Source: Crambe crambe
Taxonomy: Eukaryota > Porifera > Demospongiae > Poecilosclerida > Crambeidae
Reading direction: 5' to 3'
Length of the DNA stretch: 64,000 bases
NCBI GenBank assembly: GCA_963924555.1
Contig: OZ004583.1
Span: 2,885,501-2,949,500 of the forward strand
Shown: positions 1 to 64,000 of the stretch, one piece after another
Position numbering within the stretch: the first letter of the stretch is position 1
Layout: each line of letters opens with the position of its first letter
Translations under genes and position numbers: made by a program
Notes under the pieces: model-generated
Told to the model about the DNA's origin: nothing
Databases searched by the model: none
What the model saw: only the letters and a program-made list of their open reading frames with translations

Positions 1-115
1 TGATGGTATGGCCATAACGATCTTGTATTACTATAAGCTCACTTAGCTAGATCTATGATCAAAATGGGGCATGGGATTTTATGGTCACTCACTAGGTAGC
101 TATCTGTTGTTGCAG

Positions 116-1499
116 ATATTGATGAATGTTCAGATGACATTGACACCTGTGACTTTAATGCCACATGTGTAAACATTCCTGGAAACTTCACCTGCATCTG
201 TAACCAAGGATATAGTGGTGATGGACTTATCTGCGATGGTAATTAAAAATCAAACTATGTACCATTCATCTAGCACACTGTAGTTAGTTATAATTATGAA
301 ATATTAGACATTGATGAGTGTGAAGTTGGTACTGATAACTGTGACTCTAATGCCACATGCAATAACACTATTGGAAGTTTCACCTGTGTCTGCAATGAAG
401 GATTCAGTGGAGATGGAAGAACTTGTATTGGTGAGAAGGAATAATGAATTTTTTGTGCAGTAAAGTTTTGAGTGATATAGCTAGCTAGCTAGCTACAATA
501 CAATTTTACCGTATGAAATTTTTCTCTGAAACTATGTAAATATAGCTATAATATTAATTGCAGATATCAATGAATGTATATCTGACAAAGACAATTGTGA
601 TTTTAATGCTACATGCACCAACACTCCTGGAAACTTTACCTGTGTTTGTAACCAAGGATACAGTGGAAATGGTGTGATATGCAATGGTAGGTAGTCTTTA
701 CAATAATGTTGAAATCAGGCCCTGAAATGCAAAAACCTCTGTAATTAGATCACTTGGCTATCCTGTTGGCTAACTATGTTAGCTATCCCTTGATGAGTCA
801 TAAGGACCTAGCCCACATTTCTGTCCCTGGGGTCCAAAAAGTGCATGCATGGCCACTTTGATAGATACAATAACAATATTCTGTTTAGATATTGATGAGT
901 GTGCTGTTGGTTCTGATAACTGTCACTCTAATGCTACATGTACTAACACTCCTGGAAGCTTCACATGTGCCTGTATGCAAGGATTTACTGGAGATGGCAT
1001 CTTGTGTAACAGTGAGTATAATTAAGCCATGAAGCTATTATTATAGTCTACATCGCAATTATATATGTGAGCTTAATAGAATATGCAAGTCACATTATGT
1101 AAGAGAATCTATAAATGTACAATGTGATGTGATATGAGAGTGAAGAGTGTGATTATCTCTGCTCTTTTCTTCTAGAATACCCTACAAGTCAGTATGCTAT
1201 TAATTCTATAGCTAGCCATTATTTCTCAGGATAATAGTATAGCCAATTATTTTTATATAGCCATGAGATAACTATGACATTATCCTTTTAATATTATTAT
1301 GCCGTTGAAAATTAATATCTATGCAGCACAAAGTCAAGGACTTACTGCAGGACAGGTGGCTGGTATTGCAGTTGGAGGTACAATTGGAGCTATTTTTTCT
1401 ATCTTTATAGTCGGAGCTGTACTAGGCTATGCTCAGGTTATACACATCATAAGAACGACACCATCCAGCAATGGACGAGTACCTCTTTTAGAGTCGTAA
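116..1499 (+). CDS. Gene A: 3' part of an EGF-repeat single-pass membrane protein (5' end outside window)
   Basis: Four EGF exons are visible at 116-238, 308-430, 564-686 and 889-1011, each 123 nt, phase 1-1, with AG acceptor and GT donor. Each encodes a six-cysteine calcium-binding EGF module opening with D-[IV]-[DN]-E-C and carrying the Asn-hydroxylation pattern C-x-N-x4-[FY]-x-C. The last exon, 1327-1499, encodes a short stalk, one hydrophobic helix ([20 protein letters not shown] and on) and a short tail ending RVPLLES. A possible 12-nt exon at 1176-1187 would fit between them in phase. The protein is expected at the cell surface with EGF modules outside. It is the upstream neighbour and paralogue of gene B, about 580 bp away. 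The upstream exons, and whether it has Ig modules, cannot be known from this window. Confidence 0.85.
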
Positions 1500-2082
1500 T
1501 AATCACAATGTAGCTACCACATTGAATTTATCATTTATATAGCTAGTAAGCTAGAATATCAATTACTTTTTCATGCTGAGTAATGATTACGACTTAAATG
1601 ATGACTCTAATTGGATGCATATAATTATGTGAAATTCATCATTATTGTGAGTGGTTAAATTACTCGTCTGGTGATTTCTAGCTAGGTTCAATTTTCTAGA
1701 GAGAAACCAGTGGGGCGACCAGCCAGAGAACTTAGATGTACGTTCATTAAATACTGTATCATATTAGCCAGCTAAGAGTAGTGTCTGGCATGGTTTTAAT
1801 AGAATTGGGTATCAAGGGCATAATTGTAATTGAGCCGCATGCACCAATTAGAAGCTCTTGGTATTATTATAATTTTTACTCGTAGCTAGATAGTATACTA
1901 AGCTTATTACCAAGTATTTTGCTAAAAGCTGGCTCATTCTCTTGTGTAATGCATCATCATCACGGCTTGCATTGAGCATGCGCATCAGCTGGCCAGCTGA
2001 TCTGAGCGAGGAAAAAAAAAGGACAGCAACAAAAACGCCTCAACTGGCTACGTAACTGCTAGCTAAGAATCTGGGGAGGAAA
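1500..2082. other. Intergenic spacer between genes A and B
   Basis: No gene is seen. The only notable site is GCATGCGCA at 1977-1985, an NRF1-like half palindrome about 100 bp before the gene B start. Similar sites lie upstream of genes C, D and the 3beta-HSD-like gene. Confidence 0.5.
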
Positions 2083-5000
2083 ATGTCTCGCTCTCATCTG
2101 GAAATTACTGGTTTATGTCTACTGACGTTTATCATCACAACCGGAACTGCTCACTTCAAAGGTGCTGTCCTTCAGTGGCGCCCAAACAATCCAGATCCCG
2201 ACCATTTTCAAGGAAAGGTACAGCTTGCTGTCAACTAGCAGTGCACGATATTAAATGATCTAGCTACCTAGCGAGTTCAAGCTATAGGCCTATACGTATT
2301 TTTACAAAGAAATAAGAATAACAATAATGACAATATGTAATACCTTAGCTCCAAAAAGTGGGAGAGACTAAGCTTGTAGAATACATGGTACTAGGAAAAG
2401 GCACCATTCCCCAAAATATGCGAGGGTGGGGAGATACGAGGGGGGAGGGATCTTGAGCATACATAACTATAGCTAACTAGCTAGCTAATGTCAATTTCAT
2501 GGAGTTAGATGATACACTGACATTATAAGATTCATACCCCACAATAGCTAGCCCCCCTAGAGTGACATTAATAATATATAAACATAATACATATTAGCCA
2601 CTTTACATTTGAAGATTTATCTTGTAATGGAATACAGCATAGCTATCTATGAAGCTAGGAAGCACAAACATACTATAACTAGCAGTATGATGTTTGTTAC
2701 AGAGCTATCTAGGTGTTAGACGGTAATTATGTCATGCTACATTTAGCTACCAGTTGTTAACAAGTATATTATGGATATTTACCTTTTGATGTGTGTATAT
2801 TGTAGGATATGTACATAATAGGATTTGTGCTTTGGGTTCCTGATAGGTGAAAATTGTTAAACAGAAAAACACACTACACAGTAACTAATGGTCGGTAATG
2901 GGTCATTGAAGTTACGTAGAAAGAGAAATCATTTGCTAGTTGCTAGCTATGATAGCTATGAACATGATCAAATATCACCAAAAAACTCGATATCCATTAA
3001 TTTTCCTACAATAAGCTATTTCATTCAAACCGGATAATTAATTTTGTCACAGATCATTGTTCATTACTACATATCTTGGAATATCAATGGTGATGCAAAT
3101 GACACGCATATTGTTGATGATTGTGGGTCAGGGGATCACAACGACACATTGGGGAATCTAACCTGCTCTGTTGGATGTACTGGTAATATTGGAGCGTTGG
3201 ACTTTCCATGCTCAAGAGTTGATGTTTCTGAGAATGAAGCAACAGGGGAAGGGACTTTGATCAGCACTTTGATGCCTCCTGGTCTGAACTATTTCGAAGC
3301 AATGTATGTGAGACCATGATCAGCAATGGTTGTATGTACAGTATAGGAATGCTCTATATTAACAACAATACTATACCCCCCCAAGGCGAAATTCCTAGAT
3401 GAAACCCTGTCAACCGGACTACGTACATTTTATAGGTATGATGGAGAAGAGTGGTCACATGCTGTGACAATTCCTGGCAATCGTCGCTGGAGATTAAGAG
3501 TAGTTGGCAATCTAACTGTGAGACCAAATGGTGTGATAAATTCTTCACCAGTCACTTTAATCTCATCAAGTGTTGGACTGCAGGAGAATTGTGGAACCAT
3601 GAATATACCAGGTGAAAATCAAGTCATGTGTCATGTGAAAATAGCTTTCATTATACCAACTTACTTGTTTACAATAATTCGGATAAATACCCGTGATACA
3701 CACTGCACCAATCAGTTCTCACTACCAAGTTGACTTCCTTGTTTGCCATGATGAGGAAGCTTGTATATTAACATGGTGGGGAAATCAGAGGAATCCAATT
3801 ACCATCAAAGGATTACATATACGTACCATCAGTTGTGCATGGACACTTTTAGGAGTCCCTATAGGAAAACAAAAGTGCCTCTATAATTATTAGGGAGTTA
3901 GAAGTGATTACACAACTAATTATTTCAGGGCTTGTGAAGTAATTTAAAAGTATAATTTCTTGGATCAGTGAAGTAGCTAATAGTTATTGTGCACAGTGCA
4001 GAGGAAATTTCCATAGTAACATTGTATTTATCATACCGGTACATGGTTGCTGAGCACCTTAGTGTTAGGTGAAAGTAGAGGAGGGAGGAGTGTGTGCTAA
4101 TATTTATTTGATGGAAACACTTGATAAAGATCATACAAGCATCACATGCATGTGCTTGCTGCATTGAGCTAGCATTGATAACAATGTGACTTCACCACTT
4201 CAAAGAAAATTAATGGCTGATTTTTATATATTATTTTTAGTGCTTGATGCTGATGGAGACATAATACGCTGTCGTTGGGCAAATGCAAACTCATCTGAGT
4301 GCGGGGGAGTCTGTAATGGACTTCCAGATAACACACTCTCAATTGACAAGGTATGACTGATGCACACATGCCCTGGAATACAGTATTATTTTCAGAGAGT
4401 AAAACTTGGTTTATAAAGAATGTGATGTATGAACCCTTTGGGAATTTGAACTCGTATTTCCCAACACAATTGTCTACATGTTAATTTTTACAGCTAATAG
4501 CTTGTAATTATAATTGCTAATACAATTATAAAAGATTTACAGTATTTACTATACTAATAGGATACATGTACTCTTACCTACTCTGGTGGAGTAGGAGTAT
4601 TTGCTGTTGCGATACAAGTTGAAGATTTCCTCACTCCGTCCAGTCAGACTCCACTCAGTAGTGTGCCTGCTCAGTTCATCGTCAATGTGTCCAACACATC
4701 AATGACATGTCCTAGTCCACCCATTCTCACTGGAGAAACTCCTATTAATGGTTCTCACATAACAATACCAAGTGGGATGGTGTACAGGGCAAGCCTTGTT
4801 GCTGAATCTGTGGACTCAAGGTTAGATATCATTGTGACTCAATGCACTAAACTATTGTTGCAGTGTACTCTAGCTGACTTATTCAATTCAGCTGAGGTAT
4901 AGGATTACTTATTGATTGTAATCAATCCCCTTTCTCATAGTTCAATTAATTAAGCACTATCAGATTACTTTCCTTTAAATCATGCACTATCTACTGTAGC

Positions 5001-5567
5001 TCCAGGTAGCTAGTGGCAAAACGTTTCACAGTATTGTAGTAGCTAATGTTACAAGTCAATGTACGTAATTTTGTGCAATTTATCTACTTTAAGGTAAGGA
5101 TCTTGCTGTTCGGGGCATAAATAATAGCTAATAATCATAAGTCAAGCAAAGGATTAAATGTATCAGCAACTTGGAGTCTGGGTATACTCATCCCTTCTTT
5201 CTACTGTATGACTTGTTATCATAACTCTGTTTTTGCTATTGTATATCATATTAACTTTTATCTATCTTCATGTATCCAATTCAGAGTTGTATCATTTCGG
5301 ACCTTTGCACCACCAGGAATGATGACTTCCAGGGTGAACCAAAGCATGTCTAACGGTCAATTATATTTCACTAATGTTACATGGACACCAGCTGAGGACC
5401 AGCACAATAGGAGTCATTTGTTTTGTTTCCTTGCCGTGAGCAGTGAAGGGTGAGGCTACACATAGTAATGTTACATACATACGTAGTTGCAATGAAAGAG
5501 TTTACATAATTTCACTTATTTTTTAGGATATCCTCTGATAAATGGTGTGTTACTCTTGTGCCGGAAG
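2083..5567 (+). other. Gene B conserved N-terminal region (exons 1-7)
   Basis: About 380 residues before the first EGF, conserved exon for exon in genes C and D. Recognisable blocks are H-F-x-G-A-x-x-Q-W at the mature N-terminus, a cysteine-containing block (DCGSGDH to TCSVGC), a block ending in [10 protein letters not shown], the block R-C-R-W-A with SSECGGVC, then [13 protein letters not shown], and finally [12 protein letters not shown] with FCFLAVS. The last block resembles the P-x(n)-D-Q-x(n)-F-x-F-x-V edge of bacterial and metazoan putative-Ig (He_PIG-like) beta-sandwich domains; that is inference. I do not recognise a named family for the whole region. Confidence 0.7.
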
Positions 5568-8500
5568 GTAAATGACTAAGTTTAAATAGTGTAATGGACA
5601 AAAAAATTATTAAGTATATGTAGCAACAGCTAGTCATTGTTCTATTATAAAAGGCAGATCATAATTGAAGACCCTGACTGGTTTAAAAGGGAGGGGGGAC
5701 TTCACCTCTCAATGTAGATTCCCTGAAGTTATTATCAGGACTTCTGACATATATGGGGATATGTACCCTCTCTCTAATCAATGTAGTCTGCGTTGAGATG
5801 GCGTTTATTAATGAGCTGTACATAGATAGCTATGTATAACTTGAAAATTGTCAAAAGTCATGGTAATAGTTCATTATAATACTTACATGGCCAGACATTG
5901 ATGAGTGTGCTATCGGTGCTGACAACTGTGACTCTAATGCCACATGTACCAACACTCTTGGGAGTTTCACCTGTGCCTGTAACCAAGGATATGCTGGAGA
6001 TGGAAAAGTCTGTACTGGTATGCACAAAATGTGGTGTAATTGTAGTTACATGTAGAAATAGAATATCACCTCAAATGAGTCTATTAAATTTAGTGAGATT
6101 TAATTCACATTATGCATATATACATGACAACCCCTTACCAAAATAATTCAATGTTAAGTGATAACTTTTATTCCAACTGCATTTAATTTCTACTATGCTT
6201 CTTTTGGTATATTGGGGGAAATGCCAACTTAAAAAAAAAATTAACATTAGCTAATCACCACTTTATGTACATGCAACAATCACTTACGTACAGTAGCTAC
6301 AATGTGTTACTTTATTATTTGGCAGCTCTTGAATTGGTTATGCTATCGAATGACTCGTTTTTCATGCTTGGAGACACTGCCCTGCTCACATGTGTGGGGC
6401 ATGGTGAGCCTAACGTTCAAATCACTTGGAGTAAGGATGGACAGAACATCATGAATGATTCTCGCTTTGCCATCAGTGATAAAGAAGTGACTCAGAGGGG
6501 GATGATATTCAAACAATCTTTCCTTGCGGTATGTAGCTTGGAGGTTTCTGATGCTGGTGACTATACCTGCACTATCAGTAATGGCCAGGCTTCAATCCAA
6601 GCCATCATTGAACTCACTGTCTTTGGTAAGAATAATAATAACATGATAGCTAGTCTATCACTTGATACGTACCTCAATCATTAATTTTTTTTTAGGCTAG
6701 TGTTCATGTTTCTGGTCAGGATTCTTCCTAACCATACGGGGTGGGCGGTAGTTATACCATTTTTATTCATTGTCCATTTTTTATCATCACAAGTACAAAG
6801 CACTTTAAGTATGCAGCTGCTCAGCTGAATAGCTATGTAAATAATGGCGTTTGGAGCGGTGCCAATTTTCCAATGCGGGCGGTTGACCAGAAACATGAAT
6901 AATATCATTAACACTGGCCTTAACTACTAACCTTCTCAATTCTTAAGCAAATTTCGAATTTCAAACACCAGCTCATAGAGTGGGTGATCAGCTCTCTATT
7001 ATGCTTTAAATGTGAAATTTGGTCAAACGTTAGAGCTCAGCTGCTCAGCTGAATAGCTATATAAATAATGGCGTTTGGAGCGGTGCCAATTTTCCAGTGC
7101 GGGCGGTTGACCAGAAACATGAATAATAATTATCATTAACACTGGCCTTAATTACTACATGTAACTTTCTCAAATTCTTAAGCAAATTTCGAATTTCAAA
7201 CAGCAGCTCATAAAGTGGGTGATCAGCTCTCTATTATGCTTTAAATGTGAAAAATTTGGTCAAACATTAGAGTAGATAACAAGGTAGCTATCAAACGAAT
7301 GCAAGAGACATTTTAGTTTCATAGAGATAATAATAATCGTAACTTACGTATCAGATGTTAATGAATGTGAAATCGGGACGCACAATTGTGATCCCAATGC
7401 TAACTGTACCAACACTCCTGGGAACTTCACCTGTACCTGTAACCAAGGATACACTGGAGATGGGAGAACTTGTGATGGTGAGTCATATATAATATTCTTA
7501 ATATCGAAGATAATAATAATTACTATACGTATGTAGATATTGATGAGTGCTTGGCTGATAATAGTAATTGTGATCACAATGCTAACTGCACCAACACTCC
7601 TGGGAGCTACACCTGTATCTGTGACCAAGGATATAGTGGAAATGGAACAACTTGTGATGGTCGGTCATAATTATAATTATACTTAATGAAGGAAATCTAA
7701 CATTAAATTTTAATTAATATCATAGATATTGATGAGTGTTTGAACAATAATTGTGATCCCAATGCTAACTGCACCAACACTATTGGAAGCTTCAACTGTG
7801 TCTGTAACCAAGGCTACAGTGGAAATGGAACAACATGTTCTGGTAACTACGTAACTTCTTCTGGTAACTTCTATAATAGTTAATGCATGATTCAACTAAT
7901 GCCACAGAACCATAATTAGAACTGACAATAATTAGGGGGGGGAAGCATTTCTAGGCCTTGGATATGAGCTTAGTCAGCTTCATATTAGCATCCAGAGATC
8001 ACAGACGACAAGTCAAAACCCTATTGGAGGTACTGGCATAATTATAGCACAACTTTTTCATAGACTACAATATCTGGCTAGAACCCTCAAGAAACCAATT
8101 ATGACCTTATTTTAATGCTAACCTTATTTTAATGCTAACCTTAATTGGTAGTGTATAAGATTTTATAATAATTTGATTAATGAGCTCAAATAGATTAATA
8201 CAACTTGCATAACTCAACGACTGACCAATGACACAGCATAACATATGAAAATTTTCCAATTGCACATTGACGCAATGCCCGAAAATGATAGGCATAACAC
8301 GACTCACAAAACATTACGGGTAGTAATAGCTATTATTCATGCAGTTCAACTTGAACTTGTGACGATATCAGATGATATCTCCCTGACAATCGGAGAATCT
8401 GTTCTGTTAACATGTGTGGGATATGGCCAGCCTTACATACTTATCACATGGGAGAGAAATGGAGAAAGACTAATGAACGATACGAATGTTATCATCTCTG

Positions 8501-11500
8501 AACAAAATTTTACTCAGGGAGGAAGGTTGTTGAGGCAGTCTGCCTTGTCTCTATGCAATCTTGAAATATCAGATGCAGGTAACTACACCTGTACGGTCAG
8601 TAATGGTCAAGCATCAATCACTGCCTCCTCTACCATCTTTGGTAAGTGTAACTATTTGCATGTGGTGTAATATTATTTCGGCTAATTTAGAGCTCTACAT
8701 AATTACTTCATTAAGAAAGAAAATCCATAATCAGAGAGTGCGGTAGCACTCTCTATGTAGGGATGACTCAGACGGCCGCGCGCGCCGCCTATAGACTAAT
8801 ACAAAAGTGAAATTCTAGTTCCCCCACTTAGACCTAACAAAAGCTACTGTGAATGATTATCCAGCCTACTAGAGCCTACTACAATGTGCAGACCAGGGAG
8901 CTTACCATTTCAGAAATACGGCAAGCAAGTAAATCGCTGGATTCTTCTTCTTCTCTATGATTATTATTATTATTATTCTTAGATAACCATATCTCTCGAA
9001 CCACTCAAGCTACAGCTATGATTTCTGGATAAATCCACTCCAAATTCTACGAACTACGATCTTTTCTACTCGTTGATCCTCGAAAGAGTCGATGAAAAAG
9101 GAGACACTACAGAGCACAGCACTCGACTAATTCAATTAGGAAGCCATCTTTTCTATAATACGCATGCGCATGTATTTGATATCGAAATTATAATATTACT
9201 CAGCTGTCTCTAGCTAGCTAGCTAGCTAGCTCTAGCTAACTAATGATGATAGACTACTGTATAGACTCAGGGATTTAGATTCACCACGGTAGACTCTATT
9301 TCAGCATCTTCGACCTCCAAGCCAACTCAACAATAACACAACACCTTGACTCGTTGATAATGATTGGGCTGGTATGCTGGAGAACTATTGGAGAACCTGC
9401 ATACACATAGAAGAATGAACTCTATACATAGCTAAAACCATAAAAGAGAGGAAAAAAGACCAGGAACAAGTAAGGGAAAAAGCATTTCTTGAAATGAAAA
9501 AAGATGTAGGGATGACCACTGCTCAAAGATGGAATCTTTGTTCTGTATATCCAGCCAACAATCCCTACATATACGTACATTACTACACTATAATCTGAAG
9601 CTACCCGATGCAACGTATATGTAGGGATTGTTGGCTGGATATACAGAACAAAGATTGATCACATTCCCTTATTGCATGTGGAGTGTCTGAATTTGTGTCA
9701 TTTTATTTATGCAGCTCTTGAATTGGTTATGATATCTAATGACACATCTTCACTTTTTGGAGACACTGCTCTACTCGGTTGTGTTGGGTACGGCCAACCT
9801 TATGTGCTGATCACCTGGAGCAAGAATGGAGAAAGTATTACAAATAATTCTCGTGTCACTGTCAATGAGACAGAAGTCACTCAAGGGGGAATGTTATTCA
9901 GACAGTCCTTCTTGGAGCTGTGCAGTGTGGAGTTCTCTGATGCTGGTAACTATACCTGCACACTCAGTAATGGCCAGGCAACATCTAATGCCACCTCCGA
10001 ACTTATTATCCTTGGTAAGAATACTATGTGATGTGATTACACAAGTCATAGTAGCAAGAACAATCATACCATGCTATAACAACTGTAAACTGGATAAACT
10101 CACCGTGCGGGTGAATTTTAAAGTTTTATGATAATTATTTGGAAACATATTTTACTTGACTTCATGCATATTCAGACCATGCATGCCCACTTAAAAATTC
10201 ATAAAAGAAAATTATGATTGACAGTAGAAATAATTATGAAAAATAAATTAGGGTGATATAAAACATAGTGAGAGTTGGGCAAGTGTTTGCAAAATTGCTA
10301 GCTGAATTCAGCTACAGAGAAGCTTACCTGTTTCTCTTGTCATGAACTGTTTATCCATACACTAATGGACTTAGCAAGCGCTTCTTTCCCAGACTCAGCA
10401 AACACTTACATTATGGCCCTTCCTATACATAATACGTAGCAATATTTTATGAAAGCTATTTGCTATATTAGATAACAATGAGTGTAATGAAGGCACTCAC
10501 AACTGTGATACTAATGCTACCTGTACCAACACCCCTGGAAGCTTCACCTGTGCCTGTAACCAAGGATATAGTGGAAATGGAACAACGTGTGATGGTGAGT
10601 GCATTGAATATTTAACAAAAAACAACAACAACAACAACAACAACAATCATTATAGATATTGATGAGTGTATGGCTGGCATGGAACTTTGTGATCCCAATG
10701 CTAACTGCACTAACACTCCTGGGAGCTACACCTGTGCTTGTAACCAAGGATACAGTGGAAATGGAACAACTTGTGATGGTGAGTTATTAGAGGATTGATT
10801 AAAGAGCTAACATCAAAACATGAATATAGATATTGATGAGTGTTTGGCTAACATGAACAATAGTTGTGGTCCCTTTGCTAACTGTACCAACTCTCCTGGG
10901 AGCTTCACCTGTACTTGTAACCAAGGATACACTGGAGATGGAATGACTTGTGATGGTGAGCTACAGCATTAGATATTATAAAAATAACTTTGACCAATAT
11001 GAATAATAATTTAGATATTGACGAGTGTATGGTTAGCATGAATCTTTGTGATCCCAATGCTAACTGCACCAATACTCCTGGGAGCTTCACCTGTGCCTGT
11101 AACCAAGGATACAGTGGAAATGGAACGACTTGTTCGCGTAACTCTCTAATGATAAGCATTAAAATGTTACGCAGAATCCCATAGCATTAAGGATAGAAAG
11201 AGGAGGGAGGTGTACCATTTCATTGTTGTTGTTGTTATTGTTGTTGTTGTTTTTGTTGTTGTTGTTGTTTTTGTTGTTGTTGTTGCTGTTGTTGTTGTTG
11301 TTGTTGTCGTCATCGTTATCATCATTGTAGTTGTTGTTGTTGTTACTGATAGTTAATTATTGTTCATGCAGTTGAACTCGAACTTGTGGCAATATCAGAT
11401 GATCTCTCTCTAACCATTGGAGAATCTGTTCTCTTAACATGTGTGGGATATGGCCAGCCTTACGTACTTATCACATGGGACAGAAATGGAGAAAGACTAA

Positions 11501-14500
11501 TGAACAATACAAATGTCATCATCTCTGAACAAAATTTTACTCAGGGAGGAAGGTTATTGAGGCAGTCTGCCTTGTCTCTATGCAACCTTGAAATATCAGA
11601 TGCAGGTAACTACACCTGCACAGTCAGTAATGGTCAAGCATCAATCAGTACCTCCTCTACAATCTTTGGTAAGTGTAATCAGTACCTCCTCTACAATCTT
11701 TGGTAAGTGTATTGACATCTCTAAAACTAGGGCAATGTACATTTGAGTAGCAGCGAGCGAGCGAGCAAGTATTCCTATAGGCTTGCTGATAGCTATTTTG
11801 ACGCAGTTTTATATGCAAGTGGCAGGTAGCTGCATACATAGAAAACTGTAATGCTTGCTTCAAAGCACCTAGTGCTTACAAGCTGCTTAGATAAGCCTCG
11901 AGCCTGCTGCCCAAAAGGCTGTAGAAATGTTGAGCTGATTGCTTTGCTGTTGAGTTATGTAAGTGCATGGCAGGCAGCTGCATGCATAGAAAGCTAATTA
12001 CCACAAAGCACTTAGATATGTCTAGTGCCTACAATCTAAGCCTAGCCCTACTATCCACCATGCTATAAACAAAGCAATGTAGAAATCAATCAAGCAATTA
12101 CAACTGGAGCATTGTCAGGAACTCTCGTCAACAATGCACCACAAGTAGCGAGCAGATGCAGCTTTTAAAATGTTATTATAGTAAATGTTACAAAAAACAA
12201 CAGAACTACTCTGATCTCTCCTAGATCAGCTAGCTATCTCTCTACTTTCAGAATCCAATAAATCCACACACACAGAAAGTTCTAGACATACATCAAAGAG
12301 TCCACACATTAGCACAACATAACTTCACATGACACACAGAAGTAACAATTAAACACAGACATAAGTGTTAATCCACAGTTGGGATTGCATGTCAGGGGTG
12401 TTATCCTGACATCTCCCCCTCCTTCAAGTCGGCAATAGTGGGGGCAGAATTTTCTCGAGAGAGTCCATCCGCATTTCCATTTTGTCTTCCTGGTCGGTGA
12501 TTGATGGAGAAATCGTATGGCTGGAGGTAAAGGCTCCACCTTGACAGTCTCCCATTACTGTCTCTCATCTTGTGTAAGTATTCCAATGATCTGTGATCAG
12601 TTTGTACTTGGAAATGTCTTCCTTCTAAGTAAACTCGGAAGGTTCGTATGCCTTCCACAACCGCAAGACACTCCTTCTCGACAGCAGCGTATCGTCTCTC
12701 CCTTGGTAGTAGTTTTCGTGATGCAAATGCCACTGGATGCTCTTCTCCTTGATCATCCACTTGTGTTAGCACAGATCCAATTCCCAGGTCTGACGCATCG
12801 GTTTGTAATATGAATGGTATGGAGAAATCTGGGTTTCTCAGTATCGGTTCAGCTGTCAGTCGTTTCTTCAGCTCTACAAATGCTTTGTTTTGCTCCTCTT
12901 TCCATTCAACTCTGTTTGAAGCTGAGGCCTTCGTCAGGTCAGATAGAGGTGCTGCGATAGTGGCAAAATCCTTGATAAATCTTCTATAGTAGCCTGCAAG
13001 TCCGAGGAAGGCTCTGACCTCCTTCTTTGTCTGAGGCCTCTTGAAATTTCGAACAGCTTCGATTTTGCAGATTTCAGGACGAACCTTGCCTTCACCTACA
13101 ACATGTCCGAGATAATTACAACAGTTCTTGGCAAATTGGCATTTCTTCTCTTTGATTTTTAAGCCAGCTTTTCTCAAATTCTGAAAAACACACGTGAGGT
13201 GTTGTACATGTTGCTCCCAGGTGTCACTGTGAATGATAACATCATCCAAGTATGCAGCTGCAAATTGGTGAACATCTTCCAGAACTTTGTCCATCAGACA
13301 CTGGAAGGTTGAGGGTGCTCCCATTAATCCAAAGGGCATCGTTGTGAACTCATACTTCCCAAATGGGGTGATGAAAGCCGTCTTCTTTTGACTTTCCTTC
13401 TCAACCGGTACTTGCCAATAACCTTTTGTGAGGTCTAACGCCGTGATGTATTTGGCATTTCCCAGACGGTCGATCAGTTCCTCTACTCTGGGTATGGGGT
13501 ATGGATCGGCTTTGGTAACGTGGTTCAACCTTCTAAAGTCAACACACAGTCGTTTGGAGCCATCTTTTTTGGGTACTAGGATGATTGGTGCAGCCCATTC
13601 GCTAGTTGATGGCACAATGATTCCTTGTGTCAGCATCTCTTTGATTTCTTCTCTCAAGGTGTCTCTTAGTGCTTGGGGAATCCTGTAAGGCGGCAGCCTG
13701 ACTGGGCTCGCCTCTCCCGTGTCCACACTATGCTCAATAACATCTGTTCTTCCCGGTATGTCGCTAATAACATCTGCAAACTCCTTTTTTAGCTCCTTGA
13801 GATCTCTCTGCTGGTTGGGAGAAAGTTGATTACTACTTGTCTTTTCTTCTTGGTTGTCATTCCAGGTCAATGGTTCGACATCTTCACACTCTGCTGCAAG
13901 TAACACTGCTGGGACTGGCGAATTCCACTGTTTGAGGGCGTTCACGTGGAAAGTTCGTTTCCTCTTCTTGTGATCTGTCATGTCTACCTCGTAAGTGACG
14001 TTTGACTTCTTCTGTAGGATAGGGTACGGCCCTAGCCACTCTGTCAGCAACTTATTCTGCTTCTTGGGGAGGAAGACTAGCACCATATCTCCCTCTTTGA
14101 AATCTCGGGTGGTTGTTTTCCTGTCATGGTACTTCTTGTGTTGAGTTTTGGCTTTCTGTTCATTCTCTCTCATTGACTCTCGCACTCGTTCCATTCTTTC
14201 TCTGAGCAGCCTCAGGTATTCCACGACTGGTACTGGATCTGTAGTATCTTCTTTCCAACGTTCTGCAAGTTCATCCAGTCCATCTCTCATTTCCTTGCCA
14301 TAGACGAGTTCGTAGGGTGAATATCCGGTTGAAGCATGTTCTGTTCCTCTGTAGGCCCACATCAGGTATGGCAGGCATAGGTCCCAATCTTCTGTCGACT
14401 TGTCAACCAACTTCCTTAGGGTCTTCTTCAATGTAGCATTAAATCTTTCGACCATGCCATCCGTCTCAGGGTGGTACGCACTAGTCCTGATATGTTTGAC

Positions 14501-17500
14501 TCCTGTCAGAGCGTGAAATTTTTCCATCAGCTTGGAGGTGAAATTGGAGCCGTTGTCTGTTAAGATTTCATCTGGAATTCCTACTCTGGCAAATACTTCA
14601 ATGAGAGTTCTTGCAACTGTCTCACTGTCAACCATCTTCAATGGAAATGCTTCAGGCCATTTGGTTGCGTAATCCATGATGACTAACACGTACTTATTTC
14701 CTCTCTTTGTCCTTTTTAGAGGGCCAAAAACATCCATGGCTATTCTTCGGAAAGGTACATCAATCACTGGCAGTGGCTGGAGTGGTACCCTCATACTCTT
14801 CACTGGGTTTGCTTTCTGGCATTTTGGACAAGATTTGCACACCTGGGCGACGTCCTTCCTGATTCCTGGCCAGTTGAATCTGGTGTTCAGTCGGCTGAGT
14901 GTTCTCTTCCTTCCAAAGTGTCCAGCAATTGGAGTAGAATGAGCCATCTTGAGGACTTCCTCACGACATACCTGTGGAAGAACAAGAAGTGGGTTAAGTG
15001 AGTGAACATCTGAGTCAGGGTCCTCTTTGTGTCGGATAAGCAGGCCATCTTTCCAGCAGTAGAGTCCTTTGCTATCGTCTGCCTGTCTCCTAGCGTCTTT
15101 CAAAGTAGGATCCTCTCTCTGCAAGGCAGCTAGCTTGTCTTTGTCAATGGTCTCAGGTCGCTGCTTAGTAGCCTCTTTCACCCTAGTGAACTCCTGCCTC
15201 TGTTGCCTCTTCTCTGCTCTGGTCAGTTTCTTTTTGTCTTTGGAAACCTGCATGAAAAGAGAAGGGTCCAGTTCGTAGAGATCACCCAGATTACTGTCAG
15301 CAATTTCCACACTTTCTCGTTCAACATTTGAATGTTCAGCAGCTTCCGAATCATCTCGATAGATTCTGTCCTCAGCACCCGAATCTCTGAGGTCCGACTC
15401 TGAGAGTTCATATCTCTCCATGGTGTTATCTTCTAGCAATGGTTCTGGGTGTACTTCATCTTCTGCTTCTCTCTGCCTGGCTTCCATATCTTCTTGTTCT
15501 TGTTTTCGGGTCTGTGCTCTCGTTACCACCAAAGCACTGTCATAATTCCTGGCTGCCATCATTAGAAGTTTTGGGAAGTCTGGAATATCATTCCCCAAAA
15601 GTGCATCAAGTTCAATTGAGTCCGACACTGCAACCGTCAAATCGTACTGCTTTCCTTCCACTTCAATCTTGGCTCTTGCCATTGGTAATTGGACCAGGTT
15701 GTCACTCGCTGTCTTGAACAACCTCTTCCAGCCCAACATATCCTTATCTGTCAACATCCTTGGGTGGACAAATGTACGGGTAGCTCCACTATCAAGCAGT
15801 AGCTTCTTAGAAGGCTTTCCATTCACCTTGCCCTCCATCTGCCATCGAGTTTGGTCTCCATTCTCTCGGTCTTGTCCTCCATAGTTGATAGTTTCAGCTG
15901 CTTCTGGGCACCGTGCCTTGATGTGACCCCACTTCTGGCAGTTGAAACACTTGGGCCCTCGCTCACGGTCCCATTTCTTTTCTCCGCTGCTCTCTCCATC
16001 TTTCGACTTCTTCAACTTCTCCTTCCCTTGGAACTTAGAATGTCCTTCAGATTTGAGATTTGCTTCCTTTCCCTTATCATCTGGATGATTGCTTCTTCCT
16101 TGCCACTTGGTTCTGCCATTTCTTTCATCAGCTATCCAAGCACTTTCATGGGCACAGATGGACTTCAGTAGGTCGTCAAATGTCTTGTGTTGAAGTTCCC
16201 TCATCCTAACTTGTAGTCTTGTGGGCAGTTGTTGCAGTAACCTCTCCAGCAACATCAAGGTGTAAGCATCCATATCTCTTGCTTGTAACCAGCGATCGAA
16301 CTGGAGTTTCACCCAACGACCCCATTGCTTTGGATTCTTCCGATCATAAGTATTGTCCAAGAATCGCAATCTGTACACATCTGCAGACACGCTGTAGGCC
16401 TCAAGCACCTGTGTCTTCACTGTTTCGTACATTTGTTTTGCTTCGGCATCCAGCTTGGAATAGGCTAACAATCCCTTTCCTGACAGCACAGTTACAAGCT
16501 GACTTGTCCATCTCTCCTTGGGCCATTTTTCTGATGTTGCAGTTGCCTCAAAACCCTCAAGGAATGCCTCAATATCATCACTTTCCTCAACAAATTTGTG
16601 CAACTTTGCACGAGGCATAGTTGGGTCCTTTGGTTCCTCTGTTCTTCTCAAAAACAATTCCATCAGCTTCTCCTGTCTTTGTTGTATCTCTTGCTCCCAT
16701 TCGTGGCGTCTTTCTTCTTCTCGTTCCAGTCGTCTAGCCTCTTCCTCTCGGCATTTTTCTGCTTCCGAACGTCGACGTTCTTCTTCTTGCTCCAAGCGTC
16801 GAGCCTCCTCCTCTCGGCGCTTTTCTTCCTCCAAACGTCTTTCATCCTGGACTTTCAACATCTCCATAAACATCGCCATCATCTCTGTTGACTCATATTG
16901 AGCTGTAGCCTTCCGTGTCCTTCTGGGTTCTTCGGTCATCGCGCTGCCACCAAATGTCAGGAACTCTCGTCAACAATGCACCACAAGTAGCGAGCAGATG
17001 CAGCTTTTAAAATGTTATTATAGTAAATGTTACAAAAAACAACAGAACTACTCTGATCTCTCCTAGATCAGCTAGCTATCTCTCTACTTTCAGAATCCAA
17101 TAAATCCACACACACAGAAAGTTCTAGACATACATCAAAGAGTCCACACATTAGCACAACATAACTTCACATGACACACAGAAGTAACAATTAAACACAG
17201 ACATAAGTGTTAATCCACAGTTGGGATTGCATGTCAGGGGTGTTATCCTGACAAGCATGCGCATAAATGCACGTGCAGGGCGCTACTATTGCATGACACG
17301 TAGGTACATACGCCTGAGGCATTTTGGAGTGTAGACATAGATACAATTTTAATGAGTCATGACCTGAGAGTCAGCTCGCTCGCTGCAATTAATGATATAA
17401 CAATGATTTTAATTTTTGCAGCTCTTGAATTGGTTATGATATCTAATGACACATCTCCACTTCTTGGAGACACTGCTCTACTCGGTTGTGTTGGGTATGG

Positions 17501-20500
17501 CCAACCTTATGTGCTGATCACTTGGAGCAAGAACGGAGAAAGTATTATGAATAATTCTCGTGTCACTATCAATGAGACAGAAATCACTCAAGGGGGAAGG
17601 TTATTCAGACAGTCCTTCTTGGAGCTGTGCAGTGTGGAGTTCTCTGATGATGGTAACTACACCTGCACACTAAGTAATGGCCAGGCAACAATTAATGCCA
17701 CCTCCAAACTCATTGTACTAGGTAAGAACACTAAGTGAATCAGATGTAAGTAATTACACAAGCCATAATAGCAAGAACAAACATACCATGTATGCATGGA
17801 GCTATAATAACCGTACGTACATTAGATACTGATTGAGTTTCTGTGATATTCGGGGAAAAAACAAACATTTTACTTGACTGTTACCTACTGAGATAATGAT
17901 TCATTGGTGAATACATATTCAGACCATTCACACTTAAAAATTCATTTGATAGCGAGCGAGCGAGCAAGCAAGTATTCTTTAGTGCTACAACTCTTTAGCT
18001 GTTTAGTTTATTGCTGTTTAGTTTAAGCATAGATACTCTATATAACTACAACTATCGCAATGTGCAGCTTTGGACAGTGAGCAAGTGAGCAAGAAAAGCT
18101 GATAGGCTCTAGTGCTTGATATTGGTGTCAGAGACAAGAGTCATGTATTAGTGGTGCTTTCAACCAGAAAGCTCCACACATAAATACTTACCACAAGCAC
18201 TTAGATAAGCCAAATACCTACAATTCACTTTGATAAGCCCAGCACCTCTGTGATAAAAGGCTGTAGAAAACAATCTAGCTTGATTTCTATTATTGGAGCA
18301 TGCTGCATTATGCATGCACAGGCGTACTGTATGTATGCCTTGGGCATTTTGGAGTGTAGACCTATTATAGAACAATTTCAACGAGTCATGACCTGAGAGT
18401 CAGCTTGCTCGCTGAATTATGATTGCTAGAAATTTAAATAAAAATAATAGGGCAATATAAGAGTGGGTGAACAGTAGTTGCAATAATAAATGTAATTAAG
18501 CTAATCTCTGGCAGGACCATGGTGTTGGCAAATAGCTAGCTGAATATTTAGCTAATAGAGAAAGCTTATCTGTTTCTCTTGTCATGAACTGTTTATTCAT
18601 ACTGTCAACAGCAAAACACTTATGGCTCCTTCTATTCATACAGTAATAGACTCAGCAAAACACTTATGACCCTTCTATTCATACAGTAATAGACTCAGCA
18701 AAACAATTATGGCACATACATAATACCATTCATAATAAAAAATATAATATATTAGATAACAATGAGTGTGATGAAGGCACTGACAACTGTGATACTAATG
18801 CTACCTGTACCAACACCCCTGGAAGCTTCACCTGTACCTGTAACCAAGGATACAGTGGAGATGGAACGACTTGTGATGGTGAGTCATTGCACTTGCATTG
18901 AATATAAAAATTCAACATCGAAAAACAATTATAGATATTGATGAGTGTATGGCAAGCATGAATCGTTGTGATCCCAATGCTAACTGCACCAACAGTCCTG
19001 GGAGCTACACCTGTACCTGTAACCAAGGATACAGTGGAAATGGAACAATTTGTGATGGTGAGTTATTTACTTGGATTGATGAGAAAGCTAGCATGAACCA
19101 AACATGAATATAGATATTGATGAGTGTATGGCTAACATGAACGATAGTTGTAGTCCCTTTGCTAACTGTACCAACACTCCTGGGAGCTTCACCTGTACCT
19201 GTAACCAAGGATACACTGGAGATGGAACGACTTGTGATGGTAAGTCAGTTACAGTATTAGATATAACTTTGACCAATATGAATAATTATAGATATTGATG
19301 AGTGTATGGTTAGCATTAATCTTTGTGATCCCAATGCTAACTGCACAAATACTCCTGGGAGCTTCACCTGTGCCTGTAACCAAGGATACAGTGGAAATGG
19401 AACAACTTGTTCACGTAACTCTCTAATGATAAGCATAACAATGCATGTATAATGTAGTAGCCAATATATAATTAAAGATCGAATAAGTAGTTGAGAGGAG
19501 GGAGTGTACCGTTTCATCGTTATTATTGTTATTGTTACGTATGAACCTTAAAGTCACCAATAGCTTTTTCATACAGTTGAACTTGAACTTGTGGCAATAT
19601 CGGATGATATCTCTCTAACCATCGGAGAATCTGTTCTCTTAACATGTGTTGGATATGGCCAGCCTTACGTACTTATCACATGGGACAGAAATGAAGAGAG
19701 ACTAATGAATGATACAAATGTCATCATCTCTGAACAGGATTTTACTCAGAGAGGAAGGTTGTTGAGGCAGTCTGCCTTGTCTCTATGCAATCTTGAAATA
19801 TCAGATGCAGGTAGCTACACCTGCACAGTCAGTAATGGTCAAGCATCTATCAATGCCTCCTCTATAATCTTTGGTAAGTGTATTGGCATTTCTAAATGAG
19901 ATAAATGTGACACTACTATTAAATACAATGATTTTGATTTTTGCAGGTCTTGAATTGGTTAAGATATCTAATGACACATCTTCACTTCTTGGAGACACTG
20001 CTCTACTCAGTTGTGTTGGGCACGGCCAACCTTATGTGCTGATCACTTGGAGCAGGAATGGAGTAAACATTACAAATAATTCTCGTGTCACTATCAATGA
20101 GACAGAAGTCACTCAAGGGGGAAGGCTATTGAAGCAGTCCTTCTTGGAGCTATACAGTGTGGAGTTCTCTGATGCTGGTAACTATACCTGCACACTCAGT
20201 AACGGACGGGCAACAACCAATGCCACCTCCAAACTTATTGTCCTTGGTAAGAAAACTTTGTGTGATATTACATTACCAGTAAAATACGTAATTATTGTGG
20301 AGCAAACTTCTTCCATGGAATGATCAAACTTTCTCAGCCTACCCTCATTACTTAGACACCATGGTTACTCATGGATTTTTTTCCCTTTCCAGCTAGGCTG
20401 AGCTTTTCCAACCAGTAAGTGATTTAATTTTCTTTAAAAGAACACTTTGGCTGATGGCTGGACTGCATGAAGAAAAAAATATTTCAGCCCACATGAATAG

Positions 20501-23500
20501 TCTCTATTAAGACTCAGAGCCTGAGCATGGGTACAAAAAATGCTAATAATTCACGCACCAACACCTATCAGAGAGTGTACATTTAATTAATAGGGATGAT
20601 TCAGCATCTTCAATAAATAATAACTAACTACATAACATTACATAGCTACACATTAATACATGTACTGACTTCCATTAGATAACAATGAGTGTGATGAAGG
20701 CACTGATAATTGTAATTCCAATGCTAATTGCACCAACACTCCTGGGAGCTTCACCTGTACCTGTAACCAAGGATACAGTGGAGATGGAACAACTTGTGAT
20801 GGTGAGTTATTATGCTTATCTAGATAATAAACTAACATTGATGTACATGCAGACATTGATGAGTGCATGGCTGATAATTGTGATCCCAATGCAAACTGTA
20901 CTAACACTCCTGGGGGCTTCACCTGTACCTGTAACCAAGGATACACTGGAGATGGAAGAACTTGTAATGGTGAGTTATTATACTTGCATTGATAATAAAT
21001 CTAGCATTGAAGCACAGATGTTGATGAGTGTATCGCTGATAATAATTGTGATCCCAACGCTAACTGTACCAACACTCCTGGAAGCTTCACCTGTACCTGT
21101 AACCAAGGCTACACTGGAGATGGAAGGACTTGTAATGGTAAGTTATTATACTTGCATAGATAATAAATCTAACATTGAAGCACATACGTAGATATTGATG
21201 AGTGTATGATTAGCATGGAACTTTGTGATCTCAATGCTAACTGCACCAACATTCCTGGAAGCTACACCTGTGCTTGTAACCAAGGATACAGTGGAAATGG
21301 AACAACTTGTGATGGTGAGTTATTTACTTGGATCATTGAAAAGCTAACATCAAAAACATGAATATAGATATTGATGAGTGTTTGGCTAACATGAACAACA
21401 ATTGTGATCCCAAAGCTAACTGTACTAACATTCCTGGGAGCTTCACCTGTACCTGTAACCAAGGATACACTGGAGATGGAATGACTTGTGGTGGTAAGTT
21501 ATTATACTTGCATTGATAATTGGGACAAACCTGAGCAAGACCCACACTAGCAAGTTTGCTGAGAAATTTCTACTACGTATGTATGTTCTACACTGCAGCA
21601 TTTTTCTTCAACACAGAGCATACACACATACACACATGTGTGTACCTATCTTTTGTGATGACAATGCATACACATAAGCATCAACCACATCCCACACAGA
21701 GCAGAGTTAGAAGTCATTGAACTTCATTCAGCCTAAACATGTAGAAATATAATACATAGCTATAAACACATGTGTAAAATTAAAAGTCACACCACACGCA
21801 GCACATAATAATATTCTTTTCTTCTCAAACCTTGCATTCAAAGACAAGCATCTTAAGCCAGCTCTCGATAATTATATCAAGCATCCACATGCATGCACAT
21901 TATCAAATATATGTATCAAGCAATGTTCTAACATGAATAATAGATATTGATGAGTGTATGGGCAATAATTGTGATCCTAATGCTAACTGTACCAACACTC
22001 CTGGGAGCTTCGCCTGTATTTGTAACCAAGGATACACTGGAGAAGGAAGGACTTGTAATGGTGAGTTATCATACTTGCATTGATAATAAATCTAACATTA
22101 AAACACATGCAGATATTGACGAGTGCATGGCTGATAATTGTGATCCCAACGCTAACTGTACCAACACTCCTGGGAGCTTCATGTGTACCTGTAACCAGGG
22201 ATATACTGGAGATGGACAAACTTGTAATGGTGAGTTATTATACTTGCATTGATAATAAATCTAACATTGAAGCACATAGATATTGATGAGTGTATGATTA
22301 ATAATTGTAATCCCAATGCTAACTGTACCAACACTCCTGGGAGCTTCATATGTACCTGTAACCAAGGATACACTGGAGATGGAAGAACTTGTAATGGTGA
22401 GTTATTTTATTGCATTGATAATAAATCTAACATTGAATCAGATATTGATGAGTGTATGGCAAGTATGGACAATGATTGTGATCCCTTTGCTAACTGTACC
22501 AACACTCCTGGGAACTACACCTGTACCTGTAACCAAGGATACACAGGAGATGGAATGACTTGTGATGGTACACTTGTATAGAGATTAAAAAAATTAATTT
22601 TGATCAACGTGAATACTAATAGATATTGATGAGTGTGTGGCTAGCGTGGAGCTTTGTCATCCTTTTGCTAACTGTACCAACACTCCTGGGAACTACACCT
22701 GTACCTGTAACCAAGGATACACTGGAGATGGAAGAACTTGTAATGGTGAGTTATAAATACTTGCATTGATAATAAACATTGAAACATGAATATAGATATA
22801 GATGAGTGTGTGGTTAGCATGGACAATGATTGTGATACTGATGCTAACTGCACCAACACTCCTGGGAACTACTCCTGTACTTGTAAAGAAGGATACACTG
22901 GTGATGGAATGACTTGTGATGGTGAGTTATACACATAATTATACTTACATTTTTTTAAAAACTTTTATTAACGTGAATGTAGATATTGATGAGTGTATGG
23001 CTAGCATGGACCTTTGTCATCCCAATGCTAACTGTACCAACACTCCTGGGAGCTATACCTGTGCTTGTAACCAAGGATACAGTGGAGATGGAACAGCTTG
23101 TGAAGGTTTGAATTAATTTATTTCTCCCGTATTTATAGCATGACAGCTAGAAATTGGCCATTTTTAAGTAGCAAAATAATCATGCACCTGACGAAATACT
23201 ATCTCTATTTTCCTCCCCCAAGGCTGTACTAGCTAGTAATCTTGTGATATGGAGAGCTAACTGAAGAAGTGGATGAGTCTACACCGGCGTAGAAACAGGG
23301 GGAGGGGGGCACAGGGGCCAAGGCCCCCTGGATTTTTACCAACTGAATTGGCAAGAACTATGGGCCAAATCATCTTCCTATGCCAATGGTCTAAATTTCC
23401 TGATTAGGACTATCATAATTTATGACTAGCTGCTACACACCTATCTTCACACCTACTGTTTCATCGAATATACATTGTGACTTATCCTATTCAGAATTGT

Positions 23501-23652
23501 CTGGAGGACTTAGTACAGCAGCGAAGGCTGGTATTGCAACTGGGATTGGAGCTGTCTTCATACTTCTGTTAATAGGAGCTCTACTCGGTTATGCTCAGAT
23601 TATATACTTAATAAAAGTCCAAAAGACTGATGAAAATGCATCTCTTTTATAA
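2083..23652 (+). CDS. Gene B: large EGF/Ig-module single-pass receptor-like protein
   Basis: Modelled as 39 exons and 2106 aa. Exons 1-7: 2083-2217, 3053-3303, 3436-3611, 4241-4350, 4561-4820, 5285-5449, 5527-5567. EGF exons: 5895-6017; 7355-7477, 7537-7659, 7726-7842; 10472-10594, 10656-10778, 10830-10955, 11015-11137; 18756-18878, 18935-19057, 19114-19239, 19292-19414; 20679-20801, 20853-20969, 21018-21137, 21192-21314, 21368-21493, 21944-22060, 22113-22229, 22280-22396, 22442-22567, 22623-22745, 22796-22921, 22983-23105. Ig exons: 6326-6625, 8345-8641, 9715-10014, 11372-11668, 17422-17721, 19577-19873, 19947-20246. Membrane exon: 23495-23652. All joins are in phase. The start encodes a clear signal peptide followed by [12 protein letters not shown]. 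The tail is about 15 residues and ends DENASLL. A full retrotransposon lies in the intron between the fourth and fifth Ig exons. Role inferred: cell-surface adhesion or recognition. Alternative splicing could vary the module set. Confidence 0.85.
6813..7272. repeat. Direct tandem duplication in the gene B intron after the first Ig exon
   Basis: Two copies of about 225-235 bp, 6813-7035 and 7036-7272, both beginning CAGCTGCTCAGCTGAATAGC and ending TTAGAG, with a few indels. A partial inverted copy of the middle (TTCATGTTTCTGGTCA) lies at about 6700-6717. The duplication is intronic. Confidence 0.8.
7355..10014 (+). repeat. Gene B module block 1: three EGF, Ig type V, Ig type A
   Basis: EGF exons 7355-7477, 7537-7659 and 7726-7842 are followed by an Ig exon starting [11 protein letters not shown] (8345-8641) and one starting [11 protein letters not shown] (9715-10014). 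Ig features: first Cys in LLTCVGYGQ, core Trp in LITW, and DAGNYTC before the second Cys. The block recurs at 10472-17721 and 18756-20246 with four EGF exons each. Confidence 0.85.
8732..9670. mobile_element. Foldback element copy 1 in a gene B intron
   Basis: It opens with a small palindrome, AGAGAGTGC-GGTA-GCACTCTCT (8733-8754), followed by GC-rich sequence shared with 35289 onwards. The right half is an inverted repeat: ATATCCAGCCAACAATC near 9545 pairs with GATTGTTGGCTGGATAT near 9626. Other copies are at about 33221-34258 and 35288-36098. No coding sequence is seen, so it is probably non-autonomous. Confidence 0.7.
11225..11346. repeat. (GTT)n trinucleotide tract
   Basis: Interrupted TTG/GTT repeat of about 120 bp immediately before the acceptor of the Ig exon at 11372. 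A similar but shorter tract precedes the homologous Ig exon of gene C (about 32748-32800). Confidence 0.9.
12113..12411 (-). repeat. 3' LTR of the Gypsy element
   Basis: 299 bp, matching 16955-17253 base for base as far as I could compare. The stop of the gag-pol frame lies within its internal boundary, at 12401. Confidence 0.95.
12401..16939 (-). CDS. Gag-pol polyprotein of the Gypsy element (gag-PR-INT-RT-RH)
   Basis: Single 1512-aa frame. Residues 30-95 are a Glu/Arg-rich coiled coil. The gag core is about 110-270. The zinc knuckle [14 protein letters not shown] is at 331-344. The protease active site LLDSGAT is at 381-387. Integrase comes next: zinc finger H667, H674, C704, C707, then the DD35E triad D736, D795, E831, and a GPY module at 970-972. 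Reverse transcriptase follows at about 1090-1270 with YLDD at 1230-1233. RNase H has D1381, E1421, D1448 and D1491. All catalytic residues are present and there is no internal stop, so the copy is potentially autonomous. The start codon lies only 16 bases inside the 5' LTR. Integrase before RT is the copia-like order known from Gmr1-type Ty3/Gypsy elements, and the GPY module supports Ty3/Gypsy affinity. Confidence 0.95.
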   Translation of the reverse strand: MTEEPRRTRKATAQYESTEMMAMFMEMLKVQDERRLEEEKRREEEARRLEQEEERRRSEAEKCREEEARRLEREEERRHEWEQEIQQRQEKLMELFLRRTEEPKDPTMPRAKLHKFVEESDDIEAFLEGFEATATSEKWPKERWTSQLVTVLSGKGLLAYSKLDAEAKQMYETVKTQVLEAYSVSADVYRLRFLDNTYDRKNPKQWGRWVKLQFDRWLQARDMDAYTLMLLERLLQQLPTRLQVRMRELQHKTFDDLLKSICAHESAWIADERNGRTKWQGRSNHPDDKGKEANLKSEGHSKFQGKEKLKKSKDGESSGEKKWDRERGPKCFNCQKWGHIKARCPEAAETINYGGQDRENGDQTRWQMEGKVNGKPSKKLLLDSGATRTFVHPRMLTDKDMLGWKRLFKTASDNLVQLPMARAKIEVEGKQYDLTVAVSDSIELDALLGNDIPDFPKLLMMAARNYDSALVVTRAQTRKQEQEDMEARQREAEDEVHPEPLLEDNTMERYELSESDLRDSGAEDRIYRDDSEAAEHSNVERESVEIADSNLGDLYELDPSLFMQVSKDKKKLTRAEKRQQRQEFTRVKEATKQRPETIDKDKLAALQREDPTLKDARRQADDSKGLYCWKDGLLIRHKEDPDSDVHSLNPLLVLPQVCREEVLKMAHSTPIAGHFGRKRTLSRLNTRFNWPGIRKDVAQVCKSCPKCQKANPVKSMRVPLQPLPVIDVPFRRIAMDVFGPLKRTKRGNKYVLVIMDYATKWPEAFPLKMVDSETVARTLIEVFARVGIPDEILTDNGSNFTSKLMEKFHALTGVKHIRTSAYHPETDGMVERFNATLKKTLRKLVDKSTEDWDLCLPYLMWAYRGTEHASTGYSPYELVYGKEMRDGLDELAERWKEDTTDPVPVVEYLRLLRERMERVRESMRENEQKAKTQHKKYHDRKTTTRDFKEGDMVLVFLPKKQNKLLTEWLGPYPILQKKSNVTYEVDMTDHKKRKRTFHVNALKQWNSPVPAVLLAAECEDVEPLTWNDNQEEKTSSNQLSPNQQRDLKELKKEFADVISDIPGRTDVIEHSVDTGEASPVRLPPYRIPQALRDTLREEIKEMLTQGIIVPSTSEWAAPIILVPKKDGSKRLCVDFRRLNHVTKADPYPIPRVEELIDRLGNAKYITALDLTKGYWQVPVEKESQKKTAFITPFGKYEFTTMPFGLMGAPSTFQCLMDKVLEDVHQFAAAYLDDVIIHSDTWEQHVQHLTCVFQNLRKAGLKIKEKKCQFAKNCCNYLGHVVGEGKVRPEICKIEAVRNFKRPQTKKEVRAFLGLAGYYRRFIKDFATIAAPLSDLTKASASNRVEWKEEQNKAFVELKKRLTAEPILRNPDFSIPFILQTDASDLGIGSVLTQVDDQGEEHPVAFASRKLLPRERRYAAVEKECLAVVEGIRTFRVYLEGRHFQVQTDHRSLEYLHKMRDSNGRLSRWSLYLQPYDFSINHRPGRQNGNADGLSRENSAPTIADLKEGEMSG
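12412..12425 (-). other. Polypurine tract of the Gypsy element
   Basis: On the minus strand GAAGGAGGGGGAGA directly abuts the TG of the 3' LTR, the expected plus-strand priming site. Confidence 0.85.
16940..16954 (-). other. Primer-binding site region of the Gypsy element
   Basis: On the minus strand the 5' LTR end CCTGACA is followed by TTTGGTGGCAGCGCG, which contains the TGG that pairs with a tRNA 3' CCA end. It reaches the ATG, so there is almost no leader. The tRNA species is not identified. Confidence 0.7.
16955..17253 (-). repeat. 5' LTR of the Gypsy element
   Basis: 299 bp, reads as identical to the LTR at 12113-12411. With the intact frame this indicates recent insertion. The duplication AGCAT follows at 17254-17258. 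Confidence 0.95.
17951..18414. mobile_element. CAGCGAGC-type MITE, copy 2
   Basis: Starts AGCGAGCGAGCGAGC and ends CTTGCTCGCTG, in the same orientation as copy 1 and only about 560 bp downstream of it, in the intron after the Ig exon 17422-17721. Internal marks shared with copies 1 and 3 include TCATGACCTGAGAGTCAGC. Confidence 0.75.
18756..20246 (+). repeat. Gene B module block 3: four EGF, Ig type V, Ig type A (compact)
   Basis: EGF exons 18756-18878, 18935-19057, 19114-19239, 19292-19414; Ig V 19577-19873; Ig A 19947-20246. Introns are 52-162 bp, so this looks like the ancestral compact arrangement before element insertions enlarged block 2. Confidence 0.85.
20679..23105 (+). repeat. Gene B terminal EGF array (12 modules)
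   Basis: Twelve EGF exons of 117-126 nt. Introns are mostly about 45-60 bp and share sequence with one another (GTGAGTTATTATACTTGCATTG type), so exon and intron were copied together. Length classes of 117, 120, 123 and 126 nt differ only between the first and second Cys. A larger intron at 21494-21943 holds no recognised feature. Confidence 0.9.
23495..23652 (+). other. Gene B membrane-anchor exon
   Basis: Encodes [17 protein letters not shown], then a hydrophobic helix ([19 protein letters not shown]) with small-residue GxxxG-like spacing, and a tail ending DENASLL, which fits the acidic dileucine pattern [DE]xxxL[LI]. The gene C exon 39692-39849 is nearly the same. Confidence 0.85.
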
Positions 23653-24162
23653 CTAGTACTTGAGCTATATAATGTGGACTTTAATATCACTCCTTCTATT
23701 GTAATTATTATTGACTCTTATCTTTATACCTAGTTGTAATAATAATTATTATTTATTTTTTGTTCAGACAATTATGCTTGGATCATTCAAGCTAGCAAGC
23801 TACATGTAGCTAATATCATAAAGGAAAATCAACCACGGCTTCACAAATTTGGCTATTTCCTATTGTGGCCCAGCAGGATGTACGTACATAGCCTTGAACC
23901 CAACGAGAACCTGGTATTCGAGGCTAAGCAGGATAATTATGTCAATTAAGGCAACTTATTAATACATATTCATTTACTCTGCAAAGTGAGAAAAGAGGGT
24001 TGCATTTATATATACGTAAGCAACATTATTGAATTCCTAGCTACATATATCACTTTAGGATACACACTGACAATCTAAACTTGGTAGATAGAGCTAAAAG
24101 TAAAGGAGAAAGAAGGTGGTTATATGAGATTTCTTCCACAACTCACCAAGATAACTCACCAG
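23653..24162. other. Intergenic region after gene B, no gene seen
   Basis: AT-rich, with no coding or RNA gene recognised up to the MITE at 24163. Confidence 0.5.
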
Positions 24163-25022
24163 CAGGGCTGTAGCCAGGATTTTAGAAAAGGGATGGCTGA
24201 CTGTGTGCGGGAAAAAAATTTTATGGCCATGCCCACTTTTGCCTAACCACACCCTGATTACCTCTTGGTTTTTTTATGCATCATATCATTTGGATGATAT
24301 TATGTAGGTTATATATCTAGATTTGCTTCATTGCCTTGTTTGAGTGATTCAGTTTTGTGCCACTTTCCTTGTGTCACATTTACTCTGAGAAAGTGGTGAG
24401 AAAGTGGTGATATGGTAAATCAGTACACCACTTTTGAACCTATAACCTATAATAATTATAGAAAGAGATGATAATAGTATGATACTGGGAAATGGCTATT
24501 GCTTTCCCCCACCCCTTGGGGTGGTAGAAAGTGGAAAGTGGTCTTATATTAATTGCAGGTGGTCTCTATAATAAAAGGATAAATAAAAGGACCAATGCAT
24601 TGTAGAAAGTGGTCTGATAAGGCGGGTATTATAATCCAGGGATCACTGCATTGTTTGTCATATTATGCATGCCAAGTGCTCACCACGAAACCCTCAGGAG
24701 AGTGTGTAGCTATAATGATAGTTGATGGGTTTGGCCTGTCCCTTGATGCTTGGAGAACTAATGGAAGCAACTGAATATGAATAGTGTTAAGGGTATTTCA
24801 TCTGTGATAGATGAATTGATTCAACTTTCCAATATGCTAAGTTGAATCAACATTAGCAATTCATCTATCTCAGAAGTAATTATGCATCACTAGCACTCTA
24901 GTCAATAATTATTGAGCATATGGAAGGCAAGCATTTTCCTTAGCTACTATTCTTATGCTATAATGAATCAAAGGGGGGGGGGGGGCTCAAGCCCGCTGAG
25001 CCGCCTGCTGGCTACAGGCCTG
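24163..25022. mobile_element. TIR element (CAGGGCTGTAGCC family)
   Basis: About 860 bp with terminal inverted repeats CAGGGCTGTAGCC and GGCTACAGGCCTG, flanked by the direct repeat CACCAG (24157-24162 and 25023-25028). Inside, ATGGCCATGCCCACTTTTGCC and a G-run near 24971 recur in the relative at 32237-32747. No coding sequence, so it is a MITE. Confidence 0.75.
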
Positions 25023-25106
25023 CACCAGGATACTTGCAGATTATGGTCTATTGCAGGGAAGGCTCCATAGGGGGCAGCAACTGCCCCCTGGTACATAGGA
25101 GGTCAT

Positions 25107-25108
<2 letters not shown>

Positions 25109-25144
<36 letters not shown>
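25109..25144. repeat. Homopolymer C tract (36 bases)
   Basis: Uninterrupted run of 36 C; the length may be a sequencing or assembly estimate. Confidence 0.9.
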
Positions 25145-25146
<2 letters not shown>

Positions 25147-25173
25147 CAATAATTGTGTAACATGATTTAATTG

Positions 25174-25752
25174 CAGCGAGCGAGCTGACTCTCAGGTCAT
25201 GATTCATTGAAATTGTAAATATATATATATCTAGGTCTACACCAAAATCCCCCATGGTATATATAGTAGCGCCTGCGCGTACGTTATGCGCATGCCCGTA
25301 ATCAAGCCTAGATTGTTTTCTACACTGATTTGCAGGTCGGTTGTCACAAAAAAGGTCGTCAATTTGCACGCATGCGTGTTGAATTCCATTGGTTTTGAAT
25401 TGAGATGAACACGCATGCGTGAAATTTGACGACCCTTTTTTGTGACAACCGACCTGCAAATCGGTGTACTGCCTTTTGTCATAGAGGGCTAGGCTTATCA
25501 AAGTGAATTGTAGGCGTTGGCTTATCTAAGTGCTTGTGGTAAGTATTTACAACTTTTGATGCGTGGAGCTTTCTGGTTGGAACCACCACTTACATGATTC
25601 TTGTCTCTGACGCAATATCAAGCACTGGAGCCTAGCTAGCTACATCATGCTCACTTGCTCACTGTCTAAAGCTAAAGTAGCAGATATAAATTAAACAGCA
25701 AAATCTTGTAAAGAGTTGTAGCAGTAAAGAATACTTGCTTGCTCGCTCGCTG
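25174..25752. mobile_element. CAGCGAGC-type MITE, copy 3 (inverted), carrying a nested MITE
   Basis: Opens CAGCGAGCGAGCTGACTCTC and ends GCTCGCTCGCTG. It is the reverse orientation of copies 1 and 2. A 144-bp hairpin element is inserted at 25323-25466. Confidence 0.75.
25323..25466. mobile_element. TA-flanked hairpin MITE (mariner-type signature) nested in copy 3
   Basis: Arms of about 58 bp starting CACTGATTTGCAGGTCGG and ending CCGACCTGCAAATCGGTG, with a loop of about 27 bp and TA on each side (25321-25322, 25467-25468). The uninterrupted MITE sequence is seen at 18258-18270, which defines the empty site. Confidence 0.75.
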
Positions 25753-26168
25753 CCAACTGAATGTTGAACATTGCCCTAGTTACTATGCAAGCTGTACAGC
25801 TTATGCATGTGGTTGCAGCATGTGGCTTCAGAAGACTTCAGCTCATTATATCGCTGAGAAGTTTTTCAACTCTGAAACGTATCCTCACTCGTTCTTTTTG
25901 TCCCCCCATCCTAAAATCAGCTTATTTGCAAATAGTTTCTGACATGTTGACTCTGATTCCCCAAAAGCAGCTCAGTGGTGTGCCAAAATGGTTTGAGTAG
26001 CTAGCAGCTGAGCTAGCTAGCTGCTATTTGTACTAGCCCATTTAATATTTGCAATGTAGTAGCTATGCAGTGAGAATTTCTTACGCTCAGAAAGGTTGAT
26101 GTGCATGCGCATACGTATGAACAGCAGCTGCATACAATAAGCGCATGCACTTGTGCAAGCGAGTAAAA

Positions 26169-29100
26169 ATGTCTTGCTCTCTAAAAATCGTATGTTTTTG
26201 TCTACTGCTCCTTGTGAGCATAGCTGGAGCTGCTCATTTCGGAGGTGCAGTCATTCAATGGTTTCCAAGGAGGCGAAATGCTCTAAACTATAATGGAAAG
26301 GTTATTTTGTTTGTTTATTTTACTGTAAACCTTGCTAGTAGCTCCGTGCATGAATATACTATGATTACAGACTAGTTATGTGTATATCAAGCTTCTGGTT
26401 TTACCCTGGCTATAGCTAGCTAGCTAGACTGACCAAGCTAGCTAGCTAGCTATGTAGAAATAGATAATTAGTTGATTATCTTTAATCTAACAGTTTGTAA
26501 TCAAATTATTCCCAACATTTGTGATTGAAATAGTTAGCCAACAACTAATAGTTTGATTTCTACCTGGGTGATGAGTATTAACTTTTCTGGCAACACATTG
26601 AAGTTTCAGTGGTAATGGCTCGATCAGTATAAATTCTCCCTTCATTAAAAAAAAAAACAAACGGTTTAGCTATAGTTGCTAGCCAGTAAACAAATATAAT
26701 AATAGGAAAAAATTTCCTAATTATGAAAATTTGTCATCTGCATTTGATATGATCAATAACAAGTATAGCTAGCGAGTCAATTATAGCCAAGTACTAGCAC
26801 TGCTGTACATTTCAAACCCAGCTGCAACAAGAGAGTTGGGCTAGTTAAATCATCTGAAGTACAGTAGTGGTGATCACTACCTCAGATGGTGATGTAAACT
26901 ACATTGTTTCCCACTATCCAATAGCAATAAGACTATACTTCTTTGAAGTTTTTAATGTGATAGCTAGTCTTTGCAGAGTAGAAATTATTATTGTAGCATT
27001 CAGCTCACCTACGTTTAGCTCAATGATACTAGCTTTAACAGAACCAATCACAAAAGTGAAAATAATCATGATAGACCCAATTGCCAAAACAAATTCTCTT
27101 AGCTAGCTACACACTATAAATAAACATGCTATGTCTTCTGCTCTTCATAAGTCTTCTGCCTTTGACAGATAGTAATGTATTATTATGGGGTATCCTGTAT
27201 GCCATCACTATATGCATATTCTTTGATCTTTGTAATAGGAATACAGCCTTCACTCCCCCTCCCCCTTCCTCTCCCCTTCCCCCTCCCACTTCCCCAAATT
27301 ATATCCCATAAACTATGTTTAAATTAATTTATACATAGCTACACATGGCTATTTGTTTCTCTAAGCTAGCTACATACCATGCTACGCATGTCTTCTGCTC
27401 TTCATGTACATAGGTCTTCTGCCTTTATAGATAGTAATGTTCATATTATTATTATGGGGTATCCTGCATACTTAAAGAGTGCTACCATATTCTTTGATCC
27501 TTATAATAGGTTTAAATGCTCAAGGAATACAGCCTTCACTCCCCCTCCCCTCCCCCTTCCCCCTCCCCTCCCCCTCCCCCTTCCCCCTCCCCCTCCCACT
27601 TTCCCAAATTATATCCCATGAATTATACATAGCTACATAATAGCTCCAACTTCCTATGTAGTATCTACTCACTGCATTTATTCTGCTTCATTCCCACAGA
27701 TAGTTTTCCATTACCACATATCATGGTTGACTGGTAATACTACAGACGAAGCTCCAAACTATATACAACAATGCAGAGATGGAGATGATGATGACATTGA
27801 TTTTGGGGAGCTGACTTGCATTGATGGTTGCCGCAATGTCCTTGGAAGTATAGCCTTCAAATGTTTTCAAGTGGATAATTTTGGAGATGGAATACTTGGA
27901 GAAGGCTATTTCACTAGCATTTTGAGACCTAGAAGAACTCGCTTCTTCGATGCAACGTGAGATTGTAGTTATACACTTTTTGGTGGCTAGTAACCTCATA
28001 GCTAGGTTGAATTCTGCAATTTTTATGGGTGCTGGATCCCCTCCCCTAAATTAATGAGATTTATAATTATAACTGAACATCTTTTTACATAATTATATCA
28101 TGATATGTATACATACACATAATTTTGATTATTATAAATACTTCTTTTTTTGTACGAAAAAAGATTTACTGGAGGTGACTGGGTCCATTCTGTGACTTCA
28201 CCTGGAGATAGAGGATGGGAGTTAAGGGTGAAAGGATTTCTCTTTGTGAGGCCTAATGGCCGCATCAATTCTTCACCTATAGTTTTAACCTCATCACATA
28301 TTGGATTGCACCAAAATTGTGGAAATGTCATACGATTGAATAGTGAGTATTGCATGTATACATCATGATTATTATTTATGATAGTTCTTGCCCTGGAAAT
28401 CAGTGATGATCATTTCTATCAACTTGTTTACTTAATGCTAAAATTATCTCTTGGAGCAGTATTCGATCTTGACAGAGACACAGTACGTTGTCGTTGGGCA
28501 AGTAGCGATGAATCTGAGTGTGGAGGAGTCTGTAATAAATTTCCTGTGGAGACTTTATCATTGAATGAGGTATATGCTGGTGAAACCAAATCAATCATCA
28601 CAGGGCTAGCTTATCATTTTAAATCTCATTATATCATCATTGTTTTATGCTCTAATAATCTATTGAAGTATCTTAACACAATTTGGTAAATGTCATCACA
28701 TTCTTTGTTACAGTATAAAAACAAATTTGTGACAGTACTTGGGAAAAGGTACCTTTTCGTGCAAAACATTAAAAGCTGTGAAACCGCTGTAAAGTTTACA
28801 AGCTACATATAAAATGTACAAGAGATTTAAACTTCAATTGACTATAACTCAGGAACAAAGTGGTGTATAAATTAAATTTTGGTGTAAATCTCCAGTTAGA
28901 ATGATACCAATAACTCCAGTTTTGAATTTTTGCTCCATAAGACCCCTTTTCTCAAGTACGTACTATCACATTTAATAAATCAGATGTAATTCTCTCTGCT
29001 GTGTTGTTATTTGATCCCATAGAATGAATGTATTTTCACCTATTCTGGTGGAGCAGCAATATTCGCTATAGCAATACAAGTGGAAGATTTCCTTACTCCA

Positions 29101-32100
29101 GATCACATGGCTCTCAGCAGTGTGCCTGCTCAGTTCATAGTTACCGTGTTCAACTCATCAGAACCATGTTTTACCCCTCCCAATCTCATTGCTGTTCCTG
29201 GGGAGACCCCTGTCAATGGCACTTGCATTCCTATTGCAAGTGGTATGGAGTACAGGACAGCCCTTATTGCTCAATCACCAAACTCAAGGTACATATTTAG
29301 TTATGTGTAATGATGTTCGTAGACCATCAGATTCACTATTTTTCTGGAACAAAATTTAATTAGTTCTGAGAAGACTCTATTTCCAGATTATAGCTATTAT
29401 TCTGCATAATTATTGGCTAGTGCTTAGCTATACGTAGTGTGACACTCAATCACATAGTACATACACTGTACAAAATGAGCTAGGAGGAAGACACTTAGAG
29501 TAGTAGTTATGTATACAGGCTATAGATTACTAACTATAGCTATCAGCATCCACTTCTCATGTTGTAGCTTGCCAGGCCACATGAATTAGTATAATTATGC
29601 TAGGATACTCTGTGGCAGGTGATTCAGCATTAATGTTCCATGTTAGTTATCTAGACTGCATGCAATGATGACTATTCATGCCATCCACTTAATATTATTA
29701 TGGATCAGTTACTGAACAGTTCTTGAATGGTCTCAACCAACTGCCTTATAAGTGTGGAACTTTCTACACTTGCGTAGCTACTGGGAAATATTGGTTTACG
29801 TAAATGTAGTTAGCTAACTTATTTATTTCTACTGCATAGACCAGCTTATACTTTAAATACTGTTATAGCTACACCGAATAGTCCATACATATGTACATTC
29901 TAGACTTGAATCTATTAACTACACTACTAGCTACGTACATATGTCATTGGATATTGTTTGTATACAGAGTTGTGTCTTTTCGGACTATTCGGCCACCAGG
30001 ACTGATGACTTCCAATGTGACTGATTATAAAAGCAATGACTACTACTTCACTAATGTTACATGGACTCCAACTGAGGACCAATTGAACAGCACTCACATG
30101 TTTTGTTTCCTTGCTGTTAATGAGCTTAGGTAAGGATACAATCTCTGATCTAATGTTTCTTTCTCTTGGTATTGCAGGAGCCAGATTTTTTTGAGAGAAA
30201 TTTTTTGCCATGACCACGCCCACTTTCCTATAACCACACCCTCATAGTCTCAGGCACTAAGACACTAATTGCTCAGTAGGGCTGAGTTCTAAGAAACTGA
30301 CCTTTTCTGGATGAGCTCACGATTGATCGATCGTTCACGAACATGCATATGTACATAGCGTGCGCTCTAAAATATTTTTTTTTGATTTTGAAAAGGTAGT
30401 TCAACCGAACCACCCAAACCACCCCTGGTTACGCCCATGTATTGTATAATTAGCATGCAAAATGCAGACTAAGTACATATACCTAAGTGGCTAACTTCAA
30501 ACTCAACTCAAGTGGAGAAGATGGTGATAGCTAGCTATATAATTAACTAAAGGCCATGCAGTAATTCCTGATCTCTGAAGCTACAGCAACACACTAGCCC
30601 TCAAATTAAAAGTAACAGAAGTAACAATGTCTTATCTAGCTCTGCATTATATTTTTTTATGTATTATTATTATTACTATTCACTTCTCCACCATTAGGAG
30701 TCATTCTAAAACTTGGTGTGTCACTCTTCTTCCATCAGAAGGTACATACATATGCATCTATAAGTTGATGACGCAGGTGCTAACAAAAATTGATAGCTCA
30801 GTTAATAATATTATAGTTTTATGTTATTATAATGGTATGATTGTGTATGTAGTCCAAGGACCACAAATTTTGGAAGAGCACTTGATGCCAAGGGGCATTG
30901 TTCCTCCTACCACTGAGTGGAGCATTACATTTGACCAAGTGGTGAGAAAATTTATTCTGTTATTAACTTCATAGCTAACTAAGTATCATTATGCCTACCA
31001 AGTTTAACCATGTAGTAGTAGTAGGTACACACCTGCAAAGAGCCTCAGTCAACACCCCATAATTACTCAGTAGTGCTACACCTCACCCCTTTACATATCT
31101 GTAATGGTATAGCTACTGGGGTGAAATTTTTATCGAGCGATACAGATAGTATACTCAATCTCACGTAGATGAGTAAGGCAAACTGATTGGGAAGTGATGT
31201 GAGCTCCTTTCTTCAGGTCAGGGCACCAAACTCCACCAAATACATTAGATTCTTTGAACAAGAGGGGGACAACCAAGTCCTTGTAGTGGATGTTCCCTCA
31301 GAAACAACATTCCAAGCAGCTGTTAATGACAGCAGTGGAAGGACTCTTAATTTCTCTGTAAATTTTCCATTCATTGAAGGGCGAACATATTACCTGCTGA
31401 TAGATGATGGTATGTTAGTAGCTATTTTCTGTTCTTGTGGATATTAATCTGAAGTATAGACAACAGATGTGTATAGTAGTAGCTAATACAATTACGTGTA
31501 CAGCTTGGGGCTGAGGGAGGGGCTACTTGTAGTAAATAGCCAAATGCTCAAACTCAAGAACTTCACCTCTATTGGATATTCTACTACAATTGGCTAGTGT
31601 ATGTATGTATGTATGTATGTATGTATGTATGTATGTATGTATGTATGTATGTATGTATGTATGTATGTACGTATGTATGTATGTGTATGTATGTATGTAT
31701 GTATGTATGTATGTATGTATGTATGTATGTATGTATGTATGTATGTATGTATGTATGTATGTATGTATGTATGTATGTAGGTGTAGCAATAGATGATACT
31801 TCTTGTCACCTGGAATCTCAAGGAATCTCAGACAAAATGTTATGGACATTTATATTTGGTTAGTGATAATAATTATACATACGTAACTACGTAGCTAGCT
31901 AGATATGTAGTATGAGTATAAATTATTATATAGACACCAATGAGTGCAAGGTTGGCACTGACAACTGTGACTCTAATGCCACATGTACTAACACTCTCGG
32001 AAATTTCACCTGTGCCTGTAGCCAAGGATACAATGGAGATGGAGTCAAATGTGTTGGTATGTGAATAGGTAGAGTGAAGTATGTATGCCTTAGTGTGTAA

Positions 32101-35100
32101 CTGGTGCTAATGACTGTGGCTCTAATGCCACATGTACCAACACTCCTGGGAACTTCACCTGTGCCTGTAACCAAGGATACAAGGATTGAAAAAGGGGTGG
32201 AAAGAGGAGGGAGGTGTACCATTCCATTGCTGTTGTCAGGTACATAGCCAGGATTTTATCATAGGGGGTGTTTAGAATATCTGCATGGAAAAATATTTTT
32301 GCCTAGCCATGCCTACTTCCCCATACCACAGCTTTTGATAAACCGTGCCCACTTGAAGTAGCAGACAATTAGCTAATTAGCTACTAGTTAAGAGAGTTGT
32401 AGATGACAAGAGTGACATCTGACAAACTCGTCTACTACTTTCTCTATGTTGACATCAATATCCCTGTGAATGTGGAGCATGGTTCACCATCCTAGTCGCC
32501 CCGCCCAATTATCATTAGTCGACCTTTGAACTAATAGTAACTAGCTACTTTAGAGCATTAGCAGAAGTAGTTAGCTGTGAAACAAGACAGTTTAGCTCAA
32601 TTTGAGCTTGGTGGATCTGGGAGAAATTATTAGTAAGTACGTATGTAGATCGGTAAATCTTGGTTTGTTTTAATAATTACCTAGCAATTTACAAATCCGG
32701 TGATGCTCAAAGGGGGTGCTCGAGCCCCCTGAACGGCTACGTGCCTGGTTGTTGTTGTTGTTGTTGTTGTTGTTATTGTTGTTGTCATAGTCGTTGTTTT
32801 TGTAATAAATTATCAATTTTTCATGCAGCTGAACTTGAACTTGTGGCAATATCAGATAATATCTCTCTAACCATTGGAGAATCTGTTCTGCTAACATGTA
32901 TGGGATATGGCCATCCTTATGTACTTATCACATGGGACAGAAATGGAGAAAGACTAATGAACAATACAAATGTCATCATCTCTGAACAGGATTTTACTCA
33001 GGGAGGAAGGTTGTTGAGGCAGTCTGCCTTATCTCTATGCACTTTTGAAATATCAGATGCAGGTAACTACACCTGCACAGTCAGTAATGGTCAAGCATCG
33101 ATCAGTGCCTCCTCTACAGTCTTTGGTAAGTGTATTTGTGTGTGGTATATGTGCTAATTTATAGCTCTACATAATTACTTCATTAGCTACAGTATAGAAG
33201 AAAGAAAAATTCCATATAATCAGAAAGAGCGGTAGCTCTCTCTATGTACGTAGGGATGACGCGAATGCCAGCATGCGCCACATATAGACTAATACAAAAG
33301 TGAAATTCTAGTTTCCCAACAAAAGCTACTGTGAATGATTATCCAGCCTACTAGAGCCTACTACAAAGTGCAGACCATGTTTCAGTACCAGGGAGCCTAC
33401 CATTTCAGAAATATGGCAAGCAGGATGTAAGTCACTGGATTCTTCTTCTCTATTGTTGCTATTATTCTTCTTTAGACAACCATTATCACTCGAACCATTC
33501 AAGCCACAGCAAGTAGCTATTTCTGCTCCATCTATGATCTTTTTTACTCGTCAATCCTCAAAAGAAAAAAGAGACACTACGGAGCACAGTACTCGACTAA
33601 CTTTTTGTTTACTATGCATGCATGTGCATGTATTTGATATCATAGTATTTCTCAGCTAGCTAAGCTATAAGCTAGCTCTAGTGCTAGATCATAGACTACT
33701 CTATCAATTCAGGGATTTTAATCCATCTACAGGTAGACTCTACAGGGCCGTAGGAAGCACAGTGGCCAAAGATGCCATGGCCTCGCCACTTTTTTGGGCC
33801 AGGACTGGAAAAAGCCACGATAGTCACGTAGCTGCTCAAAGGTCTTAACCACACCCTTAACCACACCCAAGGCCTCTCCACTTTAATTTTGCTTCCTATG
33901 GTCTTGCTCTATTTCAGATTCATCTGCATCCTCGACCTCCAAGTATAGCACAACACACTTCAAGCCTTGACTCGCGGATAAATAATCATTGGGCTGCTAT
34001 GCTATTAGAGAACTATTCTTTTTTCATCTTTCCCTGTATAGCTACATGGAAGAATGAACTCTATACATAAAACCATAAAAGAGAGAGAGAGAAAAAAGAC
34101 CAGGAACATGTAGCTATAGCTAAGGGAACCATTGCTTGAAAAAGGGTAGGGATGAAGGATAATAATGGAATCAATTGGATATACAGAACAAAGATTGATC
34201 TTTCATCCCTACCCTTGTTTGAGCAGTTGTCATCTCTATACATTTTGTTTCATTTCACAGAACTGTTTTTCCCCTTGTAAGTGTAATTAAAAACTGTGTC
34301 TGCATATGCGTAGTTATTAGTGTTGATTTATATTTTGTATTCATGCAGCTCTTGAATTGGTTGTGATATCTAATGACACATCTTCACTTCTTGGAAACAC
34401 TGCTCTACTCGGTTGTGTTGGGTATGGCGAACCTTATGTGCTGATTACCTGGAGCAAGAATGGAGAAAGTATTATGAATAATTCTCGTGTCACTGTCAAT
34501 GAGACAGAAGTCACTCAAGGGGGAATGTTATTCAGACGGTCCTTCTTGGAGCTGTGCAGTGTGGAGTTCTTCGATGCTGGTAACTACACCTGCACACTAA
34601 GTAATGGCCAGGCAACAACTAATGCCACCTCTGAACTTATTATCCTTGGTAAGAACACTATTACACAAATTATAGTAGCAAGAACAATCATACCATGCTA
34701 TAACAACTGTATACTAGATATACTCATGTGCGGGTGAATTTTATGATATTTGAAAACATATTTTACTTGAATCATTTATTGGTAAATGCATTCAGACCAT
34801 GCCCACTTTAAAAATTCATAAAAGAAAAAATGATTGCAGTAGATGAAAAATAAATTAGGGTAATACGAAACATAGTGAGAGTTGGACAAACAGTAGCTAG
34901 TTGCAATAATAATGTATTATGGTGTTGGAAAAAATTGCTAGCTGAATTCAGCTAACAGAGAAGCTTGCCTGTTTCTCTTGTCATGAACTGTTTATCCATA
35001 CACTAATGGACTCAGCAAGCGCTTAGCTATGACCCCTTACCAGACACAGCAAACATTATTATGGCCCCTTCCTATACATAATACATAATACGTAGCAATT

Positions 35101-38100
35101 ATATAGCTATTTACTATATTAGATAACAATGAGTGTAATGAAGGCACTGACAACTGTGATACTAATGCTACCTGTACCAACACCCCTGGAAGCTTCACCT
35201 GTGCCTGTAACCAAGGATACAGTGGAAATGGAACAACTTGTGCTGGTGAGTGCATTGAATATAAAAAATTAACATCAACAATCATTATCAGAGAGTGCGG
35301 TAGCACTCTCTATGTAGGGATGACTCGGACGGCCGCGCGTGCCGCCTATAGACTAATACAAAAGTGAAATTCTAGTTCCCCCACTTAGACCTAACAAAAG
35401 CTACTGTGAATGATTATCCAGTCTACTAGAGCCTACTACAATGTGCAGACCAAGTCTCAGGACTAGGGAGCTTACTGTTTCAGAAATACGGCAAGCAGGT
35501 AAATCGCTGGATTCTTCTTCTCTATTATTATTATTATTATTATTCTTAGACAGCCATATCTCTCGAACCACTGAAGCTACAGCCATGATTTCTGGACAAA
35601 TCCACTCCAAATTCTACGAACTACGATCTTTTCTACTCGTTGATCCTCGAAAGAGTCGAAAAAAGGAGACACTACAGAGCACAGCACTCAACTAATTCAA
35701 TTCAATTAGGAAGCCATCTTTTCTATAATACGCATGTGCATGTATTTGATATCTAATTATAATATTACTCAGCTAACTCTGCTAGCTATCTAGCTCTAGA
35801 TAATGGACTAGGGAAAAAGCATTTCGTGAAATGAACAAAGATGTAGGGATGACCACTACTCAAAAAAGTAAGGAAACAAGAAGGATGGAAATGGGATCAA
35901 TCTTTGTTCTGTATATCCAGCCAACAATCACGTTTATTACTGCACTATAATCTGAAGCTACCCGACGTATATGTAGTGATTGTTGGCTGGATATACAAAA
36001 CAAAGATTGATCCCATTTCCATCCTTCTTGTTTCCTTACTTTTTTGAGTAGTGGTCATCCCTACATCTTTGTTTATTTCGCAAAATGCTTTTTCTCTTAC
36101 TTGTAGATATTGATGAGTGTATGACTAGCATGGAACTTTGTGATCCTAATGCTAACTGCACTAACACTCCTGGGAGCTACACCTGTGCTTGTAACCAAGG
36201 ATACAGTGGAAATGGAACAATTTGTGATGGTGAGTTATTAGTAATTAGAGGATTGATTAAAGAGCTAACATCAAAACGTGAATATAGATATTGACGAGTG
36301 TTTGGCTAACATGAACAATAGTTGTAGTCCCTTTGCTAATTGTACCAACACTCCTGGGAGCTTCACCTGTACCTGTAACCAAGGATACACTGGAGATGGA
36401 AGGACCTGTAATGGTGAGTTACGGTAGTATTAGATAATAAAAAAAATGTAACTTTGAATGTAGATATTGATGAGTGTATGGTTAGCATGGAACATTGTGA
36501 TCCCAATGCTAACTGCACCAATATTCCTGGGAGCTACACCTGTGCTTGTAACCAAGGATACAGTGGAAATGGAACAACTTGTGATGGTGAGTTATTAGAG
36601 GATTAATTAAAGAGCTAACATCAAAACATGAATATAGATATTGATGATCTGCACTCCAAAATGCCCCAGGCATACATTATAGTGTTGTGCAATAGTAGCA
36701 CCCTGCACAAACATAATGCCATGCTCAATTGTACTTCCTAGATTGATTTCTACAGCTTTATGGGTAGCCAGGCATAAGTATCAAGTGGATTGTAGACACT
36801 AGGCTGATCTAAGTGCTTTAAGATAAACATTACAACTTTCTATGTATGCAGCTGCCTTACATATAACTCACAGCAAAATCTTCTAAGGAGTTAAAGTACA
36901 AATGAATATCACCACAAAAGCCTAGCTACTTACTCGCTCGCTCGCTGTGATTCAAATGTTGTACATTACCCTAGATTGATAATAAACATTGAAACATGAA
37001 TATAGATATAGATGAGTGTGTGGCTAGCATGGACAATGATTGTGATACTGATGCTAACTGTACCAACACTCCTGGAAACTACTCCTGTACTTGTAATGAA
37101 GGATATACTGGTGATGGAATAACTTGTAATGGTAAGTTATTTTACTTGCATTGATGATAGATCTAACTTTGAAGCACATAGATATTAATGAGTGCATGGC
37201 TGATAATTGTGATCCCAATGCTAACTGTACCAACACTCCTGGGGGCTTCACCTGTACCTGTAACCAAGGATACACTGGAGATGGAAGAACTTGTGACGGT
37301 GAGTTATTATTATTGCATTGATAATAGATCTAACTTTGAAGCACATAGATATCAATGAGTGCATAGCTGATAATTGTGATCCCAATGCTAACTGTACCAA
37401 CACTCCTGGGAACTACTCCTGTACTTGTAACGAAGGATACACTGGAGATGGAAGAACTTGCGATGGTGAGTTATTATTATTGCATTGATAATAGATCTAA
37501 CTTTGAACCACATAGATATCGATGAATGCATGGCTGATAATTGTGATCCCAATGCTAACTGTACTAACACTCCTGGGAGCTTCACCTGTACCTGTAACCA
37601 AGGATACACTGGAGATGGAAGAACTTGTGATGGTGAATTATTATTATTGCATTGATAATAGATCTAACTTTGAAGCACATAGATATCGATGAATGCATGG
37701 CTGATAATTGTGATCCCAACGCTAATTGTACCAACACTCCTGGGAGCTTCACCTGTACTTGTAAAGAAGGATACACTGGAGATGAAGAGATTTGTAATGG
37801 TTAGTTATTGTATTGCATTGATAATAGATCTAACTTTGAAGCACATAGATATCAATGAATGCATGGCTGATAATTGTGATCCCAACGCTAACTGTACCAA
37901 CACTCCTGGGAGCTTCACCTGTACCTGTAACCAAGGATACACTGGAGATGGAAGAACTTGTAATGGTGAGTTACATTTTTATTGCATTAATAATAAATCT
38001 AACTTTGAAGCACATAGATATCGATGAATGCATGGCTGATAATTGTGATCCCAATGCCAACTGTACCAACACTCCTGGTAACTACACCTGTACTTGTAAC

Positions 38101-39849
38101 CAAGGTTACACTGGAGATGGAAGAACTTGTGATGGTAGCTAAGTTATTATACTTGCATTGATAATAGATCTAACTTTGAAGCACATAGATATTGATGAGT
38201 GCATGGCTGATAATTGTGATCCCAACGCTAACTGTACCAACACTCATGGGAGCTTTACGTGTACTTGTAAAGAAGGATACACTGGAGATGGAGAGACTTG
38301 TAATGGTGAGTTTTTTATTGCACTGATAATAGATCTAACTTTGAAATACATATAGATATCAATGAATGCATGGCTGATAATTGTGATTCGAATGCTAACT
38401 GTACCAACACTCCTGGGAGCTTCACCTGTACCTGTAACCAAGGATACACTGGAGATGGAAGAACTTGCGATGGTGAGTTATTATTATCGCATTGATAATA
38501 GATCTAACTTTGAACCACATAGATATCGATAAATGCATGGCTGATAATTGTGATCCCAATGCTAACTGTACCAACACTCCTGGGAGCTTCACCTGTACTT
38601 GTAAAGAAGGATATACTGGAGATGGAGAGACTTGTAATGGTGAGTTATTTTACTTGCATTGATGATAAACATTGAATCATGAAAAATTATAGATATTAAT
38701 GAGTGTGTGGCTAGCATGGACAATGATTGTAATTCCAATGCTAACTGTATGAACACTCCTGGGGACTACTCCTGTACTTGTAACCAAGGATACACTGGAA
38801 ATGGAAGAACTTGTGATGGTGAGTTATTGTTATTGCATTGATAATAGATCTAACTTTGAAGCACATAGATATTGATGAGTGCATAGCTGATAATTGTGAT
38901 CCCAACGCTAACTGTACCAACACTCCTGGGAGCTTCACCTGTACCTGTAACCTAGGATACACTGGAAATGGAAGAACTTGTAATGGTGAGTAATTTTACT
39001 TGCATGCATTGATAATAAACATTGAAACATGAATATAGATATAGATGAGTGTGTGGCTAGCATGGACAATGATTGTGATACTGATGCTAACTGCATCAAC
39101 ACTCCTGGAAACTACTCCTGTACTTGTAACAAAGGATACACTGGAGATGGAATGACATGTGATGGTGAATTATTACACTTATATTGATATGGGAAAAAAA
39201 CAAAAAACTTTGATTAACGTGAATGTAGATATTGATGAGTGTATGGCTAGCATGGATCTCTGTCATCCCAATGCTAACTGTACCAACACTCCTGGGAGCT
39301 ACACCTGTGCCTGTAATGAAGGATACAGTGGAGATGGAACAACTTGTGAAGGTTATTCTATGACATGACATTTACGTAGCTAGAAATTGGCCATCGCTAG
39401 GTAAACCATTTCATTCAAACATGGAGGAAAATAATTCTCCCCAAGACTGACTATCTCAACATCCCCAAGGCTATAGATATCATAATGACTATCTTGTCAG
39501 CCCCAAGGCTATAGACATCATAATTATAATGACTATCTTGTCAGCCCCAAGGCTATATAAACATCATAATTATGATGACTATCTTGTCAGCCCCAAGGGA
39601 GAACTAACTGTAACATAATGAAAAAGTGGATGACTCTAAATCTCATCATAATATTAATGACTAAAAACCTCATTGTACATTGCCTATTTAGAATTATCTG
39701 CAGGACTTAGTACAGCAGCGAAGGCTTGTATTGCAACTGGGATTGGAGCTGTCTTCATACTTCTGTTAATAGGAGCTGTACTCGGTTATGCTCAGATTAT
39801 ATACTTCATAAGGGTCCAAAAAACTGATGAAAATGCATCTCTTTTATAA
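26169..39849 (+). CDS. Gene C: EGF/Ig-module single-pass receptor-like protein, paralogue of B
   Basis: Modelled as 31 exons and 1491 aa. Exons 1-9: 26169-26300, 27700-27956, 28164-28342, 28460-28569, 29023-29288, 29968-30129, 30698-30741, 30853-30941, 31217-31409. EGF: 31934-32056, 35123-35245, 36107-36229, 36288-36413, 36464-36586, 37006-37131, 37182-37298, 37349-37465, 37516-37632, 37683-37799, 37849-37965, 38018-38134, 38189-38305, 38356-38472, 38523-38639, 38693-38818, 38869-38985, 39039-39164, 39229-39351. Ig: 32829-33125, 34349-34648. Membrane exon: 39692-39849. The signal peptide is followed by [12 protein letters not shown]. Exons 8 and 9, encoding about 94 residues with [17 protein letters not shown], have no counterpart found in B or D. 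The module at 38523 has D-I-D-K-C instead of D-I-D-E-C, which should weaken calcium binding. The tail ends DENASLL. Donors at 26301 and 37800 are weak (GTTATT, GTTAGT). Confidence 0.85.
27124..27621. repeat. Tandem duplicated intron segment in gene C intron 1
   Basis: Copies at about 27124-27311 and 27380-27621 share CATGCTA, GTCTTCTGC, GGGGTATCCTG and a long C/T-rich run (CCCCTCCCC type) ending TATATCCCAT. The pyrimidine runs are strongly strand-asymmetric. Confidence 0.75.
31598..31780. repeat. (GTAT)n microsatellite, about 180 bp
   Basis: Nearly perfect tetranucleotide tract in the intron after gene C exon 9. It creates long spurious open frames on both strands. Confidence 0.95.
32093..32188 (+). 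pseudogene. Dead EGF exon in gene C
   Basis: The sequence encodes [16 protein letters not shown] and CACNQGY, but the start of the module (the D-x-D-E-C segment) is absent and no in-phase acceptor is available. The end runs into GATTGA, a stop, instead of the final Cys and a donor. It lies 36 bp after a good EGF exon (31934-32056), so it is a decayed module. Confidence 0.8.
32237..32747. mobile_element. TIR element related to 24163-25022
   Basis: Terminal inverted repeats CAGGTACATAGCC and GGCTACGTGCCTG; about 511 bp. Inserted in or beside the (GTT)n tract before the Ig exon 32829-33125, so the target duplication cannot be resolved. Confidence 0.65.
33221..34258. mobile_element. Foldback element copy 2 in gene C, with an insertion
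   Basis: Colinear with 8732-9670 (shared GCGGTAGCTCTCTCTATG, GAATGATTATCCAGCCTACT). It is interrupted at about 33742-33909 by a segment whose ends GGCCGTAGGAAGCA and TGCTTCCTATGGTC are inverted repeats. It ends just before the Ig exon 34349-34648. Confidence 0.65.
35288..36098. mobile_element. Foldback element copy 3 with a near-perfect 122-bp hairpin
   Basis: Begins with the palindrome AGAGAGTGC-GGTA-GCACTCTCT. Its right half is an inverted repeat with arms at about 35810-35931 and 35976-36098, only a handful of mismatches, and a loop of about 44 bp. The right arm ends about 8 bp before the acceptor of the EGF exon at 36107. Confidence 0.8.
36638..36648 (+). pseudogene. Truncated EGF exon stub
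   Basis: After an intact acceptor (AATATAG) only ATATTGATGA of an EGF exon remains, then MITE sequence begins. The preceding intron matches the intron before a complete homologous exon at 10830, so a module was lost here. Confidence 0.75.
36649..36947. mobile_element. CAGCGAGC-type MITE, copy 4 (truncated)
   Basis: Reverse orientation like copy 3. It begins inside the element at TCTGCACTCCAAAATGCC and ends CTCGCTCGCTCGCTG. Similarity with flanks of other copies may extend to about 36974. It replaces the body of an EGF exon. Confidence 0.7.
37140..38650 (+). repeat. 167-bp tandem array of EGF exon plus intron (nine units) in gene C
   Basis: Exon starts at 37182, 37349, 37516, 37683, 37849, 38018, 38189, 38356 and 38523 give periods of 166-171 bp. 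Each unit holds a 117-nt EGF exon encoding a module with [11 protein letters not shown] and an intron of about 50 bp with GATAATAGATCTAACTTTG. One unit has I for M, one has K for E. A tenth related unit is at 38869-38985, after an unrelated module. Confidence 0.93.
39440..39600. repeat. Minisatellite near the gene C membrane exon
   Basis: About four imperfect units of 40-56 bp sharing GACTATCTTGTCAGCCCCAA, in the intron before the membrane exon. Confidence 0.8.
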
Positions 39850-39984
39850 CTAGCTAGTATTTCACAAGCTATCAACTTGAGACTATTATTGACTTTTATA
39901 ATTATAGATATATAATTATAGATAGTGGCGATATCTATATTCTTAGCAGCAATAGATAACCTTACAGTCCTCCCTCCCTCCCTC

Positions 39985-40050
<66 letters not shown>

Positions 40051-41280
40051 TAAGTATAAGTCAAGCTACAACCAGATAACTACACTACATACCACAAACT
40101 TATACATTATGCATAAAAATTAAATAACATGTACAGTAGAGCACATGGTGAAAAAAAGAAAAAGACTGACATGACATGTGTAGTATAACAACTACTATTC
40201 ACAGACTCACATTTAGATAGAGAAAGTATAGGCAACTAAAATCAATAGGCAAACCCATAATCAAACCTAAGAATCAGCCAATGTGGTAGCTAGCTTACAC
40301 ACCAGAAGCCAACAGATACAAGTATAAGTCACGTGATGTCACTTAGAAGTCACAAGACAGGCAATCAAGAGGCGTATCCTACAACAACACAGTCCGGACT
40401 CCTGTGGGAGTGGTCCCACCCTTTTCATAGCTAGCCACCTGCATATAGCTAGCTAGCTAGCTAGCTACACCTCTAAAACCCTCAATACTATAGAGTGCAA
40501 AACCTATCCCCTTACACTATACTAACTAAGTGATCAGTAGTCTCTGGTCATGAATCGGGAGAGGGGATCACCAAAGGAGGAATTCATTTCAAGGGGGGCA
40601 CGTACGTTGTACCCATGTGGTTCATTAATACTGACCTATACAGTGCAGGTCAATTAACTCTCGATCTTGGCATCACCCTTTTTCCTACACTCTGACCTAT
40701 TTACCTTCCCTATTAACTTCCATCTATATTTGCATGTCAGCTAATAGCTTCCTTTTGTGGCCACAGCAGGACGTTGATTGATGCTGATAATAATGATAAT
40801 GATCATGATAATAATTGTGCACACACCACACACTGCCTACAAAATTACAGTTCAAGCTTCAATACTCTTACAAAATATAACCTCCAAAAGATGATGACCT
40901 CTCTACGAAGGAACGGGTCACAATTGTATCCATTACATTCATGAGTTTTGCATGTCAAAGCAACTTATGGATACACTTTTCATGAGTTTTGCATGTCAAG
41001 GCAACTTATGAATACACTTTTTTGGCCAACCTAACACTACAAGGTGGCAAAAGAGGGTTGCATTTCAATAGGAAAGCCAAACATAACAGCAGCTGCTGTT
41101 ACCAAACAGTATAGGATGTAATCAATTCAAACTTTTTGAGAGAGAGAGAGAGAATTATGATATCAATAGTGATCAAGCTAAACAAATATATATTAACTAG
41201 CTAAGCAAAGATAACAGTGGCTAATATATAAACTATTAGATACAGCAGCATAGCTACATAATACATAGCTAATTACTCAA
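39850..41280. other. Intergenic region between convergent genes C and D
   Basis: No gene seen. Contains (CCCT)n/(AC)n microsatellite at about 39966-40048 and a (GA)n stretch at about 41138-41152. The segment CATGAGTTTTGCATGTCAA is repeated at about 40943 and 40982. Confidence 0.6.
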
Positions 41281-44200
41281 TCAGTAAATGGTTACAGATG
41301 GATCGTGGTCAGCTGATGGTTTCTGGTCCACACATTTTTCTTCATCAGCATACTTTTGAACTGGTTCCTTGGTGATGTACTCCTTGTGCCTTCGCCTTCT
41401 GTTAGTTACACATACAATGCAGACTATTATCAAACAGCAACAAATGAGTACAAGGAAGATGAACGCAATTACTCCCAATGCAATGCCGGTCTTTTGTCCA
41501 GGTGTGAGTCCTCTTCTTGGTATTCCTATTATAAACAGAAATCATTATGTATGGCATGTGATAGGACTTTTTAATAAAGTATTTACGATCTGTATTGCTC
41601 TTTAATGGATGTCATAATTATTCCAAATTATTATTGACTATAATATACAGCTATTTTTATAGTAAAAATCCACAGAAAATCTCTATAACAATTGTACTTA
41701 TTCATGTACTTACTTCTGCACATACTGACACCATCTCCACTGTATCCTTGAGGACAGAAACAGAGGTAACTCCCATTTGAGTTGGTACATATAGCAGTGG
41801 GTAAACACCTGGCAGTGCCCAAGGCACATTCATCAATATCTATTGCAATGATACAATAAAGTTGCACCATGAAATTAATTAGCTGTAGTTAGTGCAAAAA
41901 ATTGACCTGCATGTTAACCATGTAATTTTCTTTTATTTTTAATTTTTTAAAATCTTGATACGTATTTTGTGCAACGAAAATTTCCCATCCAAACAAAGCT
42001 GGCAAGAATTCAGCTAGTTCTCACTAAGATGAAGAGTGTCCCTACTGGAAGGCACAGGGTTGGATTAATAATAACACATCTAGCTATGGGAGTCACAAAG
42101 TGTCCTTTCTATGTATAGACATCGAGATATTGTCCTTTAATTGAGGGGCATACTGTAAGTTATTATAACATACCAACACAAACTGTGCCATTTCCACTGT
42201 ATCCTTGGTTGCAAGTACAGGTGAAACCTCCATAAGTGTTGGTGCATGTGGCATTAGAGTCACAGTTGTCGGTACCATCCATACATTCATTAACATCTAG
42301 GAAAAATGTATGAGGATATTAATTTCTGCATTTAATTTCTTAAGGTAGAGTAGTTGTTTTTTTTTTAAATAATATGATTCTAAAATAGTAATTCTACCTT
42401 CACAAGTCATCCCATTCCAAATAAAGCCTTGCTGGTTACAGGTACAAAAGAAACTCCCAGGAGAGTTAACACATGTGGCATTGACACCACAGTTGTCAAT
42501 ACCACCTTCACACTCGTCAGTATCTGGAAAGCAATTGATGACATTTACTGTTATTGATAATCATGTAACAGTGTCCATTATAATTATGGAGGTTCTATAT
42601 ACTGATTATAATGAATGTGTCTTAGCTTATTGCTACAATTAAAGGTCAGGGGTTCCACAAGAGGTTCCAGATTATAAATGCATGCATAGTTGTGCATACA
42701 TGTACGTACGTACCATCACAGGTAATTCCATTTCCAGTGTATCCTTCGTTACATGTACATCTGAAGCTCCCAGGAATGTTAGTACAATTTGCATTAGGGT
42801 CACAGTTGTCAGCACCAGTGCTACATTCATCCACATCTGTTGGGTATAATAAAAAGTTTCATGATGTTACACACACATAATTCAGCAGGCTATATTGGTG
42901 GATGAACTGAGCAACCATGCAAGCTTGATTTTATACAATCATATGTATTTTTTGCTATCCCACAAATATTATTGTCTATGATTATGCTCACTTAGCAAAT
43001 CATGAGCAAGAAACTTAGGTGAGGGCATGTGCATGAGCTTGCCAATGTTAACTATGTATGAAATTACGTCATGTGTTAACCTGAAACATTAAAAGTTATG
43101 CAACGCCTTTCAGTTGATTGTCTATAAAAACGATAAAGAAAGACTATAATGATCATGTTACATTTGTAGACTATAAGTATTCATAATGACAAGACTTACC
43201 CTACATCATTCTCAGCCGAGAAACAAAATATCTCTTGACCAAACTGATCTGGTGTTGGTGTCCAAGTGACATTAACAAAGTAAAGCTGATCGTCTGAAGT
43301 GCTCTGTGACACACTGGATAGTGCTAACCCAAGTGGTGATTCTGTTAGGAAGGTTCTAATGCTGCATTGGAATAACAAGAATTATTTCATAACAGCTCTG
43401 CAGCTGCAATAGCTATGCAGCTGGACTAGCTACATAGGTGGGTCTACTGTACTACTGTACTATACGAGCTGGATCATACTACAATTAAGGTGGGTCATAT
43501 GCTGGGTCATACCAACAAGCTGGGGCATACGTACAAGCTGAGTCATAATACGTACACACCTGTGGCTTTGGCTTTGAGAAGATGCTATAAGACTTGCTAT
43601 GTATTGTACTCCAGGTGATACTTGTACGATAGAGTGGTCAGCAGGTGTTACCCCAACAAGTATTGGTCGTGAGTCACATTGTGTTGATATACTGACGACT
43701 TCAATCAGGAATTGAACAGGTACACTGCTGAGTGGTGTCTGACTGGATGGAGAGATGAAATCTTCAACTTGTATTGCGACACCAAATCTTCCCGTTGCTG
43801 TACCATTGTATGATAAGATGCAAGTATTCTATAAGGATAAAGATTAGTTGAAATACTGGAATTTCCATCTTTCATATTTACTTGATCGAGTTCTGAGTTT
43901 GGAAATGCATTGCAAATAGAGCCACACTCCCCCATCGTAGAATCAGCCATGCGGCAGCGTACTTCATCCCCATCAGCATCTTGCACTATTACCAATCAAT
44001 AAAATTAAAATTAATTAAACACAATCATAGCTACTTTTAATTGTACTAGCTACAGTAGAAATTGAGGTTTAAGAAATTAATTCTACCCCACGAAAAGTGT
44101 GTACTATGTATACAGTATAAGCTGTAGTAGATTATACATGAAGAGTCACAATCATTTTCATACATACCTGGTATTCTTATGACATCACCACAACCCTGCT

Positions 44201-45174
44201 GCAACTTGAAAACAGGCCTGACTAGTGCTATCGGTGAAGTGTTTATTCTACCATCAGGTCTTCGAGTGAGATTTCCTCTCACTCTTAAATCCCATCCTTC
44301 GTTTCCTCCTCGTTCTAGGGGGACCCAATTGCCACCACAGAATCTATACACATGATATACATAACAGGCTAAGTTTAACCCAGAATGCACAAGTTAAATT
44401 TATTTCGAAGTTATTTATTATGTTTTCCAATCCCATTTTTAAGCTATTAATGTGAGTATGAAATATCATGGATGTAATGAGGATTATATGCTTCTCACTA
44501 CAACTGGCAAACTTCATCATGACAAAGAAGTGATGCATGGGAGAAGGATTGAAAGAGTTAACATGCAAGTTTCCTATCCCATGTACGTAGTCTATAGTGC
44601 ATATATCTATGGCACTAGAGATAGAGCTATGGTTAGTTAATGATGATCTTACTGTGCCTCAAAATTGCCTCTTGTAGGAAAAGTCCATGGGATCACACCT
44701 CGCCCTACCACCGACTCACTATCTCTATCACTGCAATTGAAATTTAAGTTTCCCAGCTGTGGTGCACTGCAGTCATTAGTGGTAACAGGTGGTTGTCCAC
44801 ATCCACTGCGACACCTAAGCACATCTGAACTGGTCGCCAAAAAAAATGTCGAAAGACTTGGATCACAGGTCAAATATGATGGTAATTGATTTCGATTATA
44901 ATTAATTCTCCAGGCAATGCGGTACACAAATTCAACCTGCATAAATAAGTGAATAACTATTAAGCTAATTGCAGTATAATGCCAGCAGGTTATTAAATTA
45001 TAGCTAGCTAGCTAGCTATACTATAAATGTTAGCTAGCTACTAGCTTTTACCCGTCCATCAAAATTGTCTCGATCAACAGGTCGCCACTGTATAATGGCT
45101 CCTCTGAAATGAGTGGCATTCGTAAGATGAATGGCGACCAGAAAACAAACTAGGACTTGCAGGTGGCAACTCAT
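41281..45174 (-). CDS. Gene D: EGF-module single-pass receptor-like protein, inverted paralogue
   Basis: Exons in transcript order: 45174-45052, 44936-44653, 44343-44168, 43985-43882, 43828-43560, 43361-43200, then a short exon not identified, then EGF exons 42836-42714, 42523-42398, 42296-42174, 41839-41714, and the membrane exon 41525-41281. The signal peptide is followed by [12 protein letters not shown]. Exons 2-6 match the N-terminal region of B and C in phase and nearly in length. No Ig module is seen. Exon 6 ends phase 2 and the EGF exon needs phase 1, so a short exon like B 5527-5567 must exist or the gene is damaged. The second EGF is odd ([10 protein letters not shown]). The membrane helix ([20 protein letters not shown]) is followed by RRRR and a tail of about 40 residues with EYITKE and KYADEE, unlike B and C. 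Expected at the plasma membrane. Confidence 0.8.
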
Positions 45175-45260
45175 TTTGTCCGATCTTTCAGTAAGTTTTT
45201 TTTTAACTGGCAGTAGCTAGTGACCACGAAGTTTGACTAGTAAAAGCTCGCAGGGAAGGG

Positions 45261-45300
45261 TCTTTATATAGGGCGACCCCCATCAATGTTGCGCATGCGC
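45261..45300 (-). promoter_or_regulatory. Gene D core promoter: TATA box and NRF1-like palindrome
   Basis: On the minus strand TATATAAAGA lies at 45270-45261, about 90 bp before the gene D ATG. GCGCATGCGC (45291-45300), an exact NRF1-type palindrome, lies just upstream. The region is shared with the plus-strand frame at 45394. Confidence 0.55.
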
Positions 45301-45393
45301 ATTGGTACGTAGTCTCAATTAGTACGGGTCTTCTTCATCCAACGTGCATCCACAAATGAAGAGTCCCTCGGTCATCTATTTCTCACTCATCTC

Positions 45394-45888
45394 ATGGGAG
45401 ACACACCCAGTGAAGTTCCACTTCAGATCGTAGAGGGGTCCCAGTTCCTTGAATCTCGTCTGGGTTTAGATGGTTTGGTGAAGAAGACCCTAGGGATGAT
45501 GTGTTCTACAGCTGAGCTGAAGAGTGAAGTGACTAATAGAGACATGGAACTGCTACTATCATCCTGTCAAGAGCACACGAGTACCAGAATAGCAGCTGCG
45601 GTTGCTAAGGAGTCTAGCTGGATAAAACTCTGGGATGCAGCCCTGGATAGAGGCACAGCTGGCACCACTGCCTTACAGAACCTGTATAGGGAGCTGACCA
45701 GGCCCTCATATGGTTCCAGCCCTTGCCCTCGATGTGATGTGTCAGATTTGGAGGGCAATTCGTACTTTGAACACTATATCACAACTCACTCCTCCCTCAT
45801 GAATGTGGACAGGATCCTCTCTGCTCTGTCATCATCAGAACCTGACTTATCACTTGTTATAAATCATTTTTATGTTACACCTGAGTAG
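45394..45888 (+). CDS. Uncharacterised 164-aa single-exon frame, possibly the 3' end of a LINE
   Basis: Intact frame with coding-like composition. The C-terminal part has SPCPRCDVSD followed by YFEHYITTHSS, a C-x2-C-x(n)-H-x4-H arrangement resembling the degenerate CCHC knuckle at the end of non-LTR reverse transcriptase proteins. Downstream, TATGCCCTTTGGGCTTTAC is followed by a (GATT)n tail at about 45960-45983, typical of LINE 3' ends. A 5'-truncated LINE copy explains both observations; a small host zinc-finger gene is the alternative. I do not recognise an orthologue. Confidence 0.4.
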   Translation: MGDTPSEVPLQIVEGSQFLESRLGLDGLVKKTLGMMCSTAELKSEVTNRDMELLLSSCQEHTSTRIAAAVAKESSWIKLWDAALDRGTAGTTALQNLYRELTRPSYGSSPCPRCDVSDLEGNSYFEHYITTHSSLMNVDRILSALSSSEPDLSLVINHFYVTPE

Positions 45889-47926
45889 CCTCCCTCAGTC
45901 ACTTGACATCCTTTTTTCCCTGTTTATTTTGCATATGCCCTTTGGGCTTTACATTGCTAAGATTGATTGATTGATTGATTGATAATGGGTACCGGGTCTA
46001 GTCAGCCATTCTCTTTACTGTTACCCAATCTTCTGGCACATAGACTATAGCAACATACCAGAACAGAGCTACCAATACAGATCGAGAACTGAAGCCTATG
46101 ATTTGAAGAAGTGTGCACAATGTCTCATGCATCGTCGCTGGCCTTTGATTAATTCTGCGTACTTACTTGAGACTTTCATAAAGTAATTAGGCCAGATTAG
46201 TTGTTTCTCAGGCCCTAGCTATACATTGTACTCCCTTAACTATATCTGGTCTGAATCACCCTCCATCACTGCAGTGCGGCAGTGACAGCTAATGATGACA
46301 AAGAAAGTGTTAAAGTCATACTGTATTGTTTGTTGTGGCAATAACCATAATAATAACATTACCTAATAACTCTCAATGACCCATTGGCCAAGTATCTTAA
46401 TTCAAAGTACATTGCAAAAAGTTTTTGTTCACCACAAGTTTTATTATTATGTTCACCAAAAATATAGTGTCATTTTGACAGATTTCAAATGTAGGTTTGT
46501 TAAAATAACAATTTCGTTTTTTGCAGTGTGGCTATATTTTAAGAGGGAAAAGCCCAGTTTCTCTTGAAGTTTTCCAATAGCTAAAAATTAATGAACCAGC
46601 ATGCATTTGTAAATCAGTACTGTAGCCACTAGATAGCTCTCCTCCTCTGAATGGAGATAACGAATAAACCACTAGAAGCCAGCTAAGCTATTTCTCCAGA
46701 AATGTTATGGGTGCTCACTTCCACATCTCTTCTGACCAGCAGCGCAGCTTTCTCTTACGTACTCTAACTTCCCAAACTTCCTCCTACCTCATTTGCATGC
46801 TAGCTAATATCTTCCTAATAGCCGATATTCATGAGTTTTGCGTGTGCAACTCATGCATGTACATTGAACTTATGAACCACAGGCTATGAATATCATTGGA
46901 GATATTATTGTGCAAACACTATTAAACATTGAAATTTTATAGCTATACAAAAAATGAAACAACCAAAAAAAGACAAAAAAAATGAATTGAAATGTAGCTA
47001 TAGCTATAGATAGCTTTTCTAACTTACTACAATTAGCTAGCTACAGCTAGCTACGATGTCACTAGAAACCAGAAGACACATTCAAAAGTGCATAGCTAGC
47101 TGAAATTCATTATGGCACTAGCTAGTACTTGCTACCCCACCCCTATAGCTAATTTATAGTTACACTTCTCTGTGAAATTAAACAAGGAACTCAGTATGAG
47201 AATCATGCAGTGTGTGAACTGAGCACTAGCTAGCTACACACTTGTGTTTTTTGTTTGATGTTTTTTAGTGTAAGATGGCCACCTATGTATTAATGTTACC
47301 ACATATGTAGCTAAAGGTCTTAAAAGATTTTAAAAATGAAATCGCACCTGTTTGTAGCTAGCTATTAAGGAGGTGCACATCTGCCAATTTATGCTCTGCT
47401 CTAATTCCAAGCTTGCAATCTAATTATGCTAATTGCTGACATGAAAATAAACTGGATAAATAGTGAAAGGGAAATACTAGACTAGCTACTTTAAGATCTC
47501 AGAGATTTGTAGAAGCATAATGAAGTGATCAATCACATGATGATGCAAGTATGATGTACATAGTTGTGCCTATTATTATGCCATAATGAGCTTGCCTATT
47601 AAGCTAGCAAGCATTAAAAAGAAGTGCCAGCAGAATGTGCAAGCCTGGAGCTAGCTAGATCATTAATGGGTATGCGCACTATATCGAGTCATAACTGGTG
47701 TAGCCGACCCTTTACCATAATTATTCTCTAAGGAAATATGGTCATAGATATACTATGGTAAAGGATCGAGCATCTAGTCTCATCGCCATGCTACGCATGC
47801 GCGCGCGCATCAGGTAGATATGATGGGAGGGGCTACTTTTTGTCCGAAACGGAAGTAGCTAACTAGCTAGCCCTGAGCCCTGACACGAGAACGCTGATTC
47901 AGCGAAATAAGGATTTTGAAGTCAAG
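45889..47926. other. Intergenic region, no gene seen
   Basis: AT-rich. Contains the (GATT)n tract at about 45960-45983 and an inverted repeat of 15-bp arms with one mismatch (CCCTTTACCATA at about 47706 and TATGGTAAAGG at 47754). ACGCATGCGCGCGCGCAT at 47793-47810 lies about 120 bp before the next start and may be a promoter element. Confidence 0.5.
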
Positions 47927-49159
47927 ATGGGTTGCCCCATGATGGACAAGAAGAAGGCTGTGGAAACAGTCACTGAATACCCGTACGAAGCTTTGTACAG
48001 GCCCTGGAGCTGGATTCTCTCCAGTTTTTCGAACCTGATCATCTTTGCAGTTCTCGTAGGCTTTGCTTATTTTTACTACAAGACACAGAAAAGGAGGAAG
48101 AGACCTTCCGTGACCTATAGGACGATACAGATGCGTGAAGCTGCTCCTGAAGAGAACAAGATCACTGCGTTGGTGACTGGAGGAAATGGATTATTAGGGA
48201 GGGAAATAGTGAAATCTCTAATAGCTGATGGGGGCTATCTGATCTATTCCTTAGATCTGCTTCTTCCTACTGAAGAAGAACGAAATGGAGGTGTATATAC
48301 GTATATTCAGGCCGATATTACCAATATAGATGACCTCATCATTGCTTTTAAAGGCGTTGACACGGTGTTCCACTGTGCAGGTATAACTCCCAACTCTATA
48401 CATCATTCCAGTAAAGATTTCTACCAAGTTAATGTATCGGGTACTGAAAACGTCATCAAAGCATGTACAGAGTGTCAGGTTAAGCGACTTGTGTACACCA
48501 GCTCTGCAAGTGTAACACTCAGTAAGGATCCCAAAACGGTTTCAGTGGATTGTGACGAATCGTACCCACTTCCAAGTGATCCGTTGAATCCGTACATTGG
48601 TTCCAAAGGAAGCGCAGAGAAACTTGTTCGAGCAGCTAATGGAAAGGAGGGATTATTGACATGTGTTTTGAGACCAAATGGATTCATAGAGAGTATCTTT
48701 GCTGGAATTGAGAAGAATCTGTATAACTTTGATGGAGCTGATTTCGAGTTTTCACTTGTATCTGTACATTCGGCTGCTGAAGCTCATGTATTGGCAGAGA
48801 AGAAACTTGTGCAAGATGGAGGAGAAAGTGTGGTTGCTGGAAAAGCATATAACATCAATGACCAGAAAACATCTCTAAAAGAAATTGCTGATTTCGTAGC
48901 ATCAGAGAAAAGTATCTCACCAATGTATCTTCCATTTTCAATAATCCGATTTCTAGCCAAGGTTAATGAAACAGTGTATTGGTTGACTGGTTTTGTTGCT
49001 ATAAGTGAGTCATTGACTACCATGAATACAGATTTGAAAACCCATACGTACACATGTGACTTAGCTCGGCAGGAACTAGGATGGGGTTTGAGCCCACCAT
49101 GGAAGGAAGTGGTGAAAAATCTGCTCAAAAATAAAGACCAAAGCAAAAAGGAACAATAA
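47927..49159 (+). CDS. 3beta-hydroxysteroid dehydrogenase / NSDHL-like short-chain enzyme, membrane anchored
   Basis: Single exon, 410 aa. A membrane helix at about residues 33-52 is followed by basic residues (KRRKR). The Rossmann domain has TGGNGLLG (84-91) for NAD(P), an acidic residue at the second strand end (D110), FHCAG (148-152) and VNVSGTENVIKAC, all typical of the 3beta-HSD family. Catalytic residues are S192/S193 in YTSSAS and Y223 with K227 (YxxxK). The family oxidises 3-hydroxy groups of sterols or related substrates with NAD; anchoring suggests an ER or other membrane location. The substrate cannot be told from sequence. Lack of introns may indicate retroposition or simply local style. 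The C-terminus KNLLKNKDQSKKEQ is shared with the next gene. Confidence 0.85.
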   Translation: MGCPMMDKKKAVETVTEYPYEALYRPWSWILSSFSNLIIFAVLVGFAYFYYKTQKRRKRPSVTYRTIQMREAAPEENKITALVTGGNGLLGREIVKSLIADGGYLIYSLDLLLPTEEERNGGVYTYIQADITNIDDLIIAFKGVDTVFHCAGITPNSIHHSSKDFYQVNVSGTENVIKACTECQVKRLVYTSSASVTLSKDPKTVSVDCDESYPLPSDPLNPYIGSKGSAEKLVRAANGKEGLLTCVLRPNGFIESIFAGIEKNLYNFDGADFEFSLVSVHSAAEAHVLAEKKLVQDGGESVVAGKAYNINDQKTSLKEIADFVASEKSISPMYLPFSIIRFLAKVNETVYWLTGFVAISESLTTMNTDLKTHTYTCDLARQELGWGLSPPWKEVVKNLLKNKDQSKKEQ

Positions 49160-49430
49160 GGAACAATAATTGTAGTATTGTTATTTTTTATGATTAAATG
49201 TCTTGCTCTGGTCCAAAGTGCTCACACCCTGACCTCCCTATGATGGCCAGCAAAGAAACTAGAAAAGTTCTGGAGAGAATAAAGATGAAAAGTAACATGT
49301 GACACTTATTCTAACCGGCACCTATAAACGTGGGCGTGTACAAAGATTGCGTGGGCGTAGATCTAGACCCCGCCCGGCATCGCCCACCAATGCAACAAAG
49401 GCATAGTTAATTAATACAAGGGTCTAAGTC

Positions 49431-50265
49431 ATGTCCTCGGAAAAAGCTCCTGCTCCAGTGGGCGAGACTGATCAAGATTTGGCAGCAAGCATGTCCTCTA
49501 TGAAAGTGTTGGCTTCTCCATCAGTACTGAGTGAGAGTGATGATCACCCTACCCTGTCCCCTATAAACCGTGTGTTGCTTAGTAGTGCCACCTGTGCTGA
49601 CACAAATACAATATCTTCTAAGGAAAATATCACTACTGTAGAAACCCCTGAAAGGAAAATTGGCCTGTTTGACTCTCTCGATAAGCTCTTCAAACTGACA
49701 GCTGCTGGTTATGTCCAGAGAACAGATATTGATGATTCATTTGAGCATGTTTGCAGAGAATTGGAGGCTATTTGCCAGGCGGTGATCAAGTTGGAGCAAT
49801 CTGATCAAGTCAAGTGTGCTGATGAGATAGGAGAAAGGGCTGAATTCACCACTGTGCTAGTGCCATTTATGGCACAGGTGTATAAAGGTAGGTGTCAGTG
49901 GCTCTAAATAATGACTTATTAATCCACTCTCAGAGTTTTATTACCTGTGCAGCAGGGGTAAAGTAATCAGGTCTGATATTCAGCAAAAAACAAAATAAAA
50001 ACAAAACGCTGTGGCTATGGCTCTGGCAGCTGGATAGTTGGCAGTGGTGGCACTTAGAAATTTTTCTGAAGAAAGAAAAAAGCAACCCAAGTTGGGATTC
50101 AAACCCAACACACTCCCCGATGCACTATGCTCCGTATAGACCTAGCCCTAGTCCTCCAGCCCTATCCTTTTAATTATTAGCTATAGACTGCCAAATAGGG
50201 AAGTACCACTAAACAGCTTACCTATTTTGATGAAATGGTGTACCACTTCTTTGATATCCAGAAAT

Positions 50266-50362
<97 letters not shown>

Positions 50363-53300
50363 ATAGCACTCAGCAATGGCTCTGAACTCAAGTGCCTATG
50401 TTACTGGCAATATCTTCTTCTTACCCTTGCCAAGGCCTCAGAAATGTTCTCTCTGAAGATTGTGAAGGAAAATATACACTTTGAAATGATCAAACAACTT
50501 ATTGATCCCCCTAAGTCAGTGGAGCACCAGGATGTAGGTTTACAACACTTTCACTGCAGGCTTTTGACGACCTAGAAAACAATCCACCTTTATTATAGGC
50601 ACTAAGTAATGCAGAGTCCCTAGGAAGAATAAAAGTCAAGGGTCACATAATGCTGTCAAAATCTAAATCAGCTACTGAAGTAGCTATATACATGTGTTGT
50701 TTGTTTGTTTGTTTGTTTATTTTGTTTGTTGTTGTTGTTGTTGTTGTTTTTTAGCTCCTAGCATACTTCATTAAAATGGCCATGCGTGTAATTCTGACAC
50801 TCATTCAGAGGAAGGAACTTCACCACTACTTCAGTAACTGTCATTATGCTGACGTTCTCATCACATTATCAAGCAAATTTTCTTTTGGTAATTTGGCTAA
50901 AATCTCTCTGGCCATTTTATCTCAACAGCTTGACCCCAACCAGGCAGCAAGGAGCCTCAGCCTCGTGCCATCAGATGTTAAAATCATTCTCAAGGTTTTA
51001 TCCAATCAGATGCTCTCTGAATGTGAAATAAAGGAGTCTTGGCATATTTTGCCCAAGGATGGGCTCATTTTGGCACTGAAAGGTTTCTGCTCACTCAGAA
51101 ATAACTGTTTGGAGTTTATCAAGCAAGGAGGCCTTGGTATCTTGAGCAACATGCTGGATAGCATCCAAGCTGAAGAACTGAAGGTTACTCTATCGCTTCT
51201 ATGGCAGCTTTCATATTGTGTGGGGCACGAAATGGGAGAGAGTAATCTTGTTGACAAAATACATCATCTTTCCATCGATGAAGGGAGCAATTTGCTTGCT
51301 CTCAAGACTTCAGTACTTAATTGTCTTCTTCATACTCTTCCAGAAGGTAAGCAAGGTTCCTGTGAGGGAGAAATTTGCTCCCATACAAGGTATGTGTGTG
51401 ATGTTATTAATCTTTTTGCTTGCAGATGATAAAAGTTGCTGCATGTATGTGGAGTTAGCATATGAACATGAGCTTTATGAGGAATGTGTGCGTTTTTGTG
51501 AAGAAGTGACCAAAAAAAGTTCCAAGTATAAAACAACGACAACTAATAAGGTTGCTCTGTTCCATGGTAAAGCATGTTACTATATTTTCAATCAAGATCT
51601 GTTGGCACTCAAAAAGGTCCCCAAGACTAGCCCTCAGTACTTCAAAGAGAAGGAAATTTGCCTTAAAAAAGCAAAGCAGGCAATTCGTTTGCTTGGGGAT
51701 GCTTTAGATAACAATGTTCTTGATGTCGAAGGTAGCCACTTGCTTGACACTGTAACAATGCTTGCCTTATCAGAGTCTTCTACCTCAAATCGGTGTCTAC
51801 TCTGCCGATCAAAGCAGAGGAAGCTTGTTCAAAGCCACATCTGTCCACATGCAGTCCTACGTGACTTTGCTGAGGTGTGTGGCACTCCTGAAGGTGCCAA
51901 GCCTTTTTTGGTCAACTGGCCATGGCAGCCTGCCCTGAGTGGTAACTGGAAATCTGCTGGTCAAATCTCAGTCAACCTATTATGTCACAACTGCGAACTG
52001 ATCCTCAGCAAGAATGAATCACTCTTCTTGCCCAAGTTTTTTCGGAAGTTTTATGACCGAAACAATCCATCTCATATTGAAATTGGGCAAGAAATTGAGT
52101 ATGGCGAGTGGCTGTATCAATTCTTCATCGGCCTCATTTTCCGTGGAATGGCTTTCCAATACTCGGGGGGTAGGGAAAATTTTCTTAACGAAGATGAAGT
52201 TTATTCTGTCTTTGTACAATGTAGAGAGGCTCTGCTGAACTCAAAGAGTGGTCCACAGGTTTCCTTGTATATAGCCCCAATTGCATCCACCGACCAATTA
52301 GAGCTAACCTCTCTGATCAACCTTGTCATTCACCTCCCTTACCAAGTGTTCTTCACTCACATGAAATCTGTCTTTAGAGAGATCCAGTTGTCGTCTCAAG
52401 CTCTTTCTTACACATTCCGTATTGGTATGATAATGGCTACAGTGAATTTTTCGCCAGCACATTGGAAGGCACATGAATCTTCCATCATCTCACCAAGCAA
52501 AGGCACCTTCAGGGTACCACCAAATAGTGACCGTCGTCAGACCATTCCCGATGCACTCTGGGAGACTCTGCTCATTAAGGCTATCGATATGGAAAAGCAG
52601 ATGATGGAGCAACCACAGAGGAAAATAATACCAGTAGATTCAACACCATCTACCTCCTTTATGAAAAGCATTTGGGATGCTACAAGCACCAGCAAGAGAG
52701 AGGTAAAAGAATCTTTCCTTGAGTTTCATCCAAAGATCATCAACTATATTCCCAGTACAATATCTGTTATTCACTTCCATGAATTTAACAATCCAACTGG
52801 GAACCTCAAACTTCCTAGTGATCATAGAGTCCTTCTTCATCTCACTATTCCACAACAGGATTTGTTAATAGGAAACACAGCTTTCATAGTAACTGGAGAA
52901 GGACCTGGCTATGGTAGCAACAACCCTTACCTGATTTTTCACCATTATGAACCTGGACTTCAAACGAACTATGGTTTCTTTTTTTCACCAAGCACTTTTG
53001 AGTTCGAGTGTCATCTTCCTGATCATGCTACAAAGAGATTTCTTGACGATGGTTTAAAAGCAAGTGGACTCATGGAGAAGAGTAAGGGCCTGATATCACT
53101 TGTTCTGAAGACCAAAGGATTTCGAAATTATCAGTCCCTGCAATATTGGGTTCATGCAAAGAGGCAAGTTCCTATATACATTTGCATTATTGTTATAGTG
53201 TCCTCAAAATAAATTATTGTTCTATAATATATAGCCAAGGCTATAGGTTTAGTCTGGGTGGCCGAAGTATAGCTACCCACCAAATACAAGGAGCCAGACC

Positions 53301-54406
53301 ACTAAAAATTATTACCTGCTGATAGACTAGCCTTGGGGGTTTGAATCCAGCTTAATGCATTTTTAATGGCAACCTAAACTAATTAACCCAGCCAACATAA
53401 ATTTCTCAAATAGCAAGTTTTGAAACTATACTGTTATGCTATTATAGGACTCCTTCAGTCTTGGACACCAAATGTAAATATATATGGAAATGACTCCAAG
53501 TGCTGGTATTGTAATGAACTGTGTGAGATCTGTTTCAAGCCCACTGTCCTTGGACCTTCTTGTACAGATTCAACCAACCGTCTCTTGCAGTTCTGCTCAG
53601 AGGAGTGCCATGATTTCTACAATCAAAAACCGGAGCCACAGAGTAAAGTTTTTTCTCCAGATGACCAAGATAACCCAGAGAGGAGGGTACTTGTTGGACA
53701 TAAGGAATATCTTCACCTCTCCTCATGTGGAAAGCTTGATGATGGCAGTGCCGGCTTCATTATGAGTGCATCACTGTGTGAAGGGGATGGCTCTGAAACC
53801 TTTCCCATTCAGCAGTATTATTTGAATTACCACTTGCGTACTCCTCAATATCAATGCTACTATGAACTTTTGATCAGTGATAACCTTGAAGCACTTGATT
53901 CAGTTTCCTACACAGGGGCTACTTGCAACCTCTTCAAGCAAGGTGATGAGAATGCCATTAAGCAGAAGGTCTTGGGCATAGTTTCCAATATTATAAGGGA
54001 GTTTGGTGGATTGGGAGTGTCTGACTTTTTGGAAAAAGTAAGACTTTACAACTTAATGGGCGCTTCATGCATGATTTGTAGCAAAGATAGTGACAGGAAA
54101 GATGAATCAGCAACTGCCCATGGGGAAGTATCGGTTCAAGGTTCCTATAAGAAAGAGGAAAGTGGACAAGTTGCAAAGGGTCTTGACACAGCAGATAAGT
54201 TGGTGATAAGTCCACATCAACTGCTAGCCTTACTTGAGCAGTGTGGGGGCGATCACAAGAAGGTTGCAGGAATGATACAGGATTTGATGGCTTCAAATTC
54301 AGGGAATCAACATGGGCTTGAGCCCTGCGTCAGTGAACCAGGTGAGAAGGAGAAAGAAGTAATTAAAAGTCTGCTCCAAAATAAAGATCAAACCAAGAAG
54401 GAATAG
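49431..54406 (+). CDS. Large uncharacterised protein with ARM/TPR-like helices and two zinc-binding-like clusters
   Basis: Modelled as exons 49431-49887, 50367-50533, 50755-51346, 51426-53167, 53459-54406, giving 1301 aa. The last junction is uncertain: phase 0 with donor CAA-GTTCCT, while a better GC-type donor (AG-GCAAGT at 53164) would be out of phase. Residues 1-120 are Ser/Thr rich. About 210-400 is alpha-helical with ARM-like spacing (GLGILSNMLDS), and about 410-500 is TPR-like. C529-x2-C532, SHICP (H543) and C592-x2-C595 form a treble-clef or HNH-like pattern. A second cluster has C1001, C1004, C1008, C1011, C1021, C1032 and C1036. Near the end, LLALLEQCGGDHKKVAGMI looks UBA-like. No signal peptide or membrane helix, so probably intracellular. 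I do not recognise the family. The tail KSLLQNKDQTKKE matches the upstream gene. Confidence 0.7.
50270..50360. repeat. (CT)n tract forming the polypyrimidine tract of an acceptor
   Basis: About 90 bp of CT ending six bases before the exon at 50367. Confidence 0.9.
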
Positions 54407-54843
54407 CTAACAACATTAGCTTAGTAGGAAAAAAAAGTATGTGTGTGTGAAAATTTCTTGTAATCTAATAGCTATAGCTATTTTATTAAAAATTGTTGCC
54501 TACCATGTTGTTATTGCTTTACTTTTATAATTGTGGAAGATGCCTAGAACTCCTTTTACAGGTCAGAGACTGAAAAATTTTTGTGCAGGTGCTGTATAAT
54601 AATTATATAGAATTACAGGTACACCAGTTAGTAACATTTCATGTTAGTTGTTACACCAGGTAATTATTTTGAGTTTTGAACAGGACCAGCCCTAGCCCTA
54701 GCCCCTAGCCCTAGCCCTTGAAAACAATAACCCAATTTACGGTAGCTAGCTATGCACTGTAAGCAACATTACTCATTCTTGAGCCAATGACAATTCTGCA
54801 TTTTACTTAGTACATGTATGCAAAAAAAAACAAATAAAACAAA
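54407..54843. other. 3' flank between convergent genes, no gene seen
   Basis: A possible polyadenylation signal ATTAAA lies at 54485-54490 for the upstream gene. CCCTAGCCCTAGC-type sequence near 54690 is a short local repeat. Confidence 0.5.
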
Positions 54844-55185
54844 ATTCAATAGAATTAGTTCTCATAAAATTAGCTTATGAAACAAACCACCAACGTTTCG
54901 ACCAGAATACTCTAGCCTTCATCAGGGTGATACAAAAAATGCACACAGAAACGTCCTTATATAGCTACGCTCGTTATCTAGACAACGCACATGCAAACGC
55001 CTATGGATATTATATTATAGCATGCCAATACCTGAAGTCATAAACAAAATTACTTAATTCAGTTGTGCAGACTGGGTTAGAGTTTCAATAGCTCTTTTGA
55101 TCTGTGCTCTTTGCCTCCGTTTCTGTATGAATCAAACAACACTTCGGAATGATCATGGGGACAGGAAAGCTATTAATCCTATTAT
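54844..55185 (-). mobile_element. Probable Penelope-like element fragment downstream of UTP23
   Basis: Non-coding segment on the UTP23 strand ending with a hammerhead ribozyme and a 3' flank of about 45 bp (CATAAGCTAATTTTATGAGA) that recurs at 59206-59293. The upstream limit is a guess. Assignment rests on the ribozyme type (very short stem III), which established work links to Penelope-like retroelements; no RT or GIY-YIG coding remains. Confidence 0.5.
54886..54931 (-). ncRNA. Hammerhead ribozyme motif (type I, minimal stem III)
   Basis: Reading the minus strand: stem I 5' strand AUCACC; core CUGAUGA (54925-54919); one extra A; stem II GGCUAGA with loop GUAU and partner UCUGGUC (seven pairs, two G-U); GAAA (54899-54896); CGUU; then stem I 3' strand GGUGGU (six pairs, one G-U). 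Cleavage is expected after the U of GUU, at 54892. Stem III is only the self-complementary ACGU, so activity would need dimerisation as described for Penelope-type hammerheads. The extra A after CUGAUGA is a deviation that could lower activity. Confidence 0.75.
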
Positions 55186-55191
55186 GTATGT

Positions 55192-57332
55192 TTACACCAA
55201 GACCTTGCTATGACTGAGTCCACTTGAAGCAGTAGCCCGCCTTCCTTGGCTCCTCATCTTGGAACTCTTCTTGACTGAGAGAGGGTTGGGTCCCTTAGCT
55301 TTTCTTTTCTTGGGCTTCTTCGTGGCATCAACCCCTACCTTGTCTCCAGCTACAGCACTCAGTTGCTCCAGGACTGATTTCTGGTATTCGGATGGTTCTA
55401 CTTTGGCTGCTACTAGCTGCGAAATGCACATGAAGGGGGAATCATCATAATAAACATGCAGGGATTAGAAGAGGGGGGAGCTAAGTGTTGGCTGCTGACT
55501 AAGTACAATTGGGGTTAGCTACAAAAAAGCAACCACAAAAATACAGACATTTTACCCCATGACCATATGGAAAAATCTAATTAGAGCACACCAGGGACCC
55601 AATATTCAAGCTAATCAGTTTTGTTAATGCTGCTTGAGCTATGCTCCATATTGCGTGGGTTAGTTGTGGGCATAATGAAATTTTTTGGTTCATGCTAATT
55701 TTTATGTAAATTTACCTCTTCAGCTTTATGCTGAGTAGTGGCAGTAGGTTTTTCCAAGACTATAGTGTTTCTGACAATATGTAAGAGAGGAATGCCTGGA
55801 ATTTTTTCAAGTTGCTGCCTCAACTCTGGGTCTTGGCTTGCCACAAAGTAATGATGAGGGTTCTCCTCACCTTCATGCAGTTATCAAAAATGTTGTAAAA
55901 TACTGTATACCATTGAAGTTCATAATTATAATAACTAGAAAACTAATCAGCACAAAACATATTAAGCTTCCAAAAATGTGTATAATAACCCATCTGGAAT
56001 GCCAGAGTACTAATAATTGAGCACCAAATTTCTAGCCCTGGAAGTCAAGAGGAGTTATCGTGTACGCTGGCCACACCTCTCCCATTCATACAAACACAAA
56101 TTCAGCTCAGGCATGCTTGGGTTTACACATGGTATCACAGTCATTATTATTGCCATCACTATTGCTCCCTCAAACATTGGAACATTGTGGATTACCACTT
56201 CTGGGTGTTCCAGAATGCCCGCAGCAGTACATTGCTATAGCGGCTTGGTGAGAACTGGATGACAGCCATACTCCTGTTCTGGTAAAGGGTAAACAAGATC
56301 ATAAGTACTTACCTACAAGTGATTGCACACACTCTGTGGCAGAGACTCCTTTCTTGGCATGACCACAGCTGCGTAGCAGAAATCTCTTTGCTATAAACAC
56401 AGCTCCACTTAGCTCTCTCCCCAGAGATATCAACTCTGATATAACACACTGACTTGTAACTGCAGAATAAGTAGTGTGTGAATTTTTTTCAGGGTAAAAT
56501 TTAAAAATGACTCAATAAAACACAAAATTTGTTCCTGCTATAATAAGTCACGCAGCTAAGATGATCATGAGAATACTTGAATGCTATTAGGTCTCTCAAC
56601 ACGTTCAACATCAACTGAATGTGCTTATTATGTTAACCATGGTATATCTTCCACTGGGATTTGCATCACTGCCTTACCCTAAGCAGAACACTTTTACCCT
56701 AATGTGAAGAGTTAAAGCAGCTTGTTGGGAGGCAGTGATGTAGGAATTGTTATTGAAGACAGCATAATTTTGATATTTGTTCACAGAAACTGCTAAGGTA
56801 AAAGCACAGATTAACCCTTTTTATTTAGCATAAATTTTCCCCCTTTATTATTATTATTATTATTATTATGAACAAACAGAACAAGTCAATTTTAGAAATC
56901 GTTTTTTTCTTATGTTAGCAAATGAATTTTTTTAGCCTTCTGAGAACCTGTAGAGCAAGGGTAAAAGAGAAAGAAGAATTCTTACTAAGTTTATACAGTC
57001 TTATGACCTTTGACCCGCTATCCCTACTTACTCTCATATACCCAGAGCAAACTTTGAATATCGAGATAATATGCTAGCCAGTAAAAGTGTATACTTTACC
57101 TAGTTTTACCTCTCCACCGAAATACTTTGGGAGCTGTTCCTTGAGTTGAATTTTACCCTTCAGAGCTGCCTGAGTAAATGTTCCATCCACTATGACAGAA
57201 AAAAAGTGATCTGGTTACAGTAAATTAAGACTAGCAAGGTTCACCTATAATCTGATAAGGTTCATGAAGACCAAAGTTCCTCTTATAAAAGTTTAGAACA
57301 CGCCTAGCCTGCTTGTAACGCTTGACTCTCAT
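55192..57332 (-). CDS. UTP23: rRNA-processing protein UTP23 (PIN-like domain, small-subunit processome)
   Basis: Exons in transcript order: 57332-57245, 57189-57100, 56459-56313, 55870-55716, 55416-55192; 705 nt, 234 aa, all phases join. It begins MRVKRYKQARRVLNFYKRNF, then PYQIIVDGTFTQAAL, ISELISLGRELSGA, a Cys/His cluster (RSCGHAKKGVSATEC), NPHHYFVASQDPEL and PLLHIVRNTIVLEKP, the order and spacing of the UTP23/FCF1 PIN-like family. The basic tail contains KGPNPLS followed by Lys/Ser residues, a UTP23 hallmark. Family role: nucleolar factor needed for 18S rRNA maturation and snoRNA release in 40S assembly. UTP23 usually lacks the full acidic PIN catalytic set, so it is likely a binding rather than nuclease subunit. 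It is divergent from nischarin across 277 bp. Confidence 0.93.
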
Positions 57333-57609
57333 ACTAACACAGTACAGGCCTAGGAGTGCGAGTGTACACACGTGTGCACGACTTACAAACCTAATTGAAG
57401 CGCACCTAATCCGTCAACGTAATACGTATACGTACACGTAAGAATACGGAGATTATGGAGCTCCTGTCGGTGCTAAAGTGTTTGTCCGAACCCCTGCTCT
57501 AAGCAGCGCTTCTCGAAACGAAGGAGCGAATTCATAGGAGGTGTGCTACTCGTTTGACTTCACTTGAGCTGGCTGGAGGTAGCTAATTCTACTTCACTGC
57601 AGCTTAAAA
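57333..57609. promoter_or_regulatory. Bidirectional promoter between UTP23 and nischarin
   Basis: 277 bp between the two start codons, more GC-rich and CpG-containing than the flanks (GTATACGTACACGTAAG, GCGCTTCTCGAAACG). No TATA box is seen. Confidence 0.5.
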
Positions 57610-62722
<5,113 letters not shown>

Positions 62723-63123
62723 GTGAGCATTAATTAGACACTTCCATACATGATACACTAGTAAGAGAGTGGACATTAGCTATGCAGAAGCTGTTATTGA
62801 TAACTATTATCTGACTTCAGATCTTTGATTAATCAACAGTTGGGAGTGTTGGCAGCCTTGATAATATTAGGAACAGGGTTGACACCCAAAATTATGTACA
62901 TAAAATGAGTATATTGTATTGACGACCATTACCTTACATTGGTCATTGGGAGCAGTTTTTCTGGACAACAGTATGTATGTACATGTATGGTAATTAAGAC
63001 AGAATACACTCTTTACACAAGTAAAAACACTCAAAAAGAAAATTAGTGGAGCTCAAGTTGCTCAAAAATTGGAGGTATGCATAGATATCGGGTTGATATG
63101 ATGTTCTTATAAAGTGAATTACT

Positions 63124-63999
63124 TCAGACATTGACCTGCAATGACCTGTAGGTCTTGGAGTAATAATCCTCAGCAAACTTGTGTATATTCGGAGACTCAT
63201 CTCTTGCTCGGTATTTGTAGTTCTTAGCCACCCATGCAAACACAACAAACGTGACCACCCCTATACCAACGTTGGTCAGATAGAAACTTGTCCCACAAGT
63301 CAAGGAGTATCGTTGACTTTCCCAGAACTTTGCAAAAGGGATCGTAACAACCAGAGTTAAGGCCTGAAACAAGATTCTGGTGGAGAAAAAGATACCAATG
63401 AGAAGACCCTTCATAGAGTAAGGACTCTGTGAGCAGATGAACTCCAGGACAGCGATATCGATAAGCATGTTGCACAGTGCTGAAAGAGCGTGCTCAGCGG
63501 TCAGGAAGTACACATTTTGATATAAATAGGAATGTGTTGTAGTATTTATGTAATAGTAATTCAATGTTGAAGAATTGACAATGAACATGCATTGATAGTC
63601 GGTTTCCTTGTGAACAATCACGTCCATTGCCAGAGTACAAAGCAGTGAGAGAATCACTAGGAGTAGCCCGAGGCCGATTCTCATCATGATTGTCTTGAGC
63701 ATCCCGGGAACGTGGGGTAGTACGAATGGACGGATCACGAAGAGATGAAGCGGAATACAGAGAACTACTAGTAGTGGAGATAATAAGCCACTGGTGATAA
63801 AGATGTAGCGAAGAGGTCCTCCGGTGTGCACTAAATCCCCATAGGTGTGATGCGATGTAGATTTGTGGAAAAATATGTTACCGTGTGTGGTGAATATCGG
63901 GAGCATTGCTTCTGATGCCACTTTGAGCATGAATATTGGTCCAGTGGCAATCAATACTTTCAGTATACCCAAGAATGCTTTGACATCTTCGACCTCCTC
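63124..63999 (-). CDS. SLC15 / POT-like proton-coupled transporter, C-terminal part
   Basis: Open from the window edge to a stop at 63124, 291 residues, the last exon of a gene whose 5' part lies outside. It begins EEVEDVKAFLGILKVL. About six hydrophobic segments follow, for example YIFITSGLLSPLLVVLCIPL and IGLGLLLVILSLLCTLAMDV, with a long extracellular loop bearing N-x-[ST] sites between two of them. The cytosolic end is WVAKNYKYRARDESPN with an EDYYSKTYR tail. The layout resembles the C-terminal half of proton-dependent oligopeptide transporters in sponges and other animals, which carry di/tripeptides or similar solutes. The diagnostic N-terminal POT motifs would lie outside the window, so the family call is moderate. 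Confidence 0.6.
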   Translation of the reverse strand, partial: EEVEDVKAFLGILKVLIATGPIFMLKVASEAMLPIFTTHGNIFFHKSTSHHTYGDLVHTGGPLRYIFITSGLLSPLLVVLCIPLHLFVIRPFVLPHVPGMLKTIMMRIGLGLLLVILSLLCTLAMDVIVHKETDYQCMFIVNSSTLNYYYINTTTHSYLYQNVYFLTAEHALSALCNMLIDIAVLEFICSQSPYSMKGLLIGIFFSTRILFQALTLVVTIPFAKFWESQRYSLTCGTSFYLTNVGIGVVTFVVFAWVAKNYKYRARDESPNIHKFAEDYYSKTYRSLQVNV

Positions 64000-64000
64000 T

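Follow-up and report, generated by a model that had tools for sequence, protein, structure and literature searches.

What kind of molecules is encoded by the clustered EGF/Ig genes of the sponge Crambe crambe, and whether these molecules serve the recognition of self, is the question raised by the locus C5:2885501-2949500 (the window, i.e., the whole analysed stretch of 64,000 nucleotides, in a genome of 143.1 Mb and 119 contigs). The sponge adhesion and self-recognition molecules beyond the aggregation factors are poorly known, and an earlier note on this DNA had proposed here a modular receptor cluster akin to the invertebrate allorecognition or adhesion complexes. The reading that we favour, and regard as reasonably probable, is that the cluster would encode type I membrane, calcium-dependent adhesion tethers, with a shared head on block-duplicated stalks; their role, as judged from the sequence, is likely the adhesion of cells to one another or to the matrix, with a possible selectivity according to the head type.

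Four related genes, A to D, occupy the first 45 kb of the window, and their exon models are sequence-only, with the AG/GT sites picked for an open frame and GT-AG imposed. Gene B (2083-23652, plus strand) contains 39 exons coding for 2106 amino acids in a frame open throughout, with 24 EGF and 7 Ig exons; gene C (26169-39849, plus strand), 32 exons and 1517 amino acids, with 19 EGF and 2 Ig exons; and gene D (45174-41281, minus strand), 12 exons and 633 amino acids, with 4 EGF exons and no Ig. Thus, the modular cluster described in the earlier note is real, and its module counts agree with those of the open models B, C and D; of the four genes claimed, these three are complete in the window, and gene A is present by its 3' end only, with the head and eight more EGFs lying upstream, from C5:2878229. 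The features of the window are as follows:

1-1496, plus strand: 3' end of gene A, with four EGF exons (115, 307, 563, 888) and a membrane exon with a short tail (1338-1496).
2083-5567, plus strand: gene B head, seven exons (2083-2217, 3053-3303, 3436-3611, 4241-4350, 4561-4820, 5285-5449, 5527-5567), 379 amino acids, no Pfam family.
5895-23105, plus strand: gene B stalk, made of 24 calcium-binding EGF exons plus 7 Ig exons, all of a length divisible by 3.
12113-17253, minus strand: LTR retroelement, inserted into an intron of gene B and not belonging to the receptor, with LTRs at 12113-12411 and 16955-17253 (299 bases, identical).
23495-23652, plus strand: gene B membrane exon, 12-residue tail and stop.
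26169-31858, plus strand: gene C head, ten exons, the extra Big_5-like module being exons 30853-30941, 31217-31409 and 31781-31858.
31934-39351, plus strand: gene C stalk, with 19 exons for EGF and two for Ig (32829-33125, 34349-34648).
32094-32180, plus strand: incomplete, decayed EGF module, of the same kind as in gene A, within a gene C intron.
39692-39849, plus strand: gene C membrane exon, 12-residue tail and stop.
41281-42836, minus strand: gene D EGF exons (42836-42714, 42523-42398, 42296-42174, 41839-41714), then the membrane exon (41525-41281) with a tail of about 40 residues.
43081-45174, minus strand: gene D head, seven exons (45174-45052, 44936-44653, 44343-44168, 43985-43882, 43828-43560, 43361-43200, 43121-43081), 386 amino acids.

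Past the right edge of the cluster, a 3Beta_HSD match (a steroid dehydrogenase-type gene) is located at 47867-49156 (plus strand) of the window.

The EGF and Ig modules scored far above the Pfam cut-offs in the parts scanned (single exons, B residues 1-921 and all of D), with EGF_CA repeats above the cut-off in B residues 1-921 and in D; in the rest of gene B and in the gene C stalk, the modules were called by cysteine motifs, 18 of the gene C EGFs by the first motif and one more by its start, DIDKC, at 38522. Calcium-binding EGFs carry a characteristic beta-hydroxylation motif, which is fitted by all EGFs of the three genes (24/24 in B, 19/19 in C, 4/4 in D), and the stalk should, therefore, be a calcium-stiffened rod. 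RGD was found in none of B, C and D, so that there is no hint of an integrin partner. An exon length that is a multiple of three is the usual condition for the frame-safe gain or loss of a module, and the module exons of B (31/31) and C (21/21) are all divisible by 3. In gene B, an Ig pair followed by an EGF run makes up a unit that occurs three times.

The cluster extends well beyond the window: eight head-bearing genes are found within about 195 kb of C5, two more are about 0.4 Mb off, and ten head copies are on two other contigs, C20 and C1. Upstream of the window on C5, there are the EGF-only genes g1, g2, g3 (minus strand) and g4, and then A. The models of g1, g2, g4 and A, which omit the small exon 7, are open from the head to the membrane exon and contain 19, 69, 12 and 12 EGFs, respectively; g3 shows an open run of 46 EGFs, with the head not modelled through exon 6. 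Sorting of the EGFs at 80% identity gave a barcode, in which a block of seven EGFs occurs once in A and in g4 (the latter with one unit variant), twice in g1 and nine times in g2 (with small variants among the nine copies), followed by the same four EGFs in each of these genes, and a block of five EGFs is repeated in g3. This barcode and the repeated unit of gene B indicate that the stalk length shifts by whole blocks, in line with the module gain and loss noticed earlier. The decayed modules, also noticed then, number one in the window (the partial EGF at 32094-32180, found with seven query modules), and the clearer wrecks lie upstream in C5, where stray head exons and frame-broken remnants are scattered between the genes; gene F, which has no exon 6 match and has exon 2 in two pieces, is for this reason possibly a wreck as well.

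Related modules are met elsewhere in the genome. Long arrays of Ig exons, 53-72% identical to the gene B Ig, are found at C19:6412997-6434152 and C14:6395073-6398292, on contigs with no head match. Among the best 150 of 2517 EGF candidates, large EGF_CA clusters lie at C19:4.82-4.85 Mb and C20:4.56-4.87 Mb, with no head match there, and several of the C20 EGF matches are paired, with equal scores, about 227 kb apart.

The one intronic element of the window that was examined is the LTR element of gene B, whose identical LTRs speak for a recent insertion. In its frame, the integrase precedes the reverse transcriptase, which is the Gmr1-like order.

Each of A-D has a single hydrophobic span in its last exon, by hydropathy only (best 21-mer 2.2-3.6 on the Kyte-Doolittle scale), which bears out the one membrane helix of the earlier note. 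The membrane exons that close A, B, C, g1, g2 and g4 are related to one another, and that of D is of a separate kind. Counted from the first charged residue past the span, the tail has 12 residues in both B and C, 15 residues in A and some 40 in D. No cytoplasmic domain follows in the B, C and D models, which stop after these stub tails of about 12-40 residues. The one hint of signalling is the sequence LGYAQV/I, which A, B and C carry where the span meets the inner edge of the membrane and which has no counterpart in D; it fits a loose ITIM pattern, so that these three genes may signal through it; secreted forms may also arise via alternative splicing.

A receptor-kinase reading was considered and rejected, the genes of the window having stub tails and no kinase domain past the membrane span. 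Among the best 121 of 1944 kinase matches, none lies between 2.7 and 2.95 Mb of C5, and some lie about 0.1-0.3 Mb downstream of the window. The same set of matches contains tyrosine-kinase-like clusters at C16:4.98-6.05 Mb, on C17 and at C5:3.02-3.27 Mb; many of those on C17 and C5 cross stops, as introns would give.

The head starts with a hydrophobic stretch ending near HFxGA, judged by eye to be a signal peptide, as had been noted before. It comprises seven exons in B and D and about 500 amino acids in ten exons in C, so that the earlier size of about 380 residues stands for B and D, and the size of C is somewhat above the earlier one of about 470; the identity to the B head is 52% for C and 45% for D. 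The gene C head is longer because of an extra module similar to Big_5 (22.4 bits, just under the cut-off of 23.6), which recurs in gene G, in seven C20 loci and in three C1 loci, and its loss from B, D and the EGF-only genes is therefore probable. No Pfam family was matched at E up to 10 by the B and D heads and the first 368 residues of C, and nothing was found in the PDB with a three-row profile at the same limit. A bacterial origin was tried and rejected: 66 bacterial or archaeal genome stretches matched one of two peptide patterns, and tblastn gave 0 relatives. Hence, the head stays unassigned with respect to bacterial, Pfam and PDB sequences, as the earlier note had it, and it is not named in the accessible portions of the literature searched on the family and its setting.

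With head exon 5 as a query, the genome gave 20 matches (10 on C5, 7 on C20 and 3 on C1), and the modules associated with the head differ between these contigs. In L042, the one C20 gene of seven in which the modules after the head were read, EGF_CA and laminin-type EGFs follow above the cut-off, with a weak Laminin_N match (13.3 bits, cut-off 25.9). On C1, the head precedes bacterial-type Ig-like modules, and two of its copies lie in intronless frames of 890 codons (L018) and 2194 codons (L041). The former has an Ig-like Big_13 above the cut-off; the latter has such matches only below it, and the frame that follows it downstream gives an ig match slightly exceeding the cut-off; the EGF-like matches are below the cut-off in both. 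The frame L041 (C1:7199632-7206213, minus strand) stands out as an intronless head-bearing frame within an otherwise intron-rich family. In a tree of 14 heads, which included two of the seven C20 genes and left out gene F, the nine C5 rows made one group with moderate support (86/98), the placement of gene D being unsure because of its long branch. Joined as it is to laminin-type EGFs in one C20 gene and, on C1, to modules of the Ig-like type, the head gives the impression of a general extracellular module common to these genes.

Such sharing with a laminin-EGF gene, along with the long calcium-binding EGF arrays and the purifying selection on the heads and Ig modules, would suit structural matrix or fibre-anchoring proteins acting in the manner of fibrillin or laminin, without selective recognition. 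This alternative seems unlikely to us, in view of the membrane exons that end A, B, C, g1, g2, g4 and D and of the fast-changing loop in the head.

Over head exons 2-6, dN/dS was 0.26-0.64 in 43 of 45 gene pairs, the values of the distant pairs being rough owing to their dS of about 0.8-2.3. The exceptions were g1-g4 (1.06) and F-G (1.43), both very young pairs; positive selection in them was rejected, with Fisher p 1.0 each (four exons for g1-g4 and two for F-G), so that both are indistinguishable from neutral evolution. The Ig modules showed dN/dS of 0.14-0.61 in 20/20 paralogous, not allelic, pairs within two Ig types (the first Ig of gene B left out), so that the diversifying selection expected of the Ig modules of allorecognition receptors (Botryllus fuhc, Hydractinia Alr) was not seen among these 20 pairs.

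Within the five EGF-only genes, the variable codons are distributed unevenly along the head, in a scan of exons 2-6 with three extra g3 codons of exon 2 dropped: amino-acid-variable against silent-only codons were 38 vs. 9 in exons 2-3, 7 vs. 4 in exon 4, and 20 vs. 29 in exons 5-6. The densest 22-codon window fell in exon 2; by permutation, p was 0.033 for the five genes and 0.0018 for four of them. At the level of whole exons, a comparison that omitted gene F from exon 2, the pN/pS of the EGF-only genes was 0.88 in exon 2, 0.93 in exon 3, 0.21 in exon 5 and 0.16 in exon 6; for a loop of exon 2 chosen by eye, with the codon scan as a control, it reached 1.45 (five genes) and 2.85 (four). The first domain of the C-type heads was no faster than the rest, exons 2 and 3 both giving a ratio of 0.48, compared with 0.49 for exon 5 and 0.63 for exon 6. 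The loop stretch varies with indels in three C20-group genes, for which the ratio was 0.75 in exon 2 and 0.37-0.57 in the remaining exons; within the intronless C1 pair, the loop has nine gapped codons, with pN 0.143 vs. pS 0.440. As the loop varies in the C20 and C1 relatives too, it is variable family-wide, and its variability may reflect either selection or tolerance.

Moreover, the copies exchange head sequence. Heads g1 and g2 differ at 114 sites, and g4 tracks g1 except in patches that track g2 (permutation p = 1e-4), mainly C5:2866450-2866599, which covers the initial half of exon 2, and 2866750-2866899, which starts shortly ahead of exon 3 and reaches into it. Thus, g4 is a mosaic of the g1 and g2 heads, which fits ectopic gene conversion.

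The defining property of an allorecognition locus is a high polymorphism among individuals, with alleles that segregate with fusion. Such a locus, in which polymorphic heads or stalks decide fusion or rejection between individuals, would be consistent with the clustered multigene family with its wrecked copies, the rapidly changing first head domain of the five EGF-only paralogues, whose amino-acid changes are densest in exon 2, the g2-like sequence inside exon 2 of g4, and the EGF and Ig modules present also in Botryllus fuhc-sec (the part of PMC12065747 available). However, we consider it quite improbable: the whole-exon ratios of exons 2 and 3 are not above 1, the heads and Ig modules are constrained, the C-type heads lack a faster first domain, and the loop varies with indels in laminin-type and intronless relatives that share the head; the tails are stubs, the Calx-beta arrays among the matches listed are on other contigs, and the fast change of the head is a comparison of paralogues in one assembly. 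The paralogue-specific change in the head loop and the many copies, together with the wrecks and the recent retroelement insertion, as in fast clusters, might alternatively point to receptors that bind microbes or symbionts and have diversified through duplication and conversion; this is a rather remote prospect for proteins with no lectin or known pattern-recognition domain in the parts scanned and with no signalling tail. The allorecognition part of the earlier note was, therefore, not sustained, and its interpretation is supported in part, as a clustered family of modular type I membrane proteins that gain and lose modules, have wrecked copies and exchange head sequence.

The adhesion tethers may be pictured as follows. 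The head, presumably of two or three putative beta-sandwich domains, would attach to a partner that is carried by another cell or located in the matrix; the EGF stalk, stiff only with calcium, would set the reach of the head; and the stub tail would anchor rather than signal. The stalk length would be altered by duplication of whole EGF blocks, which places closely similar heads at graded heights, the EGFs numbering 12 in g4 and in A, 19 in g1 and 69 in g2, and the copies would swap head segments, most likely by ectopic gene conversion. A bolder version is length-coded recognition, in which each head type stands at a ladder of stalk heights made of 7-EGF or 5-EGF blocks, conversion and amino-acid change reshuffle the outer head loop, and the head variant and its reach together define the identity of a cell or individual; we think it highly speculative and improbable. 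The cluster offers a bounded gene set, with an unnamed head that a laminin-type gene also has and with stalks that form a natural series from 4 to 69 EGFs, by which the role of receptor reach becomes testable. Should the block numbers or the head loop prove polymorphic, the cluster would become a strong candidate for recognition; otherwise, it remains a clear example of an adhesion-type family that arose through the duplication of blocks.

Among the known systems, fibrillin-like and other calcium-binding EGF proteins similarly contain EGF_CA runs with the hydroxylation motif; the cluster differs in its unassigned head, membrane anchor, block-duplicated stalk and Ig pairs between the EGF runs. 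Fungal flocculins also bear a conserved binding head on a stalk of repeat-dependent length, an analogy only, as the domains are unrelated. Calx-beta repeats are the hallmark of the sponge aggregation factors, and none was found in the Pfam scans of B residues 1-921 and D; among the best 150 of 1021 Calx-beta matches, those on C10, C3, C13 and other contigs were found and none on C5. One such match, near C9 4224783 (minus strand), lies inside an open frame of 10,128 codons. The aggregation factors, described as proteoglycans in the available part of PMC8380372, resemble the cluster as large modular extracellular adhesion proteins, and Amphimedon grafts, according to the accessible text of PMC5450542, were reported to show no significant enrichment for genes of adhesion or of the aggregation factors. 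The Botryllus fuhc-sec and fuhc-tm share with the cluster the extracellular EGF/Ig modules and a signal peptide, and fuhc-tm also the type I membrane topology and a short tail; however, no such head is described for fuhc-sec (one Ig, two EGFs) or fuhc-tm (three Igs) in the portion of PMC12065747 at hand. The same source, as far as available, reports the fuhc genes as polymorphic, whereas the cluster is known from one assembly, and assigns ITIM or hemITAM to candidate receptors of Botryllus and Hydractinia (PMC12065747). Thus, with Ig and EGF modules joined in fuhc-sec and with such signalling motifs in the candidates, the likeness of the sponge cluster to these systems is real but loose.
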